A DNA stretch of 64,000 nucleotides, taken from positions 62,001 through 126,000 of the forward strand of contig NZ_CP059454.1 in NCBI RefSeq assembly GCF_022023855.1. Reading direction: 5' to 3'. The notes beneath the pieces were generated by a model that saw nothing but the letters and a program-made list of their open reading frames with translations, was not told the origin of the DNA and ran no database searches. Below, in pieces: positions 1 to 64,000 of this stretch. The translations under genes were made by a program, and so were the position numbers. This DNA is from Azospirillum brasilense (GTDB lineage: Bacteria > Pseudomonadota > Alphaproteobacteria > Azospirillales > Azospirillaceae). Positions within the stretch are counted from its first letter, which is position 1; the number at the start of each line of letters is the position of its first letter.

Positions 1-381
1 GCGCACCGCCGGGCCGACCGGCCCCGAAGAGGCCGCAACCACGGCGCCCGTGGCGGCGGACAGACGGTCGAGAAGGAGCCGGCCCGCCTCGCCCGCGCCG
101 GCATGGCAGGCGTGGATGTGAATCTCGGTACCGCGTGCATCCGGCCAGGAGCGGTCGAGCAGCGAGCGCGCGTCCAGCGGCTGGGCACCCAGCAGGACCC
201 GCCCCGGCTCGCCATGGGCGACCAGATGCAGGACGGACGGGCGCGCGGCGAGCGCGGCGGCGAGAACGGCATGGCCATCCTCGGCGGAGGAAACGAGCGT
301 AACCTGAACGTCGGGACGGCGGTGGCTGAGCAGTGCGTCGAGATCCTCAAGCCCAGCGTCCGCGATGATGACTTCGTTCAA
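1..381 (-). CDS. DUF4347-domain surface protein, N-terminal part (cut by window edge)
   Basis: Read from the reverse complement: 127 codons without a stop, running off the left edge. The N-terminus has the pattern of DUF4347, a caspase/CHAT-like domain found at the front of very large RTX or cadherin-type adhesins. Visible marks are LHLVAHGEPG (the His motif), IHIHACHAGAG (the Cys motif) and TGAVVAAS. I chose a TTG start at 381 because GGAGAG lies about 6 bases upstream and the next residues (NEVIIADAGL) match the usual start of the domain; no ATG exists in frame. The frame stays open about 28 codons further up to a TAG, so a longer, N-terminally broken parent gene is possible. Proteins of this class are usually type I secretion cargo, which suits the HlyB/HlyD-type genes at the other end of the window, although linkage is unproven. 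Confidence 0.7.
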   Translation of the reverse strand, partial: MNEVIIADAGLEDLDALLSHRRPDVQVTLVSSAEDGHAVLAAALAARPSVLHLVAHGEPGRVLLGAQPLDARSLLDRSWPDARGTEIHIHACHAGAGEAGRLLLDRLSAATGAVVAASSGPVGPAVR

Positions 382-869
382 GGGGAACTCTCCGTAAATT
401 TTGTTGTGATCGTTGGGATGCCCGAGCGCCCCACCCGCGTATATGGCAAAGCGTGCGACTTCCTATGACATGAATTTCCAAGGTGTACTCCTGCAACTGC
501 CTAATAAGTAATAACTCCTACTACTCGCATGAAACGCCAATTCTATTGATATTCATTCCATACGGAGGCCTTCTTCAGAACCATCACTTTAGGACAACTT
601 AAGTCCTTTGGATGGATTGAAGTCCCGTGCGGTGAAGGATGGGCGCAATCGATATTGCCACGATGTATTTCGAAGCTTTGACGGGCGGCGGCGGTGACGC
701 GGATGCGCTGCCCTCTCCTTCGCGCTAAGCCCCCCGCCCAGGCCACCGCCTTATGCGCCTTCAGGGCTCTCGTGATACTTATCTCGCAGATCACTGCCGT
801 GCTTCATCGCAACACATGCAAGGTTGCCGAGACGTGGATCGCCGCATCGGTTCCATGAACGGTTGTCGC
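382..869. other. Intergenic stretch without a supported gene
   Basis: Only short open frames occur here and none has a recognisable product or a good ribosome site. The first 200 bases are AT-richer than the surroundings and may hold the promoter of the leftward DUF4347 gene. A remnant of a mobile element is possible next to the recombinase, but I recognise no transposase motif. Confidence 0.4.
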
Positions 870-1122
870 TCCGGCTTTATGAGCGGACTCTCGTGGTTTT
901 CGGCCATTTCGGCCCGTCTTCCGGCTTCAAGACCGAACTTTTCTCCGGCTTTATTTATGAGCCGACTCCCACCCATCCCCATCCTCGCGCCCACCTTGTG
1001 AGCGACGCCGGCTGGCGCGTCAGGCTGTTCAAATGGATTGTACAGGCGGCCAAACGATCGTTTTCTCAAAACGGATTGAACTGTACAGTGGGGCAGTTTT
1101 TCCGCTTTCATGAACGGACTCC
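870..1122. promoter_or_regulatory. Candidate res / recombinase binding region with dispersed repeats
   Basis: Related short repeats lie directly before the recombinase: TCCGGCTTTATGAGCGGACTC at 870-890, a degenerate copy at 919-939, a copy with a 5-bp longer centre at 944-969, and TCCGCTTTCATGAACGGACT at 1101-1120, whose right end abuts the start codon at 1123. Each is an imperfect inverted repeat (TCCG ... CGGA). A second pair, GGATTGTACAG at 1035-1045 and GGATTGAACTGTACAG at 1073-1088, lies between them. Serine resolvases bind several inverted-repeat subsites next to their own gene and repress it, so this layout fits a res site. No crossover site can be assigned from sequence alone. Confidence 0.45.
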
Positions 1123-2070
1123 ATGGCCCTCATCGGCTACGCCCGCGTTTCCACCGAAGACCAAGCCACCTTCAGCCAGCTCGACGAGCTGAAAGCCGCC
1201 GGCTGCTCGGTGATCTTCGAGGAAAAGGCATCGGGCGCCAGCCGGGCACGCCCGGAACTCGCCAAGGCCGTCGCCCAGGTGAAGCGCGGTGACATCCTGG
1301 TCGTGGCGCGCATCGACCGGCTGGCCCGTTCGCTCTCCCACCTGCTCGACGTGATCGAGGGGCTGGAGGCGGTCGGCGCCCACTTCAAGTCGCTGCGCGA
1401 CCCGATCGACACCTCCACACCGCAGGGCAAGTTCGCCCTCCAGGTGCTGGGCGCCGCGGCGGAGTTGGAGCGCGCGTTGATCCGTGAGCGCACCAAGGCC
1501 GGATTGCGGGCGGCCAAGGCGCGTGGGCGGGTGGGAGGCAATCCCGCCCTCAAGCGCCGCGATCCCGACGCCATTGCGACGCTCTCCGCCATCCGCGACC
1601 GGCAATATGTGGCCGATCTGTTGGCAAGCATGGAGGCTTGGCTGCCCAAGGTGCGCTCCATGCGCCCGGGGAACTCCTGGGGCAAAGTGGCCAAGACGCT
1701 CGGCCGGCTTGGCTCGCCCGACCGGCCCTGGACCGCCGACCGGCTGTCGCGGGCGGTCCACCGCCTTGTCGCGGAAGGCTTGGCCGAACCGGACCTGATC
1801 GCGCCGGCACCGCGCAAGCCGCCCAAGGACGACCTCCTGCTGGTCATCGCCGGCATCAAGGGGGCTGACCCGACCATCAGCCTGCGCGCGATCGCCGCGC
1901 GCTTGGAGGAAATGCACATCCGCACGCCGCGCCGTGGCACGATCTGGTCGGCGTCTTCGGTCAAAGCGCTGCTTGACCGCGCTGAGCGGTTCGGACTGAT
2001 CATCCCAGTGGCCGAGGGGAGGCGGGCTCGTCGCCGAGCACCTGACGCGCCAAGCGCCCCAAAAGCTTGA
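1123..2070 (+). CDS. Serine recombinase (resolvase/invertase family), long form
   Basis: 315 residues. The N-terminal catalytic domain (about 1-135) carries YARVST with the nucleophile Ser10 and Arg8, the ARIDRLARS segment at 62-70, and the ELERALIRERTKAGL helix that leads into the DNA-binding part. Classical Tn3 resolvases are about 185 residues. This one has about 170 extra residues with two helix-turn-helix-like segments (about 183-220 and 260-300; the second reads ISLRAIAARLEEMHI). Such proteins resolve plasmid multimers or transposon cointegrates by double-strand breakage at res. The start ATG has no clear Shine-Dalgarno and abuts a candidate res repeat, consistent with self-repression. 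A role in plasmid stability is inferred from repA in the same window. Confidence 0.85.
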   Translation: MALIGYARVSTEDQATFSQLDELKAAGCSVIFEEKASGASRARPELAKAVAQVKRGDILVVARIDRLARSLSHLLDVIEGLEAVGAHFKSLRDPIDTSTPQGKFALQVLGAAAELERALIRERTKAGLRAAKARGRVGGNPALKRRDPDAIATLSAIRDRQYVADLLASMEAWLPKVRSMRPGNSWGKVAKTLGRLGSPDRPWTADRLSRAVHRLVAEGLAEPDLIAPAPRKPPKDDLLLVIAGIKGADPTISLRAIAARLEEMHIRTPRRGTIWSASSVKALLDRAERFGLIIPVAEGRRARRRAPDAPSAPKA

Positions 2071-2480
2071 TCGGTCCTTGGCATCGAGCCGGCACGAGGC
2101 TTGCCAAACCGGACCGCGGAGAATGTCTTCGGCCATCCGCCGGTAGACGAAGGCCGGACGCAAACCGAAACCAGGGATCCTAGTTTCGGCGAAGGACATT
2201 CGTCGCGGTTCTTCACACGTTTGGCAAGTGTTTCTTGAACTATCCCACAGAGTTCCTCAAAAAAAACAAAGCATTAACTAATACCGCTAGCATTTAAAAC
2301 ATAGCATGTAACGAAAAAAGTAATTCAAAGAGACAAGCTGTATCTAGTATCTATACCTCATTTATTATTAATAAATTCACTTTTAAAAAACATAGCAAGA
2401 CATAATAGTGCTATGGCCTAACATAAATCTGCTTCTTGGACACATCTATCATCCGTAAATATCAGATTTACTGATTTTAG
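2071..2480. other. Intergenic region turning AT-rich
   Basis: The first 150 bases keep the local GC-rich composition. From about 2230 the sequence becomes strongly AT-rich with runs of A and T, as in the non-repeat part of the next gene. I see no gene, no convincing hairpin terminator and no RNA. The abrupt composition change suggests an edge of transferred DNA. Confidence 0.4.
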
Positions 2481-4520
2481 TTATATAACAATCAATGGGC
2501 TTAGAGATAAAATTTTATTACCAAGTGGCAATACTTCACTTCGTGCGGCGAGCGCGGCCTGCGCTGCGGTGAGCTCGGCATCCCGTGCGGCGAGTGCGGC
2601 CTGCGCTCCGGTGAGCTCGGCGCCCTGCGCGGCGAGTGCGGCTTGCGCTCCGGTGAGTTCGGCATCCCGTGCGGCGAGCGCGGCTTGCGCTCCGGTGAGC
2701 TCAGCGCCCTGCGCGGCGAGCGCGGCCTGCGCTCCGGTGAGTTCGGCATCCCGTGCGGCGAGTGCGGCCTGCGCTCCGGTGAGCTCAGCGCCCTGCGCGG
2801 CGAGTGCGGCTTGCGCTCCGGTGAGTTCGGCATCCCGTGCGGCGAGCGCGGCTTGCGCTCCGGTGAGTTCGGCATCCCGTGCGGCGAGCGCGGCTTGCGC
2901 TCCGGTGAGCTCAGCGCCCTGCGCGGCGAGCGCGGCCTGCGCTCCGGTGAGTTCGGCATCCCGTGCGGCGAGTGCGGCCTGCGCTCCGGTGAGCTCAGCG
3001 CCCTGCGCGGCGAGCGCGGCCTGCGCTCCGGTGAGCTCGGCATCCCGTGCGGCGAGTGCGGCCTGCGCTCCGGTGAGCTCGGCGCCCTGCGCGGCCAGTG
3101 CGGCCTGCGCTCCGGTGAGCTCGGCGCCCTGCGCGGCGAGTGCGGCTTGCGCTGCGGTGAGTTCGGCATCCCGTGCGGCGAGTGCGGCTTGCGCTGCGGT
3201 GAGCTCGGCATCCCGTGCGGCGAGCGCGGCCTGCGCTCCGGTGAGTTCGGCATCCCGTGCGGCGAGTGCGGCCTGCGCTGCGGTGAGTTCGGCATCCCGT
3301 GCGGCGAGTGCGGCCTGCGCTGCGGTGAGCTCGGCGCCCTGCGCGGCGAGCGCGGCCTGCGCTCCGGTGAGCTCAGCGCCCTGCGCGGCGAGTGCGGCTT
3401 GCGCTCCGGTGAGCTCGGCATCCCGTGCGGCGAGCGCGGCCTGCGCTCCGGTGAGCTCAGCGCCCTGCGCGGCAACTATAGACTGTGCCTCCTCAAATTT
3501 ATTTCTAAAATAGTTACCTTTAGTACGTTCAACTACTTTTTCACGAATAATATTTCTATAATGGGAAATCGGAATGCTATTCCTGAAGAAATGCTCGTGC
3601 TGCTCGAATTCAGCAGGAAGGGCCGCCGCTTCAAATATCTTGGTAGATGTATGAAGTATGTCCCTTGCCATTTCGTTTTGCGCCTCTATACACGCATGCC
3701 TTTCATTCTCGCCAAATGGCGCCAAACAATCCGAAAAAAGAAGCTCCTTTGGTTGATCAATAAATATGATTCTATCGTCTAGTTCTTCAAGGTATTTGTA
3801 TATCCAGTCAAGCTTTCCATTAATAAAGTTTCTCCTTTCAATATTAAACCACCCATGCTTTCCCCATCCGGTTTCGAAATCCCCAGACTCGTTCAAAAAA
3901 AGTTCAACAAAATACTGCCTAATAACAAAAACAGGGACTGAAATATTAAGTCTAGGCAAAATATACAATTCATAAAATTTCTTCAGAGAATCACGCAAAA
4001 GAATGTCATGAAATTCAGAAACAGCGTCAATCTCAATGACACCTTCCCCAAAAATCGCCTTATTATCAACGGAGATATGCCAAGAGGTTTGGTTATTATT
4101 TGAAATATAGCTGTCATTAATCCGAATGCATCCGGTCGAAATATCACGCAAGAACTCTACAATGAGAGCAGAGTGAAGATTCGACAACAAACGCAATGCT
4201 GCAGATTTTGTGCAATCTTCTACAATCTGCCTCGCCAATCCGGAAGGCATCTCTGACGGCAATGACGGCGGAGCTATTGGCTTTGATACAAACGAGATCG
4301 TTGATCCACGCCAAATACGATGAGTACGACCAACTGCGTTAAAAAAATCTTCAAACGCATGTATATTGCTACCACCAAGGATAATATAATCAAAACAAAA
4401 ATTTCTCTCATCTTGACTGATAAAACGATCATCAATTCGCAACTTATCATTGAGCAAACGCTCTTCAGTTTTTTTCCCGGAAATTTTCTTAACAAAAACA
4501 GAAAGCGGGCTCTTAATCAT
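2481..4520 (-). CDS. Unknown protein with AT-rich N-terminal domain and 22 tandem 14-residue coiled-coil repeats
   Basis: 679 residues. Residues 1-349 come from AT-rich DNA and hold FDYIILGGSN near residue 45 and a conserved-looking C-terminal third. The general pattern (a GS-type strand near the start, aromatic and acidic segments, FGENERH late) is loosely like DUF6270/SGNH-like proteins of polysaccharide loci; I cannot confirm this. Residues 350-657 are 22 exact-length copies of AARDAELTGAQAAL or AAQGAELTGAQAAL, two heptads each, predicted to form a long alanine-rich coiled coil. A 22-residue tail ends in LSLSPLIVI. Composition is very unlike the neighbours, suggesting acquisition. Copy number could change by slippage without a frameshift because the unit is 42 bp. 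Confidence 0.7.
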   Translation of the reverse strand: MIKSPLSVFVKKISGKKTEERLLNDKLRIDDRFISQDERNFCFDYIILGGSNIHAFEDFFNAVGRTHRIWRGSTISFVSKPIAPPSLPSEMPSGLARQIVEDCTKSAALRLLSNLHSALIVEFLRDISTGCIRINDSYISNNNQTSWHISVDNKAIFGEGVIEIDAVSEFHDILLRDSLKKFYELYILPRLNISVPVFVIRQYFVELFLNESGDFETGWGKHGWFNIERRNFINGKLDWIYKYLEELDDRIIFIDQPKELLFSDCLAPFGENERHACIEAQNEMARDILHTSTKIFEAAALPAEFEQHEHFFRNSIPISHYRNIIREKVVERTKGNYFRNKFEEAQSIVAAQGAELTGAQAALAARDAELTGAQAALAAQGAELTGAQAALAAQGAELTAAQAALAARDAELTAAQAALAARDAELTGAQAALAARDAELTAAQAALAARDAELTAAQAALAAQGAELTGAQAALAAQGAELTGAQAALAARDAELTGAQAALAAQGAELTGAQAALAARDAELTGAQAALAAQGAELTGAQAALAARDAELTGAQAALAARDAELTGAQAALAAQGAELTGAQAALAARDAELTGAQAALAAQGAELTGAQAALAARDAELTGAQAALAAQGAELTGAQAALAARDAELTAAQAALAARSEVLPLGNKILSLSPLIVI
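2550..3473. repeat. 42-bp minisatellite, 22 copies, inside the coding sequence
   Basis: 924 bases equal 22 units of 42 bp. Units differ at a few positions that switch between QG and RD at residues 3-4 and between TG and TA at residues 8-9 of the 14-residue unit. The two types often alternate, giving a partial 84-bp higher-order period in the distal half. The array is GC-rich inside an AT-rich gene. Because 42 is a multiple of 3, all three forward and some reverse frames stay open through the array, which produces large spurious frames. Confidence 0.95.
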
Positions 4521-4679
4521 AATACGCCTTACTATGTTCTGTGATCGCAGCTAGCCATTTACGCCACGTTGTGAATGTGACCTTAGTCGGTCTTCGAGGC
4601 GGCCCAGTACCGCACTTACTCATACAACCAGTATGACATTGGTGGTGTGACCAAACGCAAACAACCTTATACTTTAGAG

Positions 4680-4800
4680 GGCGCGGAAGAAAGGCTGTGC
4701 GCGACCGTTGCCCACGCACCCACCAGCGATGTGCGTTGCGGCCCTTCTGGTCGAAGCAGGCTTCATCTTGGAACCAGGGTTGGAAGTGGTGGGGACTGTC
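4680..4800 (-). pseudogene. IS630-family transposase fragment
   Basis: The reverse strand encodes PWFQDEACFDQKGRNAHRWW and then VRGQRSRTAF, which matches the central DDE block of IS630-family transposases (WxQDEARxGQKG ... RWWVxGQRP). Two otherwise typical positions have changed (R to C, G to D), and the rest of the transposase on either side is not recognisable. It is therefore a decayed remnant. It lies between the AT-rich repeat gene and the polysaccharide block and marks an old insertion point. Confidence 0.6.
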
Positions 4801-5110
4801 GGGAGTTTCGCGTAGGGACCCACAGGCGAAGGGCCGAAGAAAGCCCCATATGGCATGACGCAAAGCCCCCAGCATTGGGATTGCTCGCTCCTTCGTGGAA
4901 CAGATCAACAGCGAACTGGACACCAGCCACGATGCCGGTGTTGCCGTAACGGTCAAATTTTCGGGCTGAAAACCCCGGTCAGTGAAGCGTCCGTCACACG
5001 GCCCTCTGCTGCAGGCCGCGCTACGCGAGCGGACCTTTTCCGGCCACTCGCTGCGCGCCGCGCCTCTCGACGAAGTGAGCCGGGGGGCCGGTCCTCAAGC
5101 GCTGGAGAGG
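4801..5110. other. Intergenic stretch without a supported gene
   Basis: Mixed-composition sequence downstream of the methyltransferase gene at 5111. Open frames on both strands look like noise or further debris of the IS630 insertion. No terminator with a T-run is visible. Confidence 0.3.
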
Positions 5111-6775
5111 TCAGGGGGCGGCAATCATGGCCATGTGCTCAGTGGCAACCGACATCATGTGCCGGGCACTCTCCGCATGCTCGGGCACCTTCTGGAGTTG
5201 TTCGGCCAAACGCTGCAGCCATCGCAGCCGGTCCACGACACGGTCTTGCCGAGCGTAGACGTTCAAGTCCAGGATCGCCAGACAGAAAGCCAGATGCAGA
5301 AGGGTGCCGTCCTTCGGCAAGGACTGCTCCACCAGTTCCTGATCTTCGAAAAGATCGAACAGGCGAACGGCCAACCGATAATCGCCGTCATGGACAAGCC
5401 GCACGAACAGCTGGGCGGCCTTGTTTAGGCGCAGGACCAGCGGAACGACCGTCTGGCCGTCGAAACGGCTTCCCGTCGGCCGCCCCAGAGACACCAACGC
5501 CTCGATGGCGGCGTCGGGGTCGATCGGCCAGAGTGCGTCGACGGCCTCGCAGCGTGCCTGAAAGACGGTGTTCTCCAAATCCCCGTCGAACAGCCCGCCG
5601 GCCTGCAGAGCGCCCCCCATCTCCACCGCCAGGCGTTCCGCCACCCGCAGGAAGGCCAAGGTTTCCAGCGAGTCCTGCGCCGGCAGGCACCGCGCCAGTA
5701 GACCCCGCGTGAAAAGGACTGAGGCAAGGTTGTACGGTGCGCGCCTTGGCCGGCCCGGTCCGCCGGTAGGATCGCAGGACCCGATGGGAATCCGTCGGGG
5801 CCGCAGCAGGTCGATCCCGAAGCTCTCTTCATAGGCCTTGGCCAGCGTGCCGTAGAGTTCCAACGCTTCCAGGAACCGGCCGCTCAAGGCGTGGTGCCGG
5901 AAAAGCCGTGCTGCGGCACCGTTCCACACCGGCCCGCCCGGTGGCGAGACGCGCATGCGCTCTTTGAGATAGCGGGCGTAGACGGACGCATGCCCGCCCG
6001 CGCCCCCCGCCGAGGACAATGTGATCGGTGCATCCGACGCGAAGGCGGTCAGTCCTGACCCGTTGACTTCCACCATGACATGGTTGAAGCCGGCCTTGCG
6101 CAGCGCGCGCCGGATCGACAGGGGTGTATAGAGGATGAGGTGAGAGCCCGGCGCCAACAGGGCCCGAAGCATCCCCGGGGCGAAGGACGGCGTCAGAGCC
6201 TCCGCGTTGGGCGTCTTCAGCACCACGATGCCGCCGGGTGCCAGATGGTGGCGCAGGATCCCGATGAAGCCGTAGGGATCGTCGATGTGCTCGATCACTT
6301 CGGAGGAGTGGACGAGGTCGAACGGCTCTCCGATGCCGCTGTCGCGGTCCAGGTAGCGGGTGACGATCGGTGCGTCGAGCAGCTTCGCCCCGGACCGCGC
6401 CAGACCGCAGGGGTCGACCCCCACCGCCCGCCAACCGAAACAGCGGGCCGCCATGTCGACGGTGAAGCCGAAGCCGCAGCCCACGTCCAACAGGCTGGCT
6501 GGCCGGTGCGCCCGCAGCCGCGACAGCGTGTCGGTCATACCCCAGACATCCGCGCCCTGCTCGGCGTAATAGGCGGTGTAGTCGTCGGACGGGTCGTCTT
6601 CGTAGGAGGGGGGCGTACGGTCCTCGTAGAAATGCGCCGTGCAGACCCCGCAACGCAGCAGGACATGGGTCCTGTGCGTCTCGGTCACCGTCAACACCTC
6701 CGGATGATCCCCGTTCTTCCCACAGACCGGGCAGGCGTGACGGCGGCTCCGTCCGGAATCGGACCAAGCGATCAC
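5111..6775 (-). CDS. Zinc-ribbon class I SAM methyltransferase with C-terminal helical extension
   Basis: 554 residues from a GTG start at 6775. The start is fixed by the GTGA overlap with the stop of the preceding GT gene and by GGGGCGAG just upstream. Cys15/Cys18 and Cys42/Cys45 form a zinc-ribbon-like pair. LLDVGCGFGF at 95-104 is SAM motif I, followed by VGVDP and HSSEVIEHIDDP, the pattern of Methyltransf_11/23 enzymes. The last roughly 280 residues are helical and have no clear family. The gene is translationally coupled to the upstream GT, so it probably methylates a sugar or lipid-linked glycan made by it; the substrate is inferred. It has the same architecture as the protein at 19950-21749, so the two are paralogs. 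Confidence 0.8.
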   Translation of the reverse strand: MIAWSDSGRSRRHACPVCGKNGDHPEVLTVTETHRTHVLLRCGVCTAHFYEDRTPPSYEDDPSDDYTAYYAEQGADVWGMTDTLSRLRAHRPASLLDVGCGFGFTVDMAARCFGWRAVGVDPCGLARSGAKLLDAPIVTRYLDRDSGIGEPFDLVHSSEVIEHIDDPYGFIGILRHHLAPGGIVVLKTPNAEALTPSFAPGMLRALLAPGSHLILYTPLSIRRALRKAGFNHVMVEVNGSGLTAFASDAPITLSSAGGAGGHASVYARYLKERMRVSPPGGPVWNGAAARLFRHHALSGRFLEALELYGTLAKAYEESFGIDLLRPRRIPIGSCDPTGGPGRPRRAPYNLASVLFTRGLLARCLPAQDSLETLAFLRVAERLAVEMGGALQAGGLFDGDLENTVFQARCEAVDALWPIDPDAAIEALVSLGRPTGSRFDGQTVVPLVLRLNKAAQLFVRLVHDGDYRLAVRLFDLFEDQELVEQSLPKDGTLLHLAFCLAILDLNVYARQDRVVDRLRWLQRLAEQLQKVPEHAESARHMMSVATEHMAMIAAP

Positions 6776-9384
6776 CGCTCGCCCCGCCGGGTAAGAGCTG
6801 CCGCACGGACGGCGCGCGCCGCCTTCAGATGCTCGATCTGCGGCGCGCGGTTGTTCGCCGTGGTGCGCAGGTCGTTCAGGCTGCCGATCAGGTTGGTGAA
6901 CATTTGAAGCCCATCGCCCAACTGCTGGACACCGCCATGGCCGCGTTTCTCCAAGAAGCCGCGCAGCTTGTAATGCTCGTAGGCGTTCTCGAAGACGCCG
7001 TCGCGCAAAGCCTGATCCACGTCTCCGTTGACCTCCAGATAGGCGGCCTCGTTGAACTCGTCCGGGCTTAGCATCCGCCGGGTCATGCGGTTGAAGACGA
7101 AGGCGTAGGCGTCCTTCAGCGCGCGCAGGTGGAAGGGAGCATCCAGCCGTGCCGCCCGCAGCGCGTCGAGCCAAGGAGCCACCCCCCGGCGCCCGATCTG
7201 GCGGTCGTCCGGGATCATCGGCTCCTCGCCTCCCGCGATGAGCGTTTCGCGCGCCGTGCACAGGCCGTCGTACCAGGACTGGTATGTGTTGTCGCACAGT
7301 ACACCGGCCCGCAGGGTGCTGTCGGCGAAGGGCGCTGCGGCGCTGAAGGCGCCGGCCAGGCCGGTCGCCAGGCACTCCAGCATCTTGATGTCGCTCTTGC
7401 CGTCGATGAAATCCTGGGTGGCCGGATCGGCGTGGGTTTCCAGCGGGCAGAACAGGATGGCCGGGGCCAGGGAGGACAGCAGCCGGAGATAATCCGCATA
7501 ACGTTGCATCGGCAGCCTGTGGACGCGCACCCCGCTTTCGGTGATCAGCACGGGGGGCGTGTGGCCAACACAGACGAGCGTGAGGTCGAAGGCGAGACAG
7601 AAATCCCGCAGAGCCTTCAGGACCGGTGCGGAGGAAACGGTGAGCGCCGGCATATCGCTCGACACCCAAACCACCGCCCCTGGTTGGCCGGACGGTCGCG
7701 GAGCGGCCGGACCCAGAGCCAGGTTCGGCGTGACGACGGCCTTGGTCACCACATCCGTGGCGGCGTAGTAACCGAGCTGGGAGGCCAGCCGGGCGGTGGA
7801 GCAGGACAGGACGGCGCATTGGCGCACCAGCAGCCGGCCCATCTGCATGTGTTCCGGCGGGAACGATTCCCGGTAGGTGGGCGAAACCAGAAGATGATCG
7901 TCGAGGTCCAGAACGAAGGGCTTCCCCAGCACATGCAGCGCCAGAGCGGTGGCGGAGGACGGCCGGCGCTGCAGCCAGATCGCGTCCACCGGAGTCTGGT
8001 CCGGGCTGTTCAGGGTGCTCATCACCATGCGGTCGCGCGACCAGACGGTGTAGCCGCCGATTTCGCCGCGCCGGTACAGTTCGCCAAACGGCGCATGAAG
8101 CCGCAATTCCCGCAGGTTTTCCGGTTCGTCGGACAGGACGAGGACATGGCGGGGAGCATCCTCGGAAACCGGTGCGCCGGCCGCCAGCCCGGCAGTTTTC
8201 CGCTCGGGCGTCCAGGCGATCTTCCGCCTCAGCCGCGTGAGCGCACGGTCCAGGCCATCCGCCAGCCGGTCGGCCGCGGCCTCCCACTGGAACGGTCCAT
8301 CCTCGGCCATGCGGCGGGCGGCGGCGCGCATCGCGGCATAGCGCTCCAAGTCGGTGTCCACAGCGGCATCAAGCGCGCGCTCAAGGTCCGGCATACCTTC
8401 GTCGGCCGTTCCTCCCTGCGGTAGGATCAGGCCGCAACCGGCCTCTACGAGCCGCCGGTTCAGCACGGTTGGCAGGTTGCCAAGAACCGGGAGACCACAG
8501 GCGAGCGCGTTGACGGTGCGGATGGGAACCGCCATCCGGCGCTCGGTCGTGTCCGGGTAGACGTCGAGCGCGAAGCCTCCCACGCCAAGTCCGCGGAACA
8601 ACTCTCCCACGCTGCGCCCGAAGGAAAGGGAAACCTGCGGCGAGTGACGGAGCCGTTCCAACTGGGCGCGCACAGCGATGTGGTCACGGCTCGCCGGATC
8701 GATCGTCCCCACAATGTCGACGCGCACGTCACCCCGCCGCTCCGCCCAGGCGACGATCCCGTCCAGATAGGCCAGGGACGAGTTCCAGGGATAAATGGTC
8801 CCAGCCAGACACAAGCGTTTTGGCGATCCTGCGCCGGACGCGTCCTCCGGCACCAGCGAACGCGGGGTACAGTAGGGAACGACGGCGGTGGGCGTGCCGG
8901 CCAGCCTGTGTCCGAACTTGGCGATCCAGTAGCCGTTCTGTTCCTCCGAGCCGGTAAGGGCGAGATCCGCCCCCGCTGTGGCAGCGATCACCTTGCCTTC
9001 TGCGAACGGCAGAAGGCCCGGAATGCCATGGGCGATCTCGTGGTCTTGCAAACCGTTCAAGTCGCAAATCTGCACCACATCCCCACAACCGGTCATCGGA
9101 ACGGCACGGGTGGTCGGCCACTGCCAGACGATCGCGTTCGGCTGGACCCGGCGGATCAGGCTGGACTGGTTTTTGGCGTCATACAGAAGGACGCCGTCGA
9201 GCCGGGCCGGGTCCTGGCGCCGCAGCAGCGTCACCATCTTGCTGGCGGCGGGAACGGCCACGACGACCTCGTGCCCGGCCCCGCGCAGCATGTCTACGAT
9301 CTGGCGGGAGCGCAGGCCACCCCCGGTCCCGGTGTCGCCGTCATCGGGTAGCCAGTCGATTGCGAAGACAAGAAGACGCGCCAT
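6772..9384 (-). CDS. Double glycosyltransferase (two GT-B domains) with terminal FD..HY repeat
   Basis: 870 residues. The N-terminal half (about 1-390) is a GT4-like GT-B fold: GGGLRSRQIVDMLRGAGHEV at the start and LDVYPDTTERRMAVPIRTVN with NALACGLPVLG late. The second half begins at about residue 408 (HVLVLSDEPENLRELR), contains the acidic loop LDLDDHLLVSP, and ends near 790 with FIDGKSDIKMLECLATGLA, the nucleotide-sugar binding region. The tail holds one copy of a repeat seen in other GTs here: FNEAAYLEVNGDVD followed by HYKLRGFLEKRGHGG. It likely adds two sugars in sequence to a surface glycan in the cytoplasm. It overlaps the following methyltransferase by 4 bases, so the two are one transcription unit. 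Confidence 0.8.
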   Translation of the reverse strand: MARLLVFAIDWLPDDGDTGTGGGLRSRQIVDMLRGAGHEVVVAVPAASKMVTLLRRQDPARLDGVLLYDAKNQSSLIRRVQPNAIVWQWPTTRAVPMTGCGDVVQICDLNGLQDHEIAHGIPGLLPFAEGKVIAATAGADLALTGSEEQNGYWIAKFGHRLAGTPTAVVPYCTPRSLVPEDASGAGSPKRLCLAGTIYPWNSSLAYLDGIVAWAERRGDVRVDIVGTIDPASRDHIAVRAQLERLRHSPQVSLSFGRSVGELFRGLGVGGFALDVYPDTTERRMAVPIRTVNALACGLPVLGNLPTVLNRRLVEAGCGLILPQGGTADEGMPDLERALDAAVDTDLERYAAMRAAARRMAEDGPFQWEAAADRLADGLDRALTRLRRKIAWTPERKTAGLAAGAPVSEDAPRHVLVLSDEPENLRELRLHAPFGELYRRGEIGGYTVWSRDRMVMSTLNSPDQTPVDAIWLQRRPSSATALALHVLGKPFVLDLDDHLLVSPTYRESFPPEHMQMGRLLVRQCAVLSCSTARLASQLGYYAATDVVTKAVVTPNLALGPAAPRPSGQPGAVVWVSSDMPALTVSSAPVLKALRDFCLAFDLTLVCVGHTPPVLITESGVRVHRLPMQRYADYLRLLSSLAPAILFCPLETHADPATQDFIDGKSDIKMLECLATGLAGAFSAAAPFADSTLRAGVLCDNTYQSWYDGLCTARETLIAGGEEPMIPDDRQIGRRGVAPWLDALRAARLDAPFHLRALKDAYAFVFNRMTRRMLSPDEFNEAAYLEVNGDVDQALRDGVFENAYEHYKLRGFLEKRGHGGVQQLGDGLQMFTNLIGSLNDLRTTANNRAPQIEHLKAARAVRAAALTRRGER

Positions 9385-9451
9385 TCGTGTATTCCGCCGA
9401 GGAGCAAGAAAAGGGTAGGCTTATTGGCCTGCACACAAGGAATGAGTTCTG

Positions 9452-9856
9452 TCAGACGACTTCGTTGGCGATGGCCATGACCTCGGAAATCTGCTGGTCC
9501 TGTATCCGGAGGATATCGACCATGTCGGCAAAGGCCTGGAAAGCCCGATCGTCGAAGGTCCATTCCGCTTGGTCGGCCGTTCGCCTGGGGGCCGACAGGG
9601 TTGTGGCGGCGGCGTTCAGCAGAAGCATCAGGGCGTCACGGTCTTCATCCTGGATGTCCAGCCCGGTGGCGAGGCGTGCGGATGCCTGCTGGCAGGCGAC
9701 CGTCAGGCTGTCTTCCTCGATCCATCGCAGAACACTTGATAGGAAATCCGAAGCGCTTGGCGTTTCTTGGCGGATGAGGGTGGAAACGGGGCTTGGCATG
9801 ATCTGGGGCATCAGAGACCGGCTTGGCTCGTGGCATACCTGTTGATGGGAGCACAT
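9452..9856 (-). CDS. Small protein of unknown function
   Basis: 134 residues if the ATG at 9856 is used; an internal ATG at 9811 gives 119 residues. No family is recognised. The protein is acidic and helical, without signal peptide or membrane segment, and ends DQQISEVMAIANEVV. It lies 67 bases upstream of the double GT on the same strand and is probably co-transcribed with it. Neither start has a strong ribosome site. I keep it because it fills the gap in one frame with GC-rich third positions, but it could be a minor or non-functional gene. Confidence 0.5.
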   Translation of the reverse strand: MCSHQQVCHEPSRSLMPQIMPSPVSTLIRQETPSASDFLSSVLRWIEEDSLTVACQQASARLATGLDIQDEDRDALMLLLNAAATTLSAPRRTADQAEWTFDDRAFQAFADMVDILRIQDQQISEVMAIANEVV

Positions 9857-10005
9857 GCCCAGAAGTTGACTAAAGAATCATTTACATTCGCGCAGAGGAC
9901 GGATGATTGCGGTAAAACCGATAAAGAGGAGAGTTTTCTGGGCGATTGAACACGCTCGCTTCATTTCTCCTGGGCAGGCCACACGCCGGCCTTGCGGCAT
10001 GCCCG

Positions 10006-10545
10006 TCAGGCGAGATGGGGGATCAGGTCCGAAAGCTGCCGGATGGTCAGTGTCGCCATGCCTTCCGGGACCGTGCCGGATTTCGTCAGCATGATCCGCC
10101 GCGGGATGCCGGCGGCTTGCGCTGCAGCCATGTCGGTTGGCTGGTCGCCCAGAAACACTGACCGGAAGAGGTCGAGGTTCAGCCTCCTGGCTGCTTCCAG
10201 GATCATGCCGGGGTTGGGTTTGCGCCAGAAGCTGTCGCGGGTGTAACGCTCGACCTTGCCGGTGCGATGATAGGGGCAGTGGAAAACTCCGGCGAGTTCC
10301 ACGCCTTGGGCCAGGAACATTTCCTGCATCCAGTCGCTCAGATGCAGAAACTCGGTTTCGGTGAAGTAGCCGCGCGCGATGCCGGATTGGTTGGTGATCA
10401 GGGCGACCCGGAAACCGCGGTCCACCGCGTGCCGTGCCAAGGGGAAGATGCCATTCATGAACGTGAAGCGGCCGATATCACCGACGTAGCCGTGGTCGAC
10501 GTTCACGACTCCATCACGGTCCAGCAGCAGCGCCTTGCAAGGCAT
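10006..10545 (-). CDS. gmhB: HAD-IIIA phosphatase, GmhB-like (heptose bisphosphate phosphatase family)
   Basis: 179 residues, the usual length. HAD motifs are complete: LDRDGVVNVD at 8-17 (nucleophile Asp and acid/base Asp), LITNQSG, WRKPNPGM and LGDQPTDM. The family removes the 7-phosphate from D-glycero-D-manno-heptose 1,7-bisphosphate for LPS core or GDP-heptose synthesis. The zinc loop is incomplete: HCPYH is there, but the second Cys-x-Cys pair just before RKP is replaced by SFW. The substrate may thus differ from canonical GmhB, and the symbol is tentative. The gene stands between iterons and the small gene and shares direction with repA. Confidence 0.75.
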   Translation of the reverse strand: MPCKALLLDRDGVVNVDHGYVGDIGRFTFMNGIFPLARHAVDRGFRVALITNQSGIARGYFTETEFLHLSDWMQEMFLAQGVELAGVFHCPYHRTGKVERYTRDSFWRKPNPGMILEAARRLNLDLFRSVFLGDQPTDMAAAQAAGIPRRIMLTKSGTVPEGMATLTIRQLSDLIPHLA

Positions 10546-10570
10546 GAAGGCCCCTGATCGAATGGGGTGG

Positions 10571-10622
10571 TTTGGAGTGTTGTCGCGAGGCGTTGTGCGG
10601 CGCTATTTGGAGTCTTGTCGCG
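10571..10622 (+). repeat. Two iterons downstream of repA
   Basis: TTTGGAGTGTTGTCGCG at 10571-10587 and TTTGGAGTCTTGTCGCG at 10606-10622 are direct repeats 35 bp apart (start to start), in the repA-gmhB gap. They match the iterons upstream of repA, in the reverse orientation to most of those. They may be RepA binding sites used for origin function or for copy-number coupling. Confidence 0.8.
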
Positions 10623-10650
10623 TGTCCCTAAACGCGCCCGCAAGCCCGGT

Positions 10651-11589
10651 TCAGCGCATGAACTGGGTCATTTTCCGTTCCGGAATAGGGGGGGGTGAGG
10701 GATGCAGGAGCAGCCCGTGATCCTCGACATCGACCCGGGCTTCCGGATAGACGGCAAGAGCGAGTTGAAGCGCTTCAATGAAGCGTTTCCGGAAATCACG
10801 CAGACGGGAATAACCGGCGCCGAACTGTTCGAACACCGCTGGCCAAGTGATGGTCGTAGATTTGCTCAGGCTGTGCAGTCGGTAAGCCAGCCAGATGTAG
10901 ATATCGATGCTGGTGCTGTTGTTCTGGATATGGCGTAGCGCCGGTTCCCAGATCGGAACAGGGTGGGCTTTCAGTTCGCGGAAGAACGCTTCTGAAAGCA
11001 GGACGCGGTCTTCCCACAGAGTGCCTTGCGGGGAATTGTGTTCCGACGAGAAATGGATGCCGCCCTTGACGATCGAATCCTTTTCAAAGCCCAGGCTGTT
11101 GGCGTCTTCCCAGGCGAAGGTCAGGTTGCAGGCGGCGATCCGCGACGCTTGTTCCCGGATGTCGCGGTAGGTTTGACCACCGACCGAGAGGCCCATGCGG
11201 TCGAGCCAGTCGTGCATGCTGCGGCCCAACTCGACCTCCCGGCTGTCGGTCTGGAGGGCGCGTGTCTGTAAATAAAGCAGGATCATGCGCGCCCGGCTGC
11301 CATAGGGAACGCCATAGAGTTTGAAGCCGCCACCACGAACAGGCAGTCGGCCCGGCTCGATCAGCAAACGAATCCGGTGTCCGCGCCTTTCCCAAGGTTG
11401 ATCGTCGGGAAGGCGTCGATGCGGAAGCGCGGTCAAGGCAAAGCCTGAATAGGTAATGCCAAGGTCCTGGCGTTCTTCTTCCAGTACCGCAGCCGCGATG
11501 TCCACCAGAGACCGTTGATCAGGGTCGGTCTGGAGTGCTTTGGCCTGTTCACGGCCCACTTGGCTGATCAGGCGATGCAACTGGCCCAT
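10651..11589 (-). CDS. repA: Plasmid replication initiator, RepA family
   Basis: 312 residues. The sequence has the pattern of the plasmid RepA family (RepA_C type): GFALTALPHRRLPDD, LYGVPYGSRARMILLYLQTR near 115, DWLDRMGLSVGG, and the C-terminal ISTDIYIWLAYRLHSL-like segment (here TSIDIYIWLAYRLHSLSKS) followed by FGAGYSRLRDFRKRF, a winged-helix DNA-binding part. RepA binds iterons and loads the host helicase. Eight matching iterons flank the gene, two after it and six before it, which supports this role. No parA/parB pair is visible in the window. A repABC-type system is excluded because this protein is unrelated to RepC. Regulation is probably by RepA binding to the iteron at 11664 between its promoter and start. 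Confidence 0.85.
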   Translation of the reverse strand: MGQLHRLISQVGREQAKALQTDPDQRSLVDIAAAVLEEERQDLGITYSGFALTALPHRRLPDDQPWERRGHRIRLLIEPGRLPVRGGGFKLYGVPYGSRARMILLYLQTRALQTDSREVELGRSMHDWLDRMGLSVGGQTYRDIREQASRIAACNLTFAWEDANSLGFEKDSIVKGGIHFSSEHNSPQGTLWEDRVLLSEAFFRELKAHPVPIWEPALRHIQNNSTSIDIYIWLAYRLHSLSKSTTITWPAVFEQFGAGYSRLRDFRKRFIEALQLALAVYPEARVDVEDHGLLLHPSPPPIPERKMTQFMR

Positions 11590-11663
11590 AGCGCGCTGTT
11601 CTCGCCGTTTGTTCCGGGTCGACTTATGGTCCGATCCATAACACGGCGGGTTGACACCCGCAA

Positions 11664-11979
11664 TTTGGAATCTTGTCGCGCAGACTATTAGTAAGGTTAC
11701 TAGATTCTCCTATTAGTTTGAGCGACAAGACTCCAGTAGAGAATCGCGATTCGCGCGACAAGAGTCCAGGAATCCCGCGACAACATTCCAGGGGATAACC
11801 CGTTCGTCCTGTGGAAGCTTGGGTCGACGCGACAAAACTCCAGTTCTACGTTTCCGAATCGCTTTCGGAAGCGATTCGGTCGGCGACTCGGCGATTTGTG
11901 CTCCGGGAGTGCCGTCCATGCTCCGGGCTGCCGGGTGGCCCGGCCGGAGTCGGGAAGGGGGGCGCGACAAGACTCCAAA
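11664..11979. repeat. Six iterons upstream of repA, consensus CGCGACAAGACTCCA
   Basis: Copies: 11664-11680 (reverse orientation, TTTGGAATCTTGTCGCG), 11722-11735, 11754-11770, 11776-11792, 11828-11843 and 11963-11979 (all forward). The forward copies have start-to-start spacings of about 32, 22, 52 and 135 bp. The first two are opposed to each other around the AT-rich core and could act as the repA operator. Confidence 0.85.
11854..11879. repeat. Perfect hairpin in origin region
   Basis: CCGAATCGCTT at 11854-11864 pairs with AAGCGATTCGG at 11869-11879 around a TCGG loop. There is no T-run, so it is not a typical terminator. It may be a structural origin element or a protein site. Confidence 0.6.
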
Positions 11980-12027
11980 CCTGGACCGGTCGGTAGGGAG
12001 CGGTATGAGGGGAGCCGCGGCAAGAAA

Positions 12028-12061
12028 AAAGGGGAGGATGCCCGATGGCATCCTCCCCTTT
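12028..12061 (-). terminator. Rho-independent terminator of the UDP-glucuronate decarboxylase gene
   Basis: AAAGGGGAGGATGCC at 12028-12042 and GGCATCCTCCCCTTT at 12047-12061 form a perfect 15-bp stem with a CGAT loop. On the minus strand the stem is followed by a T6 run. It lies 33 bases after the stop codon at 12094 and insulates the origin from leftward transcription. Confidence 0.9.
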
Positions 12062-12093
12062 CAGGCCCTTTTCGTAGGGGGCCTTCGTTCACG

Positions 12094-13053
<960 letters not shown>

Positions 13054-13201
13054 GGACTGTCTCTGGAGAGTTTCTCTGGGCGGTTCGGACACCGGGCGTC
13101 ACCGCCGGTGTCCGAATGGAAAGCACTCTTGCACATGGCCGCAAGTCCACAGCTTTGGCAAGCGATTATGCCGCGACCACCGTTCCGCAGGCGAAGGCCG
13201 T

Positions 13202-15076
13202 TCAAACTCCGGCGATGCCTTTCCGGCGCAGAAGCTCCACCACCCGTTCGGCAAGCGAGTCAGCGTCCTCCGCCACCGTGTCCAGCCGCAGTTCCGGCGC
13301 ATCCGGCGCCTCGTAGGGCGAATCCACCCCGGTGAAATTGCGCAAGGTTCCGGCCCGTGCCTTGGCGTACAGCCCCTTGGGATCGCGCCGCATGCATTCC
13401 TCCAGGGGTGTGTCCACGAATATCTCCAGGAAGGCGCCGTCCGGCAGAAGGGAGCGCATTGCTTCCCGCTCCGCCCGGAAAGGGGCGATGAAGGCGCACA
13501 GCACGATCAGTCCGGCCTCCGTCATCAACTTCGCCACCTCGCCGACGCGCCGGATGTTCTCCACCCGGTCGGCGTCGGTGAAGCCCAGGTCGCGGTTCAG
13601 TCCCAGCCGGACGTTGTCGCCGTCCAGCATCATCGTGTGGTGGCCGAGCACGTGCAGACGCCGCTCCACCCGGTTGGCGATGGTGGACTTGCCGGATCCC
13701 GACAGGCCGGTGAACCACAGGACCGCCGGGCGCTGCCGCTTGAGCGCCGCGCGTTCCCCGGTGGACACCGCCAGCTCCTGCCGGTGGAGATTGGCGGCGC
13801 GCCGCAGCGGGTGCCGGATCATGCCGGCGCCCACGGTCCGGTTGGAAAAGCGGTCGACCAGGATGAAGGCCCCGGTGTGCCGGTTGGTCTCGTAGGCATC
13901 GAAGGCGAAGGGGGCCGCCGTACACAGGTTGCATAGGCCAACCGCGTTCATTTCCAGCACGGTGGCCGCCCCATGCTCCAGCGTCTCCACGTTCAGCGTG
14001 TGGCGCAGTGCGGTGACGGTCGCCGGAATCCACCGCGCGCCCGCGCGCAGCAGGTAGGAGCGCCCGGGGATCATCGGCTCCTCCGCCATCCACAGAAGAT
14101 GGGCGGCGAACTGGTCGGCCACCTCCGGCGCGGCGCCCGGCCCGCTCAACAGGTCGCCGCGTCCGGCGTCCACCGCTTCTTCCAGCGTCACGGTCACCGC
14201 GTCGCCGGCCCGCGCCCGTTCCACGTCGCCGTCGAAGGTCACGATCCGGGCGATCCGGGCGGACCGGCCCGACGGCCACACCGTCACCGCGGCGCCCGTC
14301 TCCAGCCGTCCCGACAGGACCGTTCCGGACAGACCGCGGAAATCCGGGTCGGGGCGGTTCACCCACTCCACCAGGAAACGCAGCGGATCGTCCGCTTCCG
14401 CTCCCCCCTCGACCGCAATGCTCTCCAGACGCTCCAGCAGGGTGGGCCCTCGGTACCAGGGCATGGCCGCGGAGCGGTGGACGACGTTGTCGCCGCGCCG
14501 TGCCGACAGCGGGATCGCCGTCACCGACCGGAATTTCAGGGGGCCGGCGAAGGCTGTGAAGTCCTGCAGGAGGGTGGTGAAGACCGCCTCGGCGCCGTCC
14601 ACCAGATCCATCTTGTTGATGGCCAGAATGACGTGGCGGATGCCCATCAGGGAGGTGACGATAGTGTGGCGCCGCGTCTGCGGCAGCAGACCCTTGCGTG
14701 CATCCACCAGCAGCACGGCGAGCGACGCACCCGACGCGGCGGTGGCCATGTTGCGGGTGTACTGCTCGTGCCCCGGCGCGTCGGCGACGATGAAGCTGCG
14801 GCGCGCGGTGGCGAAGTAGCGGTGCGCCACATCGATCGTGATGCCCTGCTCGCGCTCGGCCTCCAGCCCGTCCACCAGCAGGGAGAAGTCGATCTCTCCC
14901 TCTTGGTCTGGCCGGCCGCGGCTGTCGCGCCGAACCTGTTCCATCTGGTCGTCGGGGATCAGGCCGGCATCGTGCAGGAGCCGCCCGATCAGCGTGGATT
15001 TGCCGTCATCCACCGACCCGCAGGTGAGGAAGCGCAGCAGCCCCTGCCCGGAGCCGGCCGTCGGAGAGCCCGCCAT
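13202..15076 (-). CDS. cysNC: Bifunctional sulfate adenylyltransferase subunit 1 / APS kinase (CysNC, NodQ type)
   Basis: 624 residues. The N-terminal EF-Tu-like GTPase has [10 protein letters not shown] (G1), [12 protein letters not shown] (G3) and NKMDLVD (G4). The C-terminal APS kinase starts near 449 with the P-loop GLSGSGKST at 457-465 and has [16 protein letters not shown] and GLYAKARAG. With CysD it makes APS from ATP and sulfate, and the kinase domain makes PAPS. The ATG lies in a TGATG overlap with the cysD stop, so the pair is translationally coupled. In rhizobia and in Azospirillum brasilense this fused form is called NodQ and serves sulfation of Nod factors or polysaccharides. The setting in a glycan locus points to sulfation rather than cysteine synthesis. 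Confidence 0.92.
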
Positions 15077-15981
15077 CAGAAATATCCCTCCCGTTTCTTG
15101 CGCTCCATCGAGGCCGGCTCGTCGCCGTCGATCAGGCGGCCCTGCCGTTCGGAGGTCCGGGAGGCCCGCATCTCCGCGATGATGTCCTCCACAGTCGTGG
15201 CATCGGAGTCGATGGCCCCGCTCAGCGGGTAGCAGCCGAGCGTCCGGAAACGTACCCGGCGCATCTCCGGAACCTCGCCGGGATGCAGCGGCAGCCGCCC
15301 GTCGTCCACCATGATGAGCGCACCCGAGCGGCGGACCACCGGGCGCTCCGCCGCGAAATAGAGCGGCACCACGGGGATGGACTCCGTGGCCACGTAGCGC
15401 CAGACGTCCATTTCGGTCCAGTTCGACAGCGGGAAGACGCGGACGGACTCTCCCGGCCGGATGCGGGTGTTCCACAGGCGCCACAACTCGGGCCGTTGAC
15501 CCCTCGGGTCCCAGGCGTGGGCAGCGTTGCGGATGGAGAAGACGCGCTCCTTGGCGCGGCTCTTCTCCTCGTCGCGCCGGGCGCCGCCTATGGCCGCGTC
15601 GAAGCCGTGCCGGTCGAGCGCCTGGCGCAGCGCCTCGGTCTTCATGACACGGGTGTGGACGGAGGAACCGGACCGGATCGGGTCGATGCCCCGGGCCAGC
15701 CCGTCCTGGTTCGTGTGGACGAGCAGGTTCAGTCTTAACCGCCGCGCCGTCTCGTCCCGGAAGGCGATCATGTCGCGGAACTTCCAGCCGGTGTCCACAT
15801 GCAGCAGCGGGAAGGGTACCGGCGAGGGGTGGAATGCCTTGCGCGCCAGATGCAGCAGCACGCCGCTGTCCTTGCCGATCGAATAGAGGAGCACCGGCTT
15901 GCTGAAGCTGGCCGCGGTCTCGCGCAGGATGGCGATGGATTCCGCTTCGAGGAGCCTGAGATCGTCGGGCAGGGTTGGCAT
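15076..15981 (-). CDS. cysD: Sulfate adenylyltransferase subunit 2 (CysD, NodP type)
   Basis: 301 residues from the ATG at 15981, chosen because GGAG lies 8 bases upstream and the following [16 protein letters not shown] matches the family start; the frame runs further up without support. The PP-loop is [20 protein letters not shown], followed by [35 protein letters not shown], and the C-terminal [10 protein letters not shown] and KKREGYF typical of CysD. It adenylates sulfate using energy from the CysN GTPase. It is the first gene of the coupled cysD-cysNC pair. Confidence 0.93.
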
Positions 15982-16091
15982 CGGTTCTCCGGTTGCGCGG
16001 CTTCGCCTTGTGAAGTGTATGCACTTTATCAACGGGCCGTTTGGGCTCCGCCGGCGGGATGGGGCGGTCCAGCCGATGTAAGCCGGCCGGC

Positions 16092-17066
16092 CTACTCAGC
16101 CCGCCGTGTTGGAAAGCCCAGCAGGGACCGCCACAGAAGGACGCTGCCGCGCAGCACCGCGCGGGCGTCCGCCGGGGAGCGGGCGGCGAGCGCGTGGGCC
16201 AGCCGGGTCAGCGGCTCCACCATCAGGGTCGCCGCCGCCACCAAGGCGGCGGCGGGGGCGGAAAAATGCTTGGCGGCGAACTGCATCCGGCTGCGCAGGG
16301 CGTAGAACAGCCGTCGGTCGCGCACTTGCTCGGTGGTGCCGCCGCCGCGGTGGTAGGCTTCCGCCCCGGCGAAATGCACCACCTCCCAGCCGGCGCGGCG
16401 GGCGCGCAGGCACAAATCCACGTCGTCGAAATAGACGAAGAAGCGCTCATCGAAGCCGCCCAGTCCTTCGAACAGGGAACGGCGGATCAGCAGGAAGGCG
16501 CCCATCACCTGATCGACGGGGCGGCTGTCCAAATGGTCCCACTCCGTCATGAAATGCGGCGGGAACAGGCTGGGCGCCAGCCGGTCCAGCCCCATCGCCT
16601 GGGCGAGGATGCGGCCCGGCGTCGGTGCCCGCGCACAGGACCGCTGGGTCCGTCCCGCTTCGTCCACAAGCCGGATGCCGAGGATCCCGGTGCGCGCTTG
16701 CGCCGGCTCCGCCAGGAAGGCGAGCGCCGGGGCGAGAGACCGGTCCGACAGCCGGGTGTCCGGGTTCAGGAACAGCAGCCAGTCGGCCTGGGAGCCGGCG
16801 GCGCCCTGGTTGCAGGCGGCGGCGAAGCCGCGGTTTTCCGGGTTGCGCAGGACGGTCAGCGGCCCGCCACCTGCAACCAGGGCGCCGGTCTCCAGCCCAT
16901 CCGCCGACCCGTCGGTGGAGGCGTTGTCCACCACCACCATGGCTTCCAGCGTCATGCCTTCCAGTGGGGCGGCGCCGGTCAATGCCAACGGCACCGAGGC
17001 GGCGCAGGCGCGCAGCAGGTCCTCGGCATTCCAGTTCACGGTGATGATGCGGACGCTTGGGATCAT
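16092..17066 (-). CDS. GT2 glycosyltransferase
   Basis: 324 residues from the ATG at 17066. It begins directly with the GT-A strand [20 protein letters not shown], then [33 protein letters not shown] (acidic metal/nucleotide site) and [20 protein letters not shown] (catalytic base region). This is the layout of rhamnosyltransferase-like GT2 enzymes. A C-terminal hydrophobic and basic part suggests membrane association. It adds one sugar to a lipid-linked glycan; the specificity is unknown. It lies 110 bases upstream of cysD and is divergent from the DUF2142 gene, so the 17067-17177 gap should hold two promoters. No strong ribosome site is visible. Confidence 0.8.
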
Positions 17067-17177
17067 GGCCGGTGGGGGGCGATTCGGCGTTCCAGCCGCC
17101 AGGGGAATGTGGTCTGTTACCGCGCTCCCCCCATCCTGGGCAACGCCTGTCCGGCATGAAGGAAGAAAAAAGAGAGG

Positions 17178-18635
17178 ATGCCCGGCCGCATGCGCACGAT
17201 CTCCCGGCATGAGCCGACCCGCTCCGGTCCATCGCTGGCCGCCGCACTTCTCTACGCCGCCGCGGCGCTCTTCTACGTGCTGTTCAGCGCGCAGCTTCTG
17301 GTGAAGACCCCGCCCTACGCCGGGCTGGACGAGCCGTTCCACTGGCAGCGGGTGCTGCAGATCGCCCAAGGGCACTTCCTGGCGGAGGAGCTCGGCCCCA
17401 ACTCCTGGGGCGGGCCGATCGATCGGGCCAGCTACCTCCACATGCTCCATTACATCGAGCTGATCCAGAAGCACGCCCCGGTCGACGCCGCGCAGGCCCG
17501 CGCGCTGTCCGACCATCTCGCCACCCTGCCGCCGCGGGACGAGGTGGTGCCCTTTCCCAGCTCGGCCAGCTTCGCGCCGCTCGCCTACCTGCCGCAGGCG
17601 GCCTTCACCGCCGCCGCGCGCGCCTGGGGGCTGGGTCCGCTCGACCAGATGCACGCGGGGCGGATCGGCAACGCCGTGGCCTACGGGCTGATGGTGCTGG
17701 CGGTCCTGTGGGCGTTGCCCGGCGGCCGGCTGGTCTTCACGGCGCTCGCCCTGTCGCCCTTCGCCCTGCAGAGCGCCTGTTCGCTCAGCGCCGATCCCCT
17801 GAACCTGACGATTCCCGCCCTGCTGCTGGCTCTGGTCTGGCGGTTCCGCGCCCGCGGCGCACCGCTTGGGGCTTGGGAGGTGGCGGGGCTTCTGGCCCTG
17901 TCGGCGGCGCTCGGTTTCCTCAAGCTGACCATGGCGCCCTTCGCCGCCGCGGTGTTCTATCTGCCGGGCGCGGTGGCGGGCGGGACGCGGTGGCGGATCG
18001 CGTTGCCCGCGTTGTGCCTCGGGCTCGCGTTGGGCATCGCGCTGTCGTGGAACATGGCCTATCCCTTCGTCCCCGGCCCCTATTGGGGCACCGCCGCCGA
18101 CCCGGCAGCGCAGATCGCGGCCATGCGCGCCGACCCGCTGGAGACGCTGCGGATCTTCGGCGCCACCACGTGGGACTGGGCGATCATGTGGTGGCGCGAC
18201 AGCTACGGGCGCTACGGCGGCCACCCGCCGCCCTGGAGCGGCTACGCCGACGACCGGCTGATCCTGGCGGCCTTGTGGGTCCTGCCGGTCCTGGCCCTGT
18301 GCGATGGCGCCCGCCGCCGCGATCCGGTGATCGGGGTGGGCTATCTGCTGCCGGCCCCGGCCTATGTGCTGCTCGTCATGGCAGCCTTCTGGGTCGGCTT
18401 CACCCCGGTCGGGTCGGACATGGTGCTGGGACTTCAGGGCCGCTACTTCCTGCCGGCGCAGGTTCTGGTCGTCCTGGCGCTCGCAGCGGCGGCGGGTCCC
18501 TGGACCCCGGCGCGCCTGCGCCACGGGCTGCGGCTCGGGCTGTTCGCCCTTTTCATGACGCTGAACGGCGCGGTTCTGCTGGACGTGCTGGCGGCCTGGA
18601 ACAGGCTGTGGGTTCCGGTAGCCGGCGTGAATTGA
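17178..18635 (+). CDS. DUF2142-like polytopic membrane protein
   Basis: 485 residues with about ten hydrophobic segments from residue 18 onward. The first loop has YAGLDEPFHWQRVLQIAQGH, which corresponds to the acidic periplasmic loop of DUF2142 and other GT-C-like proteins, and SLSADPLNLTIPALLLALVW is the conserved second block. GT-C proteins use polyprenyl-phosphate sugars in the periplasm, so a role in adding a side sugar to the exported polymer is likely but inferred. An ATG at 17190 is an alternative start. It heads a rightward group of five genes ending at 23832. Confidence 0.75.
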   Translation: MPGRMRTISRHEPTRSGPSLAAALLYAAAALFYVLFSAQLLVKTPPYAGLDEPFHWQRVLQIAQGHFLAEELGPNSWGGPIDRASYLHMLHYIELIQKHAPVDAAQARALSDHLATLPPRDEVVPFPSSASFAPLAYLPQAAFTAAARAWGLGPLDQMHAGRIGNAVAYGLMVLAVLWALPGGRLVFTALALSPFALQSACSLSADPLNLTIPALLLALVWRFRARGAPLGAWEVAGLLALSAALGFLKLTMAPFAAAVFYLPGAVAGGTRWRIALPALCLGLALGIALSWNMAYPFVPGPYWGTAADPAAQIAAMRADPLETLRIFGATTWDWAIMWWRDSYGRYGGHPPPWSGYADDRLILAALWVLPVLALCDGARRRDPVIGVGYLLPAPAYVLLVMAAFWVGFTPVGSDMVLGLQGRYFLPAQVLVVLALAAAAGPWTPARLRHGLRLGLFALFMTLNGAVLLDVLAAWNRLWVPVAGVN

Positions 18636-18727
18636 CAGCAGTCGCGCGCAACGCCTATCTGTTGCGGCCCGTTTCTCCTTCCCGCGCCGGTGGCGGTGCC
18701 GCCTGCGGAGCCTTCCAGGACAGTCGC

Positions 18728-19825
18728 ATGGAACAGCGCCCTTCCGCCCTCCGCCTCGCCGCCAGGACTCTCCGCGCCGCCCTGACGAGGAGCGGCCTGT
18801 CCGCGCCGCCACCGCAGCGCAAGCCCTTTGTCTATGCCATCGAGGTCTTCTGGTGCGACCGCGACGGCGCCTATCTGGAAGGCTGGATCCACGCCTATGA
18901 GCGCAGGATCCTCACCTTGCGCGTGGTCGCGGGGGACGATGCCTATGAGATCGTCAGCTTTGCGCCCCGCCCGGACGTGCTGCCCCATTACGCGGAGTTT
19001 CCCAACAGCGCGGAGAGCGGCTTCAAGCTGTACCTTCCCTGGCGGGCCGGGACGCCGGTGACCTTCGAGGTCGTCACTGCCGACGACCGTTTCGTCGAGA
19101 CGGTGGAGCTTCCCCGTTCTCCGGAGGCCAGCCGCAAGCCCTACTGCCTGACCGACGGCAGCGTCTGGCAGGACCCCAAGCCGGAGCACGGCGCGGCGGA
19201 GCGGGCGTTCGAGGATTTCCAGCGCGCGGTGAACGAGCGCAAGCTGGTCGTCGCCGAGGTCGGCGCCCGCGTGGTCAGTTCGCAGATGAGCCCGCTGCGC
19301 GCCGCCTTCGCCGGGGCGGAACGCTACATCGGCATGGATATCCACGCCGCTCCCAACGTCGATGTGGTCGGCGATGCCCATTATATCCACGAGCTGATCG
19401 GGAAGGGGGCCGCCGGGGCGGTCTTCTCACTGTCGGTGATGGAGCATCTGGCCCAGCCCTGGCTGTTCGCCTACGGCGTGAACCGGGCCTTGGAGGTGGG
19501 CGGCCTGACCTATCACCTGACGCATCAGTCCTGGCCCCTGCACGAGGAGCCGAACGATTTCTGGCGCTTCAGCGACGAAGGGCTGAAGGTGCTGTTCGGA
19601 CCGGCGATGGGGTTCGAGGTGATCGCCGCGGGGCTGAGCAGCCGTGTGCGCATCTATCCGGACCAGCGCCAGCCGGCGCAGGCGCTGATGCCGTTGGTGT
19701 CCTCCTTCGGCGGCGCCTTCGTGCTGGCGCGCAAGGTGCGGGACCTGCCGGACGGCGCGGTGTCCTGGCCGACCGACCGCGACACGTCGGAAAGCCGCGC
19801 CAAGCATTATCCGCAGCGCGGCTGA
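18728..19825 (+). CDS. Class I SAM methyltransferase with N-terminal GW module
   Basis: 365 residues. Residues about 34-105 form the GW-core module shared with four GTs in this window: Y-x-IEVFW, then LEGWIHAYERRILTLRVV, RPDV and SGFKLYLPW. The C-terminal half is a SAM-dependent methyltransferase: VVAEVGARVVSS (a variant motif I), YIGMDIHAAPNVDVVGDAH, and FSLSVMEHLAQPW, as in Methyltransf_11 enzymes. Motif I lacks the usual GxGxG, so activity should not be assumed. It follows the DUF2142 gene by 92 bases. The module occurring in both a methyltransferase and GTs suggests a shared binding partner, perhaps the glycan or its carrier. Confidence 0.75.
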   Translation: MEQRPSALRLAARTLRAALTRSGLSAPPPQRKPFVYAIEVFWCDRDGAYLEGWIHAYERRILTLRVVAGDDAYEIVSFAPRPDVLPHYAEFPNSAESGFKLYLPWRAGTPVTFEVVTADDRFVETVELPRSPEASRKPYCLTDGSVWQDPKPEHGAAERAFEDFQRAVNERKLVVAEVGARVVSSQMSPLRAAFAGAERYIGMDIHAAPNVDVVGDAHYIHELIGKGAAGAVFSLSVMEHLAQPWLFAYGVNRALEVGGLTYHLTHQSWPLHEEPNDFWRFSDEGLKVLFGPAMGFEVIAAGLSSRVRIYPDQRQPAQALMPLVSSFGGAFVLARKVRDLPDGAVSWPTDRDTSESRAKHYPQRG

Positions 19826-19949
19826 ACTCGGCATCAAGGGCGCGGCATCAAAGGCATTGCGCTTTGCCGAGTGTTTCCCTTAGGTCATCCCGCAGCGTTG
19901 CGGGCGGAGACCGCATGTCGAGGCACCGTTTTTCGAGGGCAGGGGACTG

Positions 19950-21749
19950 ATGGATACGATCTCTTGGGATTCCGTGTCGTGGGAAGACGGCGGCGAGACG
20001 ATGCCGGCGGTCTGTCCGGCCTGCGGCGACGGGGCGGCCAAGCCGGTACGTCTGAAGGTCCGTTCGCCCTGGCCGCCGAACCCGGTCCAGTCGCTGGTGG
20101 TGTGCAGTGCCTGCGGCACCGCCGCCTACCCGACTCTGACCCAGCCGCCCTACGAGGCCGTGTTCGACCCGCTGGTCGCCTGCTACCTGGAACAGAACGC
20201 CGGAATCGACAGCATGGCCCGCGTGCTGTCCTCGGTCGAGCCGTCGCAGGTGAAACGCTATCTGGAACTGGGCTGCGGCTACGGGCTTCTGCTCGACTAC
20301 GCGCGCACGGTGTTCGGCTGGCAGGTCCGCGGCTTCGACCCCGGCTTCAGCGCCCAGGAGGGCCGCGAGACGCTGGGCGTGGACATCGCGCACAGCTATC
20401 TGGAGAAGCCGGAGGACGCCGGGGAACCCCATGACCTCGTCTTCTGCTCCGAGGTCATCGAGCATGTCTTCGACCCGATCAGCCTGCTGGCGCTGCTGCG
20501 CGGCGTGCTGACCCCTGGCGGCACTCTGATGCTGACCACGCCGAGCGCCGGGGCGATCCACGCCGGCACCCGGCCTGGCACGCTGCTGTCGCTGCTCAGC
20601 CCCGGCTATCATTTCGTGCTGTTCAGCAAGGAGGGGATGGAGACGATCCTGCGCCGGGCCGGCTTCGCCGATGTGCGCGTGGTCGACCAGGGCCATTCGC
20701 TGCTGGCTGCCGCCTCGCCGGGGACGCTGTCGGTCGATTTCGACCGGCCCTATGACCGCCGCCTCTACCGCTCCTATCTGGAAACGCGCATCCCGACGCT
20801 GGACGCGGCGTCGCCGCTCGGCCTGGGCTACCGCTACCGCCTGCTGAAGGAGCTGACCCACGCCGGCGACTACGCGGCAGCCCGCGGTGCGGCCGATCAG
20901 GTCGCGGAGGCGCTGCGCCTGCGCTGGGACCATCTCGACCTGTCCGATCCCGCCGCCCTGCTGGCCCATTTGAAGGCCGCCCCGGTGCCGCAGGGGGTCG
21001 AGCCCTACCACGCGACGGCGCCCTTCAATCTGTGCGGCATCCTCTATTTCCACGGGATGCTGGCTTGGCAGCTCGACGGGCGCCGCGATCTGGCCGCCCT
21101 ATGGTTCGAGGCGTCGGCGCTCGCCGGGGAGCGGATGCGCGCGGCCCTGCACGTCATCGGCGCTGACGACGGCGAGACGGAGGAGCTGTCCTGGCGCGCC
21201 CGCGCCAACATCCCGCATGTGCTGGCCTGGGACGCCCCGGACCGGGCGGCGGACGGCGCCGCCGCGCTCGGCACTCTCGAAAGCCCGCTGCTGCGCGAGC
21301 GCATTCCCGGCGACATCCTGGAGGACGCGCAGCGCAAGATCTTCGTGGATCTGGTCAATCTCGGCCAGTACAAGGCGGCGGACCGGCTGGCCGCGGCGGT
21401 GGAAGCCGCCCTGCCGGAAAGCGGCGCCGTTCTGGCCTCCACCGCCTTCGCGCTCGGTATCCTGACGCTGAACCACCGCAAGGCCCCGCGGAGCGCCGCG
21501 GCCTTGTTCGGGCGCGCCCACCGGGCCTGCCTGGACCTGCCCGACCGCGCCACCGCGCCGATCGTCCAGGCCCTGCTGTGGCCGTCGCTGTTCCACCAGG
21601 GGCAGGCTCTGGTCAACGTCGGAAGGAAGGATGAGGCGGGCGAGGCCCTGCGCGGCCTGCTGAAGCCCGAGGCTGGCCTGCCGTCCGTGCCGCTCGACCT
21701 GCGGGCGCGGACGGAGCTTCTGGTCCGCACCCAGCGCCTGCCGGTCTGA
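19950..21749 (+). CDS. Zinc-ribbon SAM methyltransferase with long helical C-terminus
   Basis: 599 residues. Cys22/Cys25 and Cys52/Cys55 form a zinc-ribbon-like pair. YLELGCGYGLLLDYA near 103-117 is motif I, followed by GFDPG, FCSEVIEHVFDP and LTPGGTLMLTTPS. About 320 C-terminal residues are helical and alanine-rich, with TPR-like character (LVNLGQYKAADRLAAAVEAA). The layout equals that of 5111-6775, so the two are paralogs. A ribosome site GGCAGGGG lies just upstream of the ATG. A glycan-modifying role is inferred from the neighbours; the next gene, 28 bases on, is an RgpF-family protein. Confidence 0.8.
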   Translation: MDTISWDSVSWEDGGETMPAVCPACGDGAAKPVRLKVRSPWPPNPVQSLVVCSACGTAAYPTLTQPPYEAVFDPLVACYLEQNAGIDSMARVLSSVEPSQVKRYLELGCGYGLLLDYARTVFGWQVRGFDPGFSAQEGRETLGVDIAHSYLEKPEDAGEPHDLVFCSEVIEHVFDPISLLALLRGVLTPGGTLMLTTPSAGAIHAGTRPGTLLSLLSPGYHFVLFSKEGMETILRRAGFADVRVVDQGHSLLAAASPGTLSVDFDRPYDRRLYRSYLETRIPTLDAASPLGLGYRYRLLKELTHAGDYAAARGAADQVAEALRLRWDHLDLSDPAALLAHLKAAPVPQGVEPYHATAPFNLCGILYFHGMLAWQLDGRRDLAALWFEASALAGERMRAALHVIGADDGETEELSWRARANIPHVLAWDAPDRAADGAAALGTLESPLLRERIPGDILEDAQRKIFVDLVNLGQYKAADRLAAAVEAALPESGAVLASTAFALGILTLNHRKAPRSAAALFGRAHRACLDLPDRATAPIVQALLWPSLFHQGQALVNVGRKDEAGEALRGLLKPEAGLPSVPLDLRARTELLVRTQRLPV

Positions 21750-21777
21750 CCACGCGTCCGAGGACGGAAACGCCCCC

Positions 21778-22824
21778 ATGCTGAGCACCCTGATCCGTCT
21801 TCCCTTCCGCCTGCGTTTCCTGGTCGCCTGGGCGATCGTGCAATGCAAGATCATGGCGGGCTATGTGTCCTACGCGGCCAGCACCTTCCGCAAGGACAGC
21901 TACGTGCGGGAGCGCTGGGACGGGCGGGTGCCGCTCGCCGGGGCGCGCCGTGTGGTGGTGTTCGTGCATTACGACCGGCAGGGCATCGTCCACGATTTCG
22001 TGTGGCATTATCTGCGCCAGCTCCACGCGCTGGGCTTCGCCATCGTCTTCTCCAGCAATTCCCCGCGTCTGGCCGAATCCCAGGTCGAGCCGCTGCGGGA
22101 CATCTGTGCGCTGATCCTCCGCCGCGACAACGTCGGATACGACTTCGGTGCTTACAAGGAGGGCATCGCCGCCGTTCCGGATCGGGTGGCGCTGGATATG
22201 CTGCTGCTCGCCAACGACAGCGTCTACGGCCCGCTGCACCATCTGGCGGGTTTGCTGGAGCGGATGGACCCGCAGGATGCCGACGTCTGGGGCGCGTCGG
22301 ACAGTTGGGAGTTTTCCTTCCACCTGCAAAGCTATTTCCTGCTGTTCCACAAGGCGGCGCTCGCCTCTCCCGCCTTCACGGCCTTCTGGGACCGGCTGCG
22401 CTACGTGCAGTCCAAGACCTGGATCGTGCGCAAGTACGAGATCGGGCTGACCCGTGCGCTGCGCCGCGCCGGCCTGCGCTGCCGCGCCGCCTTCCCCTAT
22501 CGTCAGGCGGCAACCGCCCTGATCGAGGCGGTGGTGGAGCGCAACATCGCCGGTGATGGCATGGACCCGGTGCGAAAGACGTTCATCCAACAGGTTTTCC
22601 GGACCATCAATGCCGGCGTGCCGCTGAACGGGACGCATTTCTTCTGGGACTATCTGATCGCCCAGATGGACTTCCCCTTCTTGAAACGCGACCTGTTGCA
22701 GAAGAACCCGGCGCGCATTCCGCTGCTCAATTATTGGGAGCGGGTGGTGAAGCAGTCGAGCGACTACGACACCGAGCTGATCCTTCGTCATCTTGAACTG
22801 TCCCTGAAGAACCGCAGCGTCTGA
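21778..22824 (+). CDS. Rhamnan synthesis F (RgpF) family protein
   Basis: 348 residues. Motifs of the RgpF family (PF05045): VVVFVHYDRQGIVHDFVWHY, a GFAIVFSSNSP strand, RRDNVGYDFGAYKEGI, LLLANDSVYGPLHHL, and VWGASDSWEFSFHLQSYFLL. RgpF proteins act in rhamnose-glucose polysaccharide assembly, probably as glycosyltransferases. An N-terminal hydrophobic stretch (about 10-30) suggests membrane attachment. It is close behind the methyltransferase at 19950 and probably in the same operon. Confidence 0.85.
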   Translation: MLSTLIRLPFRLRFLVAWAIVQCKIMAGYVSYAASTFRKDSYVRERWDGRVPLAGARRVVVFVHYDRQGIVHDFVWHYLRQLHALGFAIVFSSNSPRLAESQVEPLRDICALILRRDNVGYDFGAYKEGIAAVPDRVALDMLLLANDSVYGPLHHLAGLLERMDPQDADVWGASDSWEFSFHLQSYFLLFHKAALASPAFTAFWDRLRYVQSKTWIVRKYEIGLTRALRRAGLRCRAAFPYRQAATALIEAVVERNIAGDGMDPVRKTFIQQVFRTINAGVPLNGTHFFWDYLIAQMDFPFLKRDLLQKNPARIPLLNYWERVVKQSSDYDTELILRHLELSLKNRSV

Positions 22825-22962
22825 CCGGATCCGCAAGCAAGAGGCGGAGGGGGGCTGGTCCGAAGGAAAACGACGCAAGGTGCGCGTCGCCTCTTCCCGC
22901 CGTGCAGGGTGCTGCCCTATGGTCGGACCGCAACGGTTGCCGTGCCGCGAACGAGATCGTCG

Positions 22963-23832
22963 ATGGAAGAGCCACTGGTCAGCGTCGTCATACCGGCTTT
23001 CAACCGGGCTCATACGCTGCGCCGTGCCATTGAGAGCGTGCAGGTGCAGGACGTCACTTCCTGGGAACTGATCGTCGTGGACGACGGCTCCACCGACGGA
23101 AGTGCGGACATTCCCCAATCCTTCGGCGATGCGCGTATCCGTCCGATCCGGCACGCGATCAACCGCGGGGCGGCAGCGGCCCGCAACACGGGGGTGGCGG
23201 CGGCGCGCGGCCGCTACATCGCCTTTCTCGATTCCGACGACGAATGGCTTCCGGGAAAACTCCGCGCCCAGATCGATGCCTTGGAAAGCGGACCGGACGC
23301 GCCGCAGGCCTTGTGCACCGGCTTCCTTCTGCACCGTGAGGAGACCGGACGCTGCACCAAGCGATGGCCGAAGCCGGAAGGGACATGGTTCGAGACTCTT
23401 CTGGATGGCTGCTACGTCTCGCCTGGCTCCACCCTGATGGTGCGGCGCGATTGTTTCGTCGCCGTTGGGCCGCTCGACGAGACGCTGCCCCGGCTTGAGG
23501 ACTGGGACTGGCTCCTGCGCTGCATGGAACGCTTCGCCTTCGATTGCCTGCCGGTGCTGGGGGCGGTCGTGCATGTGGGACGGCCCGCACGGTCCGGTCC
23601 GGTCGCCATCGCCATCGACCGCCTCGACCGGCAGCACACCGACCGCGTGCTGCGTGTCGCCGGTCCGGACGGGCTGCGGCGCTTCCGCGCCAGCCTCGCC
23701 ATCGAACAGGCGGTCGCCGCGGTGCATGAGGACGCCCATGCGAAGGCGCTCAGCCACATCGGCCGCGCTTTCTCCTGGTCCCCGACGCGCACCGCGCGCT
23801 TCCTGGCCCGTTGCGCGGTCAGGGCTTTCTGA
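22963..23832 (+). CDS. GT2 glycosyltransferase
   Basis: 289 residues from the ATG at 22963, selected because the GT-A fold starts at once (VSVVIPAFNRAHTLRRAIES) and GAGAT-like purines precede it; the frame is open 18 codons further up. Motifs: VVDDGSTDGSADI, NRGAAAARNTG, IAFLDSDDEWLPGKL (DDE nucleotide-metal site) and LEDWDWLLRCM. This is a WcaA-type inverting GT2 with no obvious membrane segment. It is the last gene of the 17178-23832 group. Confidence 0.82.
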   Translation: MEEPLVSVVIPAFNRAHTLRRAIESVQVQDVTSWELIVVDDGSTDGSADIPQSFGDARIRPIRHAINRGAAAARNTGVAAARGRYIAFLDSDDEWLPGKLRAQIDALESGPDAPQALCTGFLLHREETGRCTKRWPKPEGTWFETLLDGCYVSPGSTLMVRRDCFVAVGPLDETLPRLEDWDWLLRCMERFAFDCLPVLGAVVHVGRPARSGPVAIAIDRLDRQHTDRVLRVAGPDGLRRFRASLAIEQAVAAVHEDAHAKALSHIGRAFSWSPTRTARFLARCAVRAF

Positions 23833-23837
23833 CGGCG

Positions 23838-23859
23838 CGCCCGTCTTCGGCGGCGGGCG
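23838..23859. terminator. Weak hairpin between convergent GT genes
   Basis: CGCCCG at 23838-23843 pairs with CGGGCG at 23854-23859 across a 10-base loop, in the 36-bp gap between two convergent stop codons. There is no T-run on either strand, so it would be at best a weak or Rho-assisted terminator. Confidence 0.35.
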
Positions 23860-23868
23860 GTGAATGGA

Positions 23869-24984
23869 TTAGTGGCGGGCAGGCAGGCGGCGGTAGAGGG
23901 CCAGCAGCCGGTCGGTCGCCGCCGGCCAAGTGAAGTCGCGGACGCGGCGGCGGCCGTCGGCGATCAGCCGGTGCCGCAGAGGGCTGTCGTCGAGCACCCG
24001 TTCCAGGGCCTCGGTCAGGCTCTCGGGCGTGGCGGGGTCGAAGTAGACGGCGGCATCGCCGGCGATCTCGGGGAAGCAACTCCGGTCGCTCAACACCGCC
24101 GGGCAGCCATTGGCGAAGCTTTCCAAAATCGGCAGCCCGAATCCTTCGTACAGCGATGGGAAGACGAAGGCGGCTGCGTGCGCGTAGGCGTAGGCGAGGT
24201 CGTTGGCCGGCAGCGTGCGCTGGTGCAGGCGGGTGGCGCAGCCGGCCTCCAGGAAGGGCTGGCGCTCCTCGTCCTGGAGATGACCACCGCCGACGCAGAC
24301 CAGATGCAGGTCGGGTCGGCGCGCCAGCAGGGCGGCCAGACGCCGCGCCACGCCCGCGAAGTTCTTGTAGCCGTCGCGGCGCCCCACGATCAACAGGTAG
24401 CGGTCCGGCAGCGCGATCCCCGCACGGCGTCCCGGCACCCACACGGCGTCGCGCGACAGGCCGTGATGCACCACCTCCACCCGCGCCGGGTCGATTCCGT
24501 AGAGCCGGACCAGATCGGCCTTGGTGTGCGCCGACACCGCGACGATGGCGGCGGCGGCGGCGCAGAGCGCCCGCTTGCCGGGGTGGATCTCCTCCGGCTT
24601 CGGGAAGATCTCCGGCATCAGTTCCGGCGCCATGTCGTGCACCGTCACCACCATGGGCCGCCCGTGCAGGAGATCGATCAGGCCGGCATCGTAGAAGGTC
24701 TGGTGGAAGACGTCGAAGGCTCCATGGCCGAGCGCCCGGCGGACGAGCCTGCGGTTGTGGGCGCGCAGCAGGCTGCGCTTGCCGGGAAAATGCCCGCCCC
24801 CCAAGAAGCCCCGGACGTCCAGGCCCGGCTGGTCCATCAGGTGGCTGTTGATGACCTGCCGGAAGGGCAGGACCACCTGCACGCCGGGACGGGCGCGCAT
24901 TTCCGTGACGACCTCGGCAAAGCAGCGGGACACTCCGCCGTGACGCTGGATGGAAAAGATATGGTCGTCGAAGAGGACACGCAT
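23869..24984 (-). CDS. GT4 glycosyltransferase
   Basis: 371 residues, the usual GT4 length. It starts MRVLFDDHIFSIQRHGGVSR, typical of mannosyltransferase-like GT4 enzymes (WbpY/MtfB type), with TVHDMAPELMPE in the N-domain, VSAHTKADLVRLYGI, IVGRRDGYKNF and the E-x7-E motif in SLYEGFGLPILESFANGCPA. It is a retaining enzyme acting in the cytoplasm on a lipid-linked glycan; transfer of GDP-mannose is plausible because manC is nearby, but not shown. It ends 8 bases after the GT2/GT4 fusion that precedes it on the same strand. Confidence 0.85.
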   Translation of the reverse strand: MRVLFDDHIFSIQRHGGVSRCFAEVVTEMRARPGVQVVLPFRQVINSHLMDQPGLDVRGFLGGGHFPGKRSLLRAHNRRLVRRALGHGAFDVFHQTFYDAGLIDLLHGRPMVVTVHDMAPELMPEIFPKPEEIHPGKRALCAAAAAIVAVSAHTKADLVRLYGIDPARVEVVHHGLSRDAVWVPGRRAGIALPDRYLLIVGRRDGYKNFAGVARRLAALLARRPDLHLVCVGGGHLQDEERQPFLEAGCATRLHQRTLPANDLAYAYAHAAAFVFPSLYEGFGLPILESFANGCPAVLSDRSCFPEIAGDAAVYFDPATPESLTEALERVLDDSPLRHRLIADGRRRVRDFTWPAATDRLLALYRRLPARH

Positions 24985-24992
24985 GCCGCGGC

Positions 24993-27842
24993 TCAGCGCC
25001 GCCAGTTCACGCCGAGTCGCACCAGGATGCCCAGCGTGACCGCGCGCAGGCGCCAGAAGGGGCTGTTCTGCATACTGCTCAGCTCGTTCCGGACCGTGTG
25101 CAGATGCTGTTCACTGCGCTGCAGGCGGCGGCGCAGGACCCAGGGTGACTCGTCGTCCTCGTCGCCGGTGCCGGCGGCCATGCCCGCGGCCTGCGTCGCC
25201 CGCAGTTCCTGCCACACCGGCGCCGGCGGGGCGAGGCGCCCGTCCTTCAGCTTCGCCGCGCTGTCCAGCAGATGGGCGGCCATCGCCTCGGCCATGGCGC
25301 CGAAGGTGAAGCGGGCGGCCTGCGCCAGACCGCGGCGGACCAGTTCGGCGCGGCGTTCCGGGTCGCGGGCGGCGGCAAGGGCCGCCACCATGCCGGCGGC
25401 GTCATCCTCGCCCACGAACAGCGCGGCGTCGCCGGCCACCTCGATCAGCGAGGAGTTGGCGCAGGTGACGACCGGGCAGCCGCAGGCCATCGCCTCGACC
25501 ACCGGCATGCCGAAGCCTTCGTAGCGCGAGGGGTAGGCGAGGGCCTCCGCTCCGGCGTAGGCCAGCCGCAGTTCCTCGTCGGTCAGCGACAGGCGCAGCG
25601 TCCGGGTGTCGGGGGCCAGGGCGCGGAACATCGGCTCCACCTCCTTGCCGCCGCCCACGCACACGACCGTCAGGTCGCGGGTCGCCGGATCGCCCAGCCC
25701 GAGCGCACGGAACAGCAGAAGGCCGTTCTTGTAGCCCTGGTAGCCGGATCGCTCGCCCACCATCAGCACATAGGGGCCGGTCAGCCCGTGCGCCTTGCGG
25801 AAGCCGTCCACCTCCGCCGCGTCCGCCGCGCGGAAAGCGTCTCCGACGCCGCAATAGGCCACCGCCGTGCTGCCAGCCGGGACCGAGGGAAACAGCCGTT
25901 CCAGGTCGCGGGCAGAGTTCCGCGAGATCATGATGTGGGCCGAGGCGTGCAGAATCGCCCGGTGCTTCTCCCGCCAGGTCTCGTCGGCGAGTGGGAAGCC
26001 CAGCGCCTCCGGGATCATGTCGTAGCCCATGAAGACCGAGGGCGTGGCGGTCGGCGCCGTGTAGTAGGTGGAGACGAAGAGATCCGCCCCCTCCTCCCGG
26101 CAGACCCTCTCCAGATGGAGGCTGTCGGCGCCCGGGGAAGCCTTGTTATGGGCACGGATAGTCCGGGTGTGCACGCCGGGAATCCGCGGCGCGGTGCCGG
26201 CGCGGTCGAGCAGGACGACATGTTCGGCGAAGCCGGATGCCGCCCAGGCCTGCAGCACCGCCGTCCAGACCCGCGCGATGCCGGAGCCGAGATGCTGGTA
26301 GAACACCCCATCCACCAGGATCTTCGGCCGCGTCGGCGCCAGGGCCTTGCGCCGTTCGGCGACCTCCGCGGGATCGAGGAAGCGCCAGGCCCCGCTCCCC
26401 GCCGCCTCATCCGGCACGGCGATGGGCACCACGCCACGGGCGGCGGCTGTGTCGGCCAGCGTCTCGTCGCTCACCCAGGGCAGATAGTCGCGCAGCAGCG
26501 CCGACCCCGTCACCTCCTTCTGAAGGCGGCGCCAGTGGGCACGGGCGTCCTTGTAGCCGTAATAGCTTTCCTTGAAGGCGGCCTGCGCCTCGGTCGCGTA
26601 GGCGAAATGCTGGAAGACGACGCCGGCCTCCTCCATCTCGTCCTGGGTGAAGGGGTCGATCTGGGCACCGTCCTTGCCGTCGGCGCCGACAAGGGTCGGC
26701 GGCTCGTGGGCCGCCCAGGTCATGCCGGGCTCGAAGCGCCAGGTGCGCAGCCATTCCTGTTGCGGGTTCTGGGCGTAGTTGTGGCGCGTGCTGACGATCC
26801 GCTCCGGCCCGACGAAATAGTCGCACCAATAGAAGGCGGCGGTGCGCTTCAGGTTGGCCTGGAACATGGCGTGGACGGTGCGGATCTGCTCCGCCGTCCA
26901 CAACTCGTCGGCGTCCACCTGCCAGAGCAGCCCGGCCTCGCGGATGTGGGGCAGGGGAGCGTTGACCATCTCGCGCTTGCCGTCCCAGAAGGAATCCAGG
27001 GGCTTGCGGTGGATGGTGATGCGGTCCGGGTGACGGGCCGCCAGATCGTCCAGATAGGCGGAGGTGCCGTCGTTGCTGCGGCCCCGGTCGTGCACGCTGT
27101 CCAGCACCCGTCCGCCGGACGCCAGACTCCAGCCGGTATCGTGGGACAGCGAGGCCACGCCCTCCACGATGTGCCAGTGCCACCGCAAGGGCAGCGAGGC
27201 GAAGACCGCCTCGTGGTAGCGGATGAAGGGCTCGCCGTTCAGGACGATGGTGAAGAAATGGATCGGCAGGTCGGACCCGGACTCCAGGGGGCGCCGCCGG
27301 AAGGCGACCCAGTCCTCGCCCTCCGCGATCGTCTCCCAGCCGGGCTCGTCGCGCAGGCGGCGGCGCATCAGCCAGCCGCTTCCGGTCTTGGAGGAAGCCC
27401 GGATCACGACGGTGGCGGTGTCGTCAGCCCGATCCAGCGCGCGCAGCCCGGTGAAGCCGGCGTCTTCGACCAGCACCAGGCCGAACCCGCCGCGTGCCCG
27501 CCGTGCGCCGGTCTCGGGAGGGGCGGCGGGGTGGCGCTTCAGGTCCTCTTCGAGTTCGGCGAGCAGGCCGGCAAGCGGCGGCAGGTCGGCGTCGTTGCGG
27601 AAGCGCAGCCACGTTTCGCCGATCTCGTGCGCGTTGGGAAGCGCAAGGGCGGGACCGTCCCCGATTCCGGCCTCCGTCAGGGACGGGCGCAGCGGGTTGC
27701 CTTCCAGCCCGCGCCGCAGGGAGTCCCGCCCCGGCCCCGAACCGACCGCCAGAATTCGGGCGACCGGCTCGGTGCTCGCAAGCCGTTCGACAAAATCGGC
27801 GAAGTCGGGCGCGGACTGGGACTGGGATAAGGACATGGACAA
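24993..27842 (-). CDS. Fused GT2-like / GT4 glycosyltransferase
   Basis: 949 residues. After a 190-residue N-terminal part with no clear family, PIHFFTIVLNGEPFIRYHEA begins a GT2-like domain with LLWQVDADELWT as the acidic site. From about residue 515 (KILVDGVFYQHLGSGIARVW) a complete GT4 domain follows, with VLMVGERSGYQGYKNG and the E-x7-E motif in SRYEGFGMPVVEAMACGCPV. The C-terminus reads NSPFWRLRAVTLGILVRLG, a short amphipathic tail often seen in membrane-associated GTs of such loci. Two sugars could be added by one chain. The first codons are a Ser/Gln-rich low-complexity run. Confidence 0.82.
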   Translation of the reverse strand: MSMSLSQSQSAPDFADFVERLASTEPVARILAVGSGPGRDSLRRGLEGNPLRPSLTEAGIGDGPALALPNAHEIGETWLRFRNDADLPPLAGLLAELEEDLKRHPAAPPETGARRARGGFGLVLVEDAGFTGLRALDRADDTATVVIRASSKTGSGWLMRRRLRDEPGWETIAEGEDWVAFRRRPLESGSDLPIHFFTIVLNGEPFIRYHEAVFASLPLRWHWHIVEGVASLSHDTGWSLASGGRVLDSVHDRGRSNDGTSAYLDDLAARHPDRITIHRKPLDSFWDGKREMVNAPLPHIREAGLLWQVDADELWTAEQIRTVHAMFQANLKRTAAFYWCDYFVGPERIVSTRHNYAQNPQQEWLRTWRFEPGMTWAAHEPPTLVGADGKDGAQIDPFTQDEMEEAGVVFQHFAYATEAQAAFKESYYGYKDARAHWRRLQKEVTGSALLRDYLPWVSDETLADTAAARGVVPIAVPDEAAGSGAWRFLDPAEVAERRKALAPTRPKILVDGVFYQHLGSGIARVWTAVLQAWAASGFAEHVVLLDRAGTAPRIPGVHTRTIRAHNKASPGADSLHLERVCREEGADLFVSTYYTAPTATPSVFMGYDMIPEALGFPLADETWREKHRAILHASAHIMISRNSARDLERLFPSVPAGSTAVAYCGVGDAFRAADAAEVDGFRKAHGLTGPYVLMVGERSGYQGYKNGLLLFRALGLGDPATRDLTVVCVGGGKEVEPMFRALAPDTRTLRLSLTDEELRLAYAGAEALAYPSRYEGFGMPVVEAMACGCPVVTCANSSLIEVAGDAALFVGEDDAAGMVAALAAARDPERRAELVRRGLAQAARFTFGAMAEAMAAHLLDSAAKLKDGRLAPPAPVWQELRATQAAGMAAGTGDEDDESPWVLRRRLQRSEQHLHTVRNELSSMQNSPFWRLRAVTLGILVRLGVNWRR

Positions 27843-27871
27843 GGAACTCGGCTGGAAAGACGCGAAGGGTG

Positions 27872-28918
27872 TCAGGGTGTACCGGGGCGTTCCTTTGCCC
27901 GTTCATGGCGACGAAGGCAATAGTGGCGAAGGCAATAGCCGCTCGCCTGAAGCGCGAAGCGGGCCGGCCAGACGGGGTCCGTGGCGATGCCGCCGACGGC
28001 CAGCCGGGTGGCCTGCCCAGCGCCGCCCGTGGCCAGGGCGCGGGTGGCGGCCCGGCCCAGTTCGAAGGCATGCCAGTCCCGTGCTTCGCGGCACAGCGCC
28101 GGTGAACTGGCCGGATCGTTCATCACCCGGCGGGCGAGCCGCAGGTGTTCGTCGAGCCATGGGACCATGTGCCGCATGCCGCCGACGATGGTCATCGAGC
28201 CGGCGTGCTGGCGGTAGAGATAGACCCGCTCCGCCACCGGAACGGTCTTCATGCCGGCGGTCCAGGCGCGGATCAGAAACTCCCGGTCCCCGGCGTAGCG
28301 ATAGGACGGATCGTAGACGCCGACCCGCTCGTACAGGCTGCGTCGGAAGAAGCGGGCGTTGATCATCGGCACGCCGCGGCACAGGTCGAAGGGGCGCAGC
28401 CCCTTCATCGCCGGATCGTCGTAGCCGCAGGTCTCCCGCGGCCCTCCGGCCCCATCGATGCCGGAGCCGCCTTCGACGACCGTGGCGCCGCCACAGGCTG
28501 CATCGGCGTCCGGCGCCATGGCCAGGGCGCGGGCAATGGCGGTCAGTGCCCCGGGAAGCAGGAGGTCGTCGCTGTTGAGATGCCCGATGACCGAGCCGCG
28601 GGCAACGGCCAGCCCGCGGTTGATGGCGTCATAGACGCCCCGGTCCGGTCCGGTCAGGACGCGCAGGTGCGGATAGCGCGCCAGCACATCCAGCGTCCCG
28701 TCGGTAGACCCGCCGTCCACCACGATGTGCTCGACCGCCATCCCGTCCTGGGCCAGAACGCTCTCCACCGCCTCCGCCACGAGACCGGCGCGGTTCAGGC
28801 AGGGCGTGATGATCGTGAAGGCGGGCGCCGCGGCATCCTCCCGCTCTGCCGCGGATGGCTTCAGAGCTGTCGCGCCTTGCTCGGAGGATCGGTGTTCAGG
28901 CATGCCTATGATCGTCAC
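27872..28918 (-). CDS. GT2 glycosyltransferase
   Basis: 348 residues. A 30-residue non-conserved start is followed by FTIITPCLNRAGLVAEAVES, VVDGGSTDGTLDVLARYP, GVYDAINRGLAVARG and HLNSDDLLLPGAL, the WcaA-like GT2 pattern. GDREFLIRAWTAGMK holds the catalytic acidic region. The C-terminal 60 residues are basic and may contact the membrane. First gene of a leftward group of three GTs (30 and 8 bases between them). A hairpin CGTAAG-9-CTTACG at 28924-28944 lies just upstream in the divergent gap to manC and could be an operator, though this is weak. Confidence 0.82.
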   Translation of the reverse strand: MTIIGMPEHRSSEQGATALKPSAAEREDAAAPAFTIITPCLNRAGLVAEAVESVLAQDGMAVEHIVVDGGSTDGTLDVLARYPHLRVLTGPDRGVYDAINRGLAVARGSVIGHLNSDDLLLPGALTAIARALAMAPDADAACGGATVVEGGSGIDGAGGPRETCGYDDPAMKGLRPFDLCRGVPMINARFFRRSLYERVGVYDPSYRYAGDREFLIRAWTAGMKTVPVAERVYLYRQHAGSMTIVGGMRHMVPWLDEHLRLARRVMNDPASSPALCREARDWHAFELGRAATRALATGGAGQATRLAVGGIATDPVWPARFALQASGYCLRHYCLRRHERAKERPGTP

Positions 28919-29146
28919 TTTCTCGTAAGAAGCTCTGGCTTACGGATGTTACAGTCTTGAAACCGCGGGCATAAGGAAACAGACCAGAAGGCTGCGGGCC
29001 ATCAATAGGCGATGGAGTGCATCAAGCCACTACGGGAATCGTGTGGCGGGAAGCTCCGAAGCATCGGATTTCGCTGTAGCATGTCTGTCCCAAAACCTCT
29101 ACACAGGGAACCGGTTTCCTTTCCGATAGTGCAAGTTCCGGCTGCC

Positions 29147-30589
29147 ATGACGATTTCCTTGCAGAACACGCGCATTCATCCCGTCATCCTTTCCGGCGGC
29201 GCCGGGGTCCGGCTTTGGCCGATGTCTCGGGAACAGTATCCCAAGCAGTTCCTGCCGCTCTGCTCGGAACGCTCGATGCTCCAGGATACCGCGCAGCGGG
29301 TGTCCGATGCAGCGCTGTTCGCCGCTCCCCTGATCGTCTGCAACCAGGAACACCGCTTCGTCATCGCCGAACAGATGCGGCATGCCGGATGCGGCAAAGC
29401 GCGGATCGTTCTGGAGCCGGTGGGGCGCAACACCGCCGCCGCCGCCGCCGTGGCGGCGCTGCTCATCGCGGAGGATGACCCCGACGGACAGCTCCTGCTG
29501 CTGCCGGCCGACCACGCGATCAAGGACGAGGGCGCGTTCCTCCAGGCCGTGGCCACGGCGTCCGCCGCCGCCGCCGCCGGCCATCTGACCACCTTCGGTA
29601 TCGTGCCGACCGCTCCGGAAACCGGCTATGGCTACATCCGCCGCGGCGATGCGGTGGGTGGCCATGACGGCGCCTTCCGGGTCGCCGCCTTTGTCGAGAA
29701 GCCTCCACGCGAGCAGGCTGAGCGCTATCTGGCGGAAAAGAGCTTCTTCTGGAACAGCGGCATGTTCCTGCTGCCCGTGCGCCAATATCTGGCCGAGCTG
29801 GAGCGCTGGGAACCCGCGGTCCTGGACGCCTGCCGGAAGGCGCTCGCCCAGGGCCGGTCCGACCTTGATTTCTTCCGCCTCGACGAGGAGGCTTTCGCCG
29901 CTTCTCCCAACATCTCCATCGACTACGCAGTGATGGAGCGCACGGAGGCCGCCGCCGTGGTGCCGTGCAGCATCGGCTGGACCGACGTCGGCGCCTGGTC
30001 GGCGCTGTGGGACATCGGTGAGAAGGACCAGGGCGGCAACGTCTGCCACGGCGACGCCATCGCCTGGGACAGCCTCAACTGCTACGCCCGCAGTGAGGAC
30101 GGCGCCCTCATCGCCTTGCTCGGCATGGAGGACACGGTGGTGGTCGCCACCGAGGACGCCATCCTGGTCGCCGCGAAAGACCGGGCGCAGGACATCAAGC
30201 CGCTGGTGGAGCATCTGAAGAAGCAGGGCCGCAGCGAGCCGCTCCTGCATCGCCGGGTGCACCGCCCCTGGGGCTTCTACCAGTCGCTGCACGCCGGCGA
30301 CCGCTTCCAGGTGAAGCGGCTGACGGTGGCGCCCGGCGCCCGCCTGTCGCTCCAGAAGCACTATCATCGCGCCGAGCATTGGGTCGTGGTCAATGGGACC
30401 GCGCTCGTGACCCGCGGGGACGAGCAGATCCTGCTGCGCGAGAACGAGTCCGTCTACATTCCGCTGGGCACCCCGCATCGGCTGGAAAACCCGGGCAAGG
30501 TGCCGCTCAACCTGATCGAGGTGCAGTCCGGCTCCTATCTGGGCGAGGACGACATCGTCCGCTTCGACGACCATTACGGCCGCTCGTAA
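29147..30589 (+). CDS. manC: Mannose-1-phosphate guanylyltransferase / mannose-6-phosphate isomerase
   Basis: 480 residues from the ATG at 29147, which gives the family length; upstream starts add up to 45 non-conserved residues. The N-terminal guanylyltransferase has ILSGGAGVRLWPMSREQYPK, LEPVGRNTAAAAAVAAL, ADHAIKDEGAF and FVEKPPREQAERYL. The C-terminal cupin has RPWGFYQSLHAGDRFQVKRL, QKHYHRAEHWVVVNG with metal-binding His/Glu, and PLGTPHRLENPG. It makes mannose-6-phosphate from fructose-6-phosphate and GDP-mannose from mannose-1-phosphate, which feeds Gmd and Fcl at 54718-59559. In Azospirillum the equivalent has been called noeJ. Phosphomannomutase is not in this window. Confidence 0.95.
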   Translation: MTISLQNTRIHPVILSGGAGVRLWPMSREQYPKQFLPLCSERSMLQDTAQRVSDAALFAAPLIVCNQEHRFVIAEQMRHAGCGKARIVLEPVGRNTAAAAAVAALLIAEDDPDGQLLLLPADHAIKDEGAFLQAVATASAAAAAGHLTTFGIVPTAPETGYGYIRRGDAVGGHDGAFRVAAFVEKPPREQAERYLAEKSFFWNSGMFLLPVRQYLAELERWEPAVLDACRKALAQGRSDLDFFRLDEEAFAASPNISIDYAVMERTEAAAVVPCSIGWTDVGAWSALWDIGEKDQGGNVCHGDAIAWDSLNCYARSEDGALIALLGMEDTVVVATEDAILVAAKDRAQDIKPLVEHLKKQGRSEPLLHRRVHRPWGFYQSLHAGDRFQVKRLTVAPGARLSLQKHYHRAEHWVVVNGTALVTRGDEQILLRENESVYIPLGTPHRLENPGKVPLNLIEVQSGSYLGEDDIVRFDDHYGRS

Positions 30590-30675
30590 CCGCACCGTTC
30601 GGCTGGGGTGCTCCGCCCACGGTGGCGGGCACCCCGGGACGGGAGCGGCCAGACTCCCGATGGAATTCTGCCCGG

Positions 30676-31755
30676 ATGCGACCGACACCGATCAGCCTGC
30701 CCGATGACTCGGTCATTCTCACGCTCGCGTCGCCCGGTTTCGATGCCGGTTACCCCCGTGTCGTCAACAGCGAGCTGATTCCCCAATCCATCCTGCAAGC
30801 CATGGAATGGGCATGGAACACCCCGCGCTTCCCGGAGCGCGCAGTGCGTGTCGCGCGCCTCAAGGACGTGTGGGTTGCCAGGGAGGGGCTGGTCTTCGAC
30901 CAGAAGGGCGATCTCTACCGCGAAACCATCACCCAGCATTCCGAGGCGGAGATCGACCAGGCCCACGCGGCCGTTCTGGCGGCGATCGGGCAGGGCGGAC
31001 GGGCTGCCGAACCGGACACGGCTGGCCCCATCCTTCTGTGCAAGAAGCGTGGAATCGGCAATTACGGCCATTGGATGATGGAGATGCTGCCCAAGGCTCA
31101 TCTCGTCCACACCCATCTGCCGGATCTCGGTGTCCGCTTCCTCGTTGGGCTTGCGCCGGGCCACCTCAACGACAGCATGGCCTTTTCGCTGTCCATGCTG
31201 GGCATCGACCTTGCCCGGACCCTGGTCGCCGACGACACGCCCCTGCGCTTCGCCGATCTTCTGCTGGTGGACGGGCTGAGCGAGCACGGCGGCTTCATGT
31301 CGCCGTTGGTCCTCGACGCCGCGGAAGCCGTGGCCCGAAGCGTGACTCCGGGCGGTGCAGACCGGCTGTTCGTCTCCCGCCGGACGACGGGGATCCGCCG
31401 GATCGTCGATGAGGATGACCTGATCGGCCTCGCCCTGTCGCATGGCTACCGTCTGGTTGAGCCGGATGCGCTTTCGCTGCCGGAGCAGGTGGCTTTGTTC
31501 AAGGGAGCGTCGCGGATCGTCGGAGTGATGGGGGCGGCGATGACCAACATCGTCTTCGCACCGCCCGGCGCGCGCGTCGTCAATCTGACGCCGGCGGGTA
31601 TGCCTGACACATTCTTCTGGTTCATCGCGACCCTGCGCGGTCTCGACTACACCGAGATCCGCTGCGCGCAGAGCGGCCCGGTCCGGGGGGTCATGCCCTG
31701 GGACACCGACCTGATCCTGTCCCTGCAAGACCGGGAGCGTGCCTTCGCCGGCTGA
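30676..31755 (+). CDS. GT61-family glycosyltransferase (DUF563)
   Basis: 359 residues. Motifs of DUF563/GT61 proteins: GNYGHWMMEMLPKAHLVHTH, where HW is the conserved signature, DRLFVSRRTTGIRRIVDED, and LPEQVALFKGASRIVGVMGA followed by AMTNIVFAPPG. GT61 enzymes transfer xylose, GlcNAc or other sugars; with a UDP-xylose synthase at 12094 a xylosyl role is an attractive guess only. The gene lies 86 bases after manC and 36 bases before the next GT in one rightward operon. Confidence 0.85.
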   Translation: MRPTPISLPDDSVILTLASPGFDAGYPRVVNSELIPQSILQAMEWAWNTPRFPERAVRVARLKDVWVAREGLVFDQKGDLYRETITQHSEAEIDQAHAAVLAAIGQGGRAAEPDTAGPILLCKKRGIGNYGHWMMEMLPKAHLVHTHLPDLGVRFLVGLAPGHLNDSMAFSLSMLGIDLARTLVADDTPLRFADLLLVDGLSEHGGFMSPLVLDAAEAVARSVTPGGADRLFVSRRTTGIRRIVDEDDLIGLALSHGYRLVEPDALSLPEQVALFKGASRIVGVMGAAMTNIVFAPPGARVVNLTPAGMPDTFFWFIATLRGLDYTEIRCAQSGPVRGVMPWDTDLILSLQDRERAFAG

Positions 31756-31791
31756 CCGCCTGGCCGGGTGCGGCAAGAGAGGCATGAGACA

Positions 31792-34305
31792 ATGACCACG
31801 GGTGGAGCGTTCGGCTACTTCATCGAGCGGATCGAGGTCGGGACCGAGTTGCGGATCGAAGGCTGGGCCTTTCACAGCCGGCATGGCGCCTGCGGTTTCG
31901 ACGTGGTGATCGACCGTGGGAAACGGCCTCCCGCCGTCCACGTCCAGGCGGGGATCGACCGCCACGACGTCGGCCTTGCCCTCAGCGATCCCCTGGCGGA
32001 CCATTCCGGATTCGTGGTGATCGCGGCTTTGCCGCTCGACACGTCCGCCGTCGTTTTGCGACTGACCGCCGGGGACGAGGAGTGCCTCGTCCCGCTGATG
32101 CTGCGCGAAGGACTGTCGTTGCGCAGTTGGCAGGTCGCCTGCGAGCGCGGTCCGGCGGCGGTGGACTACCGTTTCCTGACCGAGCGGGGGTTGCGCTACG
32201 CCACAGCCATGCCGTCGTCCCTGAGAGGGGCGCGCGAGGCGCTCGGCCTGCTCGGTCCGGCTTCGGGGGAAAAGGCCCCGCCCGTTCCTCCGCTCGCCGC
32301 ACCCGTGTCCATCATCGTGCCGGTTTATGGCGGCAAGCGGTTCCTGACCCCGCTGGTGCATGCGCTGATCGAGACGGTGGAGCTCAGGCACAGGATCGTC
32401 TTCATCGACGACGGCAATCCCGACCGCAGCATAACCGCCTTCCTGATTGCTCTCGCCACGTCGCTGGACAACGTGACGGTCGTGTCCAAGCCGTCAAACG
32501 AGGGGTATCTGAAGGCCGTCATCACCGGATTGGAGGTTGCGACGCGCTTGAATCCCGATGGCCATGTCGTTCTTCTCAACACCGACGTGGAGGTGCCGCC
32601 CGGCTGGCTGGAGCGGTTGGTCGGGCCGGTCGAGAGGATACCGTCCATTGCCAGCACCACCCCCTTCACCAACGCCGGGACCATCTGCGGCTTCCCCGCG
32701 ATGCCCGAGGACAACGAGCCTTTTCTCGGCGCCACGGTGGAGCGCATCGACGCGGCGTTCGCAGCCTTGTCGGACCTGCCTCCGGTGGAGGTGCCGACCG
32801 GTGTCGGCTTCTGCATGGCGCTGAACCGGCGGGCGCTGCGGGAGATCGGCTTCTTCGATCTGGACGCCTTCGGACGCGGCTATGGCGAGGAGGTGGACTG
32901 GTGCCGGCGGGCCTTGCGGCGCGGTTTCGTCAACGTCGCGGTGCCCAATCTCTATGTCCACCACCGGCACGGCGGCAGCTTTTCCAGCGACGAGAAGAAG
33001 GCCCAGATTCAGGCGTCCGGCGACATCATCCGGCAGCGGTATCCCGAATTCGACGCGGAGGTCCAGGACTTCATCCGCGCCGACCCGCTGCGCCCCGTAC
33101 GCGCGGCGGCGGCCGTCCGGATTTTGCAGGAAGACGCCCGGCCGCGGACGGTGCTGCTGTTCGACCACGCCGGGCACGGCGGGGCCGCCACCTTCCGGGC
33201 TAAGGAGATCGCGCGACTTCATGCGCAGGGGCAGGCGGTTCTGCTCGTCCGCCCCACCCGGCAGCCGGTGCTGGGGATGCCGGACGAAGCGGTGGACATC
33301 GAGTTGCTGCACAAGGAAGCCACCTTCCGTTTTCCGGCGAACGGCCTCGCCGATCTCGGCACTCTGGTCTCCGCCCTGCCGCTGTCCGAGATTGTGGTCA
33401 GTTCACTGGTCGATCATCCGAATGCCGTTGCGTTGATGGGGTTCATCCGGACGCTTCGGAGCGGGCAGCGGGTGCCGTTGCGCGTTTTGCATCATGATTA
33501 CTTGCCGGTCTGCCCATCCCTGAACCTGATCGACGCCGAAGACCGCTTCTGCGGGGTGCCGTCGCCGGAACGCTGCCGGGAATGCGCCCCGGCCAACCGG
33601 CATTTCCGCCGGCGGGAGGGGGACAACGGCCCGGCCGCTGGGAGCTTCGACATCAAGGCGTACCGCCGGACCTGGCAGGATTTCTTCGACCTTGCCGACC
33701 GCCACGTTTTCTTTTCCAGAAGCGCGCTCGCCGTGGTGCGGCGGGCCTTCACACTGCGCGACGAGCGTGTCCGGATCATCCCGCATCTGGCCGATCATGT
33801 CATCGTCTCGCCGCTGCCGACACCGGCGGCGACACCGCTGGCCCGCGTGGCGGTCATCGGGGGGATCAACGTGGCCAAGGGCTCCAAGATCCTGGACGCG
33901 ATGGTGCGGCTGGCGGACACCCACCAACTCCCCTTGCGGTTCGAGCTGTTCGGGAACATCGACCGGCCCATCGACTCCCCGCGCTTCCACGACAACGGCT
34001 GTTACGAGCCGGACGATCTGGCGCGGCGTCTCGCCATGCGTGGCTGCCACGCAGTCTTCCTGCCGTCGGTCTGGCCGGAAACCTACTGCTATGTCCTGGA
34101 CGAGGTGGCCGGGCTGGGCCTGCCGGTCGGCGTCTTCGACATCGGTGCCCCGGCGGAGCGGCTGCGCCACTGGTCCAACGGCTTCATCGTCTCGTCGCCG
34201 ACGCCGGAGGCGGCGCTGTCGGCCCTGCTGACGGTAACCGCTGGCGTGGTGAGGGCGTCTGTGGATCAGCCTCCCTCATCGTCGCCGTCATACCCACGGG
34301 GCTGA
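31792..34305 (+). CDS. GW module - GT2 - GT4 fusion glycosyltransferase
   Basis: 837 residues from the ATG at 31792. Residues 8-95 are one copy of the GW-core module (GYFIERIEVG, RIEGWAF, DRHDV, HSGFVV). GT2 begins near 171 (VSIIVPVYGGKRFLTPLVHA) with FIDDGNPD, VVLLNTDVEVPPGWLERLVG and YGEEVDWCRRALRRG. The C-terminal half from about 452 (VLLFDHAGHGGAATFRAKEI) is a GT4-like domain with a CPSLNLIDAE/CRECAP cysteine-containing insert and the conserved C-terminal VWPETYCYVLDEVAGLGLPV. The last 40 bases overlap the end of the convergent gene on the other strand. Confidence 0.82.
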   Translation: MTTGGAFGYFIERIEVGTELRIEGWAFHSRHGACGFDVVIDRGKRPPAVHVQAGIDRHDVGLALSDPLADHSGFVVIAALPLDTSAVVLRLTAGDEECLVPLMLREGLSLRSWQVACERGPAAVDYRFLTERGLRYATAMPSSLRGAREALGLLGPASGEKAPPVPPLAAPVSIIVPVYGGKRFLTPLVHALIETVELRHRIVFIDDGNPDRSITAFLIALATSLDNVTVVSKPSNEGYLKAVITGLEVATRLNPDGHVVLLNTDVEVPPGWLERLVGPVERIPSIASTTPFTNAGTICGFPAMPEDNEPFLGATVERIDAAFAALSDLPPVEVPTGVGFCMALNRRALREIGFFDLDAFGRGYGEEVDWCRRALRRGFVNVAVPNLYVHHRHGGSFSSDEKKAQIQASGDIIRQRYPEFDAEVQDFIRADPLRPVRAAAAVRILQEDARPRTVLLFDHAGHGGAATFRAKEIARLHAQGQAVLLVRPTRQPVLGMPDEAVDIELLHKEATFRFPANGLADLGTLVSALPLSEIVVSSLVDHPNAVALMGFIRTLRSGQRVPLRVLHHDYLPVCPSLNLIDAEDRFCGVPSPERCRECAPANRHFRRREGDNGPAAGSFDIKAYRRTWQDFFDLADRHVFFSRSALAVVRRAFTLRDERVRIIPHLADHVIVSPLPTPAATPLARVAVIGGINVAKGSKILDAMVRLADTHQLPLRFELFGNIDRPIDSPRFHDNGCYEPDDLARRLAMRGCHAVFLPSVWPETYCYVLDEVAGLGLPVGVFDIGAPAERLRHWSNGFIVSSPTPEAALSALLTVTAGVVRASVDQPPSSSPSYPRG

Positions 34306-37300
34306 TAGCCAAGCGCCGCCGCCGGATGCAGACGGGGGCTGTACCACCGGCTCCGCCGCGGCACCGGGGCCGGCAGGCCGGCCAGCACGGCTTTGCTGGG
34401 AAGGGGCGGCTGGACATGGGTGCGCTCCGTCAGATGCCAAACGCTGAAGGGCGTGTAGAGCGTCCTCTTGTCTTCCGCATGGGCGTGCAGCGCGATGGCG
34501 CTCGCGATCTGAGCAGCCGGCGTGTCGGGCGGGAGCCGGCGCAGAAGATCGCGCAGGAAGCCGGCGCGGGCCAGCCAGTGGCTTGGCGACACGCCGTCCA
34601 CGAACCGCTGGCAGAACAGCATGCCGTGATAGCCGGCGTCGCCGGCCGGGCGACCGTAGTCGGCGGTGGCCAGGAACCCTCCCAGGCCGAAGAAACCACC
34701 GGCCCAGGCGACCCGCTCGTCGGGATCGAGAATCCGGCCCCCGATGGCGACCGCCTCGCCAACCCCGTTCAACAACCCCGCGAGTTCGAGCAAGGCATCC
34801 GGGGTTCCGGGACGGCAGTCTGTCCGCAGAAAAGCCACGGCGTCGCCATCCGCGCAGGCTTCGGCGAGCAGGATGGCGCAGGAGTCCCTGTGCAGGGAGA
34901 TGCGCGTCGGCCACCGCTGCACCCCGGCTCTCTCCAGGCCCGCCGCCAGGCCCGCCGCGTCTGCCGGCGAGGACACCTGTATCCGGACTGACGCGATCGG
35001 GCAGTTCCGTTGCGCCAAAACCGCGGTGATCATGTCCACCGCGTCGTCGTCGTCCCTGTCGGCCGCGATCATGTCGACCGCGATCACCAGCGCCACGCCG
35101 CACCCGGCCCCGTCCCTGGGCGCCAGCCGCCAAACCCCCGGCTTTGGGAACAGGCTGTTGATGGCGACGGTCAGCGTCCGGTCCTGGCCGGTCAGGGCCA
35201 GATGCCGTTCCAGCACATGCCGCTGGCTGTGCAGCGCGTCCGGTTTCAGGCTGGTTTCGGCGGACGCGGTGGAGCCGGGATTGATCCGCCAAGCGTACAG
35301 GAGATGCGGCACATGCACGATGCCGTATCCGGCCCGTTCGACGCGGGTGAAGGTGTCCCAGTCGTGGCTCCAGGTCGCCTTTGGGTCCGTGTAGGCGCCG
35401 ATCTGCACGGCCACGTCGCGGCGCAGGGCACAGAGATGGCAGGTGAAGCAGATGTTGGTGTGCAGAATCCGGTCGAAGTCCGGCTTGTGGAAGGGGGAGA
35501 AAAGCCGCGACTGCGGATCGCTCTTGAACTCGTCGGAATAGAGGACCGCCGGCAAGCCGTGGGCATGTATGTGCTCCGCCATCACCTGGAGCGCGTCGAG
35601 CGTCAGGAAATCGTCGGCATCGACCGGCAGGACATAGTCGCCGCGGGTGGCCTGGAAAGCCAGCCCATAGCCGGCCATGATGCCCTTGTTCTCCGGGCTG
35701 ACGATCACCGTCACGTTGTCATGGACGGCCACGCCGCGCAGCCAGTCGAGCAGTTCGGGACGGTGGTCGCCGTCGCTCACGATCACCCATTCGAAGTTCC
35801 GGTAGAACTGGTTGAGGATCGTCTTCTCGATCTCGCGCAGGAACCGGAGCGGCTGTTTGTAGATGCTCATGAAGAAGGAGAAACGGATCGTCTCGGCCAC
35901 CCGCGGCCGGGTCCGCGCCGCCGCGATGCGGGCCAGGATCTGGGCCTCCACGTCCCGGACGGGGCGGGCAGCGGGGGCGCGTTCGATCTCGTAGAAGGGA
36001 TTGGTCGTGGAGAAGTTGGGGTTGAGGTACGGGTCGGCTTCGATCCCCCAGCGCTTCACGAATTCCTGGAGTTCCCAGTTGAAGGTGCCTTCCTTCGACA
36101 GGGATTCGAAATGGTAGAGTTCGATGGCGGGGTCGATGACGATCCGCAGCCCCTTCACGCGCACCTTGTTGCAGAAATCGACATCGTTGTAGTTCAGGCT
36201 GAGGCCGGTGTCGAAGCCCCCGACCTCCTGGTAGAGCGCGCGCGACACCAGAAGGCAGGCGGCGGTCGTGGCGGCCGCGTTGTGCGTCAGTTGCGCGATT
36301 CCCTGCGGCCCGGAGGTCAGACGATGCTCGCCGATGACGGCGTGGGTCGGCACGCCGTTGGGAAGCAGGACGCCGACATGCTGGATCGTGCCGTTGGCGA
36401 ACAGCAGGCGCGGGCCGACGACACCGACGCCCGGCTGGGTGGCCAGCCCCACCATGTCGCGCAGGAAGTGCTTCGAGATGGCCTGGATGTCGTCGTTGAG
36501 CAGAAGCACATAGTCGCCGCGCGCCTGCTCCACCCCCAGGTTCACCCGCTCCGAGAAGTTGAAGGACGGGCGGTTGGCGTTGATTTCGCGCAGGTTCGGA
36601 AAGGCGCGTAGAAAGCCCAGCGCTGTGGCGTCCAACTCGCCGTTGTGCACGACGACGATCTCGAAGCGCTCATAGCATTCGCTGCCGAAAAGGCTGAGGA
36701 TGCAGTTTCGCAGGATGTCGACCGACGCCCCTGAGACGGTGCCCTTGCGGCCCGCGGTGGGGATGACGATGCTGACGAGCGGGGCGGGCGAGGGCGGCGC
36801 GTAGACGACGCGCCAGTTGCCCGCCGACCAGTGCGGATGCACCTCGAAGGGGGTGGCCGCCTGCTGGGCCAGGGCCTCCTCGATGGCCGTCTTCTGCCGT
36901 TCGACCGCGTAGCTCTTGGCCGACAGGACCTCGGCGCTCGATCCCGGAATGGCCACCCAGTGGTACAGGATCTTCGGAACATGCACGAAGCGGTCGGTGA
37001 TCCCGGCGACGCGGAGCGCCAGATCGTAATCCTGGGTCCCGTCGTACGCGCTGCGGAATCCTCCGGCCTCGTGGACGATGGACGCGCGGTAGCAGGTCAG
37101 GTGCCCGATGTACATGGTGCTGCGCAGCAGCTCGGGCGACCAGCCCGGCTTGTGGGTCGCATCGTAGAAACGACCGTCGACGCTCATCTTGTCCTCGTCG
37201 GAATAGACGGCGTCGGGGTCGTGGGCGACGATGGCGGCGGCGATTTCATAAAGCGCGTCCGCCGTCAGCAGGTCGTCATGGTCGAGCAGGGCCAGCCATT

Positions 37301-38873
37301 CGCCGCCGGCCATGGCGAGCGCGGCGTTCGACGCGGCGGCGATGCCGCCGTTGGACGGCCGGTGAGCCACGCGGATGCGGGGATCCCGCGCCGCGAACTC
37401 CCGCAACAGCTCCTGGATGTGCGGGCTGGGGGAGGCGTCGTCGACGATGCACAGCTCCCAGAAGGGATAGAGCTGTTCCAGGACGGACCCGACGGCAGCG
37501 CGCAGCCACCGCTCCGGCGTCTGGTAGACCGGCATCAGGATGGAGATCGTCGGCCAGCCGTCCCGTTCCGCGATCCGTCTCAGGATGCCGGCGGGAGAGA
37601 AGGTCCTCGGCGCGGGTTCTCCCGTGTCGGGTCCGCCCTTGCGGTTCTCCGCGAGCCCATAGCTGAGAAAATGATGATAGCCCGAGGGGGTGTCGCCGCC
37701 GGCGATCGCCTCCGACACGTCCGGGTTGTTCACGAGATAGCGGTGTTCGCAATAACCAGGCAGGCGCGGCGTGGTTCCGGCCAGATCCTCGCGCAGCCCG
37801 TAATGGCGCCAATGCTCGGCCCCGGATGGGAGCTCGTCCCTGGAAACCGCGCCGGCCACATCGGGGCGATGCGCTTGGTAGAGGCTTTCGGCAAAGCTGC
37901 CGAAGGTCGGCTCCACGGCGGCGCCCGCGGCTTTCTCAGCCGCCCAGTTCCGGCCGGTCGCGGTGCTTTTGCCATGGGCGTCGGCGCCCTGGACAAGGTT
38001 TGCGAATTCCGGTGTCCCCAGGAGTTGTTGGGGAGGAAGCGTGGGCAGCGCGCTCCATGATCCCGTGCCGCGGCCTTCGGCGGCCCCATGGAGCAGATAA
38101 TGCTGGTATCCGCTTACAAAATGGCGCTCCTGCACCAGGGGGTGGATATCGTCGTTGCGGTCCAGATAGGTCTGTTCGTCGAAACCCGGAACGGCGTCGA
38201 AGCCGAAGAGGCTTCCGGCGATGTGATAATGATCGGCGACGGTCCTGGCCTGGACGCCAGCCATGTTCCGGATGGCGCTGCCATACCGTTCGATGTACCA
38301 GGACTCGTTCATGGGAACGTGGGGGAAGCGTCCCTGCGCAAGACCGACGGACAGATAGTGCAGGTAAGGCGACGCGGCCTTCTCGTTGCACCAACTGGTC
38401 ACGTCCGGATAGGCCCGCTCGTACCAGAGCGCGTCGAAGACCTTCCCGTTGGCGAGCAGGGCTACATGCCCGATCACGTCGACCGGCCAATGCTCCGGAG
38501 AAAGTCCTGTTTCGGCCAGACGGGGTGGAGTGCGGCCATGTCCATCAAGGCGGTGTCCCCCGAGGGAGACGCTGCCGATCAGCGTAGTATCGCCGAGAAC
38601 GTGAATGACCGGCGCGTTCTGACTGGACACGCGTTCCGTGGGGATGAGGATGGAAAAGGCATGGAACCCGGCGCCCATCCCGCCTTCCAGGAGGTCGCGG
38701 CGAAAATAGCGTGCGGATGAGAGTGCTATAGGCTGTCCTTCGGAAACAACCGTGATTTTGACTTTTTTCTCCAAATCGCCATCATTTATAGACCATCCCT
38801 GCGCAATGTAGCCAAAATATTCATCAAATATCACAGAGTCAAGAGACCCTGATGCTATGCCTGTCTTTTTCAC
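34266..38873 (-). CDS. Giant multi-domain glycosyltransferase (GW module, five FD..HY repeats, several GT2 domains)
   Basis: 1535 residues. In order: a GW module at about 16-80 (GYIAQGWSIND, FRRDLLEGGMGAGF); five FD-x3-Y/HY-x3-G repeats at about 146-182, 187-222, 231-268, 328-363 and 376-411 (for example YLVNNPDV then HHFLSYGLAENR); a GT2 from 442 (ISILMPVYQTPERWLRAAVG, VDDASPS, LLDHDDLLTADAL); a second GT2 near 690 (PLVSIVIPTAGRKG, LLLNDDIQAIS, NYNDVDFCNKVR); a third near 1000 (FSFFMSIYKQPLRFLREIEK, PVDADDFLTLDAL); and a degenerate GT2-like end. Architecture resembles large bacterial polysaccharide polymerase-type GTs (O-antigen or rhamnan assembly). The three intact acidic sites suggest three transfer activities. 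The first 150 bases of the gene are AT-richer. Confidence 0.85.
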   Translation of the reverse strand: MKKTGIASGSLDSVIFDEYFGYIAQGWSINDGDLEKKVKITVVSEGQPIALSSARYFRRDLLEGGMGAGFHAFSILIPTERVSSQNAPVIHVLGDTTLIGSVSLGGHRLDGHGRTPPRLAETGLSPEHWPVDVIGHVALLANGKVFDALWYERAYPDVTSWCNEKAASPYLHYLSVGLAQGRFPHVPMNESWYIERYGSAIRNMAGVQARTVADHYHIAGSLFGFDAVPGFDEQTYLDRNDDIHPLVQERHFVSGYQHYLLHGAAEGRGTGSWSALPTLPPQQLLGTPEFANLVQGADAHGKSTATGRNWAAEKAAGAAVEPTFGSFAESLYQAHRPDVAGAVSRDELPSGAEHWRHYGLREDLAGTTPRLPGYCEHRYLVNNPDVSEAIAGGDTPSGYHHFLSYGLAENRKGGPDTGEPAPRTFSPAGILRRIAERDGWPTISILMPVYQTPERWLRAAVGSVLEQLYPFWELCIVDDASPSPHIQELLREFAARDPRIRVAHRPSNGGIAAASNAALAMAGGEWLALLDHDDLLTADALYEIAAAIVAHDPDAVYSDEDKMSVDGRFYDATHKPGWSPELLRSTMYIGHLTCYRASIVHEAGGFRSAYDGTQDYDLALRVAGITDRFVHVPKILYHWVAIPGSSAEVLSAKSYAVERQKTAIEEALAQQAATPFEVHPHWSAGNWRVVYAPPSPAPLVSIVIPTAGRKGTVSGASVDILRNCILSLFGSECYERFEIVVVHNGELDATALGFLRAFPNLREINANRPSFNFSERVNLGVEQARGDYVLLLNDDIQAISKHFLRDMVGLATQPGVGVVGPRLLFANGTIQHVGVLLPNGVPTHAVIGEHRLTSGPQGIAQLTHNAAATTAACLLVSRALYQEVGGFDTGLSLNYNDVDFCNKVRVKGLRIVIDPAIELYHFESLSKEGTFNWELQEFVKRWGIEADPYLNPNFSTTNPFYEIERAPAARPVRDVEAQILARIAAARTRPRVAETIRFSFFMSIYKQPLRFLREIEKTILNQFYRNFEWVIVSDGDHRPELLDWLRGVAVHDNVTVIVSPENKGIMAGYGLAFQATRGDYVLPVDADDFLTLDALQVMAEHIHAHGLPAVLYSDEFKSDPQSRLFSPFHKPDFDRILHTNICFTCHLCALRRDVAVQIGAYTDPKATWSHDWDTFTRVERAGYGIVHVPHLLYAWRINPGSTASAETSLKPDALHSQRHVLERHLALTGQDRTLTVAINSLFPKPGVWRLAPRDGAGCGVALVIAVDMIAADRDDDDAVDMITAVLAQRNCPIASVRIQVSSPADAAGLAAGLERAGVQRWPTRISLHRDSCAILLAEACADGDAVAFLRTDCRPGTPDALLELAGLLNGVGEAVAIGGRILDPDERVAWAGGFFGLGGFLATADYGRPAGDAGYHGMLFCQRFVDGVSPSHWLARAGFLRDLLRRLPPDTPAAQIASAIALHAHAEDKRTLYTPFSVWHLTERTHVQPPLPSKAVLAGLPAPVPRRSRWYSPRLHPAAALGYQPRGYDGDDEGG

Positions 38874-39537
38874 TTCGTTTCTCTTTTGGTTTTTGTTGGT
38901 AGGAAGTCAATTTCACGGAAATTCTCGATCCCCATAGGATGTGCTTTAAGGTAAAGATCGATAGTAAAAATATTGCCTTTATTCATTAACATCCCTCTTC
39001 CTCTCCGTCCATCGCAAATAGGCTGCTGTCATTTCTCATGGTGCCCTCCGAAGGGCGGATGCCAAGCGCGGCGTGGTGGCACAAACATGTGGAATGGCGT
39101 GCCCTCATCCAGCGTTCACTTGCGAGAGAGGTCCTGTAAGAAAAATTCATCATCCAAAACATTGATCCCTGTTCTGGAGGAGGCACGGTGAAGGATGTCC
39201 CGCGTTACATTTCTGAAATGGTCCAGCATGGTTTTGGCTCTCTCCAGGCGGCATGGTTTCGTTGTCCCGAAATGAACCATTGCCTGTACCTGACATTGCC
39301 TTCCTGCATTGCGCCGGCTGGAAAAACGCGTGTTTTTTTTAAGCCTTCCCCAATCTTGGCAGAGGTTTGTTAGTAACCTGTTAACTGGAAGTTCTTGTAT
39401 ATCGATGTGCGCTTGCCAAGCGTCGATAGGGCGGAGTACATGTGCGCTTCCGTGCTCCCATCTCTCTACAGTGCCGGGCGGGCTATCAGTCGCGGCGTGT
39501 CAAGTCCAAGTAATGCACTAATTCGGAGTTGTGTGTG
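38874..39537. other. AT-richer divergent intergenic region
   Basis: 664 bases between two divergent giant GT genes. It must hold both promoters, but I cannot place -35/-10 boxes with confidence. A short frame at 39188 with a strong ribosome site is listed separately. GTTAGTAACCTGTTAAC near 39370-39386 is a loose dyad. Confidence 0.4.
39188..39373 (+). CDS. Possible small gene with strong ribosome site
   Basis: 61 codons starting GTG at 39188, preceded by GGAGGAGG with a 4-base spacer, the best Shine-Dalgarno match in this gap. The peptide (MKDVPRYISEMVQHGFGS...) has no recognised family, signal peptide or membrane segment and contains four cysteines. Codon usage is not clearly like the neighbours, and the spacer is somewhat short. 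It may be a chance frame. Confidence 0.25.
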   Translation: MKDVPRYISEMVQHGFGSLQAAWFRCPEMNHCLYLTLPSCIAPAGKTRVFFKPSPILAEVC

Positions 39538-42500
39538 ATGGCTGAATCGACTTTTGGCCTTGATTCGGTAGAGGCGATCAATTGGACGAACCGCCCCAGC
39601 AATAGGCAAGCGGGTGAAGTGAAAAAGAGTGCAGGTTTTCCTTTGAGCATCGTCGAAAGTCATGAATACTGTTCATTTGATTTGCAGAATTTTTCACAGG
39701 GTCCGCAGTTCCGTGGCTGTGTTGAGCGCATCGATCAAAGCTGCATTGGTGGTTGGTGCATAGATACGCATGGGCTTTCTAATCAAATTTACCTTAAAGT
39801 GTTGTTCCATGGTATTGTGATCGGCGAAACGGCTGCTCTGCAATCTCGACCGGATGTCCAGGCTGTTGTTGGGCAACCCTGTATGCCAGGGTTCAATTTT
39901 CCTCTGCAAAACTGCCGCATCACGGTCCAGGAACTGGAGATCGTCCGGCCCTTTGCCGAGGTGAATCTGGAGGCGCCCGCGGTGCTGGACATCATGATCG
40001 CCGAAGATGGCGTCCTGCTGCCGCGGATTGGTCAGGGCAGTTATGGTCTGACGAACGGAGCGGTCCTCAAGATCCTCCATCATCTTGTTGTCAAGGATGG
40101 GGACGCTGCGGTCGAGAGAGGCGCAGGGAACGATCCGAACCCGCAATGCTCGGCGTTGCTCGATGACATCGTTCTGGGTATCGCGTCCCCCAACGGAAGC
40201 GTGCTGCGGGGTGCTCTGGAGCGGGTTGACGAGGAAGGGGTCGTCGGCTGGTGTTTCGACCCGTTTGCTCTGACGAAGCAGGTTGCCCTGAAACTGGTCT
40301 TCCTGGGAATCGAACTTCGACAGTTCCTGGCCAACATGCCCAGGGGCGATGTCGAGAACGCTGTTGGCCATTCCTGCGCTCCCGGCTTCGCCGCGCAATG
40401 GTCGAGCGTCAGCCTGACCCCGGAGATTGCCCGCATCCTCTTCGCCCGCGTGATGCAGGACCCCCAGTCGCCCGCTGCCGTCGCCGTTCTGACGGTGGAG
40501 GAAGGCATCCGTGTCGAGCAGATCGTGGAATGCTCCATCCGCATGACGAACATCGAGCTTTTCTCGATGCTGATGGCGTCATCCTTGGCGACGGGAGGCG
40601 ACACCACGTTCCTGGATGAATTCCTGGACGTCTTTATGCGCAACGAGGCTCTGTTCCATGAGGATTGGGCCATCTTCCGCCGTCTTTTCAGCGCCGGTTC
40701 CCTGGTCTGGAAGGCGTCGGATGCCGCCGACGGTGAAGTCGGGGGGAGCAACGCGATCATCGATTACATCAAGGGGCGGTGTGTCCTGCATGGACCGCTG
40801 TTCGATGATCGCCATTACGTCTATCTGAACTCCGATGCGGCGGCTTCCTGCTTTCCGCCGCTTCTGCATTACATCCTCTATGGCCGGAAGCGGCAGCTTC
40901 AACCCCACCTTCTTTTCGTTCCAAAGTCGCTTGATCAGCAACCGGTCCCCCGTGCCGACTTGGCTTATCTCGACTTCTTGGAACGGCGGACAGCGGAGGA
41001 CTGGTATCCGCTGATTGACATCGTCGCGTTGCGCGCGGAAGCCCGATACAATTCTATCAAGAATGCCGATATTCTTGTTTCCCTTCACAAGGGAGAAATC
41101 TCTCCGATTTCGCTTTTCGATGTCGATTTTTACAAAAAATCCTGTGAGTTGAATGGAATTTCTTTGGATCAGGCGCCCGTCTATCATTACATGATGGAGG
41201 GGTGGAAGCTCGGCATTGATCCTCATCCGCTTTTCGACGCCAAATATTACCTTGTCGATCAGCGATCGGTCGACAAAATCTATAGTCAAACTGACCCCTT
41301 GACGATGTTTGTTCAGTCGAATGACCAGAGCCGGTTTTCGCCGTCTCCTTTCATCGACCTGATGCATCTGCGGCATTTGATGTGCATGGGAGGGTATGTT
41401 TACACCGGTGACGCCCGGCTCATCATCGATGCCCTGAAGAAGGATTGGATTTCGACCCACCCGCATTTGCAGGAGGCGATGATCGGCTTCCTGATGCAGG
41501 CCGACGAAGTCGCTGTGCTGAAAAAGCCACTGACGACCATGAACGACCTGCACACTCTGGTGGGAGCCATCCGTCTCGGCGAACTTCCGGATCATAAGGC
41601 CGGACCGGATGTCCCGAGCATCTCTGCTGCGGTGCAGCCGGCCATGGCGGAAGGCGAGACACTCCTCAGCATCATCATCCTCAACTACAACAAGCCGATC
41701 TACACGCTGCTGAGCGCCTATTCCGCCTGGGTCGCCGTTGCCGGCAGCAATTCGGAGGTGCTTGTGGTTGACAACGGCAGCTCGCCGTTCTTCGTTGAGC
41801 TGCTGTATCGGTATCTGGCACGCCTGCCCGGCGTCCGCGTGATCTCGAACCGGAAAAATCTGTTCTTTGGCGAAGGCAACAACGTTGCGCTCGACGTCGC
41901 CACCGGAAACTACATCCTGTTTCTAAACAACGACGCGGTGGTCCGTCGAGAGACCCTGGAGCGTCTTGTCGGCGCTATGGAACAGGACAAGGACATCGGT
42001 CTTCTGGCCCCGGTCTTGCTACTTCCCGACCGCCGGGTGCAGGAATCCGGCGGCATCATCTCGGGCTGCGGTCAGGTCATCCAGGAATCCAAGTTTGTCT
42101 CCTTCGAAGACTTTCACCGGATCTTCTCGAAGCGCGACCAGGTCCGCGTCTGCGATTACGCTTCGGCGGCCTGCTGCCTGCTGCGCAAGGAGGTCGCCCG
42201 CAAGGTGCTGGGCTTCGACATGCTGTTCGAGCCCTTCTACTTCGAGGACACCGATTTTTGCGTCCGCGTCCGTGCCCAGGGGTACCGGGTTGCGGTCCAT
42301 CGCGGGGCGTTCGCCTTCCACTTCGAGAACGCGTCGACATCCGAGTTCCTCGGCCGCTCCATGCTCGAGGTGATCGACCGCCAGAAGACCAAGTTCCGCA
42401 AGCGCTGGTTCGGCGTGTTCGAGGAAGGGGGCTTGGCGCTGCCCGCGGAAGCGACGACTCGTTATGCCGCCGCCAGTCGCTACGAAGTCCTTACGCCGCT

Positions 42501-43644
42501 GGATGTCCGGCCCGGCTATTCGGGGAAACCAGTGGCGTGGGTCTATTCCCCCTATGAAATCCGCGTCGGTGGCGGCGAGCGTTACATCCTCAGCCTGACG
42601 CAGGTGCTGTCCAACATCTTCGAGGTCTGGTTCCTGACGCCCAACAACGTCAGCCGGGCTCGTCTGGCCATGACCATGGACGATCTGGCCATCCGGCCGG
42701 GCCGCTTCCACACCGCCACGCTGGAAGACACCGCCAACTGGCCGCGGCCGGAGCTGTACGTCTCGATGGGCAACGAGATCGAACCTCCGACTCCCGGATT
42801 TGGCAGGCGCAACATCTTCCATTGCCAGTATCCGTTCCCGCTCCACCACACCGGTCCGTTCTCGATCAAGCGCATTCACGGCTATGACGCTGTTGTGGTG
42901 AACTCGCGCTACACGGCGGGGGCGGTCGAAAAGCTCCTGAAGGTCTACAACGTCGCGCCCCGGCCCGTTTACGTGCTCAGCCCGCCGGTTCCCGTTCCCA
43001 GCGAGGAGCAGCAGGCCCGAATCCTCTCCGAGAAGCCTTGGGACGCGGAGAAGGCTTTGGCCGTCAACATCGGCCGCTTCATGGCCGGTGGTCACAACAA
43101 GCGCCAGGACATTGTCCTGCACCTTGCCGAACGTGCCCAGAACGAGAAGCTGCCTGTAAATTTCGAACTGTATGGCGGCTTGAACAGCAGCTCCGATGAC
43201 CAAGCCTTCTTCGCCGGCCTTGTCGAGCAGGCGACACGGATCAAGGCGCAGTTGCGCATGAACGCGGCGCGGTCGGAAATCGAAACCGCGCTCACCAACG
43301 CGCTGCTCTACGTGCATCCCTGCGGAATGGGATGCTACCCGGGTTTCAAGCCGGAACAGGTCGAGCATTTCGGCATCACGGTGGTTGAAGCCATGGGCTA
43401 CGGCGCCTTCCCGCTGGTTTACAAATGGGGTGGGCCGGCGGAAATCGTGTCCGAGACAGGTGTCGGCGCCACCTTCGAAACGATGGAAGACGCTTATGGC
43501 AAGCTGAAGGAACAGCTCGCGCGTCCCGCCGAAGAACGCCGTTCCCGGATGGTGCAGGCCATGAAGCAGAGCCAGCGGTACAGCGAGGCGAACTTCCAAG
43601 CCACGATGCTGAAGATCGTGGAGGCGGTCGCCCTGGCGCGGTAA
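39538..43644 (+). CDS. Two GW modules - FD..HY repeats - GT2 - GT4 fusion glycosyltransferase
   Basis: 1368 residues from the ATG at 39538 (GGAG 9 bases upstream; the GTG at 39529 would be too close). Two GW modules lie at about 58-125 (GCVERIDQSCIGGWCID) and 223-290 (GALERVDEEGVVGWCFDPF). Two FD..HY repeats follow: FDDRHYVYLNSDAAAS with HYILYG, and LFDVDFYKKSCELNG with HYMMEGWKLGIDPHPLFD. A GT2 begins near 703 (LLSIIILNYNKPIYTLLSAY) with VVDNGSSPFF, FLNNDAVVRR and YFEDTDFCVRVRAQG. The GT4 half from about 1000 has YSPYEIRVGGGERYILSLTQ, NIGRFMAGGHNKRQD and the E-x7-E motif in PEQVEHFGITVVEAMGYGAF. A strong terminator follows. Confidence 0.85.
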   Translation: MAESTFGLDSVEAINWTNRPSNRQAGEVKKSAGFPLSIVESHEYCSFDLQNFSQGPQFRGCVERIDQSCIGGWCIDTHGLSNQIYLKVLFHGIVIGETAALQSRPDVQAVVGQPCMPGFNFPLQNCRITVQELEIVRPFAEVNLEAPAVLDIMIAEDGVLLPRIGQGSYGLTNGAVLKILHHLVVKDGDAAVERGAGNDPNPQCSALLDDIVLGIASPNGSVLRGALERVDEEGVVGWCFDPFALTKQVALKLVFLGIELRQFLANMPRGDVENAVGHSCAPGFAAQWSSVSLTPEIARILFARVMQDPQSPAAVAVLTVEEGIRVEQIVECSIRMTNIELFSMLMASSLATGGDTTFLDEFLDVFMRNEALFHEDWAIFRRLFSAGSLVWKASDAADGEVGGSNAIIDYIKGRCVLHGPLFDDRHYVYLNSDAAASCFPPLLHYILYGRKRQLQPHLLFVPKSLDQQPVPRADLAYLDFLERRTAEDWYPLIDIVALRAEARYNSIKNADILVSLHKGEISPISLFDVDFYKKSCELNGISLDQAPVYHYMMEGWKLGIDPHPLFDAKYYLVDQRSVDKIYSQTDPLTMFVQSNDQSRFSPSPFIDLMHLRHLMCMGGYVYTGDARLIIDALKKDWISTHPHLQEAMIGFLMQADEVAVLKKPLTTMNDLHTLVGAIRLGELPDHKAGPDVPSISAAVQPAMAEGETLLSIIILNYNKPIYTLLSAYSAWVAVAGSNSEVLVVDNGSSPFFVELLYRYLARLPGVRVISNRKNLFFGEGNNVALDVATGNYILFLNNDAVVRRETLERLVGAMEQDKDIGLLAPVLLLPDRRVQESGGIISGCGQVIQESKFVSFEDFHRIFSKRDQVRVCDYASAACCLLRKEVARKVLGFDMLFEPFYFEDTDFCVRVRAQGYRVAVHRGAFAFHFENASTSEFLGRSMLEVIDRQKTKFRKRWFGVFEEGGLALPAEATTRYAAASRYEVLTPLDVRPGYSGKPVAWVYSPYEIRVGGGERYILSLTQVLSNIFEVWFLTPNNVSRARLAMTMDDLAIRPGRFHTATLEDTANWPRPELYVSMGNEIEPPTPGFGRRNIFHCQYPFPLHHTGPFSIKRIHGYDAVVVNSRYTAGAVEKLLKVYNVAPRPVYVLSPPVPVPSEEQQARILSEKPWDAEKALAVNIGRFMAGGHNKRQDIVLHLAERAQNEKLPVNFELYGGLNSSSDDQAFFAGLVEQATRIKAQLRMNAARSEIETALTNALLYVHPCGMGCYPGFKPEQVEHFGITVVEAMGYGAFPLVYKWGGPAEIVSETGVGATFETMEDAYGKLKEQLARPAEERRSRMVQAMKQSQRYSEANFQATMLKIVEAVALAR

Positions 43645-43673
43645 TCGGTTCCCGTTCCAAGCGGGCAGACACG

Positions 43674-43716
43674 AAAACGGCATGACGGTGCGCAACGGCA
43701 CCGTCATGCCGTTTTT
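43674..43716 (+). terminator. Rho-independent terminator after the giant GT
   Basis: AAAACGGCATGACGGTGC at 43674-43691 pairs perfectly over 18 bp with 43698-43715 around a GCAACG loop, followed by a T-run (GTTTTTC). It lies 30 bases after the stop codon and separates the GT from the tail-fibre cassette. Confidence 0.92.
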
Positions 43717-43895
43717 CATTTCCGGTTTTTCCGGTGCGGGTGATGGCGTCCGGGTGCGGATGTCTCCATGTCCGGTGTGGCAGCAAACAAATAGGATTCA
43801 CATCCTAGGATATTTTGCTGAATAAATTCCTTTCACCGGGCGGTCAGGATTTGCCGCATCCCCTCCAACGCCAACCGGAAAGGGCCAGTTTTCTG

Positions 43896-44228
43896 ATGAC
43901 CACTCAAATTCCCAGTGATGCCGATGGTGTGCCGATTCCCGCGTTGCGGCTGAAGCCCAGCGGCAGTCATGCCCTGGCGGTGACCGCGACGAGCGGCCGC
44001 CTCGGTCCCTTCGATCCGGACACCCGTGTGGTGGCTCTGTTCGCCACCGGCCCTGTGTTCCTGAGATCGGGGAACGGCACAGTGCAGGCGTCCGCGGGCG
44101 ATCATTACTTTCCCGATGGCATTTGGTGCACGCTGTCGTTGGGCGGCGGCAAGACGGACCGGCACACCCATTTCGCGGCGATCACCGCGGCGGCCAACTG
44201 CACTCTGTACCTTTCGGAGATGGAATGA
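43896..44228 (+). CDS. Small phage-tail-associated protein of unknown function
   Basis: 110 residues from the ATG at 43896 with GGAAAGGG about 11 bases upstream. No firm family. The pattern is a beta-rich small domain (VVALFATGPVFLRSGNGTVQ, DHYFPDGIWCTLSLG, CTLYLSEME) that resembles short proteins accompanying phage tail-fibre genes; this is from general impression, not a defined motif. It is the first of three tightly packed genes ending in an S74 tail-fibre protein, with which it overlaps via the ATGATG at 44225. Confidence 0.6.
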   Translation: MTTQIPSDADGVPIPALRLKPSGSHALAVTATSGRLGPFDPDTRVVALFATGPVFLRSGNGTVQASAGDHYFPDGIWCTLSLGGGKTDRHTHFAAITAAANCTLYLSEME

Positions 44229-44359
44229 TGCTGGCCCGTTTTTCCCTGGGACTGATGACCATGATGCGGGCGCCGTGTCGCCCGGACAGCACGCTCATGA
44301 CGAGCGAAAGCGCCCTTCTTCTCACGACCGAATCGGGTCTCTGTCTGATCCAGGAGTAG
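44225..44359 (+). CDS. Very small coupled protein in the tail-fibre cassette
   Basis: 44 residues (MMLARFSLGLMTMMRAPCRP...). The start overlaps the stop of the preceding gene (ATGATG), so it is probably translationally coupled, and it ends 7 bases before the S74 gene. The composition is unusual (six Met in 25 residues). No family. It may be a spacer peptide or a small accessory protein. Support comes only from its position and lack of overlap. Confidence 0.45.
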   Translation: MMLARFSLGLMTMMRAPCRPDSTLMTSESALLLTTESGLCLIQE

Positions 44360-44366
44360 AGCCGCC

Positions 44367-45479
44367 ATGTCTCAGACCGTTAGGATCTCCCAACTGCCCG
44401 GCGCAACGGCGCTTTCCGGCGAGGAGATCATGCCCGTGGTTCAATCCGGCCAGACCCGCCAAGCCAGTGTTGCCCAGTTGCGGGCGGGGTTGGCCCGTGC
44501 GGTGAACCCGACTTTCTCGGGATTGGCCTGCTTCGGCTCGCGCTCGGTGGCCATGGCCGGGGAGACGTTGCTGCTGTCGCCGGCCGCGGCGACCGCAACG
44601 GGCGCCTCCGTCAAACTGGCCGTGGCGTCCAGCGGCCATGGCGACGGCAGCCCGAACATGGCTTATCTCGGCGTCGACGGCCCGGCGCTTGGCGGCGTGG
44701 CCTTCTTGGACACCGGCTATTTCGGAGTCGCCGCGCGGACGCCGCTGGAACTCCGGGTGAGTGGCGTGGCGATCGCCAAGTTTCTGCCGGCCCAGGTCAC
44801 GGTCGCCGGAAACATCCTTCCGATGGCCGATGGCACTCACCACCTGGGCGCTCCGGCCGCGCGTTGGGATGACGTTTACGCAATCAACGCGGCGATCCAG
44901 ACCTCCGACGCGCGCAGCAAAAGCGACGTGGCGGACTGCACCCTGGGAATCGACTTCATCAAGGCGTTGCGGCCGGTTCAGTACCGTCTCGCCGACATCG
45001 ACGATCCCGGCGAAGTCGCCCGCCGGACCGTCGAGCGGGTGAAGACCGTTCGTCGCGTCAGGGTCGGCGAGGAGATCCGCAAGGTCGAGGGCCAGTACCG
45101 GGTGTTTCCGGTGGAAGAGACGGTCGAGGAGGCTGTCCTCCGTTATGAGCCACTGTTCGATTCCGAAGGCCGTCCTCTTCTTGATGATGAAGGGAGGCAG
45201 CGCCTGCACCCGGTGCCGGAAACCGAGACGCTGGAGGTCGAGGAGGTCATGCGCCCGGCCTGCGTCAAGCAACACCGGCGTCCGCACTATGGCCTGATCG
45301 CCCAGGAGGTCAAAGCCGTGCTGGACCGGTTGGGGATGGACATGGCCGGTTACGTCTATGAGCCGGATGCCGACCGCCACGGGCTGCGCTACGGCGAGTT
45401 CATCGCCCCGCTGATCCGGGCCCTCCAGGAACTGGCAGGACGGGTTGAAACGCTGGAGAACTCAACCGCCGGCGGCTGA
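44367..45479 (+). CDS. Tail-fibre-like protein with peptidase S74 intramolecular chaperone
   Basis: 370 residues. An N-terminal RISQLPGATALSGEEIMPVV segment (about 5-25) resembles the start of many phage fibre proteins. A middle beta region (about 50-150) ends in NILPMADGTHHLGAPAARWD. The S74 domain starts QTSDARSKSD, with Ser180 and Lys185 at the same spacing as the Ser-Lys dyad that cuts the chaperone off after trimerisation. LGIDFIKALRPVQYRL and HYGLIAQEVKAVLD follow, and YGEFIAPLIRALQELAGRVE forms the terminal coiled coil. An insert of about 80 charged residues lies between the last two blocks. Such domains trimerise phage or bacterial surface fibres; none of the usual phage neighbours (baseplate, tail tube) is present. 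Confidence 0.88.
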   Translation: MSQTVRISQLPGATALSGEEIMPVVQSGQTRQASVAQLRAGLARAVNPTFSGLACFGSRSVAMAGETLLLSPAAATATGASVKLAVASSGHGDGSPNMAYLGVDGPALGGVAFLDTGYFGVAARTPLELRVSGVAIAKFLPAQVTVAGNILPMADGTHHLGAPAARWDDVYAINAAIQTSDARSKSDVADCTLGIDFIKALRPVQYRLADIDDPGEVARRTVERVKTVRRVRVGEEIRKVEGQYRVFPVEETVEEAVLRYEPLFDSEGRPLLDDEGRQRLHPVPETETLEVEEVMRPACVKQHRRPHYGLIAQEVKAVLDRLGMDMAGYVYEPDADRHGLRYGEFIAPLIRALQELAGRVETLENSTAGG

Positions 45480-45504
45480 CGACGCCCGCTGCGTCTCTGC
45501 GACG

Positions 45505-45532
45505 GGTGATGGGACGGGCGCACCCCATCACC
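45505..45532 (+). terminator. Hairpin after the tail-fibre gene
   Basis: GGTGATGGG at 45505-45513 pairs with CCCATCACC at 45524-45532 across a 10-base loop, 26 bases after the stop codon. There is no T-run, so termination strength is uncertain. Confidence 0.5.
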
Positions 45533-45762
45533 GCCGCGGCGAACCGGGCATCGCGCTGTTGAAAACAAGCGGCCAGACTTTATCCCGATAGCGCTATGAA
45601 CGCTCGTGGACAGGAGTATTCCCGTTGGTGTATTCTCCCGAACACGCTTCTCGCAAAGGGCTGAGAGTAAGATTTTCTGAAGCCTCAGCTGAAGGCAAAT
45701 GCCGTTGGGCTGTGGCGCCAGGATGGGAAGCGATGGAACAAGGCATCAACAGGATTCTCTGA

Positions 45763-46356
45763 ATGACGAGTCCCCACCTGTTCAGTCGCGATGAGCTTAT
45801 GGAGATGGGGCTCCGTTCGATTGGCCGCAATGTGCGAATCGATCGAAGTGTTCGGCTTTTCGGTGCAGAGAGAATGTCTTTCGGGGATCATGTCCGCATT
45901 GATCCTTTCTGCATTCTCAGCGCGGGGCCGGATGGAATCCGGGTGGGCCGCAATGTGCACATCGCCGCCTATTGCTCATTGGTTGGACAGGCAAAGATCG
46001 AGCTTGAGGATTTCGCGGGCCTGTCGGCGCGGGTATCGATTTTCTCATCCACCGATGATTATTCGGGTGGCGCGCTGACCAACCCGACGGTGCCAGCAGC
46101 CTTCCTGAACGTGCGCAGTGCGCCGGTCTTTCTGGGACGGCATGTCATCATCGGCGCTGGAAGCGTCATTCTGCCGGGCGTCACCATCGGCTTGGGCGCC
46201 AGCGTCGGCGCCTTGTCGCTGATCCGGAAGAATGTGGACGAATATGCCATCATGGCCGGCAACCCCGCCAAGCAGATCAGTACCCGTGCGGACAGCCTTC
46301 TGCAAAGGGAAGCCGAGTACCTTGCATGGGAAAAAGCCCAGGACGATCATCGATAG
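45763..46356 (+). CDS. Hexapeptide-repeat acyltransferase (left-handed beta-helix)
   Basis: 197 residues. Repeated hexapeptide turns (IGRNVRIDRSVRLFG, FGDHVRIDPFCILS, VGRNVHIAAYCSLVG) and the C-terminal LGRHVIIGAGSVILPGVTIG with AIMAGNPAKQI define a WbbJ/CatB-like trimeric O- or N-acyltransferase. A catalytic His probably lies in one of the GRHV or DHV turns. With the DegT aminotransferase that follows, it could N-acetylate a 3- or 4-amino deoxy sugar; this pairing is common in surface glycan loci. The 283-base gap before it is AT-richer and probably holds its promoter. Confidence 0.85.
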   Translation: MTSPHLFSRDELMEMGLRSIGRNVRIDRSVRLFGAERMSFGDHVRIDPFCILSAGPDGIRVGRNVHIAAYCSLVGQAKIELEDFAGLSARVSIFSSTDDYSGGALTNPTVPAAFLNVRSAPVFLGRHVIIGAGSVILPGVTIGLGASVGALSLIRKNVDEYAIMAGNPAKQISTRADSLLQREAEYLAWEKAQDDHR

Positions 46357-46549
46357 CGACGAAACTTGTTCACCGCATCCTGTTGATGATCCGGCATGTT
46401 GAAAATCCGACAATGTCATTTTCAGGCGGCAGTGTAACCGGGGGGTGTCCGGTCCTATAATTGATCCGCCCAAACAAATCCTTCCCCTGCGATCTTGAAT
46501 GCAATCCCGCATCCTGCCCAGCGGCGGGCCGCAAGAAGAGAAGCTCTCC

Positions 46550-47662
46550 ATGATCCCTGTTTTTCGTCCCAAACTGCCGACCGCGTCGAAGCTTCTTCCG
46601 TATCTCGAGCGCATCGACGAGGCGCGCTGGTATGCGAATTTCGGCCCGCTGTACAAGGAATTCCAGGCCCGCATCGCCGCCCATTTCGGCCTGGGTGCCG
46701 ATCAGGTCGTCCTGGTGTCGAACGCCACCATCGGCATCACGCTCGCCTTGCAGGCGATCGGGTTGCAGAGGCCGGACCGTCAAGCCATTTGCCCATCCTG
46801 GACCTTCGCCGCGACTCCTCACGCCATCGCGGCGGCCGGGCTGTCTCCGGTCTTCGCCGACGTCGATGCCGAGACCTGGACGCTCAACCTGGATCTTCTT
46901 GACGAGCAGGATGTGCGCAGCGCCTCGGGCATCGTGATGGTGTCGCCGTTCGGAAGCTTGGTGGACACCGACAAGTGGGAGCGTTTTTCGGAGCGCAAGG
47001 GCATTCCGGTGGTGTGCGACGCCGCCGCCAGCTTCGATGCGATCGGGCGGGACAGCTTCCGCGTCGGAACCATTCCCATCGTCATCAGCCTGCACGCGAC
47101 CAAATCGCTGGCGGCGGCGGAAGGCGCCATTATTCTCTGCACCGACCCTGACGTCGTGGAGCGGATTCGCCAGATGTCGAATTTCGGCTTTTCCACCACC
47201 TCGGTTGCGCAGGTGCTGGGAACCAACGCCAAGATGAGCGAATACAACTGCGCGGTTGGGCTTGCGTCGCTCGATGCGTGGCAGGAGACTCGCTCGCGGT
47301 TGGCCCAGATCCGGAATTATTATTGGGAAAAACTTCGTGACGTCTCCGGAGTCACGCCGTTTGGGGGCGGGCAGGATTATGTGGCCAATTACATGGTCAT
47401 TGAAACCGTGGGAGACGGCTATCAGCTTTCCAACCACTTGGCCCAGCGTGGAATCGAAACCCGGCGGTGGTGGCGCAGCGGGTGCCACCAGCATCCTGCC
47501 TTCGCCTCCTACAACGTGAAGCCGCTTCCTGAAACCCGTCGTCTTGGCATCCATACCCTCGGCCTTCCGTTCTTTACGGAACTGACGGAGGCGGATATCG
47601 ATCATGTGGTCGGCTCCGTTGCCGAGTACCATTCTAAGGAGCCGGCACTCGCTGCTCATTGA
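46550..47662 (+). CDS. DegT/DnrJ/EryC1/StrS-family sugar aminotransferase
   Basis: 370 residues from the ATG at 46550 with AAGAGAAG upstream. PLP-enzyme marks: SNATIGITLALQAIG (phosphate-binding region), CPSWTFAATPHAIAAAGLSP, VFADVDAETWTLN, VCDAAASFDAIG with Asp157, and SLHATKSLAAAEGAI with the PLP lysine at 185. The enzyme aminates a keto-deoxy-sugar nucleotide. No matching dehydratase for dTDP- or UDP-sugars is in the window, so the substrate is either a GDP-4-keto sugar from Gmd (perosamine-like) or comes from elsewhere. It lies 193 bases after the acyltransferase in the same direction. Confidence 0.88.
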   Translation: MIPVFRPKLPTASKLLPYLERIDEARWYANFGPLYKEFQARIAAHFGLGADQVVLVSNATIGITLALQAIGLQRPDRQAICPSWTFAATPHAIAAAGLSPVFADVDAETWTLNLDLLDEQDVRSASGIVMVSPFGSLVDTDKWERFSERKGIPVVCDAAASFDAIGRDSFRVGTIPIVISLHATKSLAAAEGAIILCTDPDVVERIRQMSNFGFSTTSVAQVLGTNAKMSEYNCAVGLASLDAWQETRSRLAQIRNYYWEKLRDVSGVTPFGGGQDYVANYMVIETVGDGYQLSNHLAQRGIETRRWWRSGCHQHPAFASYNVKPLPETRRLGIHTLGLPFFTELTEADIDHVVGSVAEYHSKEPALAAH

Positions 47663-47907
47663 CGGCTTGGTGTTCGTGCTATGAGGATGGGCTGCCTTCT
47701 GGGAAACCGGGACGTGGCCCATCTTTGTAATCTTTTGCTTTACCCACTCATGCCCGTTTTTTCAACGCAGCGTGAGGTCCGTAAGGCATATCAAGGCTAT
47801 GATACAGGGAAAATCCAGTAGATTTTCTTGAGTATCTGCGCATCGATTCTGGATTTTCCTGAATTCGAAATGATCGAGTTTAAAGTACCGGATCACAGGG
47901 GGTTAAA

Positions 47908-50121
47908 ATGAGTGCTATTGAAGAAATGAATCGCTTTCTTCTGGAGGGGAATTCTATAGCAGCTCTCCACATTGCACTTTCATCTAATGAATTTGACGAG
48001 ACAATCTGCAATTCATATTTTTCGATCATATCCCGTCGTTTGCAGGAAAACGATACTGAAGGGGCAAGTAAGCTTGCCGATAAGATTCACCGTATTAGCA
48101 TGGGAAATGGTCGTTGGCTTGAGAGTATAGCGGATATTTTTATTCAATTTGACAATTATGATCATGCATTGAAATATATGCAGCATGCTCTGACCATTAA
48201 CTTCCAGGTATACCAATGGCATATTAAAGCGGCATTTTGCTATGAGCACATTGGAGCAAATGATATTGCAGTATATCATTTGCAAATGGCTCTTCATTTC
48301 TCAAATTTCGAAAAAAGCGTTTTCACCAAGCTTCTGTCCATGTTGCGACGTAGTGGAAGAAATCTGGAAGCGGACGGCTATAGTCTTCTTGCGACCGCTC
48401 GATTGAGCAAATCTGACTTGATGGATGTTTCCATTAATTTCGACTTTACGGAATTGCCCAAGCATGTTGGCCAAAATATAGTCAAGGCACGTCTAGAGCT
48501 TCCTGTTGAAAACAGCGGATACCGTACTGAAGACAATGCCGACATGTGGGGGAAGGTCATTGTTTCCATCGTCCGCACAACTGACGAAGACGCGCAGACA
48601 CGAGCGAAAATGGTTCTTCGTGTTCTATCCTGGATTAAACATACTGAACACGCGCTTGAATTGGCCGTTGGGCAACTATTCCGCACATTCGACTTGGACA
48701 CGTTCCTCGTTTTTCAAAGTATGTCGGCTGCAAGCAAAGACTGGAGTATTCTCGACAGAGTGTGCCGGACCCTGATTGCGTCTGGAGCAGATTGCAATGT
48801 TCTTGCAACGGTGCATGCTGAGCTTTGTCAGTGGGAGTTCCAGCCGCAGGTTTGGGGCTTGGTTCATCCAGTAATGCTTACTGTACGAGAAGTGCTTTCA
48901 AAACAGATTGAGGACCACGCTGCCTTTTCTGAACCAAATCTTGTTTTCGAATCTGTAGACCCTTCTAAGATTCTATTGATTCAGTCGACGCTCCGGGGCT
49001 TTGCGGAGCATTCGGTGCTGCGTCTTATTATTGATCATGCAATAGCAATTCTTCGTGTTAACAAGAGTTCTGAAGTCATGATCCTCTCAACAGATGAGGT
49101 CGTTCCACAGAATTTCGACGGAAGCAATCATTTCAAGTGCTATCATGATCAAATAGTTTCGGAGTGTGTGAAAAATGGAGATGGTAACATTTGCGATCGC
49201 CTGAAGATAGTTTACTGCGCCAAGCCAAGTCAGACGATCAATTATGTTGATCATGTTTTTAGCTGCATTGATGAGTTTTCTCCGCATTGCATAATTAATT
49301 ATCACGGCGTAGCCGACGATTCGTTTATCTTTTCTGGGGGCATATATAAAAAATATCCCTTTATATATCACCAGACTAATATTTTGCAAAGGCCTCGATA
49401 TGATGCAGATTTGTTCCTCTCGAACGGACGTATTGTTGATCAAGGGGATATTCATCTGGAAAACCGTGAGCGTTGGGTTAATGGAAGGATTGGCTTTACT
49501 CCCTTCAAGAAGCTGAAGTCCTACCAGAGGTCAGAACTCCCGTTTGCCGACCATTCGATTGTCATGGTTACGGTTGGCAACCGGCTGCCGCACGAGGTTA
49601 GCGATAACTTCTGCCATATCGCCATGCGGGCCCTGGATCGGTATGAGGAACTGGCTTGGACACTCGTCGGGCCGAACTCTGATTCAGTCGGCATGATCGA
49701 TGAATGTGCGAAAGCCTATTCCAAGAATGTCCGGAAGCGAATCTATAGTATTCCGTTCGAGAAAGACCTCAGGGCACTGTACGAGCATTGCTCAATTTAC
49801 CTCAATCCTTTCCGCGCCGGTGGCGGTACAAGCATCGCCCTGGCCATTTCTGAGGGAATGCCGATCGTTTGCATGCAAGGATGTGATATCGAAATGGCTT
49901 TGCCTCCGGAAGAGGTGAGGCGGGATTTGGAAGATTACGAAAAGGCTCTATCCAAATTTATCGAAGACCAAGCTTTGCGCGAGCGTGTTGGCTCCTATTG
50001 CAGGGATTGGTTCTCGGAAAAAATATCGATTGAAAGCGGCGCCCGGCACCTTCTCAACAATGCACTCTTGGCTTGCAAGCTGTTTTCAGAAAGAAAAAAA
50101 ATTCCGATATTTCAAGACTAA
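47908..50121 (+). CDS. TPR - GT-B glycosyltransferase-like protein, AT-rich
   Basis: 737 residues with AGGGGG a few bases upstream of the ATG. The N-terminal 160 residues are TPR-like helices (FIQFDNYDHALKYMQHALTI, CYEHIGANDIAVYHLQMALH). The C-terminal part from about 360 looks like the two halves of a GT-B enzyme, with YHQTNILQRPRYDADLFLSN and the late sugar-nucleotide site YLNPFRAGGGTSIALAISEG followed by MPIVCMQGCD. The same layout occurs in O-linked GlcNAc transferase-like (GT41) bacterial proteins, but a GT41 call is not proven. DNA is clearly AT-richer than most neighbours, a sign of separate origin. Confidence 0.7.
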   Translation: MSAIEEMNRFLLEGNSIAALHIALSSNEFDETICNSYFSIISRRLQENDTEGASKLADKIHRISMGNGRWLESIADIFIQFDNYDHALKYMQHALTINFQVYQWHIKAAFCYEHIGANDIAVYHLQMALHFSNFEKSVFTKLLSMLRRSGRNLEADGYSLLATARLSKSDLMDVSINFDFTELPKHVGQNIVKARLELPVENSGYRTEDNADMWGKVIVSIVRTTDEDAQTRAKMVLRVLSWIKHTEHALELAVGQLFRTFDLDTFLVFQSMSAASKDWSILDRVCRTLIASGADCNVLATVHAELCQWEFQPQVWGLVHPVMLTVREVLSKQIEDHAAFSEPNLVFESVDPSKILLIQSTLRGFAEHSVLRLIIDHAIAILRVNKSSEVMILSTDEVVPQNFDGSNHFKCYHDQIVSECVKNGDGNICDRLKIVYCAKPSQTINYVDHVFSCIDEFSPHCIINYHGVADDSFIFSGGIYKKYPFIYHQTNILQRPRYDADLFLSNGRIVDQGDIHLENRERWVNGRIGFTPFKKLKSYQRSELPFADHSIVMVTVGNRLPHEVSDNFCHIAMRALDRYEELAWTLVGPNSDSVGMIDECAKAYSKNVRKRIYSIPFEKDLRALYEHCSIYLNPFRAGGGTSIALAISEGMPIVCMQGCDIEMALPPEEVRRDLEDYEKALSKFIEDQALRERVGSYCRDWFSEKISIESGARHLLNNALLACKLFSERKKIPIFQD

Positions 50122-50134
50122 CTGAGAATTTAGC

Positions 50135-50162
50135 CCCCGCCGAGAAAAATTCGTCGGCGGGG
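50135..50162. terminator. Shared hairpin between convergent genes
   Basis: CCCCGCCGA at 50135-50143 pairs with TCGGCGGGG at 50154-50162 over 9 bp with a 10-base loop. It lies in the 47-base gap between two convergent stop codons and can serve both; neither side has a long T-run. Confidence 0.6.
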
Positions 50163-50168
50163 ACGTTG

Positions 50169-50909
50169 TTACAGATTAAACTTGTTTTCAACAATATCGA
50201 AAGTGTAATCGTTCACAAAGCAGGTTCCGTTGAATGGGCGAGAGAATTCTTCTTCTACTGAGGATACCCAGTCGCGTTCGCCTTTATGGCCCCAAGATAT
50301 AACTTTCTTTAACATTTCATCTTTATTTCTGACCCACGAAAAGTGATGTATCATTATCTGATCTTCGTGAGTTACACTTCGCACTTGCCGTCCTTTTACA
50401 TATTGATGAACCTGCTGGCGGTCTCCAGATTGATCCGCAGGGTCAATTTTCACAAATTCCCGTCGAATGAGGACGGCTGAGGTCTCCAAGGTTTTTGCCC
50501 GAATTGTCGGATCACGGAAATACCAATAATTGCTTAGAGCAATGGTATCATAGTTTTTCCACTCGCCTTTCTCTAAGTACAAAGAAAATATATCTGTGTC
50601 CACGATTTCATCGCAGTCAAGAAAAAGAACCCAATCGATTTCTGAGCGTAATTTTGAAGCGCCTAGCGCGCGCGAATAAATGCCTGGGCGTGGTTGATAT
50701 TGATTTTGTGCATTATATACAATGAATTCAGCATCAGGATTTTCGTTGGCAATTCGTTTTACTAGATCAAGGTCCTCAGGCTCTCCATCAAAAAAATGGT
50801 CACTTACCGGAACGACGATTTGTTTGGCAATTCTTGAAACGCTGTTGATGCACGCATTGATGAAGCGCTTTTCATTTGTGCAGAAATTGATGACGACGCC
50901 AAGATTCAT
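50169..50909 (-). CDS. GT2-like glycosyltransferase, AT-rich
   Basis: 246 residues. LGVVINFCTNEKRFINACIN at the start, RALGASKLRSEIDWVLFLDC with DEIVD as the acidic nucleotide-sugar site, and HEDQIMIHHFSWVRNKDEML near the C-terminus match GT2/GT92-like proteins of unknown donor. Composition matches the AT-rich gene on its right flank of the convergent pair, suggesting they arrived together. It lies 76 bases downstream of the double GT2 at 50985. Confidence 0.75.
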   Translation of the reverse strand: MNLGVVINFCTNEKRFINACINSVSRIAKQIVVPVSDHFFDGEPEDLDLVKRIANENPDAEFIVYNAQNQYQPRPGIYSRALGASKLRSEIDWVLFLDCDEIVDTDIFSLYLEKGEWKNYDTIALSNYWYFRDPTIRAKTLETSAVLIRREFVKIDPADQSGDRQQVHQYVKGRQVRSVTHEDQIMIHHFSWVRNKDEMLKKVISWGHKGERDWVSSVEEEFSRPFNGTCFVNDYTFDIVENKFNL

Positions 50910-50984
50910 CGTTGATGCCTTTCACTTGAGGGATCGCGATAATTCCGGGATTTGACCGTTCTGCCGCTTAAGTCGGATGTCCGG

Positions 50985-53492
50985 TCACTCCGGCAAGGGG
51001 CGCAGCAGGCGGTATGGTGGGCCCAGCGGTTCGAAATGCGGGTTGTAACAGGGATCGTTGGACAGGCGCTCGCCCCAGCGGTTTCGCAGATGGCGGGCTT
51101 CTCCGGCCAGGCGGGCTATCTTCTCCGGCGTATCGTCGGTGCCGCGCGTCTGGGTTTCGAGGTGATAGAGCCGCGCGTGCGGCGTCCACAGAACCCGCAG
51201 TCCTGCCTGTTGGAGCTTCAGGCAGTAATCGACGTCCGCATAGGCGACGGGCAGATGCACCATGTCAAACCCTCCGACCGCTTCGAAAGCGGCCCTCGAG
51301 GTCAGCAGGCAGGCGCCGGTGACCGCCGAGACGGTGCGGGGCAGCGCGGCTTGGCCAAGATGTCCCGGCTCGTCGGCGCCAAGCCCCACGAAGGCGTGCC
51401 CGGCCGCGCCATCGGCGCCGAGGACGACGCCGGCGTGCTGAACCGTGTTGTTGGGGTAGAGCAATTTCGCCCCCACCGCCCCGACTCCGGGCCGGGCGAG
51501 CAGGGCCACCATCTCGCTCAGCCAGTCCGGGGTGATGGCGACGATGTCGTTGTTGAGGAAGCACAGCGCGTCGCTCTGGCTGGCGCCGGCTGCGGCGTTG
51601 TTGATGGCGGCCCAGTTGAAGGGACCGCGGAATCCGGCGACACGAAGCCGCGGATCGCGCGCCAACGAGTCGAAGAAGGGGCGCGACCGAGGATCGGTGC
51701 TGTCGTGATCGACCAGGATGATCTCGTAGTTGGGGTAATCGGTTCTGCTCAGAAGGCTGGATACACAGTCCCGAACCAGATCCACCGCATCCTTGGTCGG
51801 GATGACGATGGTCACCTTCGGGGCGGGCGAGGGGAGGGAGTAACGGACACGGGCACAGAACAGCCCGCCCGACCGGCTCCGCGTCTCGTGGTCGGCCGTG
51901 ACGGTGGCGCGGCTTCCGATACGCCGCTGGTGCTCGCCCACCACGCGCTCAATTCCGGCCATGATGGCGGCCGGGTCACCGCCGCCCGACAGCGAAGCCG
52001 GGTTGATGCGCCAATGATAGAGGATTCGGGGAATATGCCGGATGCCGCCGGCGCCGACCCGTTCCAGAAGGCGCAACACCAGATCATGGTCCTGGACGCC
52101 CTCGGTCCCCTCGCGGAGTCCTCCGACCTCAAGCACCAGCCGCCGCTCGACCACCAGGAAATGGCAGACATAGTTGATGGATTGCAGCAGTTCGGGATCG
52201 AAATCCGGCTTGAAGGCGGGAGCGGTGTGCCGGCCGTCGGGGCCGATACGGTCTTCGTCGCTGTAGAGAACGGGGGAGGGCGCCTTGGCCAGTTCCTCCG
52301 CCATGCAGAGCAGGGCATCGATGGCCAGCCGGTCGTCATGGTCGAGAAAGGCCACATGGCTTCCGGTCGCCAAGGACAGTGCCCGGTTGGTGTTGGCGCT
52401 GACGCCGCTCCGGGTTCCGCTGAACACTGCGCGGATTCGGGCATCGCGGGCAGCTTCCCGCTGGATCAGCATGCGCACCGCGTCGTCGCGGGACGCATCG
52501 TCGGCGATGCAGAGCTCCCACTCCCCATAGGCTTGGGCGCGAACGGATTCGATCGCCTCCGCCAGCATCCACAGCGGCGGATCGCAGACCGGCATCAACA
52601 CCGAGAAGAGTGGGCGTTTCTCCAGCGCGGCGGCCCGCTTCGGCAGTTGGAGCCGGCGCGTGGAGGTTTCGCTGTAATGGTTGTCGAAATAGGCGGCGTA
52701 GTCGGCAATGGACCGGGCGGAGGACACCCGCCGCCGCGGCACCTCGGCCCGAATTTCCCGCAGAATGCCGGCAAGTTCGTCCAGCCGATCCGACAGCGCG
52801 TCGGTCCGGTCGGCCTCGGCCTCGTTCAGCTCGATGGCGAGGGGGCCGAACACCACCGCGCCGCTGCGCCGGTCGCACAGTTGCAGGGTACGGCCCGACC
52901 GGACGGTGAGCAGAACCTCGAATCCATGGTCGCAGGTGGCGAAGCGGCTCAGGAGATCGCGGCGCTGCTGGTTGGCGACCGCTCTGGCAACGATGCGGTC
53001 GTCGACCAGGACATCGAGTTCGACCGTTTCCCGCTCATCCTCGGCATTGACCGCCCAGCCAATGACCCGCGCCCCCTCCACGCTGTCGACATTCGCCTCC
53101 ACCTTGCGGCTGGCGGACAGAGACAGGCCGTTCTCCAGGACATGGCCAGTCGCGGCGACACGCAGGGCGACGGGGGTGCGCGCCGGGTCGATCCCGGGGA
53201 ACAGGGAGGCGATATCCAGGGCGAAGCCGCAGGGCACCGGGCGGCCCAGCAACTGCGAGAGGCTTCCGCTCTCGCGGTCGGGCGTGAAAACCGCCTCACC
53301 CGTGCCGGCCGAGACGATGAGCGGCACGGGCGTGTCGGGCGCCGTGACGGACAGCACCCAGCCGGTCACACGCGTCCCGTCCCATGCTTCCACCCGTCCA
53401 TAAAAGGGGGCGGTTGCCGAGGGTCGTCCCAGATCGCCAGTGGTCGTGCCGCCGTTTTCCGGTTCGGAGGGGCGTGCAGGCAAATGGGTCAT
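50985..53492 (-). CDS. Two GW modules - two GT2 domains glycosyltransferase
   Basis: 835 residues from the ATG at 53492. GW modules lie at about 30-115 (YGRVEAWDGTRVTGWVLS, PCGFALDI) and 134-215 (NVDSVEGARVIGWAVNAED, RRDLLSRFATCDHGFEVLL). A short heptad region follows (about 222-250). The first GT2 has PLFSVLMPVCDPPLWMLAEA, IADDASRDDAV and FLDHDDRLAIDAL; the second has KVTIVIPTKDAVDLVRDCVS, LVDHDSTDPRSR and CFLNNDIVAITPDWLSEMV, with YADVDYCLKLQQAG. This is the architecture of bifunctional O-antigen chain enzymes such as WbbL/WsaE-like proteins. Both acidic sites are intact, so two transfers are likely. Confidence 0.85.
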   Translation of the reverse strand: MTHLPARPSEPENGGTTTGDLGRPSATAPFYGRVEAWDGTRVTGWVLSVTAPDTPVPLIVSAGTGEAVFTPDRESGSLSQLLGRPVPCGFALDIASLFPGIDPARTPVALRVAATGHVLENGLSLSASRKVEANVDSVEGARVIGWAVNAEDERETVELDVLVDDRIVARAVANQQRRDLLSRFATCDHGFEVLLTVRSGRTLQLCDRRSGAVVFGPLAIELNEAEADRTDALSDRLDELAGILREIRAEVPRRRVSSARSIADYAAYFDNHYSETSTRRLQLPKRAAALEKRPLFSVLMPVCDPPLWMLAEAIESVRAQAYGEWELCIADDASRDDAVRMLIQREAARDARIRAVFSGTRSGVSANTNRALSLATGSHVAFLDHDDRLAIDALLCMAEELAKAPSPVLYSDEDRIGPDGRHTAPAFKPDFDPELLQSINYVCHFLVVERRLVLEVGGLREGTEGVQDHDLVLRLLERVGAGGIRHIPRILYHWRINPASLSGGGDPAAIMAGIERVVGEHQRRIGSRATVTADHETRSRSGGLFCARVRYSLPSPAPKVTIVIPTKDAVDLVRDCVSSLLSRTDYPNYEIILVDHDSTDPRSRPFFDSLARDPRLRVAGFRGPFNWAAINNAAAGASQSDALCFLNNDIVAITPDWLSEMVALLARPGVGAVGAKLLYPNNTVQHAGVVLGADGAAGHAFVGLGADEPGHLGQAALPRTVSAVTGACLLTSRAAFEAVGGFDMVHLPVAYADVDYCLKLQQAGLRVLWTPHARLYHLETQTRGTDDTPEKIARLAGEARHLRNRWGERLSNDPCYNPHFEPLGPPYRLLRPLPE

Positions 53493-53530
53493 GGTGAGGG
53501 TATCCTGAAAAAGCTGCCGCACGGTCCTAA

Positions 53531-54331
53531 TCAGGAGGAGCGCCGACGCAGCGCCTCCGTGATCTCCCGGCGGAACTCTTTCATCTCATCGTCGCCACGC
53601 CAAGCCGGACGATGGATCTCGTCCTTGATCACCTCGTCCAGCACGCGCCCGTTGGCCGCCACATGGGCTTCGTCGTAGTAGGAGTGCCCGGTGTCGACCG
53701 AAAAGCCGTGGGAGAGATAGAAGAAGTCGGCCTCATGCGGGTTTTCGGTCGGAATGGGTCGGCCGCCGTACCCCGCCTTGACGATCCGGATGGTGTGATC
53801 GGCGTGTTCAAAACCATAATGCTTGAACCGCGTGTCGTAGTATCCGCAATAGGAAATCACCTCTTTCGTAAAGGCGGACACCTGCGCCGTCAGCGAGCGG
53901 CATATGTACGGATCCTGCGGTACGCCCGCCCCTCCGACGATTTTGTCCTGATACCAGGGAGGCAGAAGGTTGATGTGCCCCCAGAGGTGCAGGGCTTCAA
54001 CCCATGGGGCCTCCCATTCCGGCTCGATCGGGTACGAGTCGTCTTCAATGATAAAATATAAATCGGCTTGCGTAAAATTATTTAAGTAAAACAGGGCTCT
54101 ATTTTTGTTCCATGATATTCCTTTGTTTTGTCCTGTTACGTAATTTATTTCATTTTCTTCAAGAAATAGCCTGGTGTCGTCAGATGATCCATCATCGGCG
54201 ACGATTATTTCGTATGAATGATTTGTATTTTCTTTAATTTTTTTGATAGTTTTGGCAAGACAATCAACGCGATTGTAGGTAATGACGCCTATTCCAATGG
54301 TCTGGCTTTCAGTATTGTTTTTATCTTTCAT
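53531..54331 (-). CDS. GT2 glycosyltransferase
   Basis: 266 residues from the ATG at 54331, chosen because AGGA lies 7 bases upstream and the GT-A fold starts soon after (TIGIGVITYNRVDCLAKTIK); the open frame extends 82 codons further up with no conservation. VADDGSSDDTRLFLEENEIN and LYFIIEDDSYPIEPEW (acidic site) are present, and the C-terminal half has GFEHADHTIRIVKAGYGGRP. The 5' part is AT-rich while the 3' part is GC-rich, a visible composition step around 54060. It lies 38 bases upstream of the double GT2. Confidence 0.78.
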   Translation of the reverse strand: MKDKNNTESQTIGIGVITYNRVDCLAKTIKKIKENTNHSYEIIVADDGSSDDTRLFLEENEINYVTGQNKGISWNKNRALFYLNNFTQADLYFIIEDDSYPIEPEWEAPWVEALHLWGHINLLPPWYQDKIVGGAGVPQDPYICRSLTAQVSAFTKEVISYCGYYDTRFKHYGFEHADHTIRIVKAGYGGRPIPTENPHEADFFYLSHGFSVDTGHSYYDEAHVAANGRVLDEVIKDEIHRPAWRGDDEMKEFRREITEALRRRSS

Positions 54332-54717
54332 AATTCTGTCCTGCATCGTATGCGATATGCCACAGTGATGTTTGCGGAGATCATTGGAGCATATTTTAAA
54401 AGTTCGGTTTGCACTTTTAGTCGTAAAATTGCTTAAAGCCAATGTCTTGTCAACCGGCGTCAAGAGAAGGGGGCAGCTCGATGCCTGCTCCTGGACACGC
54501 TTTGGGGCTGCGACAAGCCTGTGGATATGGACTGGCCAGACAGCAAAGATGTTGACGCGCGTAATGGAACCGCGCACTCATGCACAGCCCTTGCGAGGGG
54601 TGCGATCACCGGTCTCCAGCTTGGGCTGGGTGGCTGGGCGGTATCGGGGAATGGCTTCGGTGCGCGACATACCGCCTGGAGCGTGGAAGATCACGATCTC
54701 TGAAACAGGAGCGAGCG
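54332..54717. other. Divergent intergenic region
   Basis: 386 bases between the leftward GT2 and rightward gmd. AT-rich near the GT2, GC-rich near gmd. Open frames here have no ribosome sites or recognisable products. Promoters for both directions are expected; I see no clear operator or riboswitch. Confidence 0.4.
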
Positions 54718-55779
54718 TTGAGCAAGGTTGCTTTGATCACTGGTGTTACGGGACAGGACGGCGCCTATCTCGCGGAGCTTCTGCTTTCGAAGGGCTACAC
54801 CGTCCACGGTGTCAAGCGGCGCTCGTCCTCGTTCAACACCGAGCGGGTGGAGCATCTGTACCATGACGTTCATGAGGGCAACGTCCGTTTCCGGATGCAT
54901 TACGGCGATCTGACCGATGCGACCAACCTGATCCGCATCGTGCAGGAAGTCCAGCCCGACGAGATCTACAACCTTGCCGCCCAGAGCCATGTGCAGGTGA
55001 GTTTCGAGACTCCGGAATACACGGCGAACTCCGACGGGCTCGGCACGCTGCGCCTGCTGGAGGCGATCCGCATTCTTGGTCTGGAGCAGAAGACGCGCTT
55101 CTACCAGGCTTCCACCTCCGAGCTGTACGGCCTCGTGCAGGAGACGCCACAGAAGGAGACGACGCCCTTCTACCCGCGCAGCCCCTACGCGGCGGCAAAG
55201 CTCTACGCCTACTGGATCACGGTGAACTACCGTGAGGCCTATGGGATGCACGCCTCCAACGGCATCCTGTTCAATCATGAGGGTCCGACCCGCGGCGAGA
55301 CCTTCGTCACCCGCAAGATCACCCGCGCCGTTGCCGCCATCCAGCTCGGCCTGCAGAAGGCGCTCTATCTCGGCAACTTGGACGCCAAGCGCGACTGGGG
55401 CCACGCCCGGGACTACGTCGAAGGCATGTGGCGCATCCTGCAGCAGGACAAGGCCGACGATTACGTCCTCGCCACCGGCGAGACCCATTCGATCCGCGAG
55501 TTCGTGGAGTTGGCTTTCGATTGCGTGGGCCGCAAGATCGAATGGCGCGGCACGGGCGTGGACGAGAAGGGCGTGGACGTGGCGACCGGCGACGTGCTGA
55601 TCGAGGTCGATCCGCGCTATTTCCGCCCGACCGAGGTGGATCTGCTGCTGGGCGATCCGTCCAAGGCCCACGCCAAGCTGGGATGGAAGCACACCACCAC
55701 CTTCCCGGAACTGGTGCGCGAGATGGTGTCGAGCGACCTCGCGCGTTTCGAGCGCGAGGCGGCGGGACGCCGGGCCTGA
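54718..55779 (+). CDS. gmd: GDP-mannose 4,6-dehydratase
   Basis: 353 residues from a TTG start at 54718, supported by AGGAG 6 bases upstream and by the Rossmann strand starting at residue 4; no ATG is available. Motifs: [12 protein letters not shown] at 9-20 (NADP binding), STSELYG with Thr-Ser-Glu near 133, and the catalytic pair Tyr157/Lys161 in [32 protein letters not shown] is typical of Gmd. It makes GDP-4-keto-6-deoxy-D-mannose, the precursor for GDP-L-fucose via Fcl in the same operon. The Azospirillum counterpart is known as noeL. Confidence 0.95.
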
Positions 55780-55798
55780 TTCCGCCGGAGGAGCCGCC

Positions 55799-56767
55799 GT
55801 GGCGCGGACCGCACTGATCTTCGGGGTGTCCGGGCAGGATGGAAGCTATCTTGCCCGGCATCTGCTCGACCGCGGCTACACCGTCCATGGCACCTCGCGG
55901 GACTGCGAGATCGCGTCGTTCCGCAACCTGACAATCCTGGGCATCCGTGACCAGGTGAACGTCCATTCGGCGACCCTGCACGATTTCCGCAGCATCGTGC
56001 AGGTGATCCGGGCGGTGAAGCCCAACGAGATCTACAATCTCTCGGCCCAGTCGGCGGTGGGGCTGTCCTTCGAGCAGCCGGTCGAGACGATCGACAGCAT
56101 CCTGAACGGCACGCTGAACATCCTGGAGGCCATCCGCTTCCTGGGGGTGGACGCGCGCTTCTACCACGCCTCCTCCAGCGAGAGCTTCGGCAACACCCTG
56201 GACGAGCCGGCCGGTGAGGCGACCGCCTTCCGCCCCTGCAGCCCTTATGGCGTCGCCAAGTCGGCGGCGCATTGGATGGTCGCCAACTACCGGCAGGCCT
56301 ACGGGCTCTATGCCTGCTCCGGCATCCTGTTCAACCACGAGTCGCCGCTGCGTCCGGCGCGCTTCGTCACCCGTAAGATCGTCCGCGGGGCCATCGCGGT
56401 GGCGCAGGGCCGGGTGAAGACGCTGGAGCTGGGCAACCTCGCGGTGGCGCGCGACTGGGGCTGGGCGCCGGAATATGTGGACGCCATGTGGCGGATGCTC
56501 CAGCAGGAGGAACCGGACGATTTCGTCATCGCCACCGGCCGCATGCACGCGCTGGAGGACTTCGTCCGGACAGCCTTCGCGCATTTCGGCATAGACTGGC
56601 GGGAGCATGTGGTCCAGGGTGCCACGAACCTGCGGCCGATGGACATTCATCGCAGCGTCGGCAACCCGGCCAAGGCCGCGGCTCGTTTGGGATGGAAGGC
56701 CGAAACCCTGATGCCGGATCTCGTCAGCCGGCTGATCGAAGCGGAGCTGGCCCTGGCGCCGCCGTAA
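55799..56767 (+). CDS. Second Gmd-like SDR dehydratase (paralog)
   Basis: 322 residues from a GTG start at 55799 with GGAGGAG 5 bases upstream. It is plainly related to the preceding gene: FGVSGQDGSYLARHLLDRGY, catalytic Tyr150/Lys154 in SPYGVAKSAAHWM, SSSESFGN, and NHESPLRPARFVTRKIVRGA. It is shorter and diverged, so either it acts on GDP-mannose with a different product use (for example GDP-rhamnose or perosamine branch) or on another nucleotide sugar. A reductase role is less likely because the dehydratase Ser-Glu pair is kept. It is 19 bases behind gmd in the same operon. Confidence 0.85.
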   Translation: MARTALIFGVSGQDGSYLARHLLDRGYTVHGTSRDCEIASFRNLTILGIRDQVNVHSATLHDFRSIVQVIRAVKPNEIYNLSAQSAVGLSFEQPVETIDSILNGTLNILEAIRFLGVDARFYHASSSESFGNTLDEPAGEATAFRPCSPYGVAKSAAHWMVANYRQAYGLYACSGILFNHESPLRPARFVTRKIVRGAIAVAQGRVKTLELGNLAVARDWGWAPEYVDAMWRMLQQEEPDDFVIATGRMHALEDFVRTAFAHFGIDWREHVVQGATNLRPMDIHRSVGNPAKAAARLGWKAETLMPDLVSRLIEAELALAPP

Positions 56768-56915
56768 GAGGGACCCCGGAAAGGAGCCAAGAGAGGACTG
56801 TGACGGTGGCCGAGATCCGGGGTATAGAACCGGCCCGTTCCTGCCTGTGCCGTGGGGCTGCCGCCCATGGATTTCCCCACCCCGTCGGCCTGGCTTTGAG
56901 TGGATTGCGAGAGAA

Positions 56916-57773
56916 ATGACCACCGAGAGCTTTCCCGGCTCCGTCAGCCAACAGAGGAACGGAGCCATCTACGACTCCGGAGACCGCAGCGAGGCGGCGC
57001 GGGCCTGGGAGGATCTCAGGGACGGCGCTCTGCGTTGGCGGCTGTGGAGCCGGCTCGGCTGGCACGACATCCGCAAGCGCTACCGCCGGTCGGTCCTGGG
57101 GCCCTTCTGGCTGACGCTCAGCATGGCCGTCATGGTGGGCAGCCTGGGGCTGATCTACGGCACGCTGTTCCGGTTGGACCTGGAGGGCTATCTGCCCTTC
57201 CTGGCGGTCGGGCTGGCCACCTGGACCCTTATCGCCTCCTTCCTCAACGAGGGATGCATCAGCTTCATCGAGTTGGAGCCGCTCATCAAGAACGTCCGCA
57301 TTCCGATGTCGGTGCACATCCTGCGGGCGCTGTGGCGCAATCTGATCATCTACGGCCACAACATCGTGATCTTCGCAGTGGTGGCGCTGATTTTCGGGAT
57401 CTGGCCGGGAGCGGCGGGCCTCCTGGCAGTGGCCGGGTTGGCGCTGCTCCTGGTGAACGCCGGCTGGATCATGCTGCTGCTCGGCATGATCTGCACCCGT
57501 TTCCGCGATGTGCCCCCGATCATCGGCAGCGTGATCCAGCTCCTGTTCTTCGTGACGCCGGTCATGTGGAAGCCGGAACTGCTGGGCGACCGCCGCTACC
57601 TGATGGTCCTGAACCCCTTCTATCATCTGCTGGAGGTCATCCGGGCCCCACTGCTGGGCCATGTGCCGGGCTGGGAAAGCTGGGTGGCTGGCCTGCTGTT
57701 CGCCGCCGCCGGCTGGGCTTTCACCTTTGCCTGCTTCGCCCGCTTCCGCAAACGCATCGCCTATTGGCTCTGA
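56916..57773 (+). CDS. wzm: ABC polysaccharide exporter permease (Wzm)
   Basis: 285 residues from the ATG at 56916. An N-terminal cytoplasmic stretch ends in WHDIRKRYRRSVLGPFWLTL, the conserved ABC2-membrane start of polysaccharide exporters, and six hydrophobic segments follow. LIKNVRIPMSVHILRALWRN and LNPFYHLLEVIRAPLLG are typical Wzm loops. With Wzt it moves the undecaprenyl-linked glycan across the inner membrane, so this locus uses the ABC-dependent and not the Wzy/Wzx route. It is 148 bases after the Gmd paralog and 15 bases before wzt. Confidence 0.92.
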   Translation: MTTESFPGSVSQQRNGAIYDSGDRSEAARAWEDLRDGALRWRLWSRLGWHDIRKRYRRSVLGPFWLTLSMAVMVGSLGLIYGTLFRLDLEGYLPFLAVGLATWTLIASFLNEGCISFIELEPLIKNVRIPMSVHILRALWRNLIIYGHNIVIFAVVALIFGIWPGAAGLLAVAGLALLLVNAGWIMLLLGMICTRFRDVPPIIGSVIQLLFFVTPVMWKPELLGDRRYLMVLNPFYHLLEVIRAPLLGHVPGWESWVAGLLFAAAGWAFTFACFARFRKRIAYWL

Positions 57774-57788
57774 CCCGCTGGATCTGGA

Positions 57789-58571
57789 ATGGCTTCGATC
57801 CGCCTGAACGACGTCTCGGTCGATTTCGTGCTCTATCAGGGAAGCGCGCGCTCTCTGAAGAAGACGCTGCTTCGCACCTCCACCAGCGGTGCGCTGAAGC
57901 ACGACGCGCACCACCGGATCACGGTGAAGGCGTTGAACAACCTGAACCTGACGCTGGAACACGGGGACCGGGTCGGGCTGGTTGGCGGCAACGGGGCCGG
58001 CAAGACGACCCTGCTGCGCGTCCTGGCCGGCGTGTATGAGCCGACCGCCGGGCGCATCCGCGTCGAGGGCAGCGTCACGCCGCTGTTCGACCTGGGGCTC
58101 GGCCTGGACATGGACGCGTCGGGCTACGACAACATCCGGATGCGGGCCGCCTATTTCGGCATCGACGGGGACGAGATCGAGTCCAAGATGGAGGACATCG
58201 CCGCCTTCACGGAACTCGGCGACTATCTCGACCTGCCGGTGCGCACCTATTCGGCGGGCATGACGCTGCGGTTGGCCTTCGCCGCGGCGACCGCGGTCGA
58301 TCCGGAAATTTTGCTGATGGACGAATGGATCGCCGTCAGCGACACACAATTCCTGGAAAAGGCGCAGCGCCGGGCGGAAGGCTTCGTGAACCGGTCCAGC
58401 ATCATGGTCGTGGCCTCCCACGTGGACGATGTCTTGAAACGGCTGTGCAACAAGGCCCTCTGGCTGGAACGCGGCGCGGTTGTGCGCATCGGTCCGGTTG
58501 ACGAGGTGCTGGCGGCGTATCACAAACACAACGCGGGCGGCGAACCGCCGCCGCGAGACGGAGATGAGTGA
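57789..58571 (+). CDS. wzt: ABC polysaccharide exporter ATPase (Wzt), short form
   Basis: 260 residues. Walker A GGNGAGKTT at 66-74, the Q-loop region, signature YSAGMTLRLAF (the divergent form used by polysaccharide exporters) and Walker B ILLMDEW with VASHVDDVLK as the switch. The N-terminal 45 residues (SVDFVLYQGSARSLKK) are the usual Wzt/TagH-type start. It lacks the roughly 150-residue C-terminal carbohydrate-binding domain of E. coli O8/O9a Wzt, so export probably does not need recognition of a non-reducing end cap. The last 8 bases overlap fcl. Confidence 0.93.
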   Translation: MASIRLNDVSVDFVLYQGSARSLKKTLLRTSTSGALKHDAHHRITVKALNNLNLTLEHGDRVGLVGGNGAGKTTLLRVLAGVYEPTAGRIRVEGSVTPLFDLGLGLDMDASGYDNIRMRAAYFGIDGDEIESKMEDIAAFTELGDYLDLPVRTYSAGMTLRLAFAAATAVDPEILLMDEWIAVSDTQFLEKAQRRAEGFVNRSSIMVVASHVDDVLKRLCNKALWLERGAVVRIGPVDEVLAAYHKHNAGGEPPPRDGDE

Positions 58572-59559
58572 TCGGATGACGACGGGTACGGCAGCCTTTT
58601 CCCTGGACGGCAAGCGGGTGTGGGTCGCAGGGCATCGCGGCATGGCGGGGTCGGCGGTCGTGCGCCGGCTGGAGCGGGAGCCTTGCGAGATCCTGACCGT
58701 GGGCCGCGAGACGGTCGACCTGCGCCGCCAGGCCGAGGTCGAGGCGTGGATGGCCGAGGCGCGGCCCGACGTCGTCTTCCTCACCGCCGCCCTGGTCGGC
58801 GGAATTCACGCCAACAACACCCGTCCGGCCGAATTTCTCTACGAGAACTTGGCGATCGAAACCAACATCATCCACGCCGCCAAACAGGTTGGGGTGCAAA
58901 AGCTGGTCTTCCTCGGATCCTCCTGCATCTACCCGCGGATGGCGCCGCAACCCATCGTGGAGGACGCGCTGCTGACCGGCCCGCTGGAACCGACCAACGA
59001 GTGGTACGCGATCGCCAAGATCGCCGGCATCAAGATGTGCCAAGCCTATCGGCGGCAGTACGGCTGCGACTTCATCTCGGCCATGCCAACCAACCTCTAC
59101 GGCTACGGCGACAACTTCGACATCCAGCAGGGCCATGTCGCTGCCGCTCTGATGATGAAGATCCACCGGGCCAAGACGGAGGGGGCAGGCAGCGTCGAGC
59201 TGTGGGGTGACGGCAGCCCGCTGCGCGAGTTCCTGTTCGTCGATGATCTGGCCGACGGGCTGGTCTTCCTGGCCAAGCATTATTCGGGCGAGCCGCATGT
59301 CAACCTCGGCTCCGGCCATGAGGTTTCCATCCGCGGCCTGGCCGAACTGCTGGCTGAGGTGATCGGCTTCCAAGGTGATTTCCGCTTCGACCCGTCCAAG
59401 CCGAACGGCACCCCGCGCAAGATCATGGATGGTCACCGGCTGGCCGGCATGGGCTGGACCGCCCCGACGTCCCTGCGCGAGGGGTTCGCGCGCACGTACC
59501 GCTGGTATCTGGAAAAGCTCGACGCTGGCACCCTGCGCGGCATGACCGCCGGCCGCTGA
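58564..59559 (+). CDS. fcl: GDP-L-fucose synthase
   Basis: 331 residues from the ATG at 58564; an ATG at 58576 is an alternative. VWVAGHRGMAGSAVVRRLE binds NADP, TAALVGGIHANNTRPAEFL and GSSCIYPRMAPQPI are the conserved blocks, and WYAIAKIAGIKMC holds the Tyr/Lys pair of the epimerase-reductase. PTNLYGYGDNFD and HVAAALMMKIHRAK follow. The enzyme converts GDP-4-keto-6-deoxymannose to GDP-L-fucose. It overlaps wzt by 8 bases, so gmd, paralog, wzm, wzt and fcl form one operon. Confidence 0.95.
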   Translation: MSDRMTTGTAAFSLDGKRVWVAGHRGMAGSAVVRRLEREPCEILTVGRETVDLRRQAEVEAWMAEARPDVVFLTAALVGGIHANNTRPAEFLYENLAIETNIIHAAKQVGVQKLVFLGSSCIYPRMAPQPIVEDALLTGPLEPTNEWYAIAKIAGIKMCQAYRRQYGCDFISAMPTNLYGYGDNFDIQQGHVAAALMMKIHRAKTEGAGSVELWGDGSPLREFLFVDDLADGLVFLAKHYSGEPHVNLGSGHEVSIRGLAELLAEVIGFQGDFRFDPSKPNGTPRKIMDGHRLAGMGWTAPTSLREGFARTYRWYLEKLDAGTLRGMTAGR

Positions 59560-59566
59560 AGCGGCC
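59551..59566. terminator. Hairpin with the fcl stop codon in its loop
   Basis: GGCCGC-TGAA-GCGGCC is a perfect 6-bp stem whose loop contains the fcl TGA stop. A second small hairpin, CCGTCA-GCCT-TGACGG at 59565-59580, overlaps the end of the convergent GT2. Together they lie at the junction of convergent genes only 8 bases apart. No T-run is present. Confidence 0.4.
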
Positions 59567-59567
59567 G

Positions 59568-60443
59568 TCAGCCTTGACGGATGCGGCGCAGCAGCCGCCG
59601 CATCCGGTCGCGCCCGCGACGGGCGACGCCGCGGGCCAACCGGCGCCAGGAGAGGTCGAGCCCGGCCCCGGTTTCGGCCAGCCGCCGCTTCAACTCGGCG
59701 TTCTCCAGCCGGGTGGCCAGGAAACCCTCCTGGTACAGCTCGATGCGCCGACGCAGCCAAGCTTCCGACTGATAGAGGGGCAGGGCGTTCTGGATGGCGT
59801 AGACCTCCGGCTGGCCCTTGGCGAGGTTGCTGGACGTGCCGCCCAGCCCGAAGGAGGCGACGATCACCGGCATGTGCATCAGCGTGACGGACGGGTCGGC
59901 GATGGCCTTCAGGAACCAGTCGTAATCGGCATGGACCCGCCACCGCGTGTCGAAGGGACCGGTGCGGTCGAACACCGCCCGCCGCGCGAAGGTCCCCTGG
60001 TGCGGCAGACAGCCGCACACCATCGTTTCCGCGGCCTTGTCGGCCTCCAGGGGCGTATGAATGACCGACCCGCCCTCCGGCAGGCGGACCTCGATGTCCC
60101 CATAGAAGAGGTCGCCGTCCGGGTGCCGTTCGATGAAGCGCACCGCGTTCTCGACCGAACGGGCGTCGTAGAACCAGTCTTCGGCATTCAGGAAGTGGAT
60201 CAGGTCCCCGGTGGCCCGCGCCAGTCCTTTGTTCATCGCATCGTAGATTCCGGCGTCGGGTTCCGACACGAGAAGCGCCGGCCGGTGCCGGTGACCTTTT
60301 AGGATTTCCAGCGTTCCATCGGTCGAGGCGCCGTCAACGATGATATGCTCAACGTTCTGGTAAGTCTGTTGTGAGATGCTGTCCAGAGTACGGACTATGC
60401 CGTCACGGGCATTCCGGCAAATAGTAATAACCGAAACCTTCAT
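59568..60443 (-). CDS. GT2 glycosyltransferase with arginine-rich tail
   Basis: 291 residues with GGAG about 8 bases upstream. KVSVITICRNARDGIVRTLD, VDGASTDGTLEILKGHRH, AGIYDAMNKGLARATG and LIHFLNAEDWFYD form the WcaA-like GT2 core. The last 40 residues are very basic (RGVARRGRDRMRRLLRRIRQ) and probably bind the inner membrane. It faces fcl and is divergent from the secretion ABC gene, so the 60444-60571 gap should hold two promoters. Confidence 0.83.
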   Translation of the reverse strand: MKVSVITICRNARDGIVRTLDSISQQTYQNVEHIIVDGASTDGTLEILKGHRHRPALLVSEPDAGIYDAMNKGLARATGDLIHFLNAEDWFYDARSVENAVRFIERHPDGDLFYGDIEVRLPEGGSVIHTPLEADKAAETMVCGCLPHQGTFARRAVFDRTGPFDTRWRVHADYDWFLKAIADPSVTLMHMPVIVASFGLGGTSSNLAKGQPEVYAIQNALPLYQSEAWLRRRIELYQEGFLATRLENAELKRRLAETGAGLDLSWRRLARGVARRGRDRMRRLLRRIRQG

Positions 60444-60571
60444 CCACCTGCTCCTGTTGAGATCGCCCTGATTGAGCGTCCCGAGTGCAGAGCTTGTATC
60501 GGATGAGGGTGCTACAGTACAGTCGCGCCACCGGTGGACCACCGGAAGAGCGACCGGGACACAGGGGCCAG

Positions 60572-62809
60572 ATGCAGAGCAAGACCGCCGCCGATCCGAC
60601 AGACGCCTCTGCCGAGGCGGCACGGACCACCAGCCTTCATGCGCTTGCCGTTGTCGCACGTCATCATGGGCTGCACCTTTCGGTCGAGCAGCTCAGGCGC
60701 GATTATGCCATCGAAGCCGGTGAGCCACCGACGAAGCTGTTGCTGAAGATTGCCGAAGACAATGGCCTGACGGCCCGCGCCGTCAAGCTGCGCTGGAAGC
60801 AGCTGTCCCGTCTGGGCAAGGCCTTGCCCCTTCTCCTGCGGTTGCGGGATGGAAGCACGATGGTGCTGGTGTCCTTCCGGGAGGATGGCGGCGCGCCCGT
60901 GGCCATGCTTCAGGACCCGCTGAGCACCGATCAGGCCTGCATTGCCGTGGACGAGCTGCGATTGGCCTCCGTGTGGGAGGGCGATGCCGTCTTCATCAAG
61001 CGCCGCTATCGCATGACCGACCAGGAGCAGCCGTTCGGCTTCGGTTGGCTGTTCGGGCAGATCCTGCGCGAAAAGCGGATTTTCCGCGACGTCGCCATCT
61101 CCGCGCTCGTGCTCAGCATGTTCGCGCTGGTCCCGCCACTCGTCTTCATGGTCATCCTGGATCGCGTGCTTGTCCACCAGCGCCTGTCCACCCTGTATGT
61201 TCTGGTGATGGGAATCGCCTTCATCCTGGTGTTCGACACCCTGTTCGGCTACCTGCGCCGCTATCTGGTCGCGATCGGGACGGCCAAGGTGGACGCGCGT
61301 ATCAGCACTTACATCTTCGACCGGATGATCGGGTTGCCGATCGATTTCTTCGAGCGGACGCCGACCGGCGTCATTTCCTACAAGCTGAACGAGGTCTGGC
61401 GCATCCGAGGCTTCCTGACCGGCCAGATGTTCGGGACGGTGCTGGATTCCATGACCCTGCTCGTGCTGATCCCGGCAATGTTCGTTCTCAGCCCACCGCT
61501 CGCCTTCATGGTGCTGGGCGTAGCCGCCATCATGTTCTTTGTAGTGGCGGTCTACATCGGCCCGCTCGCCCGCGCCTACGGTAAGGTCATCCAGGCGGAG
61601 CAGCGCAAGGGCTCTTTCATGATCGAGGTGCTGCATGGCATGCGCACGGTCAAGTCGCTGGCGCTGGAAGGCCGCAAGCGGCTTGACTGGGATGTGCGCG
61701 TGGCCGAGGCGGTGCGCGCCAACACTGCGATGCAGCTCCTGTCCAATCAGCCGCAGACCATTCTGCAGCCGCTGGAAAAGTCGATCTATGCGGGAACCCT
61801 GGCGATCGGCGCCTATCTTGCCATCGGCGAGGGAGCCATTGTGAACGGCGGTACGCTCGTCGCCTTCAGCATGATCGCGAGCCGTGCGACGAGCCCCTTC
61901 GTCCAGATGGCTTCCCTGATGCAGCAGTTTCAGGAAACCCGGGGTGCCGTCGGCCAAGTAGCCTCGGTCGTCAACCAAGCTCCGGAGCAAGCGCTCGGGC
62001 GCCAGGGCGTGCGACCGGCGATCAAGGGCGAAATCACGTTCTCCGATGTGCGGTTCCGTTATCCCGGCGCGCAGAACCCGGCTCTCGACAACATCTCCTT
62101 CTCAATCGAATCCGGCCAAGTTATCGGCATCATGGGCCGCTCGGGGTCGGGCAAGACCACGGTCACGCGCCTGCTGCAGGGCCTGCATCAGAACTACGAC
62201 GGCCTGATCAAGATCGACGGTGTGGACCTGCGGGAGATCGACCTCAGCCATCTGCGCTCGAACCTGGGCGTGGTGCTTCAGGACAACTTCCTGTTCAACG
62301 GTACGATCCGCGAGAACATCATGGCCGCCAACCGCAGCGCCTCGCTCGAGGACGTGATGCGGGCAGCCCGGCTTGCCGGTGCGGAGGAGTTCATCGAACG
62401 TCTGCCCCGCGGCTACGAGACGGTGATCGAGGAAGGGTCGGCCAACCTGTCGGGTGGCCAGCGTCAGCGCATCGCCATCGCCCGCGCTTTGCTCGTCGAT
62501 CCCAGCGTCCTCATCATGGATGAGGCGACCAGCGCACTCGACCCCGACAGCGAGGCGATCATCAACAACAACCTGACCCGCATTGCGCAGGGTCGGACGA
62601 TGATCGTCATCTCCCACCGTCTGGCCTCTTTGGTGAACTGTGATCAGATCATGGTGCTGGAGCGCGGCAGTCTGTACGACATGGGCAAGCACGACGAACT
62701 GCTTCAGCGTTGCGACGTCTACCGCCATCTCTGGTTCCAGCAGAACCGACATCTCTCTCCGGGAAATTCTCATGACCGCGCTCCTCTTACGTCAGCCGCA
62801 AGCACCTGA
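60572..62809 (+). CDS. Type I secretion ABC transporter (HlyB-like, with inactive C39-like domain)
   Basis: 745 residues from the ATG at 60572. Residues about 20-145 are a C39-peptidase-like domain, but the catalytic Cys is absent (SLHALAVVARHHG), so it is the docking type seen in HlyB, not a protease. About six membrane segments follow (about 170-450). The ATPase has Walker A GRSGSGKTT near 523, LSGGQRQRIAIARALL near 628, Walker B LIMDEATSALDPDSE and the ISHRLA switch. It exports unfolded RTX-type or adhesin substrates in one step with an HlyD adaptor and a TolC-like pore. The DUF4347 protein at the left edge is of the cargo type for such systems. Confidence 0.92.
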   Translation: MQSKTAADPTDASAEAARTTSLHALAVVARHHGLHLSVEQLRRDYAIEAGEPPTKLLLKIAEDNGLTARAVKLRWKQLSRLGKALPLLLRLRDGSTMVLVSFREDGGAPVAMLQDPLSTDQACIAVDELRLASVWEGDAVFIKRRYRMTDQEQPFGFGWLFGQILREKRIFRDVAISALVLSMFALVPPLVFMVILDRVLVHQRLSTLYVLVMGIAFILVFDTLFGYLRRYLVAIGTAKVDARISTYIFDRMIGLPIDFFERTPTGVISYKLNEVWRIRGFLTGQMFGTVLDSMTLLVLIPAMFVLSPPLAFMVLGVAAIMFFVVAVYIGPLARAYGKVIQAEQRKGSFMIEVLHGMRTVKSLALEGRKRLDWDVRVAEAVRANTAMQLLSNQPQTILQPLEKSIYAGTLAIGAYLAIGEGAIVNGGTLVAFSMIASRATSPFVQMASLMQQFQETRGAVGQVASVVNQAPEQALGRQGVRPAIKGEITFSDVRFRYPGAQNPALDNISFSIESGQVIGIMGRSGSGKTTVTRLLQGLHQNYDGLIKIDGVDLREIDLSHLRSNLGVVLQDNFLFNGTIRENIMAANRSASLEDVMRAARLAGAEEFIERLPRGYETVIEEGSANLSGGQRQRIAIARALLVDPSVLIMDEATSALDPDSEAIINNNLTRIAQGRTMIVISHRLASLVNCDQIMVLERGSLYDMGKHDELLQRCDVYRHLWFQQNRHLSPGNSHDRAPLTSAAST

Positions 62810-64000
62810 CCGGGAGGCCGAACAGGCCATCATCGATTTCCAAGGCGAGACCGAGGAAATCACCGGTCAACCGGAACCGCTCGGCGCGCGTGCGGTCGTG
62901 TGGGCTTTGGCGGCGATGGCCGTCGTGCTGATTGTTCTGGCTTCGGTGACTGGGCTGGACCGTGTGGTCAGCGCGTCCGGGCGCATCGTGTCCCAGGCGC
63001 CGACCATTGTCGTCCAGCCCCTGGAAACCTCGATCATCCGCAACCTCAACGCGCGTGCGGGCCAGACCGTCCAGCGCGGACAGGTGTTGGCGACGCTGGA
63101 CCCGACCTTCTCGTCGGCCGACGTCGCCCAGCTCGAACGACAGGCCAGCAAGCTGTCGGCCGAGATCGCCCGGTTGAACGCCGAAGCCGAAGGCGCACCC
63201 TTCAAGCCCGGCAGCAAGGAGCAGGATCTGGTTCTGCAGGAGTCGATCTGGCAGTACCGGCAGGCCGAGTACGCGGCCAAGCTCGCCAACTTCGAACAGC
63301 GCATGGCCACCTTGCAGGCCACGATCAAGACCAGCCGGACCGATGCCGAGTATTACCGTTCCCGCCTGAAGATCGTCGGGGAGATCGAGGACATGCGCCG
63401 GACGCTGGAGAAAAACCAGACCGGCAGCCGCTTGAACTCGCTGATCGCCAGCGACACCCGCGTGGAAACGGAACGGACCCTCGGCCTCAGCGAAAACACC
63501 ATCCGCACCTCGTCGCATGATCTGGAAGCGCTGCGCGCCGAACGGGATGTCTATATCCAGCAGTGGCGCAGCACCATTCTGACCGATCTGTCGACCCGCC
63601 AAGTTGATCTGGAGCGTGTTCGCGAAGAGCTCTCCAAGGCCCAGAAGCGCCGCGACCTGGTCGAGTTGCGTGCGGTTGAGGACGCCGTGGTGCTGGAGGT
63701 TGGGAAGTACTCCGTCGGTTCCGTGGTGGAAACGGCTCAGCCGATCTACACTCTGGTTCCTCTGAACGCGCCGCTTGAGGTGGAGGCGGAAATCGCCGGC
63801 ATCGATCAAGGCTTCGTCAAGCCCGGTGACCATGTGCAGGTGAAGCTTGAAGCCTACCGCTACATGAAGCATGGAATGGCGAAGGGCATCGTCAAGACGA
63901 TCAGCGAGGATGCTTTCACCCGTCGTGAGGACCAGAGCCAGGCGCCGCGGCCATTCTATCGTGCGCGGATCGAACTGACCGAGGTGAAGCTGCGCGACGT
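62772..64000 (+). CDS. HlyD-family membrane-fusion (adaptor) protein, partial at the window edge
   Basis: 409 codons are visible and the end lies outside the window. The ATG at 62772 lies 38 bases inside the ABC transporter gene. A cytoplasmic start of about 40 residues is followed by one membrane helix (WALAAMAVVLIVLASVTGL), a lipoyl half-motif (PLETSIIRNLNARAGQTVQR), a long alpha-helical hairpin (about 105-300), and the conserved GSVVETAQPIYTLVPLNAPL and VKPGDHVQVKLEAYRYMKHG of HlyD/PrtE proteins. It bridges the ABC protein and the outer-membrane pore. The long overlap shows tight coupling with the transporter. Confidence 0.92.
   Translation, partial: MTALLLRQPQAPDREAEQAIIDFQGETEEITGQPEPLGARAVVWALAAMAVVLIVLASVTGLDRVVSASGRIVSQAPTIVVQPLETSIIRNLNARAGQTVQRGQVLATLDPTFSSADVAQLERQASKLSAEIARLNAEAEGAPFKPGSKEQDLVLQESIWQYRQAEYAAKLANFEQRMATLQATIKTSRTDAEYYRSRLKIVGEIEDMRRTLEKNQTGSRLNSLIASDTRVETERTLGLSENTIRTSSHDLEALRAERDVYIQQWRSTILTDLSTRQVDLERVREELSKAQKRRDLVELRAVEDAVVLEVGKYSVGSVVETAQPIYTLVPLNAPLEVEAEIAGIDQGFVKPGDHVQVKLEAYRYMKHGMAKGIVKTISEDAFTRREDQSQAPRPFYRARIELTEVKLRD

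Follow-up and report, generated by a model that had tools for sequence, protein, structure and literature searches.

The carbohydrate-binding modules of CAZy are non-catalytic sandwiches on glycan-active enzymes, where they sometimes stand in tandem, and the GW modules of Listeria are SH3-like units that bind lipoteichoic acid. In the window, the whole 64,000 nucleotide stretch of Azospirillum brasilense DNA analysed here, which is located on a 181-kb replicon (C6), a module of about 90 residues is read seven times in the open reading frames of five glycan enzymes (Table 1). It is like the CAZy modules in being a predicted non-catalytic sandwich that is attached to glycan-active enzymes, in some cases as a tandem pair, but its glycan binding is putative and no CBM family was listed over it, with none found in the window proteins, in eight relatives, or among the families listed for relatives (the best 25 of 31 and the best 25 of 28). 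It shares a conserved G-W pair and repetition with the Listeria modules, although its predicted fold differs and Pfam GW has no match in the window proteins (E <= 1) or the eight relatives (E <= 0.1). The FN3 and Ig-like accessory sandwiches, found also in glycoside hydrolases, agree with the module in size and with its predicted fold in their seven strands, whereas the module is mainly on glycosyltransferases and matches them neither significantly by Foldseek nor in sequence. The C-terminal domain of Wzt, from the O-antigen ABC exporter, is reported to be a cytoplasmic carbohydrate-binding domain that contacts the growing O-antigen-type polymer (PMC9445017), and such cytoplasmic polymer contact is the role proposed here for the module. 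Unlike that domain, the module sits on enzymes, and the Pfam model of the Wzt domain has no match in the five window proteins (E <= 1) or in the eight relatives (E <= 0.1), and the ATPase of the locus's own exporter shows no such domain either.

Table 1. Features of the window, with positions counted from its first letter; hhalign values are from the group-to-core comparison described in the text
Feature	Position	Strand	Content	Scores
P1	18728..19825	+	m1, then probable SAM methyltransferase domain
m1	18842..19132	+		hhalign 64.9%, E 6e-5, against core without orthologs
ManC-like GDP-mannose pyrophosphorylase/isomerase	29012..30589	+
P2	31768..34305	+	m2, GT2, GT4-type end; possible ATG start 31792
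m2	31822..32121	+	most diverged copy	hhalign 46.5%, E 2e-4; model pLDDT 78
P3	34266..38873	-	m3, second unnamed repeat, three GT2 stretches
m3	38553..38834	-		hhalign 98.9%
P4	39529..43644	+	m4a, m4b, GT2, GT4; ATG start 39538
m4a	39712..39984	+		hhalign 97.8%
m4b	40207..40473	+	34% identity to m4a	hhalign 97.1%
P5	50985..53522	-	m5a, m5b, two GT2 stretches; possible ATG start 53492
m5a	53130..53402	-		hhalign 98.2%
m5b	52824..53099	-	copy folded	hhalign 98.9%; AlphaFold2 pLDDT 96.1
Two GDP-mannose 4,6-dehydratase family proteins	54580-55779, 55799-56767	+
ABC-2 exporter pair	56847..58571	+	ATPase 57789-58571, 260 aa

The seven segments in five proteins that the initial annotation had picked out were all located in their frames, and their homology scores lie above those of the controls. 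In the hhalign comparison of each group with the family core, the reference was freed of the window copies and of anything more than 38% identical to them. The values for m3, m4a, m4b, m5a and m5b (Table 1) stand against 8% for the best control, and sequence comparison firmly places these five in one family. For m1 and m2 the scores are 26.8 and 24.4, where the best among 21 controls reached 14.2 and 16.9 respectively, and these two are probable distant members of the same family. Three MAG matches labelled Aquificaceae, Melainabacteria and Methylovulum (L096, L107, L122) are possible contamination and do not count towards the range of the family given below; their rows are included in the family alignment and in the hhalign core.

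It is very improbable that membership is limited to five copies in three proteins, with m1 and m2 converging on a short pattern. Leave-one-out profiles from the seven copies alone fail to tell m1, m2 and m5a apart from decoys, and a profile built from other groups finds five of the seven, m5a only partly, and misses m1 and m2. Against this, both copies exceed all 21 controls in the group-to-core comparison, the register of their R-x-D and G-W marks agrees with the family, and the model of m2, guided by the family alignment, has the same order of elements.

Three positions are invariant when the seven copies are aligned (G14, W15 and F60, numbered as in m5b), and m5a is without the R-x-D motif. 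The copies had been described as diverged and not a recent duplication; this stands for those that are 13-24% identical to one another, but not for the m4a and m4b pair, the one exception at 34%. Similarly, the module is N-terminal in all seven cases in the window, as had been stated, but the rule that it always precedes a GT2 or methyltransferase domain does not extend to the family at large. The GT4-type end of P2 is slightly under the Pfam cut-off. The methyltransferase label of P1 is probable and comes from the appearance of the sequence; this protein has zero Pfam or NCBIfam matches at E <= 1 and zero PDB sequence matches at E <= 0.01.

On the AlphaFold2 models the module is a seven-strand beta-sandwich, predicted with confidence for m5b, and with the same strand order for the weakest copy, m2, where modelling was guided by the family alignment. 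The expectation of one family with one common beta-sandwich fold is supported, less firmly for m1 and m2. Among solved structures, the nearest in fold are generic sandwiches of the Ig/FN3 type; chains of this kind turn up often in the fold search, and none is significant by Foldseek. No fold family is assigned because several kinds of sandwich tie and there is no clear relative; the absence of a family from the match list of the fold search proves nothing.

The module family is nameless in the libraries searched. No Pfam or NCBIfam model was found for it (window proteins at E <= 1; eight relatives, Pfam at E <= 0.1), and PDB sequence searches with two alignments and a secreted-type consensus gave no solved chain. 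The weak PDB matches were dropped as unrelated-looking chains, the best of them (E 0.0049) being a mitoribosomal protein. A word search of the literature in one open library, which cannot prove absence, found neither the module nor the tail-anchored protein discussed below. Naming the module would fill a blank stretch of alphaproteobacterial glycosyltransferases in these libraries. The suspicion that similar modules may be known elsewhere was right as to relatives, which occur in Alphaproteobacteria and Lachnospirales, but not as to a named model in Pfam or NCBIfam.

Within the Alphaproteobacteria the module is scattered across many members, and there are a few occurrences in Lachnospirales. 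Beyond the window it is also carried by GT4, GNAT, sulfotransferase, Hint and secreted proteins. GT2 is the partner in 20 of 34 and 19 of 39 frames from the genus, and in 7 of 37 others, while a GT4-type partner is present in at least 21 of the 37 non-genus frames. Within the genus, GNAT accompanies it in 5 of 34 and 2 of 39 frames, and sulfotransferase, WbsX and GT61 are single cases each. Judged from their sequences, the partner proteins have a common glycan theme. In Lachnospirales the module is on small secreted-looking proteins, ahead of a 3D-type end, and the frames read there contain no glycosyltransferase.

The number of copies ranges from one to five per frame in the genus and from one to four elsewhere, and their position varies too. 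Orthologs fetched through the module keep its position, and in these module-selected sets it is conserved about as well as the rest of the protein in P1 and P2 and below the rest in P3 and P5. A conserved salt bridge between D5 and R46 was considered and rejected, since these residues are not mostly kept or lost together, unlike R46 and D48; kinship of the sequences confounds this comparison. The varying position and number, together with conservation that falls mostly on structural-looking residues, would suit a structural spacer or folding aid, in which a stable sandwich positions or stabilises long enzymes without a specific partner. This is an unlikely explanation, as the glycan theme among the partners is hard to explain by it and it is hard to square with a tail-anchored protein in which the module, a coiled-coil-like stretch and the anchor are nearly all there is.

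This tail-anchored protein, with the module followed by a coiled coil and a C-terminal membrane helix, is present in 38 of 45 genomes from the genus and in 18 of 385 from the class. A gene of a GT2-type family lies within 5 kb at 27 of 29 of its loci, on the same strand in 25 of the 27. The middle of this neighbouring family matches the module as a diverged copy (94.8%, E 5e-8, score 44.8 versus at most 13.4 in 20 shuffles). A membrane-anchored protein whose gene lies near those of similar enzymes bears the module too, and the module may therefore hold such enzymes at one place.

These associations, and the occurrence of the module on several different enzymes of one locus, could also be read as protein docking, in which the module would bind either further modules or a single shared protein and the tail-anchored protein would be the hub of a membrane-bound assembly line. 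This alternative is doubtful. The window copies are only 13-34% identical, so a common docking interface would rest on few residues; the Lachnospirales proteins fit it poorly; in this genome the tail-anchored gene is on C4 and the window on C6; and of the 18 genomes of the class that have the tail-anchored protein, 11 gave no second clear module.

The shared docking or glycan-binding role that had been suggested for the module fits its partners, which comprise glycan-assembly enzymes, a membrane-anchored protein and secreted proteins. The preferred reading, at a probability of roughly 0.4, is that the module has no catalytic role but a targeting one, most likely through glycan binding, and would keep assembly enzymes at the membrane on a single polymer. 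As a weak glycan binder it may retain cytoplasmic GT2, GT4, probable methyltransferase and acetyltransferase proteins at the inner membrane, on a shared lipid-linked polymer as it grows, and its recurrence, both inside single proteins and among the enzymes of a locus, would raise avidity. The part of the tail-anchored protein would be to fix either this polymer or the enzymes at the membrane. In the window, where no carbohydrate-binding domain is recognisable in the exporter ATPase, contact with the polymer may come from the enzymes that bear the module.

To our knowledge it is largely open how ABC-exported polysaccharides stay processive and how the separate glycosyltransferases and modifying enzymes all come to act on one chain. 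A common module on the enzymes and on a membrane anchor would give a direct experimental handle on this, in one domain. More speculatively, and with the odds against it, in many Alphaproteobacteria the tail-anchored protein could be the hub at the membrane for a cytoplasmic glycan assembly line, in which diverse enzymes are gathered by the module on the hub, or with the hub on one nascent polymer, and which Azospirillum plasmids have extended to a second, surface-polysaccharide locus. Phage records have zero matches to the module consensus at E <= 0.01. Plasmid records (E <= 1e-5) gave two matches with the N-terminus of P5, both in Azospirillum, and two with the consensus, one in Azospirillum and one in Methylomagnum.

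The seven segments described in the initial annotation are present in the translations of five frames, P1 to P5. Three alignment columns are invariant (G14, W15 and F60, in m5b numbering), and pairwise identity between copies is 13-24%, except for m4a and m4b, which share 34%. R46 and D48 mostly disappear together. The R-x-D motif is missing from m5a and its orthologs and is retained by the adjoining m5b.

Leave-one-out profiles of the seven copies, scored against 7,000 shuffled segments and reversed window frames, separated m3, m4a, m4b and m5b from these decoys and left m1, m2 and m5a unseparated. When a protein's two copies were omitted together, the margin of m4a over the best decoy was no more than 0.2 bits, and m4b was outscored by one decoy. 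A profile rebuilt from same-genus relatives, which was seeded by the seven and includes orthologs of most of them, recovered all seven, with domain E-values between 1e-9 and 7e-20 against 1.2 for the best decoy. A profile of 37 frames from 30 named loci of other groups, two of these loci being Azospirillum, recovered five copies, m5a in part only (E 3e-5), and gave no hit to m1 or m2 at E <= 1. For an ortholog-free comparison, the window copies and anything more than 38% identical to one of them were removed; the remaining core of 113 other modules retains 61 same-genus modules first detected with the seven-seeded profile, and its choice is thus not fully independent. Against this core, m3, m4a, m4b, m5a and m5b reached 97.1-98.9% (best control 8%), with m1 at 64.9% and m2 at 46.5%, each beating 21 of 21 controls. 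The proposal of a single family can, judged by this comparison, be held firmly for the former five, and m1 and m2 are probable members.

Coordinates of module copies and other features (window positions unless a contig, C, of the source genome or a fetched locus, L, is named)
Feature	Location	Strand	Remark
P1	18728-19825	+	m1
P2	31768-34305	+	m2
P3	34266-38873	-	m3; second repeat, residues ~146-420
P4	39529-43644	+	m4a, m4b; second repeat, residues ~420-600
P5	50985-53522	-	m5a, m5b
m5a	53130-53402	-	without R-x-D
Extra copy	C6:128.5 kb		on GNAT acetyltransferase
Extra copy	C6:153.7 kb		in 1437-aa frame
Extra copy	C4:445.2 kb		on tail-anchored protein
Extra copy	C2:915.0 kb		on P1 paralog
GT2-type family member	L123:1917-4088		source genome
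Beta-helix protein	L123:9657-11366	-	CBM60 match
Hint_2, module, GT4	L093:3094-7722		one open frame
Second repeat	L064:7559-9298		by eye
Peptidase_S74 domain	44367-45479
RepA_C protein	10651-11589
Resolvase	1123-2070

The source genome (7.39 Mb, 8 contigs; the window's contig, C6, is 181 kb) has at least four further copies outside the window, and weaker matches too. The seven-row profile found matches in 29 of 61 genomes, every one of them from the genus, which accounts for 37 of the 61. In the class, a broader profile matched at least 31 of 385 genomes, a lower bound as 13 candidates at most were scored per genome. A typed consensus matched at least 30 loci; those listed include five from Methylobacterium, two from Azospirillum, two from sphingomonads and one from a Lachnospiraceae MAG, and a good third are Acetobacteraceae by name. 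The order to which this MAG belongs has matches in 5 of 196 genomes, one being the MAG itself, and the module frames from four of the five all have a signal-peptide-like start by eye.

It had been claimed that the module always lies N-terminal to a GT2 or methyltransferase domain. The N-terminal position holds for all seven window copies. The 74 same-genus frames contain 99 modules, of which 71 begin by residue 250, 22 lie internally and 6 finish within 150 residues of the frame end; for 52 modules in 37 other frames there are 22 early, 19 internal and 11 near the end, positions being approximate in frames taken stop-to-stop. By Pfam, GT2 is a partner in 20/34 and 19/39 same-genus frames and 7/37 other frames, GT4-type domains in at least 21 of the 37 other frames, and GNAT in 5/34 and 2/39 same-genus frames. 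Hint_2, a domain familiar from secreted proteins, is found in 9 of the 37, and sulfotransferase, WbsX, GT61 and methyltransferase partners have one or two members each. The position rule therefore describes the locus and not the family, and the proposed partners do not hold for the family at large. One open frame has the odd combination of Hint_2, then the module, then GT4.

What the observed partners share, both within the cell and outside it, is contact with glycans, and for this reason weak glycan binding by the module is ranked first, as a tentative reading with a probability of about 40%. Docking on proteins comes second and is rather unlikely, and a function as a spacer, ranked third, is only slightly less likely. 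Whichever ligand is used, the module would serve to position enzymes at the membrane. Accessory sandwich modules are already familiar from glycan enzymes. The family and its tail-anchored member are nameless in the libraries searched, and the literature listings searched gave no description of either.

Membrane placement of enzymes is most strongly indicated by the tail-anchored protein, whose gene lies near a GT2-type gene that carries a diverged module copy. This protein, of about 220-295 residues with the module at its N-terminus, was found in 29 of 34 fetched loci, which are not independent (12 of the 29 are of the window's genus). Its middle part is coiled-coil-like by eye, and a hydropathy scan found a C-terminal hydrophobic stretch in 28 of 29, L127 being under threshold. 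An alignment of 18 has 10 invariant residues, including one middle-part arginine, and six members had no NCBIfam match near cut-off. Matches occur in 38 of 45 genus genomes, those in G423 and G032 being partial or distant, and, full-length or nearly so, in 18 of 385 class genomes, from which many of the query rows come. No second module was found at E <= 1e-5 in 11 of those 18.

A GT2-type family frame lies within 5 kb in 27 of the 29 loci, on the same strand in 25 of the 27. The exceptions are L146, a 5.6-kb contig, and L147, with 7.7 kb upstream and 1.5 kb downstream. This family was defined by BLAST to the L137 member, itself with a Pfam GT2 match; the source genome's member has no Pfam match at E <= 0.01 and is linked by 27% identity across 421 residues. 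The middle of the family matched the module at 94.8% (E 5e-8, score 44.8; 20 shuffles <=13.4). Single members from six loci gave 5e-5 to 0.05 and the remaining members no score; the L152 member is without the G-W pair.

Rough gene calls gave 102 frames around tail-anchored genes at 15 loci; among the best 25 of 81 families, GT4 is matched by 15 of these frames, GT2 by 8, and polysaccharide pyruvyl transferase, HlyD and RTX repeats by 5 each. Several of these glycan loci, L137 among them, have RTX-repeat, HlyD-type and ABC secretion genes alongside and may be connected with the glycosylation of secreted proteins. Close to the source genome's tail-anchored gene lies a gene for a beta-helix protein that matches CBM60.

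Orthologs retrieved via the module have module and rest identities of 86-95% and 85-97% for P1 (44% and 58% for the two most distant), 68-82% and 74-79% for P2, 44-53% and 64-74% for P3 (24% and 50% for one more distant), and 53-77% and 74-85% for P5. The profile called no module in two P2 orthologs in which the corresponding region aligns at 74% and 81%. P1 matches occur in 10 of 45 genus genomes, that in G425 confined to the catalytic part. Relatives of the P5 catalytic part at 76% or more were found in 10 of 45, every frame of 841-931 residues; a second group, at 44-48%, has frames of 820-1693 residues, and some of its genomes are without the module by the seven-row profile (e.g. G013). Judged by these ortholog comparisons, the module looks like a portable addition rather than a catalytic part. 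P4 has no close ortholog among the fetched relatives, and its recent acquisition is possible.

In the window lie genes for ManC, for two GDP-mannose 4,6-dehydratase family proteins and further epimerases, for GT2, GT4 and GT61 enzymes, for an RgpF-like protein and for an exporter of the ABC-2 type, a set consistent with an ABC-exported polysaccharide. D-rhamnose is reported in the LPS of A. baldaniorum Sp245 (PMC9962177), and such a product would fit this gene set. The exporter ATPase, of 260 residues, has no Wzt C-terminal domain match. The carbohydrate-binding domain of the exporter is described as recognising capped O-antigens (PMC9445017), and the module-bearing enzymes may stand in for it at this locus.

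A second repeat (Y-P-D-V ... H-Y-L-x-x-G ... E-G-R-x-P) was seen by eye in P3 and P4, without a Pfam match over those residues. Third-position GC in P4 is below that of the adjoining P2 and P3, and is lower still in small frames at 48.0-49.5 kb and a frame at 53.5-54.6 kb. A chaperone domain of the Peptidase_S74 type, common in phage tail spikes, also lies within the glycan locus. The RepA_C replication protein and the resolvase point to a plasmid-like replicon.
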